Shown: positions 1 to 64,000 of the stretch, piece after piece
How the letters are laid out: every line of letters starts with the position of its first letter
How positions within the stretch are numbered: the stretch's first letter is position 1
Assembly: GCA_961205875.1 (NCBI GenBank)
Contig: OY540815.1
Location: forward strand, 14,135,638-14,199,637
Source: Sialis fuliginosa
Lineage: Eukaryota > Arthropoda > Insecta > Megaloptera > Sialidae
Direction of reading: 5' to 3'
DNA length: 64,000 bases
Notes under the pieces: model-generated
Seen by the model: only the letters and a program-made list of their open reading frames with translations
Told to the model about the DNA's origin: nothing
The model's database searches: none
Made by a program: the position numbers and the translations under genes

Positions 1-3000
1 GTTCTATTCTGATAAAAGATGAAGTAAATTCAAAAGAATTTCTGTTAATTTATTACGATTTGCGATCTGTAGCGTGTTGCCGTCATTTAAAAATTTCAAT
101 TTCACGACAAATTGAACTTTGTTTGTATTTTTATAAGAGAAACTTAAAACCAATTGATATTAAACTAAGTAAATATAAATATAAATAAATTTAAGATTTT
201 ATGCTCATTTTCTAATATATATATACGCACTCCAAGCCATAGCTTGGGGTGTGCAATACTGATCTAATGAAAATTTTCACGCATCTCCTTGATTCACTGT
301 TTTTATTGAAGTAGGCTAATAAAACGATCACTACTAACTAAAGTTACATAAAAATGCAATTACAAATATAAAAAAAAAACAAAAAAAGATCATTACAGAC
401 ATTAAATAAAAGTACACGCATAAAACTACTTTATACATAAATATTTTTATACAAGAAACCTACTATAAAATTTCGTGGCATTGCACATGAACATAAAAGG
501 TCTTCATTCCCCTAAATCCCTACGGCCAGGTCTGCACTTGAGTGGAAAACAACAGACAGAGGCAAATGCGGTCGGCAGGACTGATGTGGTGTAATTTGTG
601 TACACTAAAAATGGGACCCGTTTTTGAATTGTCCATTCTCTGAGAACATAATTCTTACCCCAGTGGTTGATATATGATTATTATGTGTTCGTGTACTTCC
701 CTAATAATACTACTTGTTAATTAGGGGAAAGAAGTTACTTCGTTAAATGGTGTTACTAAAAATTTCCCGACATAGTTAAATTTTTGCTAGTTCATTTACA
801 AAAATGAAATTGTAATATTTTAGTTTTTATATGTATAATAATATGTAAAAGTAGATATATGTGTACATTACAAATATCAAACATTTATCTTTGAGCATAG
901 GTAATAAAGAATAAGATTGATAGATTTTACTCAGAAGACAACATATTTGATTTTTGTATAATAAGGATTATGAAATCTCTAACATGAAAAAAATGACTTG
1001 AATATTAATATTTCAAGAAGCATATTTATTTTGGTACGTGAAACTATAATTATAAAAAGAAATGAAAGGAACGCCGATCCTAGAGAAATACTTAACAGAG
1101 AAAACGTTGTTCTCGTTTAAAATGTAAACGAATGACACATTATATGGGCGATGAAAAATAATAGTTTGGAAATATTCATGAACTCGTATGTGTTTTGCAA
1201 GAGTGTGTTCTGCATATTTAGTTTTTAAATAACTATATAGATTTTTCATAAAATTTTAATTAAAAAACAAAACAAACACTAAAAAGATGAAATAACTTAA
1301 TAATATCCATTAATATAGCTACAGCATAAAGTAGAAACCATTTAAATTAAAAATGTATTAAACATTGATCCACGTATTTACTTTTCGCTGCAATCAACTG
1401 ATGATAGTTCAATTAATAATTTATATCAATAGATTGAAATTGGGTTATAAACAGCAATTTGCAAAATAACTAATTACTTATTTATAAAAGAGAATATCCA
1501 AACAAAATAAAATCTAAACAATATAAAATTTAATTTGAATAACAAAATAAACTTAATTTATATTTGCGCATCTTAAAATTTGAACCAAATTATTGTGATA
1601 TTTTATAAGCCGAAACGAGAAAATTAACTTGACATATTTAACTTAAGTTAATTTAAAAAATCTAAATTACATTTACCTTACATAACAAACAACAAGTTTA
1701 AATCCACAGAATTCTGCGAAACACGAGTTTTAATATATATAAATATAATGTAATATAATACATCCATAGTCTTATTATGCATTAGCTTTAATAATCCTTG
1801 TTGAAATTGGCTCGACTCGTGTATTCCGCTTTATTTGTTTTTCGGGCTGGTATTTGACCCGAAGAAAGCGGATATTATAGTGACATCTTGTGCCAAAAGT
1901 ACAATTTCAGTGTTGGCATCGTCTCACAATTCATACACACGCTGTCTGTACGTGTATTCACATTTGAAATTACGATTCCGCGTTTGTTTTGAATTTTCGT
2001 TATTACACAGCGTGATTGTATAATTTGAGATTTCCATTAAAGGGGATGTGTTATTGTCTAATTTTATTTTACATGTTTCTTTATTGATAACATTACATAA
2101 TATAATAGTTATCACGATGTAGCGAAGCGGATTTAGACCGAATAACGGAATATTCTGTATAATTATGCTGAAGCATATATTTACTTGTTAAACGTTCTTT
2201 TATTTATGAAAAATGAGTTTTATAAAATGTTGATTATAAAAATATTTGAATATAATAGAAGATATATATCCTTGATCTACTTTGGCCAGCCGAATACGAA
2301 ATTTTCCTGCTGCTTCGACTGAAACCAAATAAATAAAATTAAGTGACATTAAAGTACAACGCGGAATAAACCCCAATAATAAAAAGTTTATACAATTAGT
2401 TTAATGTTTGGATTCAGAAAGATAATATTTGTTCTAATTGATTCTTATCAATAATGATGTACTTCTAGAATTGAATACAGACTGTTGACTAATAAGATGC
2501 AACTTATATTCTGAAATCCATAACCCCCGATCAAGAATGATTATAATATATCGGCTAATTCATGTTCATAAATGATTTTAATAACAAACGAAAATTCATA
2601 TAAAATGAGATTACCTATAGACAAAGAATTGTCAAAATAGAAAACTAAATAATCCTAGTAAGGGTCAAATGTAACATACACGGGTATAAAACAGTTCCAT
2701 TGAATAATAGAAGAGATTATACAGCCTGCAATGAGAAAAACGCAATAAAAGAAGATACAGAATACAACATTAATGAGACCCGATACACGATTTTCCATGG
2801 AAATCGCTTAAATAATAAGTACCCAATGTATTTATAATGATCTATCCATACAATATCATTAGAGTAGATAAGCAGTTCATCTATAATAAAAATTAATTCG
2901 TCAAATGACTTCTACTGAAAATTACATACTTTTTTATCCTCGATATTATAAAGAACTAGTAACTTAAATTTCAGTTATTATTATTTTTATTTATAGTTAA

Positions 3001-4563
3001 TAACTAATCAAAACTGCACAATACACAACTTAATAATATTACATTAAATGTTGGATAAGAATAATTAATTATAATTAATTTCGTTTATATCAAAAGATTT
3101 TAAAATTAAATTCAAAATTTTTAAATAAAAAAACTATAACACCTTTCTTTTAAACTGTTATAAAAGCACACATATCCTACTCCTACTATATCATTCAACA
3201 TACCAAGTCATAACTAAAATATTTTTATCATCACATTATACATGTCGTTCCCTAAATCATAAAAACGTATTACGTATATAAAAATACATACACCACCTAA
3301 GTATACGCTCAGCCCGATCATATTAGAAAAGTAAAAATAACTTATGAAACAGTTGCCCATCTGGGATTAAACACGGGCAAATGAGATGTATCTGAAACAA
3401 CCAAACAGTAGCTGGTGTTTATGAAAAATGCAAGAGCGATGAGCCACCAGCGTGATGAAACCTGCTACGGTAGAAAATAAAAACACCGATACGCGTTTCG
3501 GTTTACGGTTGCGCTTTACTACTTCCACCTCGTCTCTCTGTATATTCCCCTCTCCCACCCCTTGCTGCAAACTCCTTCAGTAACTATGTACCATATACCT
3601 GTCCGTGGCAGTACCGGTTCTAAAGATTGATGTGTTGATAACAAATAAGTGCACAAATTATAAAAAAAGTTGTAAGGGTGTAATTTTAGAAATGTTGGAA
3701 ATAAGTAACTTTTTACTATATGCTTAAAATAACTTTACAAGCAAAGAGCTGGGTAAATATTTTCTGTATAAGTGGAGAGTTATCATTCATTTTAAAATAC
3801 ATTTCCTCAATCATGAACCTGTTTAACAATTATTTGCTGCAGATAATCAAAATTGGTTCGTGTTTGATTTTTTTACTGAGTTCTTTATCTATCAATAATA
3901 ACCTTCCCACGGACTACAGTTAGGGAAATACAGATTTATATCTAAATAAGCTAAAAACTATTGAAAAATATGCCCTCTTTATATTATATATTACGTTATT
4001 ATTATAATATTATTATATATATTATTCACCTTTAGTTTCTTTTGTATGCCGTCAAAATAACAAGAGAATGGTGTATATATATGTAGATACATTACAAAAA
4101 TAGAATTAATTTTTGACATTTTATACGACCTCTTTAATCCGACCCTGTTTGAAACATAAAAACATCCACCACACACACTCGGAGAGATCTCCTCGCATGC
4201 AACACATTTACCGGCGATTTTATGTCCCTCCGGAATGAACTCCGCTATTTCGGGTGAGAGCAGACAACAAATTTATAAATGTTATTAGTTTTTTACAGCT
4301 GGACGTTCAGAGAATTGGAGTTATTACACTCCAAGTGGCTAATTGAATACGAGTATGCTCGCTGGAAATGTGGATTATCATATTAGATTTGTTTTGCTTG
4401 AGTTTGTTTATGTAGAATTAATATTCGTTCACAATTAAAACGTAGGAGCTTGAAAACAAAGGTGCAGATGACGCTAATTTTACAAAATATATAAATTGAT
4501 ATTTTAGGCACCTATATTATTTAATTAATTGGCCATTTGTGTATAATTTATATTTTAATATTA
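1..4563. other. AT-rich non-coding stretch with three complex patches
   Basis: No gene is visible; short frames here are isolated and have no recognisable motif. Most of it is AT-rich low-complexity DNA. More complex, less AT-biased patches occur at about 480-660, 1790-2040 and 3360-3620. The last carries AAACACC, GTGTTTATG and CGATACGCGTTTCGG and a CT-rich run. They could be regulatory modules or simply old unique sequence. Confidence 0.3.
227..254. repeat. Short GC-rich hairpin
   Basis: GCACTCCAAGC and GCTTGGGGTGTGC face each other around a 4-nt CATA loop, with two extra bases in the right arm. It stands out in an AT-rich background. No T-run follows, and function is unknown. Confidence 0.5.
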
Positions 4564-4924
4564 TTTGTGAAAAGCTTCGCAGAAAACAACAATTAAAAAT
4601 AAGAGCTCTTTTATTGATATCTGTAAAAATATATCCATTAAATAAATAAAGTAATCATGCCCACCCGACATTTTTAGTCTTTTGTTGTTAAATCTTAGGT
4701 TTTCATAAAATATTAATAGTTACGAAACTGCACAAAAAATATATCTAACTATTGGTTAAAACCGCATTGAAATCGGTTCAGATTCCCGAGTCTATAAGCT
4801 TCATACAAACGAACATTTATTTTTATATATAGAGATATAATTTGTGAAATGCTTCGCAGAAAACAATACTTAAAAATAAGAGCTCTTTTATTGATATCTG
4901 TAAAAATATTTCCATTAAATAAAT
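4564..4924. repeat. 85-bp direct repeat flanking a repeat copy
   Basis: Bases 4564-4648 and 4841-4924 are near-identical (both contain GCTTCGCAGAAAACAA, AAAAATAAGAGCTC and TTATTGATATCTG). Between them lies a copy of the retroelement-like family also seen at 6152 and 24289. The repeat is too long for a normal target-site duplication, so a local tandem duplication with a later insertion or deletion is more likely. Confidence 0.75.
4673..4831 (+). repeat. Retroelement-like 3'-end repeat, family A, copy 1 (partial)
   Basis: Shares GTTAAATCTTAGGTTTTCAT, AACCGCATTGAAATCGGTTC and CCCGAGTCTATAAGC with the copies at 6152-6526 and 24289-24980. The phrase 'ACCGCAT..AAATCGGTTCAGT' followed by an ACAAACGAAC tail is typical of insect RTE-like/SINE 3' ends. 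The 5' half of the family unit is missing here. Confidence 0.7.
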
Positions 4925-6151
4925 ATGAAACGTACATTGAAATTTCAAAAATATAGTAAATACAAACATGTTAAAACAAAGCATCATATTAAAATGACAC
5001 GCGGTATTGTAACACGTCATGCAAAGCAAATACAGCGAATTTAGGTAAGAATACATAGGCACCGATATGAAAGTTCCCTATTCCTATACATACATACATA
5101 CATACACATAGCCATAATGAACAAAGATATCCTATGTTTACTAAACTCATTTTACTTGACACTGAATTACGTACAAGGTTGAAATCCCGAGTCATCCAAC
5201 GGGATCAATGCAGCGTTGTCTGTTAATTATAAATAAAGCTCTTTATATCCACCTCAGATGGGGGAGAGATGGGAAATAGGTTCCTGATTCCTGACACATA
5301 ACTTCAATTTATTTTTGAAGAAAAAAGTCGTGTTAATTTGCTCGATGAAAATTGTTATGGAAATTCATTGTCTTTTTTCTGAAGATGGGTGTGTAAAGAT
5401 GTTGTATAATTGGTTTTAAAAAAAAATGGGAATATGACATTGCGCTTCTTTTGTTTGATAGCGGTAGATAATTTTTTATTAAATTTTTGCTCTCCTCGGT
5501 TGACGACTCTTACTTAGTTTATTATTAATATTATATTTAATAATTAATTAACGAATTGGGTTAAGAAATTTCATACTTGGTTAAAAACAAGTATTTGATA
5601 TAAGAATTTAATTGAAATTAGTTTTAAGTTTTTCAAGTAGAAGAAAAAAACTACCAAAATATTAAAACATATCATAAATTAATGTATCGTTATAAAATTA
5701 AAATTACAAATTTAACAGTTTGATAAATATTCCGAATTAATTATTGCTAATTCATAAAATAAAATCACGGGTTATAATTATTATTAATAACATACTCACA
5801 TATTGAATAACAACTCATTAAAGTCTATTATTGAACAAAACATACAAATTCATTATATAACGTATTAATTAAAATACATATCCCCCTCACCGGTTGCCAC
5901 ATTTTATAATATAATTCGACATTCTGGGAGAGAACGTTTGTTTTAAAATCTGATTGTAATTTTCAGCTCGATGCATATAATATGAGTACACATATAACTC
6001 ATCTTCATCATTTAATAATAGCTTCACTGACAGCTACTATATAATACATATTTTAATATAAATGCACGAAATGTTTTTGATGTATGTATGAACATTTTTT
6101 TTGGTCAAATCATTCCCGGATTCAATTACTTATTCCTTATGATGCTAATTT
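4925..6151. other. AT-rich non-coding stretch with a CATA microsatellite
   Basis: No gene is seen. A (CATA)n run lies at 5086-5110. Overlapping short frames on the minus strand at 4749-5195 are in different phases and show no domain, so they are treated as chance. Confidence 0.35.
5086..5110. repeat. (CATA)n microsatellite
   Basis: About six tandem CATA units, the last imperfect. The same motif recurs at 8163-8182. Confidence 0.85.
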
Positions 6152-6526
6152 ATTAAGTACTTGCGCATTGAACCCGGTGTTACCCGGGTTAATATCAACA
6201 AAATCATAGTGACCTAAAATATTCAACATGCCCATAACACACGGTTAACCACAAATTGTTTTTTTTTCGACTTTGTGAAATTTAGACAAAATATCCACAC
6301 ATTAAACTGTTTTTATATACCTAACATAAATGACAGTTGTATGCTTTGACATCATGGAAACATTTGTCTTTTGATGTTAAATCTTAGGTTTTCATAAAAT
6401 AATAATAGCCATGATACTGCACAGAAAAATTATCTAACTATTGGTGAAAACCGCATTGAAATCGGTTCAGTAATTCCCGAATCTATAAGCCTCATACACA
6501 CGTTCATTTTATATACATATATATAA
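6152..6526 (+). repeat. Retroelement-like repeat, family A, copy 2
   Basis: The longest compact copy. It has a 5' block GCATTGAACCCGGTGTTACC with CCCGGGTTAATAT, a middle block AAATATTCAACATGCCC, and the shared 3' block with AACCGCATTGAAATCGGTTC, ending in a TATACATATATATA-type tail. Copy 3 at 24289 has the same block order with about 300 bp more in the middle. No reading frame is recognised. Class is inferred from the tail sequence: RTE-like LINE 3' end or a SINE. Confidence 0.75.
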
Positions 6527-7140
6527 ATCATGGTAACCTTTACTTTATCTTAAGTTTACATTATCTTTAAACACGATAGGTATATTGCTAACGAGATATC
6601 AGAAAATAATAATTCCTGGATTAGATCGGCGAACTACACAAACACCTTTACAGTATAAAAGGAGTTTATTCCTCAAGGGTACAACAAACTATCATCGAGA
6701 GTGTAAAGGATTAGGACGAAATTAGTGACAAAATAAATAGGGGATAAACAAAATACGAATTATGGGTCACGTGAGGGTTGGGAGTTCTAGATGGATATCC
6801 GAAATGAAGGGCGGTGATGAAATATGGGGCAATAACCGTAAGGTATTGAGGAGGTAGGATAATATTTTACATTAAAGTTATCGGGTTTCAAACAATCAAA
6901 TTGAACAGTGCTTTCAATGTGTCGGTTGAAAATCAAAACAACTAAATTGAGGTGCTTTTTATGATTTTGTTTCGAGAGTAATTATTGAAGTATTTTTGAG
7001 AAAAGTCGCTAAAATGTTTTGTTTTATAAAAATATTTGATATTATGTATCTAAATTTTTAAAACTTGTCTTACTTATCGTGGAATTTTCTGTAATATCTA
7101 TGTAAAAGATGATAATATCTGAATTTAGAATAATCTAGAT
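6527..7140. other. Unassigned AT-rich stretch
   Basis: Nothing recognised except a modestly complex patch at about 6600-6850. The 8-bp target duplication of the hAT element that follows begins at 7133. Confidence 0.3.
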
Positions 7141-7332
7141 CAGGGGTCTAACCTTTTTGTCTTTACGGGTACAATACAAAATTTGAAAATCATCGATTAC
7201 AGATAATTGATAAATATAAATAGGCATTGAAAAAAAAAACAAGATTCAAATGTAAAATGTAATGTAAATGGGCTTAGGTACTTTATAATCTCCCAACCTT
7301 TAGTCCAGCAGGCGCCGGGTTGGCGACCCCTG
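7141..7332. mobile_element. hAT-type miniature transposon (192 bp) with perfect 8-bp target duplication
   Basis: Starts CAGGGGTC and ends GACCCCTG (8-bp terminal inverted repeats). It is flanked on both sides by ATCTAGAT (7133-7140 and 7333-7340). The CAGGGG start plus an exact 8-bp duplication is diagnostic of hAT transposition. No transposase frame is present, so it is non-autonomous. The insertion site is itself a palindrome. Confidence 0.92.
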
Positions 7333-7719
7333 ATCTAGATAATCAGTTCGTTACAAAATCATTCTAAAAGATGTACCAGTTTCTATGTATACCTACATAT
7401 ATGTAATTCATTGCATAACCCTTGCCAAAATTCTAGTTTCGTGAAATAGAAATTTCTAGATTTATAAATAAAATGATATCGGATGACGTCAATGGAGTCG
7501 TGAAATATACAAAACATATTTGAAACAAGTAAAATAACATTGTGGTAATAATTTTTGTCTTATCAACACGAAAAAAATATTAAAATCTTAAAACAAGAAT
7601 TTTATACCTAATAAATAATTCAGATTTATTTATGAGAATATATTGAGAATTATTTACGTATACAAGTCTTGAGGCTTCCGCGGTGATCTTGAAATGAATC
7701 TTGGCTTCTGGGTGTAAGT

Positions 7720-7875
7720 CGCGTCGATTTGGTCGTATTATCGGCCAACGTTTCGTCATACATTGCAGTGGACATCTTCAGGGTTCTTCTAAAAGTGCAA
7801 CACTGCAGATGCCCTGAAGATGTCCACTGCAATGTGTGACGAAGCGTTGGCCGATAACACGACCAAATCGACGCG
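7720..7875. repeat. 64-bp-armed inverted repeat, Penelope-like element remnant candidate
   Basis: Arms 7720-7783 and 7812-7875 are reverse complements over 64 bp with three mismatches, all transitions, around a 28-nt spacer. Read from either side into the arm, the order is CTGAAGATGTCCACTGC, then TATGACGAAACGTTGGCC (TGTGACGAAGCGTTGGCC in the right arm), then CGACCAAATCGACGCG. 'CTGAAGA..CGAAACG' resembles the core blocks of hammerhead motifs in Penelope-like terminal repeats, but a convincing stem II is not visible. The class is tentative; the inverted repeat is certain. Confidence 0.65.
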
Positions 7876-8162
7876 GTAATTATTTACATAATTAAAATTT
7901 TCCTGTTCTGAAATTATCTAATTGCATACATATATTTACAGCGAGAGTTATTTATATATTTATAGTTTTTTAAATATAAAATAGCTATCCGATTGGATAT
8001 AGTACATCATTTTGCTACCCCAAATAAAATTTTAGTAATACTCTTTATACAAAGTATAAATATGTATGACATATGATTTACTAACTGTATTTTCAAGAAC
8101 CTATCCATACTCGTATATTTTTCCTATACCATACGAGGTTAATTCCGCGTACCCACACACGC

Positions 8163-8182
8163 ACATACATACATACATACAT
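8163..8182. repeat. (CATA)n microsatellite
   Basis: Five tandem CATA-type units followed by ATAGATAGAG. It precedes a short GC-richer purine stretch at 8215-8280. Confidence 0.85.
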
Positions 8183-8474
8183 AGATAGAGATAAAGTCAT
8201 GAATATTTTATGCTTATACGAGAAAGAGGCGAGTCGAAGATGTAAAGGAGAAGGCGCGCTCGCGTCCTGCATCTGGAATCATCATCATTCTTAGGGGTGT
8301 ACTATTGAAATTTTGTTCTCTTTAAGAATTATATATTTATGGATATACGGTATAGGTAAAATACATTAGAAAAAGCTCGTATTTCATTTTCACGGTTCTA
8401 GTCAAATTATATTATTGTTTTAATTTAATAAAAATAAGCAGAAACTTCAAAGTCTTCAAACAATGATTTAAATA

Positions 8475-9025
8475 CAGTAGAGTCTCTTTTTACACGGTAG
8501 ATACGTTCCACCACAAACCGCATATAAAATATCGCACAAAAAAGATATTGCTCACATTGCAAAATTAGGGGTACGTTTAATAATTTTTTAAAACCGCATA
8601 AAACAAAATCAATAAATTCAAATAAGCCTAAATCACATAAAAAAGGTTTCTGAAAATTCACGTAAATAAGAATGTTTTAAAAAACACAGAGAAAATTATT
8701 TTGAAAATCTGAAAGAAATAGATATAAAACATAAAATAAAATTTCAACTTTATTTATTTAATTTTATTGAAAAGTAATAATATTTTTTATAGTCTTTCAT
8801 CAGAATTGTCGGTACTATCTGAAAATACATCCCGGCACCGTTTGTGAATTGTTAAACGAAGCTTTTAACATTAACAAAACGTTTACATATTTAAATTCCT
8901 TGATTTTTCAGCTTTCATTTGATACTCCACACGCCGAAACGGTGAACCCCTGAATTTACATGAACAATCACACCGCGTAACATCAAATCCACAAAAAAAA
9001 ATCCGCGTAGAAAGAAACCCTACTG
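8475..9025. mobile_element. Tigger/pogo-like miniature transposon (551 bp) with TA target duplication
   Basis: The left end CAGTAGAGTCTCTTTTTACA and the reverse complement of the right end, CAGTAGGGTTTCTTTCTACG, match at 19 of 23 positions when CGG is included. All four differences are transitions. TA lies directly outside both ends (8473-8474, 9026-9027). A CAGTAGG..TACGCGG terminus with a TA target fits the Tc1/mariner superfamily, pogo/Tigger branch. No transposase is encoded; the two short minus-strand frames inside are by-products. Confidence 0.88.
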
Positions 9026-9169
9026 TATTAAAAATAATTTCTTGCACCTTTATAAATGAATAGTTCAGGTTCACAAAAATGCATTTTCCAGGTTAAAATG
9101 GACACCGTTATACGAAAGTATCAATAATTGCGAAACAAATTTTTTTTCAGAATGTAAGTTTTCAGGAAC

Positions 9170-9450
9170 CGGTTGCAGCACAGCCCTGCATCCTCTCCCG
9201 CATGTGTACACGCCGAACAACTCTTCTTGTTCTTCTTCTTCTTTACTTTAATGCTACTTTCGGTTATAAAAGCCGTCGTATATTAGACTTATGTTCTAGA
9301 CGCCCGACTCCTACGTGCTCGGCAGACTCTCTCTGCTAGCAGATATGCAAATCCTCGGCCCGAGCTTAAAACTTAGTGTATGTTGTGTACGGGGGGTGTA
9401 ATACTGTCACTGCACCGGTGTCAAAAGGGCTGTTACCGAGAACTGTTATT
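9170..9450 (+). promoter_or_regulatory. Complex GC-richer patch with a TATA box, possible promoter or enhancer
   Basis: The patch departs sharply from the AT-rich surroundings. It holds a TTC-rich run (9225-9245), TATAAAAG at 9265-9272, and CAGATATGCAAAT (octamer-like). An open frame at 9380-9616 follows on the plus strand. An exon-like tail (9535-9616) after a TATATAG acceptor-like site ends in a stop codon, but no domain is recognised. A real plus-strand exon is possible but weakly supported. Confidence 0.25.
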
Positions 9451-9619
9451 TAAGAAAGTATTTATGTATTTAATTATAAATATCAATTTAAAATATTTGT
9501 GCTTTCGGTATTTTAATAAATTTATCTATATAGGCAAGATAGCTGACGGTATAAAATATGTGTTGGAATCCACAGCTTTGAAAGATCCGGAATTTATTCG
9601 AAAACGATTTATCTAAGAG

Positions 9620-10570
9620 CTGTAATAAGGTTATTTTTTTGTGTTTTTTAGTGTTTCTGATGAAAATTTATGGCGTGTTCGTACAATTGCTCAAATACAA
9701 TTTAAATCATATGTATTCTATCCCCAATTCATAAATATAAGATTTAAAGTGTTTTTATAAAAATTTAAATTTACTTCATCAAGTAATTATATTTTTGTAA
9801 CAAGATAATTTTTACTACTTATGCCAAAAAGTTCCTTCTATAAATGTATATAAATTTTAGATAAGATAGGTTACGATAGATTTTTTTTCATCTCATGAAT
9901 TGGAGATAGTATATAGGTACATTCTGGTACATACGTAATACCTATATCCAATATGGATAGCTCTATTTAAATTGTATTAGGACAGTTAATAATGTCTTAC
10001 ATTAAATTAGTACAGTACAGGCTTGGTTTTATATTAAAATATTATAAAAGTCGAATTTCGAACATGAGAATGTTTTCATATAGGTAGTTACAAGTTGTTT
10101 CCTACAATTCAAAATAAAAACAACATATTTATTGTCAATTTTTATTTTACCTATAAATACAGGCATACAAGATTTACAACAAATTCAATCAACAAAAAAC
10201 CTACCCCTAGCTTTAACGACATCGATAAACTTACCCTAAGGGAATATTTCACAGCCATAATGACCTTATGAAATAATTTAGACAATAGATTCATAAAAGC
10301 TTCTCGACAGTACTCGAGATGAAGGGGTCGTTGACGGAGGAAAAAGTGAGCTGCAAACACACACACACACGCATAGAATAGAGTATTTACAGGTCAACAT
10401 GAAGTTGTATAGTTCAGTGTTTCCCTACCTATATTATTTATTAACTTAATTATCTGCAATATTTATTGATGCAAAAATTTGAAGAAAAAAAAACTTATAT
10501 CGCTTTAAACTTCAAGATAATTGTAAATTACCAGTATATTTTATATATATTTTAGAATAAAACAAGAGTG
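9620..10570. other. AT-rich non-coding stretch with an AC repeat
   Basis: No gene is seen. A short (AC)n run lies near 10356-10370, and the patch at 10300-10360 is slightly more complex. Ends at the target duplication of the hAT element. Confidence 0.3.
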
Positions 10571-10578
10571 TCTTCTGG

Positions 10579-10854
10579 CAGTGCTGGCCTTAGCAAATCT
10601 GGAACCCTGGACGAGATTTATTTTTCCGCCCTGTCTCCCCCTAAAAAAATGTTAAAAAATCACCGAAAATGTCAATTAAAATTGATAAATTAACAAATAA
10701 GTTGAATAATTCATTAAAGATAAAAAAAAGTTTACTCAAAAATTACAGCCTGTACACTGATTTGAACCAAAAAATAAACTTATGCTCCATTGTGCGCCGC
10801 CCCACTTGTCCTGGCGCCCCGGGCGGTTGCCCTCCCCCTCTAAAGCCGGTACTG
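10579..10854. mobile_element. hAT-type miniature transposon (276 bp) with perfect 8-bp target duplication
   Basis: The left end is CAGTGCTGGCCTTAG. The reverse complement of the right end is CAGTACCGGCTTTAG (12 of 15 match, differences are transitions). TCTTCTGG flanks both sides (10571-10578 and 10855-10862). The GC-rich ends and AT-rich centre explain two overlapping spurious frames on opposite strands. There is no transposase, so it is non-autonomous. Confidence 0.93.
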
Positions 10855-11269
10855 TCTTCTGGTAAACACTTTTAGAACCACTTGTATAGTCAACAGCCTC
10901 GTGTAGTCGTGGAAACAACCACGGCCTGTAAAGCGATACCTCCCGGCTTTATAATTGAGTAATTAATCACAGACGCTAATAACCAAACTATGCCTTTCCA
11001 GTGTTACACATATACTCGTATTAACTCCACCCTCACCCATACCTATTCTTCGTACATACTACATACACACACAGACCGCAAGGTGATATGTCGTGTGTTC
11101 AAAATGAACATATAGTACATACAAGTAAAGACCATTTCACACGGGCCGATATAAGTTTGTAATTTTTATGGTAACCGTTTGATCTCCGACCTGTTTTTTC
11201 TCAATAGCTCATTTAAAAAAATACATACATAAAATTTAGTATTAAAAAATCCGCTCAAGACATACACGG

Positions 11270-11560
11270 GTGTATGCCATAAGGGTTCCGAAGTACGTAC
11301 TACGTGGTCTGTTTAGAGCTACATGTGTATTTTTGAGCTAGAAAAAAATATAAAAAAGCTCATATTCTACTAATTGAGATCTATATTTTAACACCCCACA
11401 TGCTTAGATATGAAAAAAAAATTCTATGACGACACTCTATTTCTCCAAAATTTGAAATGATATTGTTGATTTTAGTATTTGTCGTTGGTAGTCTTGTTAG
11501 ATACCAATTATTTTTCAGATTTTTTCAGCTAGTAGTTACCGAGTTAGAGGGGGGGTGGAC
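11270..11560. repeat. Degenerate lepidopteran-type repeat fragment
   Basis: Contains ATAAGGGTTCCGAAGTACG and a later TTTTTCAGATTTTTTCAGC followed by a G-run ('AGAGGGGGGGTGGAC'). This matches the order of blocks in the repeat at 28596-29297 and 33214-33666 (TTTTTCAGATTTTT then GGAGGGGACGC). It is more diverged than those copies. Confidence 0.45.
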
Positions 11561-11959
11561 AAAATAAAATATTGCTTTTATTATTATTATTTTATTGTCA
11601 GGCAACCAAGGCTTGATACAGTCTATATAGCGTTTTATAAGAAAAATTCGGCACCTTTTTACCTCAATATAGACCTTTTTCAATATTTCAGCTTTGTCAT
11701 TTATTATTAACAAATAATTTTATATATAAAGATTACATCTTGTTGCGAGGCAGCAAAGGCTTTAAGATCAAACTTCACCTAATAAAATATTTAACATATA
11801 AACAAAAACTATCAAACCGAACAAACATAACTGCATTTGTCACAACCACAACCACAAAAAACATATAAATATATTATCTCTATGCTAACAAATCTTGCCC
11901 AATCATAATAATAATAAAAAGTACCCGTAATCCGTCAAAAAACAAATAAAACACCATTA

Positions 11960-12240
11960 TAATGTACGGCGTCGAATAAACGCGAGCGGCCGTTTATGAA
12001 AAGCAAAACTTTGTTATTTAAAGTACCGCCGGCGGCTGTAACGCTGTTACATAACACTCCGCCGCGTCCCCGGCCCCGCACACCGCTCTGCCTCTAGCCG
12101 GCACACTCACACACACAAGTTTTCCACAGTAATAATTCATGGTATGTCATTATCAGCTCTAAATTATTACTTAATTTTGCTGATACAGTACGCACTGAGT
12201 GAGGAGAAAACGTTGTCCGGGATAATGGGGGTGAGAGAGG
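11960..12240. promoter_or_regulatory. GC-rich island, candidate regulatory module
   Basis: One of the most GC-rich stretches in the window (GCCGCGTCCCCGGCCCCGC within 12061-12080). It includes AATAAACGCG, GTTTATGAAAA (caudal/Hox-like TTTATG), TTATTACTTAA and GCTGATACAG. No open frame spans it. The mix of CpG-containing blocks and homeodomain-type AT cores suggests an enhancer or a CpG-rich unmethylated element. This is inference from composition only. Confidence 0.3.
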
Positions 12241-12357
12241 AGTAAAGGATTAGATATTTATTTTTGTATATACGTGCATTAATTTTAATCAAAAAAGTAC
12301 GTTAATACCTGAATTTAAATTAAAAGTTATAGTATTTTTTTAAATTTTGTACATCGA

Positions 12358-12665
12358 GGGTCGATCCAGACTTTCGTACCGGTCTCGGTCCGGTCTCGCT
12401 CCAATCAAATATAAATATACAATAAATAATCTCGGTCCAATCACGTTCCGATACAGGATTATCTACTATATGAATATTTGACTGAAGCGAGACTGGACTG
12501 AGACAGGCACGATAGTCTGGATTGACGCTAATACTGTATCGGAGCGTGATTGGATCGAGACTGGCACGATACCTATAGTGAGAATGAATTTCATTGTTTA
12601 TTGTATATTTACATTTGATTGGAGCGAGACTGGACCGTGGCCGGCACGATAGTTTGGATCGACCC
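12358..12665. mobile_element. Nested inverted-repeat DNA element
   Basis: The outer arms begin GGGTCGATCCAGAC and end GTTTGGATCGACCC. They stay complementary through TCTCGCTCCAATCAAAT and ATATACAATAAA. A second inverted pair lies inside (TCCAATCACGTTCCGATACA at 12436-12455, with its near complement at 12537-12556). A third right-end-like motif (GAGACTGG..GGCACGATAGTCTGGAT) lies at 12490-12524. No clear target duplication is seen. This fits a foldback or miniature transposon with sub-terminal repeats, or one copy inserted into another. Confidence 0.75.
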
Positions 12666-12667
12666 TT

Positions 12668-14390
12668 AGTCTACTTACTCGATTAAAAGAAAAAAGACTA
12701 ACTAATTTTCTAATAATTGTTGAACGTCGAACTTTATTTTAGTAATTCTAATCGATAGAAATTTTTGGAAAAAGATAATTAAATTATTTTATTCCAATTA
12801 TTTTGTGATGTTTGTATTTTAGAAAAATTTTATTGTTATACTTTACCAAAATTATTGACATGAAAAAACTCTGTAAGGATTAGTGGAAAAAAACATTAAA
12901 CTTTTATTTTGTATTAAGGCACTTACCCTTATATTTGGAAAATTTAAATGTCAAGAATTGTATATATTGTTGATTTGCTCAAAAAGTAATGAAGATTAAA
13001 ATGGCACGCAAATCTCTGCATCAATATAATTTAAGTTTTTTCTACCCACAACAGATGTAGAGCTATCCCCTCGCAATCGTGCATAATATAATACTTAAAG
13101 TAAACAGAAAAAATCGAGCATACAATAAAGGAAGGCGTATCTTTCTTACAATTCTCTCTTCAACCCTCAAAACGAAAGAGTACGTTTAAATGTAGATTTT
13201 CCTTAATTTATTTAACTCTATTTCACTAAAGTCGGATAATTTAACTTAATTCAAATCAAATATTTACATTGAGAATTATATTTTTATCTACATTTTTTGT
13301 TCATTTTGTATCATATTTTTTAAAATATGATTAAAAAATAAAAATAATGTTAACACACGTTATTTCAATCATTTCTGGAATATGTGCATTTATTAAAGAA
13401 CTGCTGATTACATTATGACAAGAGATAACATCTTGAAGCCTTAAATTTTATATACTTTTAGATATAAAGATAATACAAAAATTGCTATAGCTATAACAAA
13501 TACTATAATTTAAAACGGCATATACTTTTTCTCCGTTGACATAATTTCGCTTCAGTCTAATAAAACGACGGAAAATCAATAAGTTAGCAAACAATTTTTA
13601 TAGATATAAACGAACCATATAGCAATTTGTTAAATCAAAAGGCGGGGTCACACCGCCTATCTTTGCGGTCACGGCAAACTGAACCGTAGCCCCACAAATA
13701 AACACGCTAAATTAATTTCGGCAAAACAGACAAGACAAAAAAATTATATAAAAATTATTGGTCATTTTTTTTCATGTCATTGTAAAAGGGTATGAAACTG
13801 GTGGCGGCCTCAGATAAAATATTTGAGGCGGGAAAAAAAATACATTTTGAGTACTTAAGATATACATATGTATATTAAAATTATGTTTTATTTAATTAAA
13901 TATTATATATGTAGGTAGAGCTACCTTTAAAATTCAAAATAATTATATTTCATATATATACATAAAAAAAAAACAATTTTTCTATCATTGTATTGGTTAT
14001 ATTAGCTTAAGGACAAATCCATGCATATATAATGCTAATAATATAAATATGTACAATCTAATAATGCAATACTTCCCTATTTTAAGAGTCATTGCTTTCA
14101 AATAAATAAAGCAAAAAAAATTGCGTGGAAAGAAACAGTTATAAGATACAAAATATTAAAGAAGTACATCAAAGAATATACCCGTCTTTGTCCAACGTGA
14201 AATGATAACATCTGTTGACAACAATGCTCCCATAGCCGGGGGGAGTACATGCTGAAAGGATTTATATCTACAAGTTTAAAGCGTTTTGATGGATTTATTT
14301 TTATTTGTGTTTGAAATATACGTTGATATTTCAAGTACGTGATGTGCAAGGAAGAGGAAATTTGTGAATCAAAGATGTTATTAAATAAGA
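12668..14390. other. AT-rich non-coding stretch
   Basis: No gene and no clear repeat. A small GC patch at 13640-13690 contains GGCGGGGTCACACCGCC, a short hairpin-like block, and a sequence ACAAATAAACACGC. Confidence 0.3.
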
Positions 14391-14391
14391 T

Positions 14392-14765
14392 GAGGGGTGT
14401 TCAAATCTTCCTAATCCCTATACAATATCAGGGATATGTTTTGTTATAATGCTGTTATTATACAATGCTTCTCTGTACTATAGCGACAGTAAAATAAATT
14501 TTGAATTCTATGTAGTAGGTATAGATGTTCATCAAAAAGTGAATTTCGTGTTTTGATTAGATATTGTTTTTTGATGGGAAAAATATCGTCCAAACAAAGG
14601 AATGGTTTGATAAGTGTTACGGCACATCTGTCCCAGCTAATTCATCCGTAAAATTTTGGTTTGTTGAGTTTCATCGGACCGTATGAGCACAAATGATGTA
14701 CCACATTCAGGAAGGCCAAATGAGGCAGTTACTTCAGAAAACATAGTCTGTGCCTCATTTTGAAA
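14392..14765 (+). pseudogene. Decayed mariner transposase, N-terminal fragment
   Basis: Bases 14576-14683 read GKNIVQTKEWFDKCYG and continue to a WFVEFHR motif, the linker region of the mariner helix-turn-helix domain. The frame then hits TGA at 14684. Skipping two bases, 14686-14745 continues as STNDVPHSGRPNEAVTSENI, the conserved 'SGRP.E..T.E.I' block. The upstream GAGGGGTGTTCAAA at 14392 may be the old element end. The catalytic DDD domain and the right end are absent. The break is a small indel plus truncation, so it is a dead copy, similar in these motifs to cecropia-type mariners of moths (from memory). Confidence 0.85.
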
Positions 14766-14769
14766 GTCA

Positions 14770-16480
14770 TAGATACAATATTAAAACGATGCATCAAATC
14801 AAATTACTTTTGTAATAAAATAGACAAGGTATACATTTATGCAAATGATAATGTAAGTGATAATTAATATTATCAATTCTATCAAATAACCACCTAGTAT
14901 TAGAATAATAACAATAATATACAAACGATACTGATGTAAACGTGGACACAAAAACAGACACGTATAACCTAGGATACCAACGACTATAGAATACTTGAAA
15001 CATGGAATTAATTAGCTTTATTCATATGTTACCAACACTAGAAATACAGTGGGTATGAACCAAACCCTCTACGGAATCCACAAACCGCACTCAAAATGAA
15101 ACAGTTACATCCACACGCTTAACGTTAGAGTGACAACAACATACGTTTCCAAATATCAACTAAACTGAATTGTCAAAGACGAGAATAGACTAATTCGGGG
15201 AAACGACAAAGACGGATGTATACTATCCACTGTAAGATAGACGGGTCTATACGGATCTGTATACAAATGTATGCTCGTAATGGGAAGATTGTCGTGAAGA
15301 GAATATCCCTTGAAGGAAGGTAGATAGAGATGGATGCATGCAGTTACTTGAGGGATGAATAGAGTGATGTATAGTTTCAGTGGGATTTTCTCGTACCCGG
15401 AAGACTGGCAGTGGTGTCCGAAACTACCGTACCACACCTACTAAATTACAACACGTCACACAAGCCGACAATTATGTTCTGGTTATACCGAGCGGCAGCT
15501 AAACAAGTAACGTAAATTCAAACATTTGTCATTGAGTGAAAAGGTTATTTTTAACGAACGTGCTGTGGGACATGATGCACCACGTAAGTATTTACAAACG
15601 TAATTAGTTTATTTCACAGCTACTCCTCCCCCCCATCTTGCAAAATACGACGTACGCGTATGTGTAAAAGGAGACATGTTTAGAATGATCGACAATTTAA
15701 TGAGATCACAATTAAATTGCTGAATTAATTGAGTACTCTGTAATGATTATGAATATAATCAGTTTATCACAGATTCAGGCGAAATTGTTGATATATTAGT
15801 ACATAGTTATTTTAATATAGGAATCCGAAATAAATTAAAATTAGTATTTATGGGCTCATAAAATTAAAATATTTTAATAACATAGTAACAGTTTTTATAA
15901 ATACAAAGAAATTAATTATATTAATTAAACATAATCTACATTAATTAATTATATTGAAAAACTTGAATTAAATAAACTTTTTTTTTCTCGAGAATGTACA
16001 TATAAACATTTTGTAAATATCTGTAATTAATAAGTTTTTGTAGAGCGAATATTAAAATTTATTTATTACAATGGAATTATAATTAATCCCAAGAACAATT
16101 ATTTGACTTTGAGAGACAATTTTAATGCTACAGTGTCGTCTTTATAATTAATATTTAAAACATAGCCATCAACCAAATAATAATTTCCCATCAACATTTC
16201 AGTAAATTGGAGTGAAAACAAAGAGCTGACACCCGCCAAAATGAAAATGCGATAAATTCTCAAGGGAAAAGAAAATTTCTGCTCTGACAATATTTCATTT
16301 TTCACTGAGGTTTATGCAAACGAATAAGTATAAGCCATTTTCATCAACATAATTTTAGATAATATTCTTAAAATTAAAATGTATAAACAGATTTCGTTCA
16401 TTAGAATCATTATTAATATAATTAGGAAACATTTTTTGGTAAAAAAATTAGAACAATCATTAATGAAATAATTTTGAACA
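14770..16480. other. Non-coding stretch, locally purine-biased
   Basis: About 15160-15440 is less AT-rich, with many GGA/GAAG/GATAGA triplets. It yields a 93-codon minus-strand frame with no recognisable domain or splice context, so it is treated as composition-driven. The rest is AT-rich, and 15890-15960 is rich in TTAATTA. Confidence 0.3.
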
Positions 16481-16486
16481 ACTTAC

Positions 16487-16512
16487 CAAAATAAAACAAA
16501 ATTTCAGCTTAC
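16487..16512 (-). other. Recursive splice site (ratchet point) candidate 1 with 26-nt RS-exon
   Basis: Read on the minus strand, the sequence runs TATCTTTATTTTTTACAG then directly GTAAGCTG. This is a strong 3' splice site fused to a strong 5' splice site at the 16512/16513 boundary. A TCAATTAAT branch-like element lies upstream in transcript sense. A second 5' site, TTTTG then GTAAGT (plus-strand 16481-16486), lies 26 nt further on and would close a tiny recursive-splicing exon. Ratchet points subdivide long introns in flies. The 26 nt have stops in two frames, so a protein-coding microexon is unlikely. Confidence 0.6.
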
Positions 16513-16729
16513 CTGTAAAAAATAAAGATATTAATTGATTCATTCATTTTTTAAAAATATTGTTCTTTAAAAATACAAATTAATCAAACTGGGTTTAAAA
16601 TATATAAATACAAAAATTTTATATTCCTTTTATCTATATGAAAAGAAGACTCAAACTGAAACTGTTCCTTCAGTGAAAGAACATATACAAATTATAAGTA
16701 ACAACAAAATATGTACAAACTCGTGTTCA

Positions 16730-17010
16730 TAAAAGATGGAAAAACAAATAGTGGCTAAAAGGCAAAACGATGTCATTCAAAAGACACTGCGAGCCGTATG
16801 TAGTAGAGACTATAAACAAAACTGTCTAATATCCTTGCTTCAAACATCGCGCATATTGCCGTCGGGAAAAACGGCGTATGACGACAACAAAAACCACCGC
16901 AAAGACATGGGCGGTCACGTGGGTTGAGTGAAGGGGCGGGGGTAGGTTGAGGAGAATCGAGCAGTTTTGTGCATTCGTCGTAGGCCAGTGTATGCTGGAA
17001 TGTTTTCAAA
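16730..17010. promoter_or_regulatory. Complex patch, candidate regulatory module
   Basis: It has balanced base composition unlike its flanks. It contains GTCACGTGGG (CACGTG E-box), AAAACCACCGCAAAG (Runt-like AACCACCGCA), TATAAACAAAAC (forkhead-like) and GGGGCGGGGGTAGG. Frames on both strands cross it without a domain. An enhancer is an inference from motif content. Confidence 0.3.
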
Positions 17011-17019
17011 AAATATATA

Positions 17020-18574
17020 CGAATAAGATGAAATTTTGAACCAGAAGAAAGTGGTTTTATCTTTGAGTCGTTTTCAAAAACCAAAACAATTAAGTACAGT
17101 TAACAAATATTCGATCAATCGATACTTAATAGAGACTTACTGAAGTGCTTCACTAATCAAGTGCCAAATTATTTTAAAGATGTTTTTTGTAAAACACAGT
17201 TTAGAAATCACTGATATAAGCACAATTGCCGATGTCTTCGTTCAAAGATATTGCGCGAAAAGAAATGTTTGCCGAACGACAAAACTAAGCGAACCCTGTC
17301 ACTTGTATTGTATTGTACCTACATTGTGATGTGCAATATGTTTAATAAAGAAGGAATTGAAACCTTTAATCATTAGATTAGATTGAAGAAATACGTAAAA
17401 TATGCTTTTTTATTGAAACATAAGAAATATACCTACTTATATATGCTGGACATTACAAATGAAAGTTCTTATAAAAGAACATCTTTAATTCATAAAACAC
17501 GACTAAAAATAGTGCATGTTTATAGAAGTGGAAAACTTAAGAATAAAAATCGATTGATAGTTCCTAACATGAGGGTACAAACTGCATTAAAAGTTCCTTT
17601 TAAATAGTTTGTGAAACGATTTTTAAACGTTCGTAATTTCCTGAGGAATGTTCCGCATGGATGGCTGCTTTCATATTAAAAGTTTTAGAATCAGCATGAT
17701 CTCTAATAGATTTGAAGATCATATAAAGAAAAAAAATCTGTAACATTCGTTTTATTTCTAAAGTTTATCAAGTACGTGTTCTTATATTTAAATTAAAATT
17801 ATTTCTGATATTAAAAGTCTAATAAAACAGAAATGCAAACATCTTATTATTTTAAATTATCACACCTCTAAGCCATATATCACCATTCATTGTTAAAAAA
17901 AAGATAAAGAAAACAATTTACTCTCGCGTCTTAACAAACAAGTATTTCGTGAAAATGAAACCGTTTCCGCATATCGTTACACAAAATGGAAAAACAAAGG
18001 TGAGGAAGAGGGAGATTGAGAGCTAGAAAGCACAGACATAGCGCGACTATCCCATTAATTTCGACAAGTTGGCATAAATCAATGTTGGCCAAGGTGCTGA
18101 TAAAAACAGATCTGATGGATGGTTCCTAGACTGATACTGAACACTGTCTTTACAGATATATACCTGCTGAGTTTTATGTACTCCTGTTACTTTTTCTGAT
18201 TAAATTCACTACACTGTGAATTTTATCGTCCTGATTTTAATGTCTTCTCGAAAACAGTTTTATTGCTTGGGTGTATAAACAAACGATGTTTACGAAAATT
18301 TCAATTCCTTTTTTTGTATGATTCCAAAGCACATTGAAGAAAGATATACAGTGAGACTTCTCTAAGACGACCACACTTAATTTCAAACAAAAGTGGTGGT
18401 AATATAACTGAATGACAAAAGGAATAATAGTTAAAAAGTAGTTTTACAAATTACCACGCATAAAATAAAAATTTCGAGAGGTTTAATTGTAGATAGTTGT
18501 ATTCATATTTGTTTGCACTGACATTATAGTAGTGTTCATTTGTAATACTGATTTTTGATTAACCAATTATATGA
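17020..18574. other. AT-rich non-coding stretch
   Basis: No gene is seen. A 74-codon plus-strand frame at 17383-17607 shows no motif and is Lys/Tyr-rich, as AT-rich noise usually is. Confidence 0.3.
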
Positions 18575-19171
18575 ATACTAGCTGTTACCCGCGACTACGT
18601 TCGTGTGAAATTTAGGTTAGGTAGGAGCTGTCATACATAAAACCCATAGACAAGTAGAATTGGACAGCGCAATCAGCATTTTAAGATGGTCGACAAGAGT
18701 GAGAGAGATGGAAATGGTTTAAACCACGTTCTATCTCTCTCTACACAGTGTCGTAATATTTCTTTTTTCGGAGCCTGAGCAGACAAACAAATTTTTCACA
18801 TGCGAAATCTTCTATACTACTCTATACCATATCGTATGTAATTAAAGTTCAAATCAGAAGTTTTAAATAAAAATTAGAAAGTCAAAAGATTTAAATATTT
18901 ACTACAATAATAATAATTACAAACTTTTCTACTTTCTTCCTTAAAAAAATATTATTAAATCCTACATGTCTATGATAAAACCCATGAAAAGAAGAAGAAG
19001 AACGTTAGGTAATACAGATATCCGTTATGATAGTTGATAGTACCTTATGTCCTTCCTCAGTATGCAAGCTATCTCCCTGCTAAATTTCATCAAGATCGGA
19101 TCATCGGTTTAGCCGTGAAAAGGTAACAGACAGACATACTTTCACATTAAATTTATAATGTTAGTATGGAT
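18575..19171 (+). repeat. RTE/SINE-like dispersed repeat
   Basis: Begins ATACTAGCTGTTACCCGCGA with CTACGTTCGTGTGAA. It ends with TTTCATCAAGATCGG, TTTAGCCGTGAAAAGGTAAC, CAGACAGACATACTTTC and ATAATGTTAGTATGGAT. Both ends are hallmark sequences of a very common insect (especially lepidopteran) repeat type, known from memory. The 5' ATACTA and 3' TAGTAT are also inverted. No reverse transcriptase frame is present. Confidence 0.7.
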
Positions 19172-19309
19172 AAATTACATTATCTGATAGTTAGGTTTTA
19201 TAAAAACTGAAATACCGGTATTTTTATATGTATTTAATGTATGGAATAATTTACTACTAATAAATAACTGAAAAAAATAGAGCACAATTTCCAGTGTACT
19301 GCCAAATTA

Positions 19310-19520
19310 AGGTGGTAAATGTCGACAATCCCTTAAATCTTCTATACGTGGGGATGGGGGTGGTGATGTTTAGGTGGAAATGGTTACGAGGAAGTCAGAC
19401 GATGCAATGCATCACTGTGTGACCCGGGCACATGGACAGATTGCGTGTGGACACAGATAATACCGCATGGCCGTCGCGCACGTTTGTCGCGAGGGTCATC
19501 TGATGTATGGATAAAATGTT
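19310..19520. promoter_or_regulatory. Complex GC-richer patch, candidate regulatory module
   Basis: Contains GTGGGGATGGGGGTGG, GATGCAATGCATC (palindromic core), ACCCGGGCACATGG, GCATGGCCGTCGCGC (with a Pho-like GCCAT core on the complement) and GTTTGTCGCGAGGG. No frame spans it. The function is inferred. Confidence 0.28.
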
Positions 19521-19898
19521 CACATTGATCGGTACTTTATAAAAACATAGTACAAGCCCATTTTAATAATATAACTGATTCATTATAAACAAATATTCAT
19601 TTTTTTGTTATCAAATATTTTTTTGTTTTGCAAATGTATCAGCAGTGAAAAACATGTGTAGAAAACGTTATGGAAAAAATATACAATCGAATAAGATACG
19701 AAAAAATAACATAAGAGAAAATACAAGGTATTAGAAAAACTTCCTACCCAATTACCCAACGAACTTTTTATATTTTATTTACAAAAAAAATGATTACTAT
19801 TTTTACACCGTCTCGATTCAAACTCTCTCCTATGTAACAGGCGCATACATATTACATATACACACACATATGGGTGTGACAGCATGTAGTGATGTGTA

Positions 19899-19913
19899 TG
19901 TGTGTGTGTGTGT
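19899..19913. repeat. (TG)n microsatellite
   Basis: Short TG run preceded by CACACACATATGGGTGTG, so it can pair partly with the upstream CA-rich segment. A GGGTGGGTGGGAG run follows. Confidence 0.85.
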
Positions 19914-19949
19914 TAGGAAGGGTGGGTGGGAGTAAAAGGGAGAGAGGGT

Positions 19950-22480
19950 TAGACACGCAATCATTAAAGTGATTTCATGTACCTTACCAATGCAATAGGT
20001 CGTTTACGCTAAAGAAAAAGGCTGTAAAGTTGATTTTAGTGTTAATAAATATTGATAAAGAAATTTATTAACACTTTGCGTTGCGAAAATGAATATATTG
20101 TCCTGAATTGAGGTGTAGTTAAAACGGTTTTGTAGACCTATTAAATGTGATGGACTAATTTTAAATCTTCTCACATTTACTCGTTTCTAAGAAGATTAAT
20201 TTTATTATATTTCTTTTTTTAGAACACATATTTCAATTAACTTTGCATTTGAACTGCAGTTGATTACTGTAGTTGAACATTATGTTTCAATTCTTCTCGG
20301 CTTTTCTCCCTTAGTGATAAAATGACACCTTAATTAAAAATAACAGTAAATATTTTATAGTTGAGTGATTGACTCATCAACACTCAGACAAAACATCTGA
20401 CCTGTGAAATTTTAAAGATATCGTAGGGAAACAATTATTCGTAATTTATCTCTTAAAGTGGGAGGGGTGGTGGAGTTAATATTGAATGAATTTAGGATAT
20501 TTCAAACTTGAATAATATGAGTAAAAACAATACAAATGGCATAAGATTTTAGAAATTGTATGGAAATGTTTAAAACGCGGAAAAAGCTGCTGGTGGGTTG
20601 CTAATACCTTATAATATTTTCACTTATAAAATAATAAATCCAATTAAAAAATAAATAAAGATATCAAAGTACCCACATACAGACATTTGATAAAAATAAT
20701 AACGATAATATCATAAATAAATAATTAGTGACTAAAAAAATGAATTACAAACGACATGTATATTTAATGTTGATATACCAACGACTGTCACGTTCTCTAC
20801 CTGCAGATGTCATTAATAAATAATATCTGCGGAATTCGCGTTAAACATTGCTGACAGTGAAAAGTAGTTAGCATGAAAATAACTCGGGATCGTGGGAGTA
20901 AACGAAATACAACATTCGTGTTCTATTTTTACAGTGATTAATATTTCATTAAATTTAATATATTTATATACAAATACAAGCTCGGTTGTAGAAATAATTA
21001 TGGAAACAAATCACCGTGAAAATAGATGGCTCCTAGTTAGAACACGTATATCCTTCATATTGGTTTTCACGGTTAATGTTTTGTAGCTTGGTATACAAGA
21101 AAATATTATTTAAAATAACGATTTTTAATAGGGAATAACACAAATAGAAAATCTTGTAGATATTAATTAGATTTGATCGAATTAAAAAATCTTGATATGT
21201 AAGAATACTGACAGAAAACAATTTTTTTAAAATTTACTATCATTAATAACTACTCGTACATAAGAACAATACAATATTGATATACAGTGTGTCTCAGGAT
21301 AGATGTTACAAGAGGTGTAATGAACAAAATTTTTCGAATTTCTGTATATGATCTGTATGATACGTCGCTTTACAGGCAGCAAAACAACATGTTTTTTTTT
21401 TTAATTAAACACTTCGTATTTAAAAATGTATAAGGTTCGTTGCAATGTTGTCAAAAAAACACCGTGTTGCTGTTTTGTCTCTTTGGTCTAAACACGGGAT
21501 AATTATCTGTTTGTTAGTTCCGACTAAAAACTACTAAGCCGATTTTGATGGACTTTTACTATTCGAAAACTTAAGAAACTAAAATGTGTATAAGCTATTC
21601 AGTAATCGATATTAAATATTAGGGCATGCCTGTATCAAATTGATATTTTTAATAAAAAATCTTAACTATACATTTAATCATTTCGATCATACAAGAAAGA
21701 AAGAAATAATTTAGATTACATCTATCAATGTTATATAAATCAAACAAAAATAAATTACATTATTGTAAAGCATAATTGCAAGAATAAAGTTCGTATTAGG
21801 TATGTGTAGATCAAAACAGTCACCAAAATACAGTTTACAGTTGGAGGCAGTGCTAATATTATTCACTTGTTTGCTTGTAACTTTATTCGTGGGGATGCGA
21901 ATAATACGTCGGATTATGAGACATATCTCTATATTACATATTAAGTGTTTGACAAATAACAATGATGTACTGTAATTAATATTTTCTCTTCGCGATGTTG
22001 ACAAACAATGAGCATTGTATATTATAGAACGACACTAGTTTTTTTTGTTTCTTTTACTGTAGCAATTTTCTTTTGTGGCATCTTTTTTACAATTAATTTC
22101 TTTGTTCCTTTGTTTACATCGTAGTCATGATTTGATAACGAGTTTTATAATAAATCTTAGATGTAGTTATGTAAACTAATTCCATTTGATTTGTATTAGA
22201 AGATTAAGATAGTATAGTTATCTTTTTAATATGGGTCATCCTGTATATTAATCATATCATTATAACAGAAATAATTAACATCTTGTTCTAATAAGAGCAC
22301 GCATTTACAAAAACAATCCTAATATTTATTCAACAGAAACTGTTAAAACACGACGAACTTTCATTAAACAACATTATTACTGATGAGTTAAAATCCATAA
22401 AACAAAACATAATTTACGCATAATTGTTTGAAAGTTATTAATATAGTACTCTATTGGAAATTCATACACCGGAAGTGAAG
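19950..22480. other. AT-rich non-coding stretch with repeat-end fragments
   Basis: No gene. ATACAGTGTGTCTCAGGATA at 21283 and GGGTCATCCTGTATATTA near 22233 are inverted in sense and resemble 'CAGGGTGTCCCA' repeat ends, so a roughly 0.95-kb old element is possible. AAACTACTAAGCCGATTTTG at 21527 is a reversed retroelement-tail phrase. Confidence 0.3.
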
Positions 22481-22489
22481 TGGATTTAT

Positions 22490-22840
22490 TGTTGTGATTA
22501 TAAATAGCATGCCATTACCGAAAAATAACAGTGTTGAACATTAGCGCGGGACCCTTCGGTTACTGGAGCTTATAAAAACTTTACTGGTATTGTGGAGGTT
22601 TTGGATAAACAGCAAGTAGAGGAACTGGAAGTCAACGGTCCGGTGACCATTAATTATGGAACAGACGACAAATTAACGTAGTGTGTCGAGGGCGGCGCCT
22701 TGTCCAACCTCCCTCCAGGGGGTTAGTTAGTGAGGGTCAGCCAGCCAGCGACATATGCGGCAACGGTAGTGATTTAATAGCACCTTTTTGCGCTGCACCT
22801 CTTGAGTGGCCACTTCGTTACGCACTCTGATTTCATAAAC
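22490..22840. promoter_or_regulatory. Complex GC-richer patch, candidate regulatory module
   Basis: Holds GCGCGGGACCCTTCGG, TCAACGGTCCGGTGACC, GAGGGCGGCGCCTTGTCC, AGCCAGCCAGCGACATATG and TTTTTGCGCTGCACC. Codon-like evenness is seen near 22560-22680, but stops interrupt all frames. A regulatory role is inferred from composition only. Confidence 0.28.
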
Positions 22841-22992
22841 GCTACAAAGAATTATCTTACTGCTAAATTAATATGTCATGTGATGATTTTGTATTATTGT
22901 ATCTACATCTGCCAACATTTTTAATTCATGATATTGCTATGATACATTGGTTAACGTTGCACTTAATACTTACATACATAGGTTATATCATT

Positions 22993-23141
22993 TGAGGAAG
23001 TGAGTTCCAAAACTCGTTCCTTCCATTTTAAAAAAATAATCGAGATGCAGTGGATTTTGAAAGAATTTTTGGCATTCTTTTAAAATCCACGGCATCTCTC
23101 TTTTTAAAATGGAATAAACGAGTTTAGAACTCACTTCCTCA
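22993..23141. repeat. 149-nt near-perfect hairpin
   Basis: The left arm TGAGGAAGTGAGTTC pairs with GAACTCACTTCCTCA, and the pairing continues inward through AACTCGTT, CCATTTTAAAAA, GAGATGC and TGGATTTTGAAAGAAT to a 7-nt TTTTGGC loop. Each arm is about 70 nt with scattered mismatches and small bulges. It could be a foldback miniature transposon, a hairpin-RNA (endo-siRNA) source, or an oversized miRNA-like precursor. No known miRNA seed is recognised. Confidence 0.85.
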
Positions 23142-24288
23142 TTTGAATTATAAAGTTTTTGGGTTGTTAGGTTGTTTTATAGGCACATGAAACAAAAACT
23201 ACTAAACTGATATTGATTAAACTTTCACTGTTACAAAGCATAATACCATAGAATTATATTTTAGTATAAATGTTAGTTGATATACTGCAGACTAGTACTT
23301 ATTAAGGAAAATAAAAAAAATAGTGCGACTGTGTATTGTTAATTTTTGTCAATCCAATTAATTAATATTTACAAACGTAATCATGAACATACAATTTTTT
23401 ATTTATTTATAATATGAAGTTTTTCACTAATCGAGATCTATAATTTGAGACCAAAATCCGCGTGGTAGCTGCTCTGAGTGTCGAGATATATACTGAAAGT
23501 AAATTTACGCCAGCGCGCAAACTGATCTCTGCGCGTTACATCAAGTTTCTGATCACCAGTATCTGGCGTGAAACACTTGACGATATTCACGTCAAGATAT
23601 ATATAAAAAAGTCTATATTTTTAGGGATTTTGAAATACACACAAGAAAATTCTATTGTAATAAATATAACATATACATATGTATAGTAGGTATATATAGT
23701 TACGAATAGGCTACAAAGCCAGATGCCCTATGTAGAACATCATCACGAGCAAAACAAACAGCACACATACAAACAAATTATATCGGGGCTTGTGTCACTG
23801 AAGACACACCGTCATAAATTTGAATTTTGTGCACACAAATTAACCATCAAAGCAATACGTGGACGCCGTCTTGCATGAGAATGATGTGGAGAAGCCGAAT
23901 CGACAGCACCATCGACCCCTACAACTTCCCCCAAACAAAACCACCCGTCGTGCGGGGTTGTGTTATTTAAATTAGCAACAACATGATAAGACAAGTTTCA
24001 GCGTAATATACTGCCTCCATATACATATTATGTGTATACGTATTATCTAATGAAGATATACTTTGAAATGAGATAGTGGTTGAGTAAAGGAAATACCTCG
24101 TTCAGTCTAACAAACTCGAGCAAATCTTTTGTGTCTTTGTAGTGTGCGTGTGTTTATTCAATATGAATATTTGGTACGACAAAGATAAACTTAACTCTAA
24201 TGAAATTTGGAATATTATTGATATAAATGAATGAAATATTTCGATAAGTTTGGAAATAACATTTAATATTTTCAGTATAGTTACATTT
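23142..24288. other. AT-rich non-coding stretch with moderately complex patches
   Basis: Patches at 23460-23580 (CAGCGCGCAAACTGATC, TCTGGCGTGAAACAC) and 23780-23960 are more complex. No domain is seen in the short frames crossing them. Confidence 0.28.
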
Positions 24289-24980
24289 ATTAAATACTAG
24301 CGCATTGGACTCGGTGTTACCCGGGTTAATATTCACAAAATCATAGTGACCTAAAATATTCAACATGCCCACAACACACGGTTCACTGCGAATTGTTCTT
24401 TTTCCTAAACCTAACCTATCCATTAGTGAAAACCGGAATGAAATCCGCTCAATAGTACTGAGAAAATCGTGTAAAATTATATTTTCAAACTTCACGGGAA
24501 ACACCTTAGATTTTATATGAAAATCAAAATAAATAAATAGGTTAGCAACAATCATAATCAATTTCGATATTTTACTGTTCTTTATATTTCAATTTTCAAT
24601 CAATATATTTCAAAATATTTAATTGTGACATGTGTCAAAGTCATGTAATTGTTCGACAAAATATTTGAAAGAGACGTGATCACAGTAACCTAAATAAAAT
24701 AAAATATTGAAACCGTAAATTATAGAATTCTTTATTTCAACGCTACTATGTTTTTATATAAATGACAGTTGTATCTGTGTCATCATGGAAATAAAACACG
24801 ACTTGATGAAGATTTATTTAGTCTTTTGATGTTAAATCTTAGGTTTTCATAAAATTTTAATAGCCACGAACATATACAGAAAAATATTTATCTATTGGTG
24901 AAAAACGCATTGAAATCGCTTCAGTAATTCCCGAGTCTATAAGCCTCATACAAACGAACATTCATTTTTATATATAATAA
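24289..24980 (+). repeat. Retroelement-like repeat, family A, copy 3 (longest)
   Basis: The 5' block (ATACTAGCGCATTGGACTCG, GGTGTTACCCGGGTTAATAT) matches copy 2. The middle (24400-24770) is absent from copy 2. The 3' block from 24820 (TGTTAAATCTTAGG..GCATTGAAATCG) matches copies 1 and 2. A 135-codon minus-strand frame, the longest in the window, runs through it; its best-looking part is antisense to the conserved 5' block, so it is not a gene. Confidence 0.75.
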
Positions 24981-27580
24981 TAATAATTTTTAAATAGGTA
25001 TTTAATGACAGTAATTTCAAAGTAACTGTATTTAAATTTCAGGTAGTTTAACATAAATCTTTGATCTCTAGTTTGATACAATATAAAAATTCAAACTCAA
25101 AAAGCGAAGTAAGGCTCAACAAATTAATATAAATCTTTCATCCGTATGAAATATAATAAATGAAAATTATAAATATGAGTGGTCTTGGTTATTAATGAAT
25201 CCTTAAAGCTTCAGGAAGGGACTGGATGAAGAATTGCGGTTTTACCACACATGCAAACAATGGTGATGGCGGTATGTATACAAGAAGGTAGCGCTCTGGA
25301 TCCGCGATAATACCGTCTTTAAATTAACGTTTATAAACTATTTAGATTTTTTTTTTAATATTAAGCTTCTTGCAATTATAGACTAGAACAAGAGTGGGTA
25401 AAAATTATTTACTTATTATTTCATCTGGGGAAAAGAAAACTCGAACGATAAAAAACGACATCAATTATTAGGAAATTAAAAATTTTGAGGTGAAAAAGTT
25501 GAAAGGTGGTAAATTCTAAAATGAATAAAAAATTCTCAATCAAATATGGCCCGTGGACTGATTTTTGTGCACGCCTGGCTTGAATAATTTTTTTCTTCTG
25601 TTATAGGTACGAAGTATGATGCAAAATAGAATTTGAGTAAAATTATTTTATAATTTGTTTATTTTTGTGGATAAATTGTTAAAAATAAAAAGTAAACAAT
25701 AAACTAATATTTTCAACGAATATTACTAATACTTCTAATTACTAACATTAGTAACAACATGGTGATTAGTTTTGTTATTTTCATAAACAATTCATGAATT
25801 ATTTATCATATTTCCTCCCATCTTGGTTTGATCAGCTCAGAAGACATCATGTATGTATATATACATGCATATGTATGTACATACATATATCCAAACTAAT
25901 CTTGACTCAAAACAAATTTAATCAAACATATAATATATTATAACCCCAATTTATAGGTACTAACCGTACACACCGGTAATTCAGAACTCTGCTGGAGTTA
26001 CTGACATGGGACCAAACAACCCCCTCCCCCCAGTCAGTATCAACAATGCACAAAATACAAAGACAAAAACCGTTGGTATTCTCTTGTAGTACCGTGTGTA
26101 GTCATGTATAATGATGAACTTCCATGTATATCTTGATGCTCAGTTATGCTGCTTACTACAATTTATTGTACATGATGAATGGCGCGTAAACATTCTACGT
26201 AATTGTTTTCGCGTAGGTACTATATTTTATAAATTATATGTTAACCTCGGATTCACGTTTTTGGGAGAGTTAAGATGTTGGTAAAAATAAATCAACTGTG
26301 ATGTTTTAGTTTTACAGAATCTGACCGAATTATAATTTTTTTTAAATAATAAAACCTATTATAGGGGGGTATTAAAAATAATAAATAAAATTATTTATAT
26401 AAAATTTTTACTCATAATGTACAAAGTAAAAAGTTTATTAAAACACGATGACAAAATCCAAATCTGAAAAGTTCCAATATCTGACAACAAATAACATCCA
26501 TGTTAAAATATCAATAATTCAGAAATCATAAATATTTAATATTTCACACTCCGAACACAAAATCCGAGTGAAATATAAATATAGAATGTGAAATTGATTT
26601 AGAGATTTAGATGATGATAAAGCTGGAAATATATAAATAAGTAATTACACTTCGTTCGATCGTACTGCTCTGAAAAATCTGATAAAGCAAAATATTTAAA
26701 TATTAATTTTTATAAAAAAATACAAGATATTTCAATTTTCGTATATAAGATTATATTTTATAATATTAATAATATTTCGAGTGCGAGTCGAGCTTCGTGT
26801 ACTAGTGTCACGTACCGTATGTTTTTTTTTCAATATATTTACTATTAGCAAATTAAAGAATCACTAGTTATATTTAATAAGTCTTCATACATGTTCTTAT
26901 TCATTTTTCAGATTTTCCTCACTATATCTTTCGGAGAATATTTTTATGATTTAAAAAAAAAAAATATTATATTAGATATATATAATTTGTTAAAAGAAGA
27001 TTAAATTTTTTTTAATACCTTTTAATAAAAGGACTATATCTGCGGGGTTCTGGGCTTTATCTTTTTAAGCCAAATAGTTAATCTAGTATTGATTACCAGT
27101 AACAAAAACTTCCCTACACAAATTGGTATTAAAGGACTAACGAATAAACATAGAATATACAGAAAACGGGAAGAATTCTTTAGAAGTAAGGTATCTATTT
27201 ATAATGAATATAAGAAATTAATCCTGAAAAGTTTTAATAATAAATATTGATTGAAAGCATTCAAGTGAAGAGCAAAAAGGCACAAACATACATACACCAG
27301 TAATTTCAATAAAATATTTCATAGTAGAGAAATTTTATTGGAAACACATACACATTCACAAAGTACATCCATCAAATTTGGACGTACATATATAGCTTGT
27401 TTCAGTTCAAAGGGTCGTCATATCGAATGTAGTAGCATCCACTTTCAAGCCTTGCAATAGCAACAGTATATACGTGGTCCAAATAGGATAAAACATCAAA
27501 TCAGTGGCGGAACATGTGAATGTTCTTTTATGAAAAAACAAAATAAATTTTTCCTTTTTTTTTCAAAACACGTGTCTCTT
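24981..27580. other. AT-rich non-coding stretch
   Basis: No gene. Moderately complex patches lie at 25200-25320 and 25960-26230. A CATA/TATG palindromic microsatellite lies at 25850-25890. CAGTGGCGGAACATG at 27504 looks like a hAT terminal repeat without a visible partner. Confidence 0.28.
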
Positions 27581-27584
27581 GTAA

Positions 27585-27785
27585 CCTGAATCAGTGAGAG
27601 TTCCACTGATTCCTTCAGTGAACGTACAAGTCACTAGTCTATACCAGTATTTACTGATCAATCAGTGATTTTGGCCATATTAACAACGATCTACTGATTT
27701 GTTCATTGGTTATCCACTAGTCTACTCTTCACTATTTCACATTGCAGAGTAGTCTGATAAATCAGTGACTATTCACTGATTGAGG
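27585..27785. mobile_element. Miniature element with dense ATCAGTGA motifs
   Basis: The left end CCTGAATCAGTGAGAGT and the reverse complement of the right end, CCTCAATCAGTGAATAGT, are near-identical terminal inverted repeats. Inside, ATCAGTGA or its complement recurs about eight times in both orientations, and CACTAGTCTA occurs twice. No clear target duplication. It fits a miniature inverted-repeat transposon with sub-terminal binding repeats. Confidence 0.7.
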
Positions 27786-28595
27786 TTTAGAGAGTAGGTA
27801 TAATATACAACATAATACAAATGTGGAAGATGGATTGATCAATAATTTGATTCACTAATTAAATAAACCATATTATCAAAAATTGTTGTATTATTTAAGA
27901 TGGAATGCCCCATAAAAAAATGAACATGGAGTCAATTCTAACAAATTCTAAAAAAATGTGTCTAAATTAGGAATTTTTCTTATAAAAATTATTTATTTTT
28001 GATGCGGGCGAGTAACGCGATCTGTTTATCTCTTGTTATACATATTGATTGTATGAATAATTAGCTCTAAAGCATCTATAGGTGCATTTTCACTAATTCG
28101 AAAACACGCCGGTATGTATTAATTACGTCATACGTTCATTGATAATATGTACAAAATTTACATGCATAGCTCACACATACATTACGGAATTTAGATCTGA
28201 GTTTATACTTGTCAATTAATTAAGTAAATTGCTAGCATACATTCGATGCGCAAAGTAGGTTAATAGAAAATTAGATGAAATTCTTAATCAGTGTTGATTA
28301 TTAAATGTGTTAATCAATTTTGTTGTATCTTTTATGAACAAAAATGATAGTTTGTTTAATATTAAAAATTAAAACTTATTTTAAATCTCCATATATTTGT
28401 TTTGAGCTAATTTGTAACTAATATTGCTTACTAAAATTCTTGTACATAATTATCAAATATTTAGTCGGTCGGCAAAAAGATATTACATTGATCCAATTTA
28501 TTTATTATACATCAAACATTTTAAAGAAAAAAATTAATATATTTATAACGCAAAGAAAAAATGTTTATCTTAATATTTTTCTTGTAAAATAAAAT

Positions 28596-29297
28596 AAAAC
28601 GACCAAGAATTATTTTCCAAAAATTTTCATAAACTATTCTATTTGTTATAATTTTCATTGAAAGTACTAATTAAAAGCTATACATTCTGTATTTCTTTTT
28701 TTAGATTTTTTGCATCGATGGTTTAGAAATTAGAAGGGGGTGCGCTCTGATAATTACATTTAAAAGCAAATATATCGTGACTGAAGGGTTAAAATCAAAA
28801 GGTCAATTAACATTTTTTGCATTTTAGGAGACCTATCTAAAGACAACGGGGTAAGTGGAAAAAAAAATGTGAATACACTTTTTAGTCTATGAGAACGGGA
28901 TCCAAAAATACTTTGACAGTGGTCGTTATAATTTTCATTGAAATTTTCATTAATAGCTACATTCTCGATTTTTTTCAAATATTTTATATCGATAATTTAA
29001 AAAATAGAGTGAAGGGGGACGCTCTGATCGTTTTTGAATCAAATATATCGTGACTGAAGGGTTTAAAGGTCATACAACAGTTTTTGTTGCATTTTAGGGG
29101 ACCTATCTAAAGACACTTCACTAAATAGATTAAGTGAATTTTTTTTAAGTCCAAAAAATTTTTTTATTTTATTTTTTAAATCTTATCATTTCTGTTTTTG
29201 GGTTATCAGTCTTCATCCATATACCAAATTTCATCTTAATCAGTATGAAATTTATATATACTATAATGGTTCTTAGTTTTTTACAGAACCCATAAAA
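28596..29297 (+). repeat. Lepidopteran-type 'CGGCCAAGTGCG' repeat, copy with internal 278-bp duplication
   Basis: Shares GCAAATATATCGTGA, GAAGGGTTAAAATCAAAA, ACCTATCTAAAGACA and TACCAAATTTCATCTTAAT with 33214-33666. Within this copy the segment starting TATAATTTTCATTGAAA at 28647 is repeated from 28925, about 278 bp later, giving two tandem units. It ends in TTACAGAACCCATAAAAA, the decayed 'GGAACCCTAAAA' terminus. Confidence 0.8.
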
Positions 29298-29509
29298 ACG
29301 GAGTTTTTGAACTGAAGGAAATATCGTTCATTAATATTATGAAACGCATTCAACAACCATGAATTGATAGTAATAATGAAGAAATAAGTACTTTATATTA
29401 AAGTAAAAATTCATTACTTTTTTACTTTTAATGAATTTTTACATTAAAATATTAATGAACGATATTTCTTTCAGTGTGTTATTGTAGAGTAGGTATACAT
29501 AGCTATATT

Positions 29510-29830
29510 TTATCATTCAAAGCCCGCCGCGCCACTGAACCATGTGTGTGAAGAGCTATATAGCTCGAGAGGCGGACACGGAGGACGACGCGATTCCGAA
29601 GAGCAGATCTGTTTATATTTGGATTTGTGTTAGTTTCCACGCTATTTACGTGACCTATCCGTACTCGCGGTTAATTATACTGTATTAAAGTGGATACAAT
29701 GTAAACACGTCCTGTGCACAGAACGGGATTTGTGAGGAAAAACTAGTCTGGCAATGTTGTCGAGATCAAAAGGCTTTTCAAACTTTTCTCACTTGTGCAA
29801 AACTTACGACTAACTCAACTTTTTTATATT
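29510..29830. promoter_or_regulatory. Complex GC-richer patch, candidate regulatory module
   Basis: Contains AGCCCGCCGCGCCACTGAAC, AGAGCTATATAGCTCGAGAG (a palindrome AGAGCTATATAGCTC), CGGACACGGAGGACGACGCG, GTTAATTATACTG and TGTAAACACG (forkhead-like). It lies only about 200 bp from ratchet-point candidate 2. No open frame. Confidence 0.3.
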
Positions 29831-29982
29831 TATTTATCAATAACATCATATAGGTCAGTTAACAAAACTGTTGATTTGTGAAGATAATATTTGCTTTCTC
29901 AACGGTACAAAGACAAAAATAATAATTTGATGAAGTCAGTATATATTACATATACGAGTAAGTTGTTTTATAAATGACTTAC

Positions 29983-30016
29983 GTGCTTCAGCCAATGTAG
30001 ATTGAAATTTACATAC
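29983..30016 (-). other. Recursive splice site (ratchet point) candidate 2 with 34-nt RS-exon
   Basis: On the minus strand TTAGTTTTTTCTTTGTTTCAG runs straight into GTATGTAA at 30016/30017. This combines a textbook polypyrimidine tract and CAG with a good 5' splice site, and TTAATTA branch-like sequence lies just upstream. A second, perfect 5' site, GCAC then GTAAGT (plus-strand 29977-29982), follows 34 nt later. The 34-nt segment is open in its first frame, but the length is not a multiple of three and it begins GTATGT, as expected for a zero-length-exon device rather than a coding microexon. Confidence 0.65.
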
Positions 30017-30049
30017 CTGAAACAAAGAAAAAACTAATTAATTACAAGA

Positions 30050-33000
30050 AAATGAATTACGATAAAAAGTACACATTCAAAAATCGTATTACAAGTATCT
30101 AACATTAAAACACATTTTTTGAAAAGATAATATGCTATTCGAACTCAATTTTTATCAATTTTAATAAAATGCCATCCCACACAATAAACATTTCCCTTCA
30201 AGAAAGATATATATTGATTTGTATAAAATACCAAGAAAACATATGTTCCAGCATGATATATTTGAAAAGATAAAATAACCGTGCGATTTTTATTTCTGTG
30301 CTTATCGGTAAATATTGAATAATGAAATAACTATTATATATTCATGTATTTATTAACATTTCGAACGAGGTACGCCGGTTCAATTGCTATACTCGAAGAC
30401 AGTAAAACTGAATTTATGTTCGACATTTAAGAAAAATGAAAGTTTCCAGGCAGTAAAATTTGATATATCGGCAAATCAAGAAGCGCGTTATTGCTGTTCT
30501 TTATAGTTGGCGTTATTGTTGAACAGTTCCTATTTTCAATGTTGAACAGAACAAAGATATGAATTTTTTTATATAAATTTATTAACAAAAAGCAATTTGA
30601 AAAACATAAATAAAACACACTTAGTCTATTGTTATTTAATACGAATGACTGGGCATAAACTAAGAGACAAATTGGTTCACGAAAGATGCAAAGATATGAA
30701 GAAAACCGATTTAGACGAGTATTCGATATTATTAAACTACTTTTTTTAAATACCTTATAACAAATCGAAATTTAAAATACTTATAAAGAATTGAGAGTAA
30801 TATAAAAGCAATGGAAAATATATTTTCCTAGAAAAACACAAGTAAAGCTTGATATATTGTAAATTGTATTAAAAACAATAACAATTCAACAACATTGTGA
30901 ATAATAATAAGATCTGAATGTAAACACAAAACAAATACAATAAAATATATCATTCAACAAAAGAATTATGTACGTATGTGAATTTGTATAAAATTCCACA
31001 TAATAAAGATGTCTGATATTTTAACGTAGGTATGACAGACTAGTATGTATAGGTATTATTACCATATAAAGTAAAAATATGATTATGCAATATAAATTTA
31101 ATGTGAATATTTGCAAGCTTGGATATTGCATATTGAAAAAAGATACATAATTAGTAAATAAGGGACTAGCTCCCCAAAATATTTAACCTTACTTTGTGCA
31201 GGTTTACATTTTTATTAGAAAATATACATTTGTCTGAATACGGACCTGGTATAATATTTAATATTAGTAATATAATATAGCCTTAACAAAATCTATAGAG
31301 TCTTCAGCTTTCTAACAATAAAAGTCCCATCAAAATCGGTTTAGTAGTTCTCGTATCAAGAAGGAACAAATACACATACACACATTTTAAAAACTCAAAA
31401 AATTACATCGTGCAAATAGAGCCTACATATTTATATATTAATATTGATTATAAATAAATAAATAAATAAGTGAATGGTTTCGTTTACTGATTTTTTTTAA
31501 ATTAGTCGTATTATCTTCTGAACGGCTTGCATGAATAGGTACCACATCACAAAAATCACATACCATATTTGCAATCAATTACGAATAACAATAACATTAA
31601 TCATTGGAGTATTATTTTCATTCTAACCCCATTGACTGATTTCTCGTGCCATTAAACCGGAGCAAAGAACAATATTCGTGCAGAGGCTCGGCTGCAATAT
31701 GTGCAAAATCAACACTGATTAACAATTCCATCTCATTTTCTATTGTCCTCCCTTACGTCGAATGCATACAAGCAATTTATAAATTCGTTGTCAATGTATC
31801 AATGCAAGTTTAAATTCCATAATGTTCGTTTGTGTGTATGTGGTTTATACGTAGATATAATATAAAAATACGTGCTTTGAACAAATGAAAATGTAGATTA
31901 AATTTATCTAAATATAAACAATAGCACCAATTATTGTAATATGAATCAAAATATCGTTAGCAAAAACTTTTATATAATTAAATATTCTAACCTACTTTTC
32001 TGTTTTGAATATAAAATAAAATAAATTTATATTTAATTATAATCGATTATACATATTATATACATATACGATTAACGATATTTTTCTGAAAAGCGATATA
32101 AATTGAACAACGATTTTGAATATATAAAATTGAGATACATAGTTATAAAACCTTTTTTATAAAGGATTTACTATGATGCAATTATTTTTGTAGAACTGTT
32201 TTGTTCCATGCAACAAAATATATGTATATTCTACATCAATTAGTCCGTTGATTTTTACAAAGCGTTGCATAAAATAATCGTATTATCATTTAAACGTTCA
32301 TGGCGAATTAAGCACTATAAAGCTCTCACTAAAACGCCACGATTTAACTTTATTTGTGCTTAAATTTGCACTAACTAAAACACATACCATTTATTTTACA
32401 GTAGAGATATTATTTTAATGAACAAGAATAGTATTATAAAATGTTTATTCAATTTTATACATACATTTAGTAAAAACTGCACATTATAATTATTTGATGA
32501 ATAAGGCACTTATTGTTAGTTAAAATACATATATATTGTTTTGATAGAAACAACATATATTTTAGCGAAATCTTTTATACATTAATTATATACATACATA
32601 TGTATTTGTATATGTATATAAAAAAAAAACATAATAAATTCAAACAAATTATGCCAATAACATTTTCCTTCCTATATCAATTCCTAGACAGGTTTCAAGT
32701 TAAAATTGGATTTACCGATTTGTACAGGGGTATGTAATTCGTTATCACTTTTTACTTCTGGATCCCTTTGCAATAGGACATTTGCATACACATAAATTAT
32801 TTCATTTAGTTCAGAGATGTATCTCACTGTTTCAACCCCCCTCTTCGCGCTGTTTTTACTGTACACAAATTTGATAGTGTTTTGTTACTGTTCAATTGCT
32901 TTACGTCTGTTACGATATGACGTAATCATTTAAATGTTAGTTATATAATTTCACGTATGTTGATTGTGTGTATGCGTATTTAATCAATGGAGTATGTCTT

Positions 33001-33080
33001 TGAAATGTTCTACTCTATTTGTAACATATGCTGTGATTACACGTAGCATTTTGATGATTAAAACACACATCCTTAATCCT
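30050..33080. other. AT-rich non-coding stretch
   Basis: No gene. A retroelement-tail phrase AAGTCCCATCAAAATCGG with TTTAGTAGTTCTCG and an ACACATACACACA tail lies at 31320-31386. A moderately complex patch at 31620-31800 could be regulatory. Confidence 0.3.
31290..31390 (+). repeat. Retroelement 3'-tail fragment
   Basis: The phrase CCATCAAAATCGGTTTAGTA followed by an ACA-rich simple tail is the generic insect RTE/SINE 3' end. Nothing recognisable lies upstream, so it is 5'-truncated. Confidence 0.5.
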
Positions 33081-33082
33081 TA

Positions 33083-33666
33083 ATATATATAAAGTTCAAC
33101 GTCTCTCTGTCTGTCTGTCCGTTAGTGCGTTTATCACTCGAGAACCACTTATCCGATTTACGTAGTGGAATTTTAATGATGTAAAGAGATTTCAAAACAA
33201 AAATTCAGAAATAAAACGGCCAAGTGCGTGTTGGGTATTAATTCTCACTACGATTTATAAAAGAGTTATTTCAAGTTTTTCATGAACTATTCTTGCTACA
33301 GTGTTCGTTATATATTTCATTGAAAGTATTAATTAAGAGCTACATTCTGAATTTTTTTCAGATTTTTCGAATCGATAGTTTAGAAAATATGGAGGGGACG
33401 CTCTGATAAGCACTTTGAATGCAAATATATCGTGATTAAAGGGTTAAAATCAAAAAGTAATTTTTTGTTGTTGTTTTTTAGATCTATCTAAAGACACCCG
33501 ACTCAATGGGATAAGTGAGAAAAAATAATTTGAATATATTTTTCAGTCTTTAGGTCATCAATCTACGTATACCAAATTTCATCTTAATAGGTATAAAATT
33601 TTTATAGATAGACGAACAGAGCAAAACTATAAGGGTTCCTAGTTGTCTATACATAACCCTAAAAAT
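33083..33666 (+). repeat. Lepidopteran-type 'CGGCCAAGTGCG' repeat, best copy
   Basis: 33083-33213 has AAGTTCAACGTCTCTC, TGTCTGTCTGTCCG and CACTCGAGAACCACTT. 33214 onward begins AAAACGGCCAAGTGCG and runs in register with 28596-29297 to AAGGGTTCCTAG and ACATAACCCTAAAAA. The AACGGCCAAGTGCG start and the AAGGGTTCC / ACCCTAAAAA end are characteristic of a moth and butterfly repeat (recognised from memory). This is the main basis for the organism guess. Confidence 0.8.
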
Positions 33667-33669
33667 AAA

Positions 33670-34600
33670 TGAAATGAATTCAATGTAAAAAAAATTAGAT
33701 CCATACTGAACATAAGAATTTCGTTTTATATAATTCAGTCACATTCAAGCATTTTTTTTTGTTTCATCTCACACCAGTCTCCTTTACATACACCTACATA
33801 TATTAAAGAAATAAATAGGAGGTAATTTTCACACAAATATTCACCACAGTACACAATACTGATAAGCCATATTGTATAGACCTTTGTTCATTGTTAACGT
33901 CTTTTGAAAATTTCGCACAAAAGCTTATATACGATCGTTCTACAACCATGTAAACAAGAAATATAGATGTGTTTAATTAATAATAATTACATACATATAT
34001 GTAATATGTATATTGTATATAAATTATACATCAATTAAATGATTTATATACCGTTTATCGCCCAATATTGTATATACACAAAATATTTCTTGCGCTTGGA
34101 AAATTACATTTAATTGTTTTTATACAAAATAATATGCGAATATATTTTTAAAATTACTACACTCGTACTCGATACAAATAAACCAATTATTTTTAAAAGG
34201 CAATTATATTATTAAATGATACCAATTAACATGAAAAATAATATAATATAGAATAATTTCAAATATGACAAGCATTTATCTTCCTCTAATTTCATTTAAA
34301 TCACAAAACATTCAGAAAATTTATCAAAGCATAAAAGCCGTATATTTGTCAACAAAAAGATACGCAAGTTTGAATAATTAAAAAGTTTAAACATGACAAA
34401 ATTACACACAAGCAATAAAAAACAAATAAAAAAACTTTGTACTTATAGCGCAGAACTCTGAAACAATCAACGCCGATGTAAGCCTGTTTAAAACATACAT
34501 ACATGCTCAAACAAAGTATACAATAACAAAGGGTCCGGTTCGGAAATAAACAAAGTACAATTCACTCTTCCTTTTTGAGAGGGTTCAACAGCCTAATAGT
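33670..34600. other. AT-rich non-coding stretch
   Basis: Nothing recognised. ATACATATAT-type low-complexity sequence at 33990-34050. Confidence 0.3.
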
Positions 34601-34985
34601 CAGTGGCGCCTAAATAGGGAAACCCCTTGAAACATGGACACCTCAAAACTTAGAACCCTGTAAGCATTGATAGCTTATTGAAAAATGAAACAAATTGCAT
34701 TGCTCAGTAGTGGTATGCTTGCCTGTCACGCGGGCGGCTCGGGTTCGATTCCAGGCCGATGCATTACGTATGATGCTTCTGCTCTGCTTAAATGGACAAA
34801 GTCTGAGATACCCGGTCCATTTCGTAGAAACTGGAGAAACTGCTAAATTCCCAATGACAGAGACAACTTTCGTAAACTTAAATAGAACTGGGTTGCTGTC
34901 AAGGGGGTAAGGCATAAACGTCGGAGGTAATACAATGGGCTTATGGCCTACGTGCTTGCGAAAGCCAGAGCGATCGCCTTTAAAG
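34601..34985 (+). repeat. Composite repeat with hAT-like start and tRNA-derived head
   Basis: CAGTGGCGCCTAAATAGG at 34601 looks like a hAT terminus. A tRNA-like segment (34697-34763) follows, then a body of about 220 bp with normal complexity up to GCGATCGCCTTTAAAGG. The tRNA-like head plus unrelated body is the plan of a tRNA-derived SINE. A right partner for the hAT-like end may be GACCGCCACTG at 35280-35290; the flanking 8-mers match at only 5 of 8, so the link is weak. The overlapping frames on both strands here are by-products. Confidence 0.4.
34697..34763 (+). pseudogene. tRNA-Gly-derived pseudogene with GTC (Asp) anticodon
   Basis: GCATTGC opens the acceptor stem and GCCGATGCA closes it (six of seven pairs, one G-U). 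The anticodon arm is CTTGC, loop CTGTCAC, then GCGGG. The T loop is GGGTTCGATTCC. Overall it matches the body of insect tRNA-Gly(GCC), but the anticodon reads GTC instead of GCC, the D arm is about 4 nt short and its stem is broken, and the T stem has one mismatch. Total length is 67 nt. A functional tRNA is unlikely; it is a pseudogene or SINE head. Confidence 0.8.
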
Positions 34986-35277
34986 GACGCAGAGAAATTA
35001 GTAAAACTCGAAACTCATTAAATGGAAAATACTTGTATAGGAGACAGTTATTATTATAACATTAGCATTTTATTGATATTTTGTTTAATATAAAAGCAAA
35101 AAGTAATTAAAGATATGTTTATTGTTTATGTTATTCATTCATATTCAATAAGACCAGTGAGATAAATGTTCTGTTCTCGATATAAAATATCAATAGACAC
35201 TAATTTCTATACACATAATTTTATTTAATGCTTGTAGATATGTATTATATTAAACTACATTGTAATAAAATTTTCGA

Positions 35278-35415
35278 AGGACCGCCACTGCTTGTAGGCC
35301 ACCAGCAACCCCTGTGCACCTTGGGGAATGCGATTCCCTGTCCATCTAACCCTGCGCTTACCCCCGACACGACGCACGCCCGAGTTCTCTTCGCCCTAGT
35401 GTCAGGTTGACACTT
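35278..35415. other. Short GC-rich island of unknown origin
   Basis: About 130 bp of GC-rich DNA (ACCAGCAACCCCTGTGCACC, TGGGGAATGCGATTCCC, CCCGACACGACGCACGCCC, AGTGTCAGGTTGACACT) lie in AT-rich surroundings with abrupt edges. GGGAATGCGATTCCC and AGTGTCAGGTTGACACT are near-perfect palindromes. It crosses a 60-codon plus-strand frame with no domain. It may be a transferred or retroposed fragment. Confidence 0.45.
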
Positions 35416-35419
35416 TTGT

Positions 35420-36280
35420 GATTTCAGATTTGCATTCCGTTATATAAACTTGGTAAAACAGGAAGGGGACTTTTTCTTCCTGTATTCTTTTGAATTAATT
35501 TCATAAAATAAAGCATCGATTTTAAATCATTTGATGTTGAAATTGTATTAATTTTTTATTACGTCAAAGGTATGTATAATGCATATAAAAACGAAGAACT
35601 GAAGTTTTGATTTATTATTCATATGCACTGAATATTGATTGTTTAAAATACAATAAAATGCATTTTTGCTTTCTCGCAATATCGAAGATACGAGAAGCTT
35701 TGTGATCGTTTAAAAACGAGACAAAAAAATTGTTCTCCGATTTCAAAATTTTAATTTAATCTTTCCGTTTCAGGTCAAGACAAACACTTTTCGTTCCGTG
35801 TCTGTCTGTGTGTCCGCGTGTCTGTCCCCTGAATCCTTGTCAAACGCATAACTATATAATATTTATTTTTTTAAGATATCTCACGAACGACACATGTTAC
35901 GTGAAAATTTTATAGAATCTTTTTTATAGAGCATTCAATTTCCTATAATACAACGTTTGTTGTAAAATATTTCTTTACAAAAAATTTATCTCAATTTACT
36001 TTAAAAAATCGTGTTTATCTGAACACTTATTGGGTTTTTATTTAAATTGTTCAATAATTAACTATTTTTGATGAATTTAGCACGAGGAAGCACTGTGCAT
36101 TTATTTAGCAGATGTTTTTCTCATTTAATAAATATTTTTGCACGACAGAAAAAATATGTTTGCTCCTCCCCCAGGAAGAATCATTTCTTCATGTCAATTT
36201 TCATCGCCCATCATGACCTAGCGCTCCATATAACTTTGTCACTCTTATTTTTAAACGAATAAAATTGTGCATCACAAAAT
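35420..36280. other. AT-rich non-coding stretch
   Basis: No gene. CTTTCCGTTTCAG at 35761-35773 followed by GTCAAGAC and a TGTCTGTCTGTGTGTCC run resembles a repeat start more than an exon. Confidence 0.28.
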
Positions 36281-36284
36281 CGAG

Positions 36285-36640
36285 TAAATCGGAATGTATT
36301 ACATTCTGATTCGCACATGTTTAAGCCGCTGCCTGTGATGATAATAAATGTTCTTGATACAATTCAAATTCGCTGCTGCGTAGTTCACGCACCATTTGAA
36401 CGTACATCAGCTGAATGTTTATCAGATTCAGACATGTAATTGCTCCGCGATTACGTATTTACGAGTAAATCCGTACCTATTTGTCGTTCGTTCCTGGCTC
36501 TAGATTGCGTGTGCGCCTATTGCATTTATAAATGTGTGCTAGAAATGGTAATTAGATTATATACGCCATTATTATCGAACATCGGTGAGTGAATTTCTGT
36601 TAATCAGAACTATAACAAACACAAGGCCACATAAACACTT
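36285..36640. promoter_or_regulatory. Complex patch with TEAD-like palindrome, candidate enhancer
   Basis: 36289-36309 is a near-perfect palindrome, TCGGAATGTATTACATTCTG with a final A, presenting two inverted GGAATG/CATTC (Scalloped/TEAD-type) cores. Further on are CACATG and CAGCTG E-boxes, TTTATCAGATTC, ATTTATAAATG, GGTAATTAGATTA (homeodomain core) and GATTACG. The density of distinct motifs and even base composition, in a window otherwise of low complexity, suggests an enhancer. Not tested. Confidence 0.38.
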
Positions 36641-36649
36641 TACCTCTAT

Positions 36650-38090
36650 ATATATGGTTCTGTACAATATGTGTTACAAAACAAAAATAAATTGAATCCT
36701 CAGACATCCGATTGAAAAATTCTATATTCAGGTAATGTTTGGTATTTTACTTGTTTTTTAATAATTCGAAATTTTAAGCAAATGTGTTTTTTTTTTTTGT
36801 AATATTTTTGTTAAATAAATATATAAGCTTAAATTCAGTCATGTTTTATTTACTTTTATTTTATGTTTTCTATTTATTTTTTATTTTTTTCAAAATGTGT
36901 CTCATATTAGGCTTATTTACTCTATATCATTTGAGAAATACGATAAAATAAAGTGAAATTTAATATTTGAACAAAACTGGTACACTTCAAACTTTCAAAT
37001 CGAGATACATATATGATTACAAAATGCTTAAAATCAAATTCTACTATAACATTAATTAATATCGCAAACTAAGTACTGTAAGAAACAATTGCATAAACAT
37101 ACGAACATAGAAATCCCAATACATTTATACACACATACGAGTACATATATCAATAGAGTAACACATTTAATTGCAGCAGAAAACAGCTTAACGTTGCGGC
37201 GACAAAAGTTATTCTGCAAGAGCTGCATAAGCACTCGGAATAAATAATCCAAGATGTAACATGCACCAGGAATTATATCCAACCAACAAAGATACTTGTG
37301 TTAAACAGAGACAAACATCTACCAGTCTAATGGTGTGTAAATATGGACCGTCTTCTTCCACAATTCTCTATTAACATGAAAATCAGTAAATCTGTCTACT
37401 TATTACTTACAAAATACCGACAATGTGTCTGTGGTGGTAGTCTTCCTAATGGTCTAGACGAGGTCTATGTAATATTTTAAACGCTAAGTGTCATAGCCAA
37501 CTGAATCTAATGGCTGCGAAAAAATGGATGGATATATTTGTGTATATCCAAGCCAAATTTCTTTAACAATAAGAACTTAATTTATATATATGTAGTTAAC
37601 TCTTGATATATGGGTTGCTGGATTTTTTTATGTACACAGTTCTGCAGGAAAATAAATATTTTTGTGAAACTTGTGAATCTTTGGATGACGTAATTTTCTA
37701 AGAATACATGTTGATATGATATATTTATTTCATATTGATAAACAAACGTATATAAAATGAACTGTCAAATTATAATATTAACTTTATTTGAAGTAGAAAA
37801 AAATTTATCTGTGATTAAAAATTATGTTTTTATCTTTATAAAAAAAAGAGACAACTTTTCCTCCTAAGTAGTTATATTTAATAATAACTAACAAACGAGC
37901 TCTAATATTCCTTGAAGAAACCACAACATCCAACACAGAGAGACCATCTCTATTCTATATTAACACTAAACATTTATATTACTCTACAGAATCTATTTTA
38001 CGGTTAATATGAAACACCTAGTGCATGCATCACTCTCACTCCGTAACCACACACCATACATATTAAACAAAGACAACGTATCCAGTAGTA
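36650..38090. other. AT-rich non-coding stretch
   Basis: Nothing recognised. Moderately complex at 37300-37510. Confidence 0.28.
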
Positions 38091-38094
38091 TTCT

Positions 38095-38300
38095 CCAGTA
38101 GTGCTATAAACTGGCGGAGTAGACCCCAAACGATTCTCGCGATACAAATTATGCTGATTTGGCAACAACGTCTTAGCGCGGAACCCACAGGAAATATCGC
38201 CAGAAATAACGTTTCAGGAGATTGTTTATGATGTGGGAAACAAGCAGATGGAGTGCGGCGAATGGGTTAATGTAAGACGATATTTTGAAACCGATGTCAT
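38095..38300. promoter_or_regulatory. Candidate enhancer with Su(H)-like site next to an E-box
   Basis: TGTGGGAAAC at 38232-38241 fits the Su(H) consensus (YGTGRGAA). CAGATG at 38245-38250 is a proneural-type E-box 4 nt away. GTTTATGATG, AATTATGCTGATTTGG and several CpG-containing words surround it. Paired Su(H) and E-box sites mark Notch-responsive enhancers in insects. The motif fit is seen; activity is inferred. Confidence 0.35.
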
Positions 38301-38309
38301 GTTTATATC

Positions 38310-41300
38310 CGACCAATTCTATCTTTTATATCTAATTAGTGTAGCTATAAATATAGCATCGCCCTGTGTTGGATTAAATTATATTTAATTGGGTTGAACA
38401 CAATGCAGATCACTTGGAAGATATTTTGTACACTATTTTAAAAGTTTGTTGGATAAAAATTTATAAAAAAACGTCAAAATAAAAATAATTATAAACTACA
38501 CATATTTAACATAAAGAAGCTAATAATATTAATTTTAATCGTTTGCCATTATTTACACGCAAGTTTCTAAAAATTACAGTTGCCGATTAAAAATTTCAAT
38601 TTTGTATCAAAAAATACTGTCAATTGAGTAACTTTTTCAACCTCCATTGTAATTTTTATAATACGCAATTTTTACCATATTCGTAAATATCATTTACATG
38701 ATTTATTCAACTAATTATTCTTAAGTTGAATTAATTGTTAATTGCTATACAAATTATTTTATATCAATTGTTAGTATACTACGATTGTGTAAAATTAATT
38801 ATATGAATAATATATTTTTTATTGGTATAACAAATAAAACTATATAAATAATATAGATTTCGATCCTGCACACAAAAATTGCTATTCATATTGTAATTTT
38901 AGTAACACGGCGCCTAGCAACCAACTTGTTTATTGTATAGAAATAAACGCAAATTAACTCTCATCAGTACTGTGTTTTCAGTTAGCTTCTATAAGTAAAT
39001 AATCTTAAAAAAATTAAGCAAACGGTAAGTTACAATACATTCAAAATTTATGTTAAATATATGAGAGAGAGAGATGTGTCCATACTGTCCATTGCTGAAT
39101 AAAGATGGGTGGACTTGTTTCAACAAATGTTTTTTTATATACAATACAACATTTAATTTTTACGATGCAGCATAGTAAAATATTACCAGATCATTTACAA
39201 TCTAAATTATCATTAATATGGAAGAATTACAAGTGTCTCTCGTTTTAAGAAAACAGAGTCAAAAAGTAATATTTAAAAAAAAATTGAGTGATTGTTATGA
39301 AACATTTTGTTCCGTGTATATTTATATTATTTAAATATAAAATAGAATGAATTTTAACAACAACAAAATCGGAGACAAGATTATATACATGAAGAAGGCG
39401 ATTTCAGTAATTCGATGGAAAACGCATGTAGCAAGCAAAAGCCGATGAAATGTATAAAAAAAGAGGATATAGACGAAAAGAAAATGATAATACAAAACGA
39501 GTCAGGAATGTGAATTTCTGAACAGAAAATAACTTTATGGATGTAAGACGTTTTGGGGGATGGGGTAAATATTGAATGGTATTATGTGCACGTCAGTGCT
39601 AAAGTACAGAATTCGAATGAAAAATGAGAGGAAAGATTTTTATCTGCTTTGGAAAATAGAAAATTAATTCATATGGGTAAATTATTATCAAAATAAAAAT
39701 CTCGAATATTTTTCTATATGAATTATATTAATATTTTTATAATTTATTGATGCACGTATATATAAATGTAAACGTTTTTAATACTTGAAATTAAATTAAG
39801 TAGAAACTCATTTACAAATTACAAGCCCAATTAAAATTTATAAATTAAAATAAACTTGAATGGTGTGATTTAATTTCGCACACAATTCACAAAACAACTT
39901 CAAAGACAATAAGTAAATTATTCCAAGGATTATCTCAATAAATTATTATAAAACCTTTATTTCAATTAATACTCATGTGAAATGTTCATACATTCGAGAA
40001 ACAATGAATTATGTATAAAAATATCTAGTTGGGTATTTGAAACTTTGCAGAAAGCACTGAATATAAATATGACCTAATTCCAGAATTCATATAACAAAAA
40101 ATCCAATCTTTTACACAATTGGAATACAAATGTCACATACAAAAGGAAAAAGCAAAAAATAAAATAATACAAATGGGCAAATATTTGAAACTATCCCAGA
40201 AATTTGGTTACATAAATATTACATATTATTTTCCCAAAGTGGCGATAACTGTAACCTAAAATAACAAAAAAGGATTGTCAGTGGTGATAGCAAACTACAA
40301 AAAAATTCATGGAACATCTAACTTTAATTTATAAAATATAAATTGTATTGTCCTAACTATAAATTTTAATCGTCGGGAGTCAATTTTATAATATAAGTTA
40401 ATAAGTTATAATCTAATAAAAAAATTAGTACATTCAATTGTGCATGTAAATAATTATTTTTGTAGTTAGACAACCCAAAAGTGCTGATGTTGAGAAACGC
40501 TGTATAGGGAGTAGGAGTTGGGATATGGCGGATTAAAGGAGTGACGGAGTTACGTCACGACATGTCAGCCTCCCGGACTATTCGCCATCTGCCCGGAATA
40601 CAAATCAGTAGTGAGAATTACACACACTGTGAAAAAGAATTACACACAATTTTTAGCAATGATCCAATATTTCTGAGAATTTATTATATTAAATATGTAT
40701 GGGATAACAATTTAAATAATAAATAATTCATTTTCACATTAATCTGTCAAATACAAATACTTCTTTAGTAATAAATTAGAAAAAAATCATTACCTACTAA
40801 ATATTGATTAAATTAAAGGCTTTCAATATTTCTTGGAAAATATTATTTATATTTTTAACCCATCATAAATTATTTAATTAAAAGACTATTCCAAATTAAA
40901 TTTGAATTTCAAAATCGTTGTTTTAGGTAAAATAGTTAGCATTGCATTTATATAAAAATAATCAACTATAACAAAGAGAGTAGCATATTTAATTTGTCTT
41001 GATGTAAAAGCGGTTTAAGTGTGGATTTACACTACAAAGAAAAATCTGTGTTTTCTAAAAACATACAAGTCCTAATATTTTCGAAACAGGATTTCATCAG
41101 TTAGGTTCTGAAGTCATACAGAGAAAAGATAAAATATAAATCAAAACTATATTTCAAACATGCCTATTTAATTGTTAGTTCTAATTAGCGATAGGAAATG
41201 TTATATCCTAGATGCTGCTGTATGTAATATCGATAGTTGCAGGAAAATAACTAATACTTCAAACTAGGCTACGTATAGCTGGAATAACTTTACAGCATAC

Positions 41301-41770
41301 ACAGGCGTTTTATATAAATAAACATCCATCGTATGATGTTACAAAGCGAATAAGGATAATATAAACATATTCCTGTAACAGTGAATTCAATTGATACAAC
41401 TGCATTTTAGTTGTAAATAGAGATGCTGATGTTCTGGATGCCACTACTAATTACATGTACACGCTGATTACAGATTATTACAATGCATACACGGTGTTGA
41501 TGAGCTTGTTCTCACGTTTAAATAACGTGACTGGTATAACAAAGGTGTTTCACTCATATTACATATAACTTTCAATAGTAGTACACCCGGAGTAAATTTT
41601 ACTAGATATATCGATTTTGTTGTTACGATAGTTTTATTGTTGGTGTAAAATTGTAAGCTTATTTTATATATCTGCCTCTGGGTGCTTTTCACCCCGACCC
41701 CGATGTTTATTAACATAATTCGTAATTAAATGTATAGTATAGTGCATTTCCAAGATAAGTAAATACATAG
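38310..41770. other. AT-rich non-coding stretch
   Basis: No gene or clear repeat in about 3.5 kb. A GA run lies at 39063-39073. A slightly more complex patch sits at 40490-40640 (AGTGACGGAGTTACGTCACG, with a TACGTCA core); the 61-codon frame there has no motif. Confidence 0.28.
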
Positions 41771-41773
41771 ATT

Positions 41774-41945
41774 GCCTCAGTAGCCTTTGACCAATCAGCT
41801 TGGGCACTCCAGATGACGTATTTTCCCCTTCTCGCGCCGAGTTACAAGGCTATATTTGTTGTGATTGGGCAAATCATTCCCTCTCTTCAAATTTGGGCAC
41901 CCCAGATGACGTATTTCCCTCTCACGCCGAGCTACTGAGGCTACC
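41774..41945. promoter_or_regulatory. Two-copy block with CRE-like and CCAAT sites inside an inverted repeat
   Basis: Two direct copies of about 52 bp (41799-41852 and 41892-41943) share TTGGGCAC, CCAGATGACGTATTT, CGCCGAG and AGGCTA. Each holds a TGACGTA (CRE/ATF-like) core. CCAATCA at 41791 and its complement TGATTGG at 41863 are CCAAT-type sites. GCCTCAGTAGC at 41774-41784 and its exact complement GCTACTGAGGC at 41931-41941 enclose the block. It may be a promoter or enhancer with duplicated modules, or a small transposon. Frames on both strands here arise from the repeat. Confidence 0.45.
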
Positions 41946-42721
41946 TTGTACTTTACATACCTTGGTGCATTTCTATCTTTTTTCCGCGCGTGGCAATTTT
42001 TTCTGTTATACGCTGGCTTAGGGCAGGTCAAGGTTTTGCGTAAAAATTTACAGATTTTTTTGAAAACAAAAAACACATAGTCTCTCGGGAAAAAATCATA
42101 ACTCAGAGAGTTCGGTAGGAACAAAATGTATAAAAATAACGTTACCGTTTATATTATAGTGTAGATAAAGGAAATATTATGTATGTATCTTTATCCACAC
42201 AGGAAAAAAGTGACTTGGGCCAAGACAATTCTTGTTTTATATATGTATACCTAACGAAAACAATATTTTCTTAATCCAACTACTATATTATATTAATGTT
42301 TTCGTCAAATACATAGTTGGATTAATTAAGAGTATATTCTTATTTTCTTATATTAAGTAAATATTGTTTTTGCAATTTGTTCCTGTGTATCCATCATTAT
42401 TAATTTTAAGCAAGAAAACCACTGAACCGATTTAAATGCAGTTTGAAAAAAAAAAATTCCAATAGGGTGATAAGCAATACCGTAAATATTGTAAAACAAA
42501 CAAGATTTTTCGTAACAGAATATATTATAATATATTAAACGTCAGTTTTAATTACAATTATAAAATTTTATAATTTATGAAAATCGTTCAAGCTTATAAT
42601 ACAGTTTTTGATACGTATCAACACGTCAATAAGGCGTTCATTTTTAATTATAAATTAATGTTTTAAAAATTGTCAACCTGGAAATTCAACAAGGTCAATT
42701 TTGATTTTATTTCACAACGAA

Positions 42722-42765
42722 TATAAAAAAAACACTCGGAGAACGTCAGACAGCTCAGTTAGTTT
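42722..42765 (+). promoter_or_regulatory. TATA plus initiator-like pair (weak)
   Basis: TATAAAAAAAA at 42722 is followed by GTCAGA with the A at 42748 (26 bp) and CTCAGTT with the A at 42757 (35 bp). This resembles arthropod core promoter spacing, but no coding exon follows within the next kilobase. Confidence 0.15.
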
Positions 42766-43079
42766 CGTATAATTTAATCACATTGGTCTGAACTATTATA
42801 TGTAGCATTAAATCAACTTGAATATCTTATTGTATTCTGTTATTAGTTCACGTAATTTGTAGTTTAGATAAATTGTTAATAAAGTTTAAATTTTTTCATT
42901 TCTGAGAAAACTCGATAATTACAGAACTGATATCATCACGCTATCCTATTAAATGGCTGAGCATTAGAAGCAATACACGATGCCTAGATATTTACAGCAA
43001 CCGGTCATATAGGTATTAATTCAGTAAAAATCCAATATAACCTTATCGCATCGAAATCAAATGTTTTTACTACAACTAT

Positions 43080-43410
43080 ATTCGTATCACACGGACGACT
43101 CCCACTATACGAGAGAACAAACGCGCGGTATAATATACGGTACGACACGGTGCTGCTTATTACGAACGAAAGAAACACAGTCTTGCAACGGCTGCTAGCG
43201 TATGCGAACTGGGGAGCAATGAATTAGGATCCTACAGTCCTCATTATCTATCCCGAGACAGCAACTACCACATTGGAGATGATAAATCTACCGATCATAT
43301 TAACAATTTATTTTCATGATGTGTTCGGATTATTGCACGCCTCTGTATGTAGGGTGGTTGGGGGGGGGGGGAATATGTGTGCCGTTTCACGATGATGTCA
43401 GAATTAGCTA
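43080..43410. promoter_or_regulatory. Complex patch ending in a G12 tract, candidate regulatory module
   Basis: Complex, CpG-containing sequence (ACGCGCGGTATAATATACGG, GCAACGGCTGCTAGCG, CCACATTGGAGATGATAAA) runs to a 12-G homopolymer at 43360-43371, the longest G run in the window. No frame spans it. Confidence 0.3.
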
Positions 43411-43419
43411 ATTGTATAA

Positions 43420-44135
43420 ATTAGTCGTGTTTAGGAAAATTGGTTGATATGACATTACGAATATTCGCTTAATCATGCGATGAGGAAACTGTTTTGATAT
43501 TTTCATGAGATAATTATTGAAATATGTATGTGAAGTAATGTACATACTATGGGTTTCAGAAGTCGTCTGTCGCCGTAAAGTTCAGAATCGCTTATAACAA
43601 AAAAATATAAATATCTTTTTCTAGGGCGGAGCTTATACAGTTAAATCATTTTAAATATTAATTTCATTAATTAATATTATATCAAGTTTAACATATTTAA
43701 ATACTAAAATTCGGAATATAAAATATTTATTGCCACAAAATTTATACATACAATTTTGAGTAGATTACATATAATTTAATCGCACAAATATATATGAGTA
43801 CTATAAACAAAGAATACTTCTTTATCTAGCAAAATAGTTTCAAAATATCTGTCTTTGTTCGGTACATGTAAAAATGATTAAAATATTATAATAATCAATC
43901 ACGTGAATTTGAATGAAAACTGGACGACCACTTCTGCATTTTACTGTACGTATGTTTTTAAACATTATTCTTTCCATAAATTGCCCTAGATTATGTTGAA
44001 TAATAAATGTAGAATCACATAAGTATTTTATTTATTTTTGTTGAAGAAATTTAATCAAAAGAAATTACACAGTATATATTAAATTATATAACATGCCACA
44101 AAATCTCAATATCCAGATTAAACTCCGGCACCATT
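43420..44135. other. AT-rich non-coding stretch
   Basis: Nothing recognised. Confidence 0.28.
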
Positions 44136-44139
44136 TCAC

Positions 44140-44465
44140 CAAATTTCCCCACTTGAATCTTTCTACAAACATAACAGTCGATTGAACCATATTCTCAAAA
44201 TGCGCACACATTTTGCGGAGTTAATTTTCTTCAACGCTAGTTAATTTTAGCGAATATTGTTAAACGCGGTTTCATTATCGTTTATCGGCGACACGCCCAA
44301 GGGCATTTCACATATTTCAAATCAATATAGCTGTGCTTATCAAAGAGATAGCTAGGTAGGTCACACGGCGAAGACATTGGAGAGAGATATAGGGAAGGGG
44401 CGCGCTCACGAAATCTGGCTTGTTAATAACCCGCGACTAATTACGTTACCTATTTGTGTACTTGC
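44140..44465. promoter_or_regulatory. Complex patch, candidate regulatory module
   Basis: Contains AATGCGCACACATTTTGCG, GCTAGTTAATTTTAGCG, TATCGTTTATCGGCGACACG, GGTAGGTCACACGGCG (with an AGGTCA nuclear-receptor half-site-like word) and CGCGACTAATTACG. Composition differs from both flanks. Confidence 0.3.
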
Positions 44466-44475
44466 GCATGTATAT

Positions 44476-44790
44476 TGTATATACAGGTGATTCAATATAC
44501 AACATTTGACTAAGTTGTACGGAACTGAGAAAAGTATTGATTGTAAGAAAGACGTATAAAATATAAAATTGTGTTTATACAGGTTGTTCAAGAAAAGCAT
44601 GATAGTCATAGGGATTCTGAATTTTTTTTTAATATGTACTTTTTGTTTCCGGTTTCTTAAGAACTTTTTATGTAGAATTGATTGGCGTATTTAGAATTTG
44701 TATATTACTTCTAGTTTCTGAGTTATAGGCCCTATTTTCGCATTCATGTGACGTCATATATGAAAACACTTCAAGTATTTTGAAACGTCC
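44476..44790. repeat. Fragments of 'ACAGG(G)TG.TTCA'-type dispersed repeats
   Basis: TATACAGGTGATTCAATATA (44480) and TATACAGGTTGTTCAAG (44576) are two related starts about 97 bp apart. TGACGTCA at 44749-44756 is a perfect CRE palindrome near the far end. Similar starts are common at insect retroelement and DNA-element ends. The class is not resolved. Confidence 0.4.
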
Positions 44791-44799
44791 TTAAGCGAA

Positions 44800-47450
44800 C
44801 GCATCATAAAGTATATATGTATATATAATATATATTAATATTTTACCGTTTCTCGCACGCCACTGCACCCCTCAACAAACGAGTATCGGATAAAAATGAA
44901 TGCAAGGGAAATTAGTTGCGGATGCGTGGAACAGCATCGGTCAAAACAATACTCGGCTGAGTGAACAGTTTGTTAGTTTGTTTCATGTTTCATTACAAAA
45001 TCAGTGTGTCTTCAATGCCGGTGCCATCAATCTTAATGACCTGACCGCTGAAGCAAGAACCCCCTGGTACGCATATATTGCTTCATCCCCTAAACAACTG
45101 TTGGTGTAATCCGCAAGGGATGATGGACGGCATTTTTATGCATGCACCTTTTTACCAAATCGATTATATACAACAGTGCGGTTGAATTTTTCATTGATTT
45201 GAACAATGATTTAGAATCTTTGTTAATTATGTCAATCATTATTAATGTTTCAAACAGCTAAAATACCTAAAGCTGATCAAACTTGGGTACTTGTCTATTA
45301 TATCCCCGGCATTTGCAGATGGCAAGTGACATGAAGTGTATTTGATCAGCGCCAATGTGTTTTTAGTATGTACTATTAATTTCAATATTTTTAAATAGAT
45401 AATTATTGTATATTCGGTTTTTATTTTCGAAAACTGCAACTTGGTTAGGGCAATCTATTGGGGCGAAATCGGTTTGGTTAGTTTTTGTTCGGTTAATATT
45501 AAATAATAAATATTTAAAATAATAGTATACACTTTACTCACATTGATTACATCTTTTAATACATGAGACTTGCACATCTACAATGCCGGGTATATAATAG
45601 ACAAGTACCCAAACTTGATAGATGTTGATAAAAGAGTGACAATATAAGATTTCAAGAACTGTTTTATCAAATATACAAATAGCATTTTTAATTTTGGTTT
45701 AATTAATGTTAAATTTAAAATTTTGTTCGTGCAAGCAGTATCAATATTTTATATGAAATTGTACGTTGAAATTAGTAATTTGGACACAATGAGAAGGTTC
45801 TTTCTTTAAATGATATTTTCTTCTTATATTCAAATTACTAAGTACAGCTATTTCTGCGATGCTAGGCCTACGTATTGCCTCATTACGTTTTATATTACAG
45901 TAGTCTGTAAGCGCGCAGGGAGGCCTGAACAAATGTAAAACGTACCAGATAAAATATTTAATTTTGCGTGTAGATTATTTATTTAATTACAACTACTTTT
46001 CTCTAGCTTTCAACATTTTTTTATACTTTATATTTATTCAGACAATTTATTTCCATATTTAACATTGGTGACCCGAGAAAACTAAGAAGCATTAATATCC
46101 TGGAAAAGAAGAATATTTTTATTGTTTAGTGAAACTGACATGAAGAAAGATTCAAATTATGAACATCTATTTTTATAATTTAATATCGACGGAAACTAAT
46201 TAAACGATTGAAAGATATATAGCATTTCCTTTTCCTGAAAATCTTTATTCGTTAAACATCATCGATATTTGTTTCCTGACTGCACCACGGCATCTAAAGC
46301 CCGCAGCACCGTTATGCGTCTATTCAAGCGATTCACAACTTGAAAATTTACTTCATGTTTCTTTTTCTTCTTCAATTTTAAAATCGTGTGGATACTTTGG
46401 TTACATATTTCTATGCACATTTACTTGCGAGGGTTATGACATGTATACTTTTTAAATGATATATATATTTTGTATTACTATATTCTATATACGTTGGGTT
46501 TTATAAGTAATATAAGTAATACATATAACAACTGATTAAAAAAAAGAAAATTATTAGAATTATTATTTTATAATTAATTCTATGCATAGAGTAATTACAA
46601 CGACTCACTTATTTATATCTATATATTTTATTAAAATTATTTTTAAAAGAAAACAGACAGTTTCTAGAAACATTTATTATGTACATAATAATAAAATTTT
46701 GTAAAATAATGTAATACGGATTGTACTACATATTTTATAATTCCTTCTCGCTAACATTTAATTTAATTCTCATTACTGTATTATTCTGTACTTCTGAGTA
46801 CAATGAGAAAAGAGATTATTTATAGATAACGAATATATAGTTGCTAATGGCGAACACGATATTTATTTATGTACAAACAATATATATACATTTGCAATTC
46901 AAAAATAAATAATTAAATTCAAACAACACTAAACACTTTTAAATCCCAAGCATTAACAAAAACAAAATCAATACAAAATAGCATAGTTCTGGTTTAAACG
47001 GCAAATATTCAAATAGACAATTATTTTCAAATGCATGAAAATAACAAACACAAAAAATACACAACGTTTTCATTTAAAATCAAATCTCTCCTACATCTGC
47101 TATCCATTTCGTATATACAGCAGACAAACAAACGAAAAAACAACAACGAAAAACTCGTACTTTTCTGATAACATAGATTCGCTTGTGCATCGAATAGTAA
47201 CCAATATTGCAACGATTTCCATCTATAAACTGATCTGTGCACAGTGCATTGCATAAACGTAGGTATTCCAAGTACCTTTGTACATACTATATATGTAGTA
47301 TGTACATAAGTACATACATACATTCAATACTTATAATATAATTGTATTAATGTAGTGTGTGATGTATGATATTCTATATGTACTAATAAATTAAATTCGC
47401 TTTAAACTGTTTGCTACTTGCATAGGATATATAAGATTTACGGATTATCC
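44800..47450. other. Mostly AT-rich non-coding stretch
   Basis: A 69-codon plus-strand frame at 44900-45109 has balanced composition but no recognised domain, and no splice context supports it. Around 45240-45620 two stretches share an idea (ACTTGGGTACTTGTCTATTA at 45281 and, reversed, TAATAGACAAGTACCCAAAC at 45595), an inverted pair about 310 bp apart that may mark ends of an old element. Confidence 0.3.
45278..45616. repeat. Inverted pair marking a possible miniature element
   Basis: AACTTGGGTACTTGTCTATT (45280-45299), followed by ATATCCCCGGCATTTG, is the reverse complement of CAATGCCGGGTATATAATAG through CAAGTACCCAAACTTG (45581-45616) with few differences. Arms are about 35-40 bp. CCCGGCATT and AATGCCGGG are also paired. 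TGATCA lies left of the left arm and TTGATA right of the right arm. A miniature inverted-repeat transposon about 340 bp long is likely. Confidence 0.6.
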
Positions 47451-47452
47451 AT

Positions 47453-47486
47453 AAATCTATGAGCATAATTATATGCTCATAGATTT
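47453..47486. repeat. Perfect 15-bp hairpin
   Basis: AAATCTATGAGCATA (47453-47467) and TATGCTCATAGATTT (47472-47486) are exact complements around a 4-nt ATTA loop. Confidence 0.9.
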
Positions 47487-47598
47487 TATATATCGGGAAG
47501 TCGGAAAAATAATAGATATTCATAAACAAATGAAGTTTGTTTCAAGGTCTACTTTTTTATATGGTTGCAATATGTTGATAATAATTATATAACACTTA

Positions 47599-47885
47599 TG
47601 TCCGGTATTATAAAGGAGCTAGCAAATTTTCTAGCTAGCAAGCATTTTCAAATAAGATATCAAACTTATATGACAGTTCTTTTGGAGTTTGTTGAAGACT
47701 TTGACAAGTTTCGCGCACGAGTTGTAGGTAAATACCAACGGTATTAAAACAGTGGTGATATTATGAAAACTGTGTTACAATTAGTTGAAGTGTCACTGCT
47801 CTAAATTCCATAGCTAATCCATAGATACTAGTACAGAATTAATACCCCATTTGAAAGTGCTTGCTAGCTAGCATAATACCGGACA
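47599..47885. mobile_element. Miniature transposon (287 bp) with TTA target duplication, PIF/Harbinger-like
   Basis: The termini TGTCCGGTATTAT and ATAATACCGGACA are exact 13-bp inverted repeats. TTA lies on both sides (47596-47598 and 47886-47888), matching the 3-bp TWA targets of PIF/Harbinger elements. A second inverted pair lies just inside (GCTAGCAAGCATTTTCAAAT and ATTTGAAAGTGCTTGCTAGC). A 60-codon plus-strand frame (47565-47747) starts outside the left end and runs in; no transposase motif is recognised in it. Confidence 0.8.
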
Positions 47886-47888
47886 TTA

Positions 47889-49510
47889 TTGTTGTATTCA
47901 GGGTATATACAGGTACACAATAAAATGTAATTTAATAAATAATGTATGTAATATTTTCATACTCACAAAAATGTTTTCAAATTAAATCATAGTTATATTG
48001 GAATTATGATTAGTTTTACTCAGGAATTGATAAATTAAATTTCATGAAGAAAACAACAATTATGTCGAGAATTATTTACTGAATCAAAAAAAGCTCTCCT
48101 AACAGCAATTTTTTGGTTTTAAAATGTTCTAGGGATCAAGAATTTAAGGAAAAATCCGTCTTCCGTGATATTTTTTCACGACTTTTCCGGAAAATCGTCA
48201 TTTTTTCCTGTAGTTAGGTTTTTCGCGAATATTTCGACATCTACTTGATCAATATTGGCAAAAAAATAGGGTCTCTCGTAAGGAAATCTCCATTGATCTG
48301 TGGGTTGTGGAATACTATTACTTAATTTCTAACTTCAAAAAAATTACAAAGTGGGTTGAAGCTCTAAATTTGGGTATCTACATATATCAACTAGTATGTC
48401 CTATGGTCGAAATTGGACCAATATTTTACCTGCCTTAACGGAAAAATACACACATGATTTTTTTTACACAACTATGTACCTTTCGAAAGATATAAGTTTC
48501 ATTTACCTCTTTTTATAATAAATACTAAAAAAACGTACGACATTTTTCGATTTTCACGTATTAATATATAGATATGAAGTTTCTTCTAATATCAAGAACA
48601 AGGTGAATAAACTAGCTACTAACAGATTCATAGGAATCCTTTTCTGTGTATTTGAACAAATTCGGTATGTATTTGTATCGGTTCAGGTCGACGTTGTGTG
48701 AACAAATAACATTTCCTCCGGAAATCCCCGCGACTCTAAGCTCGACACGTTCCGCACCTCCTCCACAGCATCCAATCAAAACCCGCTGACGTGGTGGTTT
48801 TCACTCAAAACGTTGTTGTTGTTGCTCTGTTTTATTTGCGTCGTGCTGTTATTGTTAAAATTTCTCATTGCTGATTATATTTGTGAAAATATTAAACAAA
48901 ATGTTTATTGCGTTATTTTGTAGAATTTTATAAATGACGAATTAGGGTAACAACGGAAGTAACAGTATGCAAAATAAGAAAATAAACGGGAATATTATAT
49001 TACTGAATATTATTGATAGATGTCAGAACACCTTTTTAGCATTATGCTATTAATTTACTCTACAGTGGTATCACAATTTACATATCTAAAAACGATCTAA
49101 ATTATTTGAAAATAACGCTTAAATTATTTGCTAGATTGCATTTAAAAAAATTTAAATAAAAATACAATAAGAAATTAATAAACAACTAATTATTAATTAG
49201 AAAAAATAAGGAACTGTTCAATAACGAATAACCCCATAGAAAATACATATATTGATTTTTAATTTCAACATATGAACAGTTTTTAAACGAAACATGAAAA
49301 TATTCTTTTAACAACCTTTTCCTACTTTTTATAGCAAGTTATTACAATACCAAACCGTGTTGTTAATGTTATAAAAATGTTATCTAGATATAAAATGACC
49401 TTAGTCAAGAAAACATTTATTATTCGAATAGTCTAACTATACTAGTAATTAGGAAACTCTACATTACTTATTAAATTGAAATATAAAATATAATAAATCA
49501 ATATTGTTAA
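47889..49510. other. Non-coding stretch with an unassigned repeat-like part and a complex patch
   Basis: 48100-48470 has long A/T runs separated by words such as TCCGGAAAATCGTCATTTTT and looks like an old repeat, but no second copy is found here. 48690-48840 is complex (CTCCGGAAATCCCCGCGAC, ACCTCCTCCACAGCATCC, GCTGACGTGGTGG, then GTT repeats) and may be regulatory. Confidence 0.3.
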
Positions 49511-49520
49511 TGCAACTTAC

Positions 49521-49572
49521 GTGATATATATGTGTAACTGAATCTGTCTAAATTGATGCCAAAAGAACATAC
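49521..49572 (-). other. Recursive splice site (ratchet point) candidate 3 with 52-nt RS-exon
   Basis: On the minus strand TTGTTTCTCCTTTGTTACAG is followed immediately by GTATGTTC at 49572/49573. The tract is nearly all pyrimidine, and TATTAAT branch-like sequence lies upstream. A perfect 5' splice site, TCAC then GTAAGT (plus-strand 49515-49520), comes 52 nt later. The 52-nt segment is open in two frames but is not a multiple of three. It is the strongest polypyrimidine tract of the three candidates. Confidence 0.65.
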
Positions 49573-49619
49573 CTGTAACAAAGGAGAAACAAATATTAAT
49601 ACAATTATAGTTAAAATTT

Positions 49620-50890
49620 ACTCGCTCGAATGCACACCGTTATTTTTTTTGTCTAAATATAAAAAAAAAGTTTTTGCTGTAATATTTAGTTAAGTGCATA
49701 TTGTATATATATACTTAATATTCATTTAAAAAAAATTTCTGCATGTTTTTGTTTTCTTTTGGGCGTTAATGGGTTAATGACGTCCATTTCTCATTGACAA
49801 CAAGTTAAAGCGAGACAAGTAATAAACAAAATCCTCTAATGAGTGTTAAAATATAAATAAAAACGCCACATTTAAGAAAATATTGACTATTCCTTGCCCG
49901 TTATTAAAATGTTTTATGCAACAGAAAACTAATATTCAATGAAGAATTACCCTTAATCCTCCATTAACATTCTTAATCAGTATTTGTGCAATCCAGCATT
50001 AGTATGCTAAGCTTACAATTACCATACTACTTATTTTAACTGGATTATGTTATGTTAATAACAATTTATAAATATGTTCTCTAAATAAAAATTATTCGCG
50101 AGTTTTTTTTATGGGTTGATTACTTGGGAGATTTATTTATAATGTTTTTGTTTTCCACCACCATACACAGCATGAATTAAACAAACTATAACTTTCATAC
50201 AGACACACAAACACACTCGACATTGTACACATAACCGGGACGATTTCATGAAAAGCTCCCATGACCTGTTTCGTATGTGCGGAGTTAGGATTAGAGGCCG
50301 AGATAACGGACAAGCGCTCAAACAATAGAAGGGTGATAATTGAGAATAGCATGTAATATGCGAGAGAGGATGTTTATCAGATGTTAAATACGACTATTGT
50401 TTGGTCAAGTTAATAACAATGTGTTTTCTGTTTTGGTATCTTCATTTTTGTCCTCGTACCAAATATATTATGCGGAAATGTTTTGTTTGTGCGAAAATAT
50501 GTACACTTACATACATAATAAATAGTTGTGATTGAATTGATCGCTGTTGGAAATATGTTTGTATGAAGTTTAGTTTATGTGTTTGCTGTTATTATTAGGA
50601 TTTATTATTGCTTGATATAAAATATTTTATATTAGGCTGTATGTACAATGTACATAAACATAGATGAAAACGTTTATTAATTTCAGACTTTTCTGGTGTT
50701 ATTTTTGTTAAGAATTTACTACAAAATATGAATAATATTATATAATTTGCATGAATCTCAAATCAGTAAGTAAGGATTTTTTTTAAAAAGTCGGAACAAA
50801 TTAGCACATAAATAGGACGTAATTTTGATTTGAAAAAGTTGGTCTGCTACGTTAACTTAAAAGCAATATTTTACTCAAATCTAAGGTATC
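49620..50890. other. AT-rich non-coding stretch
   Basis: No gene. A moderately complex patch at 50150-50370 gives two overlapping minus-strand frames in different phases, so neither is trusted. Confidence 0.28.
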
Positions 50891-50895
50891 ACATA

Positions 50896-51462
50896 AGATA
50901 CTGGCACTAGTCTTGGATATGGTCCCAGTAATGGCTATTTTTAAATTAAATGTACTGAATTAGAAATATTTGTTGATATTTGATTTCTACCATTTCTGAA
51001 TAATAATCAATATATATTTAACTGTCTTACAGCGTGATTTGATGATAATCGGCCAATAGGTGTCAAAATGGTGGACATTTAAACTAATTATTAGTATAAT
51101 TTATTAATTAATTATTATATTTTCATAGCAACTGCTTAACATTGTTTCAAATTTGACGATTCTTTCTTTTATATCTTTTGTGTCGTAGTACTTATCATTT
51201 TGTAATCATTAGCAAGTGTCCATCACTGTGTGCTCATTACTAGTGTTACATTATCTATTACTGGAGAAAAAACATAAACAAAATAAAATGCTATAATTAA
51301 AAAAAAAACTATATTTGCGGACTTTGGTAATTAAATTGATTAAATAATAAGTGACTTGTTTTATTAGTAATATGAGTTCATAAGAATTACAAAAAAGAAG
51401 CCCGTCAATCACAAAAACAGTAAACCTTGCTCTTATAGCGGCCACAACTGGTACCAGTACCT
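50896..51462 (+). mobile_element. Miniature transposon family M, copy 1 (567 bp)
   Basis: Ends AGATACTGGCAC (left) and GGTACCAGTACCT (right) are imperfect inverted repeats. TA lies outside each (50894-50895, 51463-51464), suggesting a Tc1/mariner-type target. Near-identical to the inverted copy at 61806-62327 and related to 56097-56535. Shared blocks include AAATATTTGTTGATATTTGA, CATTAGCAAGTGTCCATCAC and GGAGAAAAAACA. A similar short frame recurs in all three copies; that reflects the shared repeat, not a gene. Confidence 0.85.
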
Positions 51463-51469
51463 TATAATC

Positions 51470-52800
51470 TAAACATCATCTTCAATCAATATTTAAAAAA
51501 CTAAATTATAATATAAATCTACTTATTATTCATTCTTTTAAAAAATTACAGTAAAAGTTTATAAAAACCATAAAAGTAGAAAATAACATCCATAATACAG
51601 CGGAGCTTGTATATATCTGCAGACAATAAATAAAAGCAGGGTAGCTTAAATTGCTCCGTGCCTATCACCGTGCGGATAGACACAAGACACCGTGTTTCAA
51701 ATTAATCCTAATAAAAACAAATAACGTAATTATATTGTTACTTGGTTGGCCTCAATCAAAACTAGTAATTTTACAAAACTGGAACATAACAGCAAAAACC
51801 AACAGACTAGGCATGGCAAAGCATATATAATATACGTTGCGAAAAAAATAAATTGCTTCTGGGTTTTGTGTTTTATTTATTTATTTTTATTAAAGCATAA
51901 ACTTTATTTAAATATATAGTAGAGTTTGAGTTGAACAGGGAGAAGTTAAGTAAATATTAATATGTGAATAAAAACCAAGTTAAACCGTTTGTACTTCACT
52001 ATTTTCTAATGTAAGTAAATAGGTACTTGTGTAATGTTTTTGTGAAAAACATTTACATAGGAATTTTAAAAAATAATCAGCGAATAAAAATATTTTTTGG
52101 ATTTTACAAAACGAAATACTTTTTGTGACCCATAGAATTACCTAATCCAACGTTTTCTTACATTTTACAGTACCTAGACATTTTAGAGTTACGACACGAC
52201 TTATATTCATAAACCAAGATTCACTTCAAATCACCGCAGCGGAAAGAACAAAGGTTATTTTTAATAAAGATAAAAATAACGTATAATTTATTCTGTAATT
52301 TTTTGGTATAAAATTTTAACCTCAATCTTTTATAATACAACCTAATTAATACAGCCATAATTTACTTTGATAATAAAATAATAATTACACATAAACACAG
52401 TGTGTACTTTAGACAAAGCTCGACAATAATTATAAAATATAAAGCAGGTGTTATATGATGCACTTTTTGTAATATGAATACATCTTCATTAATTTGGTAC
52501 TAAGAACAACCACCAGGGTAACTAATTAATATAAATTCCTATAAAACTTACAAATCCCATTTACGTTTAATAACATGCCGGAGTCATTATCCGCTACAAA
52601 CAGTTGGTGGTCGGAACTAAATCAGTGGCGTGGTTAAACTTTATTTTTTATTACGCGAAACTCTTTTAATTTGAAAACGTCTAAACTTTTCTAACTTCTG
52701 TTTACTGTTGTGCTTGGTGGAACATGTTTATGTTATACGAATAAATGAAAAATGGGGAAATTTTTATTAGTTTTATCCTAAATCATTAATTTATAATTAG
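51470..52800. other. AT-rich non-coding stretch
   Basis: No gene. CAGTGGCGTGGTTAAAC at 52624 resembles a hAT terminus without a visible partner. Confidence 0.28.
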
Positions 52801-52808
52801 ACTACACT

Positions 52809-53332
52809 CTATTTCATTTAAGAATGCAGTGGTTGCCGTGGTTTTTGACGGTAAAATTCACGATTCGTACCTTAGACAAGGAAAGATAAAGGACAAATAA
52901 CACATTACCTAGCGTTGTTACCATATCGCACCACGAAAAATCGCACCACGGATCATTGACGTATCATTCAGATTTTAAAATAAATATCAATTGTTTTGAA
53001 TTATAAAATTAATGAAGAATACATGTTTTATATTGTCTTTAAAAGTATTTTAGTGATAATTGATTAATAAAGAAACGTCTATTTGGAACTTTCATCTCTC
53101 ATACATACTAAATTCAATTGTAATTTAAAGCATATTTGCATATTATAAATTTTCAACTGACGCCTATGGGATAATATGCGGTTTTGACAATTAAAACAAG
53201 ATGGCCGCCGACAAATTTTGGTAACACTTTCATATACGGGCTAGCATTGGTTGTTATGTATCCATAGTCTTTCCTAATCTAAGATTCGTACCGTCAAAAC
53301 CCTGGCAACTACTGCATTCTTAAATGAAATAG
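52809..53332. mobile_element. Terminal-inverted-repeat DNA element (524 bp)
   Basis: The left end CTATTTCATTTAAGAATGCA then GTGGTTGCC..TTTTTGACGGTA matches the complement of the right end, CTATTTCATTTAAGAATGCA then GTAGTTGCC..GTTTTGACGGTA. The first 20 bases are identical and pairing continues to about 45 bp and beyond. No clear target duplication and no transposase. The inner part has a duplicated word TCGCACCACG (52925 and 52940). Superfamily unknown. Confidence 0.85.
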
Positions 53333-53573
53333 GTTTTTTTATTAAAACGGGGGTAATAAGGCCTAAGAGTAAAAGTTTGTGTTTAAAAACGATCTAGGTT
53401 TATTATATTTCATTAAATGTCTTGTTTCTTTTTGTCGTTCTCGATATAAATATTTTATAAAAAAAAATTCAATAAATTATTGGACCTGGGGGTAACAAGG
53501 CCTATCTATAAAATTGGTATTTAAATCTAATCTTCAGCCAACAAAGAATGATTGTACTGAATTAATGGAAATA

Positions 53574-53657
53574 GAATGGCATTACTACAGTTGTGGAGAA
53601 GACAGACTGGCTGATATGAGAAAGTGCAGTCGATGTAGCAAGTGGTATCAGCAGTAG
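53574..53657 (+). pseudogene. Zinc-finger (PHD-like) tail fragment, probable transposase remnant
   Basis: The plus-strand frame reads W-H-Y-Y-S-C-G-E then D-M-R-K-C-S-R-C-S-K-W-Y and stops at TAG (53655-53657). The W..C.E....M..C..C..WY(H) pattern is the first half of a PHD-type finger like those at the C-terminus of insect pogo-like transposases and some host proteins. The expected His and following Cys are missing, because the hAT-like sequence CAGTAGCGG begins at 53652, right after WY. The interruption by insertion is inferred. Only 27 codons remain. Confidence 0.5.
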
Positions 53658-53720
53658 CGGATTTACGTTAAGTGCCGCCCTGGGCAAAAAAAAATTGCCG
53701 CCCTCTACCTCTAGCTGTGA
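53652..53720 (+). mobile_element. hAT-like left end, partner not found
   Basis: CAGTAGCGGATTTACGTTAA followed by GTGCCGCCCTGGGC is the style of hAT ends that begin CAGTGGCGGATTTA. The would-be target copy GGTATCAG (53644-53651) is not seen again downstream, so the right end is lost or diverged. Confidence 0.4.
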
Positions 53721-53954
53721 TTAGAGTTATTATTACTGTTAAAACTATTTACAATGTTTAATTTGATCTCAATTTCCAAATATATCGTAGTATAATTAAC
53801 ACAAATAGGCCTTATTATACTATTTATGTTAATTTCAAAAATGATTATTTTTGTTTTGGATATTTATAGAATGTATCTTTTTTTTGTTTAAGTTTATTTA
53901 TAAGACTCAGAGTGACAGATTGATAATACATTTTTAGCAGGCCTTATTACCTGC

Positions 53955-54440
53955 AAGTATCTTAGTAACTACATAAAACATTTGTATACTCTTACTCTAG
54001 AACATGACAATGCATATTATAAAATTGATTTACTTTCTAATTTAAAAAAAATAAAATAACATACATACAAAGCTGTCGCTATATTCTAGTTACCTGAAAT
54101 TGCATAGTTTTGAACTGATTAGATATTACAAGTCATATTGGCATATCACGACTTCAGCAGAATGCATTGAGCTTGTTATTTTACAAAATAAAATGTTTAC
54201 GTAGAGAGTACATGTCCTCGAATCGTACGTCAATTAAGTAATATAATTAGATATTTTATTAGCAGATATAAAACTTAGGTACTGTATGATTTTTCTGAAA
54301 AGAAAACAAGTAATTGGTGGCACGAACGGCATATCTTAAAATAGAATCGACCGAGAGGATGATGTTATCGTTTCGCTCATTAACTTAGCCTCGTGCCAAT
54401 GTAAGCACATACATACACACATACACAAATACATATTCTA
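53955..54440. other. AT-rich non-coding stretch
   Basis: Nothing recognised except a possible weak minus-strand splice-fusion site at 54093/54094 (AATTTCAG then GTAACT). Confidence 0.28.
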
Positions 54441-54443
54441 ATT

Positions 54444-54828
54444 CAGTGGTACTCAACCACAACATGTTCACGTGCCATGTCGATTACTTTTGATTTTTTT
54501 ATTTTGGTTAAATTAGGTTATTTCTGTGATATAACAAAAATTGACATGTATGAAAAACACATTTAGATAAAAACATATTTTCATTACAAGAATCGTACGT
54601 CTCAGGCTCATAGAAAATTGCTACATGTAAATGGTTAAGCAATTAAATAATTTCATCAAAATCGGTTCGATAGATTTACAGATATCAAAACAACATTTAT
54701 TTAAACCATCAATGATCTCTAATTTCTCTTACTGTTAGTTCTTAGTAATATTTCTTGCCAATGTTTAATTTCACCGGAACTCGAAAACATCCATCAAATG
54801 TTATAATATCGCATGTTGAGTACTACTG
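54444..54828. mobile_element. hAT-type miniature transposon (385 bp), no target duplication
   Basis: The left end CAGTGGTACTCAACCACAAC is of the widespread 'CAGTGGT.CTCAACC' hAT type. The complement of the right end is CAGTAGTACTCAACATGCG. Flanking 8-mers (TTCTAATT, GCATAGCT) do not match, so one flank has changed or the ends come from two copies. A retroelement-tail phrase TTCATCAAAATCGGTTCG at 54652 lies inside, possibly a nested insertion. Confidence 0.65.
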
Positions 54829-54829
54829 G

Positions 54830-56090
54830 CATAGCTCTAGGTGCTTGCAAAATTGCGGCTGCTATAAACATTGCTACGTGCGCGTGCGCGTTCTAATCTT
54901 TTTTATGTGTATACCTAACAATTAGGTGTAGTTAGGATTGTGAATTATTTGGGTCAAATAGGCGATTAACTTCAGTACGTTGTGAATTAAACATCCGCAT
55001 TGTTTATACAAAATCCATTATTGATTGAAGTATAATCAAAATTTATTTGATTCTATGAAGTTTTTATAGATCTTATGACAATTATAGTCAAATTATTTTA
55101 TAAAATTTTAAAACATTTTGATTTGATATTAGTTGCGATAAGATTTTATATTCAGTTTACAGGATATATAAAAATATGTTATAAGGAAGTATGTATATAG
55201 CAAATCGACGAAATCAAGTTTATTGAACTGCCTTAAACATTATGTAATTAAATTAATTAAGATGTCTGGTTTGCAGAAAATAAAAATAATACTTAATAAA
55301 ATATATATTCAAATAGCACAGATGGTGACGATGTAGAAAGAATTTCTTTCTTAAAGGATATAATATTTATCAAGCAACGTCTAGCTTTTGTAATACTCTA
55401 CGGGCGTGTTTTCCTCAAACAAACTGAATAATATTATGCATTTTATTTTTAAGAAGCGCACCGTGGTATTGAGAGAACGAAAACATCATATCTATATGTA
55501 AAATTTTAAAATAGACTTCTGTGTAGAACACTTAACACAGTGCTGGATACATTATATGAATATCAAGATATTGGTATGGGAATTTTAACCTAAAAAGAAT
55601 CAGATTTAATGCACTTCCCATTTACAAATTACTAATTACTTAATGTTGACAAAACTAAACTCCAACATTTTCATTTACTTTTCATAAAACTAATTGTAAG
55701 TACGTTTTGTAAAACATCAGAGATGCACATTTTTTAATGTTTACTTTTATTTCAAATAATAAAATTTGATTTTCAATAGTCATACATGATCTGCGTTCAC
55801 GATGCGTAATCTAAAAATATCACAAACACCCTCAGGCTAAAGAAACTTGAGATTTCAATCTCTGACAAGTAAATTACTCGACGTTTTTCATATGAAACGT
55901 AGCAAAGAACACGAGGTAGATTATTTATTATTATTTGTCGTAATCTGTTCCATTTTATTTGTTTTTATTGCTCTTCTATTATAATGAGAATAGAAATGTT
56001 TTCTTTTTGTACTCACAATAAAACATATGACATACATATGTAGGTAGTTGTAAATTTGTTGAAATTGTAAATATTGTATTATATTAAACA
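54830..56090. other. AT-rich non-coding stretch
   Basis: No gene. GCTACGTGCGCGTGCGCG at 54870-54887 is a short alternating purine-pyrimidine (Z-DNA-prone) run. Confidence 0.3.
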
Positions 56091-56096
56091 TAGATA

Positions 56097-56535
56097 AGGT
56101 ACTGGCACCACTCTTGGATAATACCCCAATGTTGGACAATTGTTTAATTAAAGGTAATTAAATATAAATATTTTTGTTGATATTTGATAACTGTCATTAA
56201 TCATAATCTATAGACACTTAACTGTAAAACAGTTTAATTTGATGACAATCGGTCAATGGGTGGACATTTAAACCAATAGTTAATGTGTTTTACATTGTTT
56301 ATAACTTTTGTGTCGTAGTACTTATCATTTTGTAATCATTAGCAAGTGTCCATCACTGGGTACCCTTTATTGGTTCTACTCTTGTCAATTAATGGAGAAA
56401 AAACACAGACAACATAAAAGGCGAAAATTAAAAAAAATAGACTATATTTGCGAACTTTCGCAATTAAATTAATTAATAAAAGTTTTATTAGTAAGAAGCC
56501 CATAAATTTCATAAAACAGTATAGCTTGCTCAATT
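56097..56535 (+). mobile_element. Miniature transposon family M, copy 2 (right end lost)
   Basis: Starts AGGTACTGGCACCACTCTTGG after TA (56095-56096) and stays alignable to copy 1 through TGTGTCGTAGTACTTATCAT, CAAGTGTCCATCAC and AAACTATATTTGCG-like blocks. Similarity fades at AGCTTGCTCAATTAC, before the terminal inverted repeat. It has several internal deletions relative to copies 1 and 3, so it is an older or damaged copy. Confidence 0.8.
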
Positions 56536-56539
56536 ACTA

Positions 56540-57155
56540 AAAAGTTTCATGCTTGTTTATAGTAGTATTATTTAAACAAAAATGTGAAATTTTAATGAAC
56601 ACGTAAATTAATAGATGATGAAATACTTAAAAATATATTCATTATATGTAATATATGTAAAATTAGAATTTGTATGTTAATTTTCATTTTTTTAAATAAT
56701 ATCTAGGGAAATCAGAGAAAAATAATAATTGAAATAAAATAATTATATATTCAGATTCGGTATAATAGTGGTTAATTGCGCTAATAGCCGTTATAATATT
56801 TGTAATGTAATTATTGCCATAGTATTTTGAGGATTCATTATTAATGATAATTGTCATTATTTATATCAAAATTTTATGCGATATCGAATGCATTCGCAGA
56901 TACAATGGTCATTAATAAATGTGTAATTACAAAATCCCAATGATTAATATACTGGCCAATAAAGGGGTGTTAGCTCAATCATTTTAAACTGTCAGATATT
57001 ATATCGATTCAAAACGTAATGTAATTAATTTAAATTGACAGGATTTTAGTGATAATTTTTAAATTAATTTTTTTCATTTCAAATATTTACTCATGCGTTA
57101 AGTATGACAGTGATGCGAGTTGTGCAATATATATTTTGTATTATATTTTTATATG
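56540..57155. other. AT-rich non-coding stretch
   Basis: Nothing recognised. Confidence 0.28.
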
Positions 57156-57163
57156 TTATTGAT

Positions 57164-57625
57164 CAGGGAGTTGAACCGGAATTTATTTATGGTTCGGGTT
57201 CGGTTCGGGTTCAAATATAAATTTTGGTTTGGGTTCAGCATAGTGCAAACAATCTGGGTTATTTTTAGGTTCGGGTTTCAGCTTGTAATTGAGAGAAAAT
57301 TATTTTGTTCGAAAAAAAAATTATAATTAACAAATAAAATATTTTCTGAAGAAAAAACTTGAATAGCCTCTAAAATATTGCTCGAATAAAAGGAAAAAAA
57401 AAGAAAATTACATTTTAAAGATTAAAAAATCTACTTTACAGATTTTTTGGCAAATTGAAATGTAATTCAGTTATAGAATTAAAAAAATATATATTTTTTA
57501 AAATCATTGGAGAAAAATATTAAAAATAATTTATTGAACCTTTTAAAAATATATGGTTACCGGTTATCCATGAAAAGGTTCAGATTCAGATTCCGGTTCA
57601 GATTGGGTTTTGGTTCAAGTCCCTG
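57164..57625. mobile_element. hAT-type miniature transposon (462 bp) rich in GGTTCGGGTTC motifs
   Basis: The left end CAGGGAGTTGAACC and the complement of the right end, CAGGGACTTGAACC, match at 13 of 14. Flanks TTATTGAT (57156-57163) and TTATTGGT (57626-57633) match at 7 of 8. Both ends carry degenerate GGTTCGGGTT/GGTTCAGATT arrays facing inward, with ACCGGTT words, known from several hAT families. The 68-codon plus-strand frame inside is repeat-derived. Confidence 0.88.
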
Positions 57626-57639
57626 TTATTGGTACATTA

Positions 57640-58740
57640 TAACAATTTTCTGCTTATCGTCGCACATTGCAATTTACAACTTTTAGACTCATATAGTAGC
57701 TCACAAGTCCATATGAGACACAAAATACAAATGTATTGCAGATAAGATTAAAATGACGCAAAGAACTTGCAAAATCTGATACGAAAAATACCAGAAGTTT
57801 TAAAAAGACAATCATAGTTTGGGGACTCTTTCTATACATTACTAATCGTAAGTCAAAGTTGAGCGGCGAACAAAAGTGCCTAAAAGTAAACATGTGTTTG
57901 AAATCTTGTCAAACCCAATCGAACAAATGGACTGATTGCTATTCATTCGATAGATCATTCTTTTTGTTCGTTATTTTACACAAAAACAAATCGTCTTCGT
58001 ATGTAATCTTTTTATCTGAACGTTGTACGATATTCCACTGTGACTTTACCGGCGTTCAATCATGATTAAAGCTTGCCCCCGATGGACCAAAGGACCTTCT
58101 CACTTTACAGGTAACGTTCTCAACATTTATGTAAATAAATACACACATTATCTGTAACTGTAAACACATTATGTTAGTGTAACGAAACGTTGGTTGAAAA
58201 TACCGAAAGATAGATATAAAACCATTTTAGTTTTATCAATTTCGTTCAATTTTATTCTTTATTTTATTTTAGAACAAATATAACTGAATATTTTATGTTG
58301 CCTAACGCAATCGCAATGTGAATAAAACATAAAAAGAAATAAAGTAACAGATACACTCTGTCATACAGACTCTTTGTTGTTAAAGTTAATACTTTTACAT
58401 AAATGAAATGAATAGCAGAAGATTTATTCTTATGAGAAACATGTCATAATAATAATTGCAAATATTGTCTTAAGGTCATGTGTCGTATGTATATTGTAAT
58501 ACTCAAATTTACAATATGTATAAAATTAATCGTAAATATATACAGTTTTTTTCTAAAAACGTATTAAACTAAAACACTCTTGGATGAATATTCGACCTAC
58601 GTTTCTCTACAGAATTACAACTTAGATTGCACATAGTTATCATCGCGAAGTAATATTCTTACAATTTACACTTTACAAGTGTAAAAAATAAAACAATTAA
58701 ATAAATCGATCACCCATACATATATCATCATTAAAAAACA
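57640..58740. other. AT-rich non-coding stretch
   Basis: No supported gene. CTTCTCACTTTACAG then GTAACG at 58110/58111 is a plus-strand splice-fusion-like site, opposite to the three stronger minus-strand ones. Two short opposed frames near 57654-58065 overlap and carry no motif. Confidence 0.28.
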
Positions 58741-58744
58741 AAAG

Positions 58745-58940
58745 GAATTATCTTTTTAACAAATCGAATCGGCAATATCAGACAATTATTGTGTCAGCAT
58801 ATCAAATAAATATAAAAAAGAAAATTGTCTTTCTGGCAAATGAATCGATTTACAATTTATCACTTCCTCTTTTTCACATGCTGTTGCTAGAGGTGTCGGT
58901 ATCATCATCAGAGCCACCCACATTTCGCCGAAAACTTTGT
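58745..58940. promoter_or_regulatory. Complex patch with 28-bp block shared with 61583, candidate enhancer
   Basis: GCAAATGAATCGATTTACAA at 58836 extends to TTTATCAC (58863). The same 28-bp block, with two differences, sits at 61583-61610. It is followed by CACTTCCTC, CACATGCTGTTGC and GGTGTCGGTATCATC. ATCGAT and TGAATCGATT are homeodomain/cofactor-like cores. Function is inferred. Confidence 0.38.
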
Positions 58941-58949
58941 AGAACGAAT

Positions 58950-61420
58950 CGATATATATATTCTAGAAACTTTTTTTTGTGTCCGGCAGTACTATAACAT
59001 ATATTGTAATCGGATTTATCAGGAACGGTTCAGCGAATGTTCTTCACCAACTTGGCGTGTATCGAAACATCTGTTCGCTTTCGCAATTCTTGTAATTATT
59101 TTTTATTAAATTTATATTAACAGAGAATGACGTGTTCATTCTTACGGGAAGTTGTTGTTATTATTATTATTTTTGATAAGATGTGATTGATTCATTAATT
59201 AATATAAGTAATTTGACGTTAAATGAGAATTATAATTGTTGCTTTTTTATCATTGTATGATTGTACATTCATATCCTATATGATTGTACAATATAGATTA
59301 ATTGCGTTGGTATAAAAATATATGTTGATAAAAGCTTTCTTATTGATTGAAAGTTTATAATTATAAAAAAATTAATCAACCGTATTAATTTTGTTAAATA
59401 GTTATGTCACTTTGGATGTAAAATGTAAGCTACGTTTTTTTTGTTGTAAATCATGGATTTTGTTTTTTAAGTAGGTATCTAAAATTAAACTTTTTGTGGT
59501 AAAATTTGCGTTGAACATGTAGACCTCTAGCGAGTAAACTGTCAACTACTATGCATAAATTATGACTCACGTTTTTTATACATTCACCATATTCGGGGCA
59601 TGGATAAGAAGTAAAAGTTCAATCTCTTACATGTGAAGTTATTCTTAGAGCACATACAATATAAGTATTTGGAAGGATCATTTATTTTCAAACACTTTGT
59701 TATAAAATTTATTGCTTGGAGGAAAGTTTTCGCTCGAACTTTGTAAACAAGTTAGTATTACAAAAGTTACGATTTGGTAGGTGTGATTGTAGCCAGGTTG
59801 CATTTAGCTAATCGCTTAAAGGAAGCAAATGGATTTAATGTGTATTTAATCGTAGAGCAATCTAAATAACTCGTCTCTGATGAAAATCTACTGTAGTCAT
59901 TGCAGTCGCAACGGATATTTCAATTAACTTGTAATTATTGCTGCTTTAAAAGTAGACATTTATTGAATTAAGAGGTACAAGAAGTGAATTTGTTTTTCTT
60001 TGTGAAAACCTACGTATTTTATTTTTGTTTCTCAATTAAATTAATTTAGACTAACAGAAAAAAATCTTATTTATAAAAAAAATGCTTTCGAGTATTTAAA
60101 GTTGAGTTCTTTCAGGTGTTTTATATATTTATACTAGTTTTATTTTTACATTCTGTTTATGTTTCATGTGCCTATCAATTTAACAGTTCTATAAAAATTT
60201 ATGAATAGACGATGTTGTGAACCAGCCAAAATATGTCAAGTTTAAAAAAAAATCTTATGATATGTGCAATTACGTTGATATTTTTAGAATTTCAGATATT
60301 AATTAAATAAAATGTGGCAGTTCGTACCTAATAATATATTTCTTACCACCTACTAGTTTATTTGATATTTGTTAAAAGCCTATCTTATTTATACCGTAAC
60401 GTTTTCAGAAATAGATTTAAATTATTTTCTTTTGCTCTACTGCTGAAATAGCTCGTTTGCGAACATGGATTTATTAACAAAAAATGATTTTTAAATGTCC
60501 TCGACACCCTGTATATCATTTTCTAATTACGAAATTAAATTTTAGTTTTATTAGCAAGACGAATAATATATTATTTAAATAACATACATATACAATAAAA
60601 ATGTCCAGCTGAGACACAATCTACAACAAGAGTGACTCATTTCGACAAATGTGAGTGAGGATCGTGTAGCTTTCATACCCATATTCACGTTAAAATAAAA
60701 TATGTATATAAACAACAATGAAATATGCATTTGCCGCGCAAACACCTGATAGCGTGAAAACTGTCCACTGCCGTATCATCGTCACTGTGAAATATGCATT
60801 TAAGAGCTATGAATATTTCATTTAGAGAGAGAGAGTAGTCACTAACTGCTGGATATACACTGACAGAATCATGACTAGTTTATGTGAGTGTTTAAAAAAG
60901 TATAAATATTTTACTATCCGATTCAACATTTTATAGTAATTTCGTTATAGTATAAATGATGAAGTATAGTACGTAATTGTAATGTATTATAATGATTAAT
61001 ATATTGGTTTTCAATTAAGGTTTATGTACCTACCTATAGATATTTCATAACTTTGTGTTATTTTTATTTTTGTTACTACTTATTGAAAATGAATTACTAA
61101 AACGGCAATACAAATATTTGAAAGCCTTTCAAATAAAAATATAAAACTACCTTCTGTGAGAAATAACTTCAAAACATACATTTTCGACGCACAAAAGTAA
61201 AGTCAACACAGATGTAGGAAATATATGATAACACATTAATACCAAATTCCATAGTAAGGACGTAAAAGCAGATATCATTTTGAATAGAAGGTTTTTTTGA
61301 GAAGATATATATTTAGGTACATAATCCTTATGTGAAACAATTAATTTAATGTACAACTATGAAAGAGATTGATGTTAGATAAGAGAAGCAAAAGGAAAGT
61401 AAGCATAAAGCACGTTTGAA
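58950..61420. other. AT-rich non-coding stretch
   Basis: No gene. ACACCCTGTATATCATTT at 60508 is a reversed 'CAGGGTGT' repeat-end fragment. A moderately complex patch at 60600-60850 includes GCCGCGCAAACACC and two copies of GTGAAATATGCATTT-like words (60718 and 60787). Confidence 0.28.
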
Positions 61421-61429
61421 AGTACAAAA

Positions 61430-61680
61430 AGTTTACTTAACGAGTCACGAATAGAGGCTGCTGGGTCCCGATATAATTCAATTTAACGCCGGCAGTGTGT
61501 CAGCATTTTTCTTACTTTTGTTTCCAAACATTTACGAAATGAAAAAGCAGAGGAAGAACGACAGAGTAAAGACTTTTTCTTAGCAAATCAATCGATTTAC
61601 AATTTGTCACCGGGACCACTGTCGCTTCTTCACATACATTCACATATAAACACATCAGTAGCGCGTATACAGGAAGTTAA
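61430..61680. promoter_or_regulatory. Complex patch with 28-bp block shared with 58836, candidate enhancer
   Basis: GCAAATCAATCGATTTACAA at 61583 extends to TTTGTCAC (61610), matching 58836-58863 at 26 of 28 positions. Upstream are TAACGCCGGCAGTGTGTCAGC and TTTGTTTCCAAACATTTACG. Downstream are CGGGACCACTGTCGC and a CACATACATTCACATATAAAC run. No terminal repeats surround the shared block, so it does not look like a transposon. Confidence 0.38.
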
Positions 61681-61805
61681 AATAGGGCACTTGTAATTTT
61701 GTATTCTACTTGCCTTAGAGAATTCATACAGATATTAATATTACCTACGAAATCAAACAAATAATATGATACTACATACATATAATGTTTTATATACATA
61801 ATAGA

Positions 61806-62327
61806 AGGTACTGGCACCAGTTAAAGCCGCTATAAGAACAATGTTTAGTGTTTTTGTGATTAACGGGCTTCTTTTTTGTAATTCTCATGATCTCATGTTA
61901 CTAATAAAACAAGTAACTCTTTATTTAATCAATTTAATTACCAATGTCCGCAAATACAGTTTTTTTTTTAATTATAGCCTTTTATTTTATTTATGTTTTT
62001 CTCCAGTAAAACCAGCAATGAGCACGCAGTGATGGACACTTGCTAATGATTAGAAAACTATAAGTACTACAATACAAAATATATAAAAGAAAAAAATCGT
62101 CAAATTTTGAAACAATGTAAAGCAGTTGCTATATAAATTATACTAATAATTAGTTTAAATGTCCACCATTTTGATACCTATTGCCTGATTGTAAGACATA
62201 TACATTTATATAGATTAATATTCAGAAATGGTAGTAATCAAATATCAACAAATATTTATAATTCAGTACATTTAATTAAAAAATAGCCATTACTGGGGTC
62301 ATATCCAAGACTGCGGTGCCAGTACCT
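61806..62327 (-). mobile_element. Miniature transposon family M, copy 3 (522 bp, inverted)
   Basis: Ends AGGTACTGGCACCAGTT (left) and GGTGCCAGTACCT (right), with 13-bp exact inverted termini. It aligns in reverse to copy 1 throughout (GTGATGGACACTTGCTAATG, TCAAATATCAACAAATATTT). It carries the best-preserved ends of the three copies. The 63-codon frame in it matches the frame in copy 1, explained by shared repeat sequence. Confidence 0.88.
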
Positions 62328-62329
62328 AA

Positions 62330-62870
62330 TGTTTCTGTAAAAAAACTTTACCTAAAATATACCTTAAACTATTCTTCTGTACACGCCATTGGTATTTGTA
62401 TGTGGAGGAGGAAGGAAGAATCATGTATGTGATCAGTAACTCCCATTGAAAAGTTTTGTTTGGAATCAATATTAGAAAGTTTCACAACTGTCAATACTTG
62501 TTTTAAGTCATAATTTAGAATAAGCTTTTTCGATAAACTAATTCGAGTAAAGAAAGTTTAAGTCTCCAGAACTAACATGCATTTATTACAATGGGTTTTA
62601 GTTATACCATTTTCTTCAATCCAACCATTGTTTATTGTAATGAAAATAGTGCAAAACTTTTATTATTTTATGATAATGTCTTTAATTAAAATTAAGAAAT
62701 AAAGCGAACAAAAATTGAGAGAATTAAATATTAATAGTATTTAATAGTTCATCCAAAATTCATACAATAAAAAATTCCAGTCATTTAAAAATATTACAAT
62801 CTAATGAAATATATTTTCATGAAACCGTATCAAATAACGGTCATATTTCCGTAATGTTTGAAGTACGATT
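62330..62870. other. AT-rich non-coding stretch
   Basis: Nothing recognised. Confidence 0.28.
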
Positions 62871-62879
62871 TAAAACGAA

Positions 62880-63240
62880 TTTAAAATCATGTCGCCGAAC
62901 GAGCAGGCGGTACGAGGGGATTTGATGGCATATCGGACGGGGGAGGCGGAACGACCGAATATTCATTTTTCACAATGAGATTATGATGTGTGAGGCAAGT
63001 AGCGGTTTGATTGGAATTCATTGTAAACGCAAATCTCGTGTCGAGCGCGCTTCATTGGATCGAAATCGAATCGTGCGTGGAAAACAATAATGCCATCAAA
63101 TACATATATACACGTACGCTGGCCATACGGTTATAAATGTTCAGTACGAATAAATGTTTCAAATGATGCTAACATTTATAAATAGTTTGTATTTATTGCT
63201 CCAGTCAATTGCTCTCGTGATTATGTCATGAGCTATTATC
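62880..63240. promoter_or_regulatory. Complex GC-richer patch, candidate enhancer
   Basis: Contains CATGTCGCCGAACGAGCAGG, ATATCGGACGGGGGAGGCGG, GTGTCGAGCGCGCTTCATTG, CGTACGCTGGCCATACGG (with a GCCAT Pho-like core), GTTATAAATG and AACATTTATAAATAG (paired ATTTATAAAT words, also seen at about 36530), and TTTATTGCTCC. No frame spans it. Confidence 0.33.
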
Positions 63241-63244
63241 AAAT

Positions 63245-64000
63245 TAAATAATTTAGATGGTTATATTTTTTTTGATAGCACAAGGAATAGAATAGGTAGA
63301 TCTGATTTCATTTTATTATTTATAAGAATACATTATTATAAAAAAAAAATATGTTTAAAATTTTAACCGAAGAAAAAATGGTGAGAACATAAAATTAAAA
63401 AAAAATGGTCTAAATGATAACTATACTTTATTATACAGTAGGTACATTTTACGTATGTATGAAAAATTAAAAAAAGGCACTTAACTTTAATTTAACAAAC
63501 ATTAATATCTCAAACTAAAATTAAATTTAAATAATTAAAATATTTGTACAAATTATCTCTGTAAATAATTAAATAAACAAATACAAATGCCTTTAAATAA
63601 ATTTTAAAAAGTGAAAATAAATTAAACAACTACAAACATAATATGAATATGAGTTAATAATAAAACGAGAAAAAAATGAAGTGAGAAAGCCGAAAAAAAC
63701 TTCATTAAAAGTCTCATTAGCAATGCAGCAACAGCATTTATAATCAACTCAGTTGGAAATGTATTATTATATGTAAATTAAATACAATTTGTGAGGTAAT
63801 AAAAAAACGATAAATGCATAATACTACTGTACTAATACTTCCAAGTCACTTCAGTACAATTAAAAAATTAAGTAGAAAAAATTAATTGAACTGTTTTTCT
63901 TGGTTTGTATTCTAATGATTTATTTTCATTACAATTTATTTCAGCTAATAGTATTACTCTACTGTGAACTTTTGTTATATAATCTTAAATATGGACAATA
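63245..64000. other. AT-rich non-coding stretch to the window edge
   Basis: Low-complexity A/T-rich sequence; no gene, repeat family or motif recognised. Confidence 0.3.

What the first reader, a model, noticed from the sequence alone, without database searches (positions are those of the whole stretch)
16481..49610. Three minus-strand ratchet points, each with a closely following GTAAGT: a recursive-splicing series in one giant intron
At 16512/16513, 30016/30017 and 49572/49573 a polypyrimidine-CAG acceptor is fused to GTAAGC or GTATGT, all on the minus strand. Each is followed by a perfect GTAAGT after 26, 34 and 52 nt. The three sit about 13.5 and 19.6 kb apart, similar to the spacing of ratchet points in long fly introns. 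The extra 5' site is the layout expected if the site is first recognised as a tiny RS-exon. Same strand, same architecture, three times, makes chance less likely, though no background rate was computed. Recursive splicing is established in flies and vertebrates; an example in this lineage may be undescribed.
Basis: partly seen in the sequence, partly recalled or inferred. Interest (0 to 1): 0.85.

Follow-up and report, generated by a model that had tools for sequence, protein, structure and literature searches.

The report
Three stepping-stone splice sites, giant intron
A 64-kb stretch of AT-rich, probably insect, DNA carries three well-formed "ratchet points", sites at which a very long intron can be cut out in steps, each followed by a tiny hidden exon; the mechanism is already known from fruit flies, so this is a good new example rather than a new kind of thing.

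Summary
On the minus strand, polypyrimidine-CAG is fused to GTATGT, GTATGT and GTAAGC at 49573|49572, 30017|30016 and 16513|16512, with a perfect GTAAGT 52, 34 and 26 nt downstream. These are the three best fused sites of the strand (19.4, 18.2, 17.1 bits; next 11.6; best plus-strand site 14.2). In 4500 simulated strands a fused site of at least 17.1 appeared about 0.08 times per strand, never three times, and with GTAAGT within 60 nt three times in all. No self-match covers a site. No internal coding exon rises above reversed-sequence controls. T exceeds A on the minus strand. The would-be exons are not multiples of three, and in CAG context the ratchet donor outscores the exon donor, though not by hexamer alone. 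This fits the Drosophila ratchet-point/RS-exon model (PMC8605326). Best reading: three functional ratchet points in one giant minus-strand intron. RP-site enrichment in bee, beetle, mosquito and sea urchin was reported in 2009 (PMC2773006), so this is a new member of a known kind. Species, gene, transcription and conservation could not be tested.

The parts
49573..49612 (-). Ratchet point 1 (first in transcription order): branch-point-like TTAAT with its A 24 nt upstream (also TTAAC at 39), pyrimidine tract, CAG acceptor; last intron base 49573
   Evidence: (acceptor 12.32, best of the strand)
49521..49572 (-). Putative cryptic RS-exon 1, 52 nt, begins GTATGT (regenerated donor) and ends CAC
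49515..49520 (-). RS-exon 1 donor GTAAGT
30017..30056 (-). Ratchet point 2: branch-point-like TTAAT with its A 22 nt upstream, pyrimidine tract, CAG acceptor; last intron base 30017
   Evidence: (acceptor 11.06, rank 5)
29983..30016 (-). Putative cryptic RS-exon 2, 34 nt, begins GTATGT and ends CAC
29977..29982 (-). RS-exon 2 donor GTAAGT
16513..16552 (-). Ratchet point 3: branch-point-like TTAAT with its A 19 nt upstream, T-rich tract, CAG acceptor; last intron base 16513
   Evidence: (acceptor 9.15, rank 33)
16487..16512 (-). Putative cryptic RS-exon 3, 26 nt, begins GTAAGC and ends TTG; stops in two of three frames
16481..16486 (-). RS-exon 3 donor GTAAGT

Best explanation
The window lies within a very long intron (at least about 33 kb, possibly over 64 kb) of a minus-strand gene in an AT-rich animal, probably an insect. 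The three sites are recursive splice sites. As polymerase passes each one, the acceptor and the GTAAGT 26-52 nt downstream are recognised together as a tiny exon (exon definition). The upstream exon is spliced to the acceptor. That places the upstream exon's end against GTATGT or GTAAGC, a new donor, which outcompetes the GTAAGT and is spliced to the next ratchet point. The RS-exon and the next 13-20 kb leave as a lariat, and the mRNA keeps no trace. Shown: sequence anatomy, excess over chance, all on one strand, no detectable internal coding exon. Inferred: transcription, order of steps, skipping of the RS-exons, kind of organism.
For: Exact anatomy. Top three fused sites of the strand, above the plus strand and both reversed controls. 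Simulated background about 0.08 per strand, 0 of 4500 with three, 3 sites in 4500 with GTAAGT in reach (the order-5 model keeps hexamer counts, so it allows for GTATGT being commoner on the minus strand, 65 against 40). GTAAGT within 60 nt of all three by chance about 6e-7. A branch-point-like TTAAT with its A 19-24 nt upstream of each acceptor (common in AT-rich DNA, so only consistent). RS-exon lengths 52, 34, 26, none a multiple of three; ratchet donor stronger than RS-exon donor in all three in 9-nt context, as described for Drosophila cryptic RS-exons, about 50 nt and generally out of frame (PMC8605326, introduction). Best local alignment of sites 49572 and 30016 covers about 39 nt and ends at the donor, and no BLAST self-match at E 1e-8 reaches any of the three. 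T exceeds A on the minus strand in 28 of 32 bins after masking repeats and homopolymers (26 of 32 unmasked), Wilcoxon p about 5e-6, as expected of an intron sense strand (that expectation is recalled). No internal exon candidate beats reversed controls in total score (34.4 minus, 32.1 plus, controls 30.5 and 35.4). Twenty-two open frames hit no Pfam family at its cut-off.
Against: No RNA, no related genome, no gene name. Spacing (13.5 and 19.6 kb) exceeds the mean recursive segment of 9.1 kb in fly cells (PMC6110457). Two of three ratchet donors are GTATGT rather than the published consensus GTAAGT (PMC2773006). By hexamer alone the RS-exon donor is the stronger (9.41 against 7.09 and 7.98), and it matches the recalled U1 complement at 6, 6, 6 of 8 positions against 5, 6, 5 for the ratchet donors, so skipping depends on how the unseen upstream exon ends; donor strength alone does not decide skipping in flies either (PMC8605326, passages). 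An AG 19 nt before the acceptor at 30016 falls inside the usual AG-free zone. The acceptor at 16512 alone is only 33rd of its strand. The AT skew has no genome-wide control, neighbouring bins are not independent, and GC skew shows no clear trend (19 of 32 bins). First and last exons were not modelled, and by coding score alone the best minus candidate (21.8) equals the best control (21.7).
Confidence: 0.87

Rival explanations
1. They are ordinary small cassette or poison exons of a minus-strand gene that happen to begin with GT, spliced in some tissues, without recursive use of the first GT.
For: Each has an acceptor, a short body and a full GTAAGT donor, and the GTAAGT is the better hexamer. 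In Drosophila some RS-exons are expressed (PMC8605326).
Against: All three begin with a near-consensus donor; of 8 YAG|GT sites with at least 65% pyrimidine on the minus strand only these three have a GT[AG]NG donor and only these three have a GTRAGT within about 120 nt. None is a multiple of three.
Confidence: 0.08
2. Chance matches in a large AT-rich intergenic region.
For: No RNA or conservation evidence. One reversed control strand holds one fused site with a GTAAGT 40 nt downstream at lower score (33701, sum 12.23). Single simulated strands (60 at each of three orders) reached 18.1, 18.3 and 19.5 for one site. The matrix and threshold were chosen by me after seeing the sites.
Against: 0 of 4500 simulated strands held three, and only 3 fused-plus-donor sites appeared in all 4500. 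The plus strand has none in the strict classes.
Confidence: 0.04
3. A dispersed element (transposon or satellite) that carries an acceptor and donor was copied three times in one direction.
For: The window holds several repeat pairs. Sites 49572 and 30016 align at score 40, above the 99th percentile (36) of up to 300 random pairs, though below their maximum (45).
Against: That best local alignment ends at the donor hexamer, the other two site pairs (27, 28) lie within the null (95% 31), and no BLAST self-match covers a site.
Confidence: 0.01

Closest known systems
Intronic ratchet points with cryptic RS-exons of Drosophila (Ubx, kuz, Bx and others; PMC8605326)
   Same: Fused acceptor|donor in a long intron, several per intron, same strand, short out-of-frame exon body closed by a downstream donor, ratchet donor stronger than exon donor in CAG context
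   Different: Here two of three ratchet donors are GTATGT, spacing is wider, and nothing is shown experimentally
RP-sites predicted in large introns of mosquito, bee, beetle and sea urchin (PMC2773006)
   Same: Fused sites in large introns, in excess over the complementary strand, outside Drosophila
   Different: That work counted fused sites; the passages I saw do not score a downstream RS-exon donor
Vertebrate recursive splicing with RS-exons (Sibley 2015, as described in PMC5126111 and PMC8605326; original not read)
   Same: RS-exon model, competition of two donors
   Different: Few fully suppressed intronic sites are noted in mammals (PMC8605326); this window is probably an insect

Membership tests
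Recursive splice site (ratchet point) | Acceptor motif directly fused to donor motif, AG|GT, at strength above background | tested here: met
Recursive splice site (ratchet point) | Lies inside a long intron, same strand as the gene | tested here: inconclusive
   All three on one strand; no internal coding exon above controls in 64 kb; AT skew fits minus-strand transcription; intron ends and gene not seen
Recursive splice site (ratchet point) | Splice junction reads, lariats or saw-tooth coverage | not testable with these tools
   no RNA data on hand
Recursive splice site (ratchet point) | Conservation of the AG|GT core above the flanking intron | not testable with these tools
   by their descriptions the collections open to me hold viruses, phages, plasmids and prokaryotes; the genome search did not complete; exact scans of viral contigs found 0; the other collections were not scanned
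Cryptic RS-exon | Donor a short way downstream (about 50 nt in Drosophila) defining a tiny exon | tested here: met
   GTAAGT at 52, 34 and 26 nt; chance about 6e-7
Cryptic RS-exon | Exon body generally out of frame | tested here: met
   52, 34, 26 nt; none divisible by 3; each has at least one frame without a stop
Cryptic RS-exon | Ratchet donor stronger than RS-exon donor | tested here: inconclusive
   Met with the CAG context (11.55, 11.55, 12.44 against 9.58, 9.58, 9.30); reversed by hexamer alone; the real context after step one is the unseen upstream exon
Cryptic RS-exon | Absent from mature mRNA | not testable with these tools
   no RNA data

The most novel reading that the evidence does not exclude
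Exon-defined recursive splicing, with the complete two-donor RS-exon layout, operates in long introns of a non-drosophilid insect lineage in which the ratchet donor is typically GTATGT and the RS-exon donor is the better hexamer. RS-exon skipping would then hang on the sequence at the end of the upstream exon, so that tissue-regulated RS-exon inclusion could be common.
Probability: 0.25. Interest if true: 0.55.

Novelty: new member of a known kind. Interest (0 to 1): 0.4.

Why it matters
If real, it shows from raw sequence alone that the fly-type ratchet point with its RS-exon donor can be recognised in an unannotated genome, and it gives three ready sites for asking how old and how general the exon-definition step of recursive splicing is. 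A strong fused site plus a near GTAAGT is rare enough (3 hits in 4500 simulated 64-kb strands) to serve as a genome-wide predictor of giant introns and of the strand of their gene.

Tried and rejected
Rejected: internal coding exons in the window (best total score minus 34.4, plus 32.1, reversed controls 30.5 and 35.4; first and last exons not modelled; 22 open frames, no Pfam family at its cut-off, lowest E-value 0.021). The 22 are the two longest frames and 20 others picked by length or coding-likeness out of the 684 of 36 aa or more, so most frames were not searched. Disfavoured: repeat origin of the three sites. No Rfam family reached its cut-off; the one ARAGORN 'tmRNA' is taken as a false positive in what looks like animal DNA. 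Poly(A)-signal strand counts (AATAAA 192 plus, 171 minus; ATTAAA 172 plus, 120 minus) were mixed and not used. Loose acceptor-donor pairing up to 250 nt is not enriched. Exact scans of viral contigs with three 26-29 base patterns found 0, as expected of a viral collection. Species and gene were not identified: GC 29% and CpG observed/expected 1.15 with the apparent intron size suggest an insect but do not prove it.

Papers: PMC8605326 abstract, introduction and passages; PMC6110457 passages; PMC2773006 passages; PMC5126111 passages; PMC8553928 passages. Not held, so not read: Duff 2015 and Joseph 2018. Searches bearing on other insects: (6 of 6 papers listed; 1 of 1; 9 of 9; 20 of 36), and three broad, poorly aimed ones, 23 (20 of 31,541), 31 (10 of 32,620) and 38 (10 of 2,669). 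In what was listed, PMC2773006 was the only paper whose title or abstract start treats ratchet-type splicing across non-drosophilid insects; most subscription journals are not in the library, so this is weak evidence of absence.
Full report
What was checked. The three junctions, hexamers and distances in the finding are exactly right. Read on the minus strand, in order of transcription, they are ttgtttctcctttgttacag|GTATGT at 49573|49572, tagttttttctttgtttcag|GTATGT at 30017|30016 and aatatctttattttttacag|GTAAGC at 16513|16512, with GTAAGT after 52, 34 and 26 nt.

More than chance. A generic acceptor-plus-donor weight matrix, typed from general knowledge after I had seen the sites, gives 19.41, 18.15 and 17.13 bits for the three. 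The next site on the strand has 11.56, the best on the plus strand 14.17, and the best on two reversed control strands 14.02 and 16.21. In 60 simulated strands at each of orders 1, 2 and 4 the single largest scores were 18.1, 18.3 and 19.5, so one such site can arise by chance. In 4500 further simulated strands (orders 2, 3 and 5, 1500 each, trained on the minus strand) the mean at or above 17.1 was 0.077-0.087 per strand; 14 of 4500 had two or more, none had three, and a fused site with GTAAGT within 60 nt occurred 3 times in all. The threshold was set at the weakest of the three after scoring. Without a matrix, YAG|GTA[AT]G with at least 65% pyrimidine occurs 3 times on the minus strand, 0 on the plus, 0 and 2 on the reversed controls; all 3 on the minus strand and 1 of 2 on the control have a GTRAGT within about 120 nt. 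With 9 other GTAAGT on the minus strand, three hits within 60 nt have a chance of about 6e-7.

Results that do not favour the reading. When any GT may follow YAG and 55% pyrimidine is enough, strands do not differ (31 minus, 29 plus, 28 and 35 on the controls), nor do the numbers followed by GTRAGT (3, 1, 3 and 2). Loosely paired exon-like sites are not in excess (minus 4 seen, 2.8 expected; plus 1, 2.1; controls 2, 2.4 and 6, 2.2). The acceptor at 16512 is only the 33rd best of its strand.

Not a repeat. No BLAST self-match at E 1e-8 covers a site. The best local alignment of the sites at 49572 and 30016 covers about 39 nt, from a branch-point-like stretch to the end of GTATGT; its score of 40 exceeds the 99th percentile (36) but not the maximum (45) of up to 300 random pairs. 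I take it as the shared splice signal. The pattern TTTGTTNCAGGTATGT with one mismatch allowed occurs twice, at these two sites, against 0.02 expected.

Surroundings. No internal coding exon candidate exceeds reversed-sequence controls in total score (34.4 minus, 32.1 plus, controls 30.5 and 35.4); by coding score alone the best minus candidate (10806-10925, 21.8) equals the best control (21.7). First and last exons were not modelled. Twenty-two open frames, the two longest and 20 others picked by length or coding-likeness from the 684 of 36 aa or more, gave no Pfam family at its cut-off. No Rfam family was found. On the plus strand A exceeds T in 26 of 32 bins of 2 kb, and in 28 of 32 after masking repeats and homopolymers (Wilcoxon p about 5e-6; neighbouring bins are not independent). 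That is, T exceeds A on the minus strand, as is usual for intron sense strands (recalled). GC skew shows no clear trend. The data fit a single minus-strand intron spanning the window, but its ends are not in view.

How it most likely works. In the Drosophila model the ratchet acceptor is recognised together with a downstream donor as a short RS-exon; [quoted passage not shown] The window shows the parts: short bodies of 52, 34 and 26 nt, none a multiple of three, and ratchet donors that outscore the exon donors in 9-nt context (11.55, 11.55, 12.44 against 9.58, 9.58, 9.30). A caution: by hexamer alone the exon donor GTAAGT is stronger (9.41 against 7.09 and 7.98), so the outcome depends on the last bases of the upstream exon, which replace the CAG after step one. 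If that exon ends weakly, inclusion of the RS-exon is a real possibility. In fly reporters donor strength alone does not fully explain skipping (PMC8605326, passages).

Compared with what is known. The layout is that of fly ratchet points with cryptic RS-exons. Fly recursive segments average 9.1 kb in one study (PMC6110457, passages); here they are 13.5 and 19.6 kb. Fused RP-sites exceed the complementary strand in large introns of fruit fly (21.7-fold), mosquito (over 10), bee (4.0), beetle (8.0) and sea urchin (8.2), against 0.9-1.5 in eight vertebrates (PMC2773006, passages), so occurrence outside flies is not new. In the listings seen (several capped) I saw no report of the RS-exon donor layout in a non-drosophilid insect, but coverage of the library is partial.

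Verdict. A true and well-supported set of three ratchet points by sequence, most likely functional, of a known kind. Open: species, gene, RNA and conservation.

Noticed in passing
50891-51466, 56094-56516, 61802-62332: A dispersed repeat of about 0.5 kb in three copies, 68-83% alike, the last in inverse orientation to the other two; probably an old transposon fragment.
   Followed up: no
4558-4925, 6148-6266, 6363-6523, 24285-24403, 24817-24989: Short repeats of 86-95% identity within 4.5-6.5 kb and shared with 24.3-25.0 kb, suggesting a more recent element.
   Followed up: no
34643-35014: Open frames of 123 aa (minus) and 73 aa (plus) over the same stretch, without a Pfam match; looks like a transposon remnant (impression only).
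   Followed up: partly
54094-54294 (-): The only other acceptor-donor pair on the minus strand at the thresholds: 201 nt between TTTTCAG and CAG|GTAACT; its end is itself a weak fused TTTCAG|GTAACT (sum 9.19). Within the number expected by chance.
   Followed up: partly
22646-23199 (-): ARAGORN tmRNA call, taken as a false positive in what looks like animal DNA.
   Followed up: no
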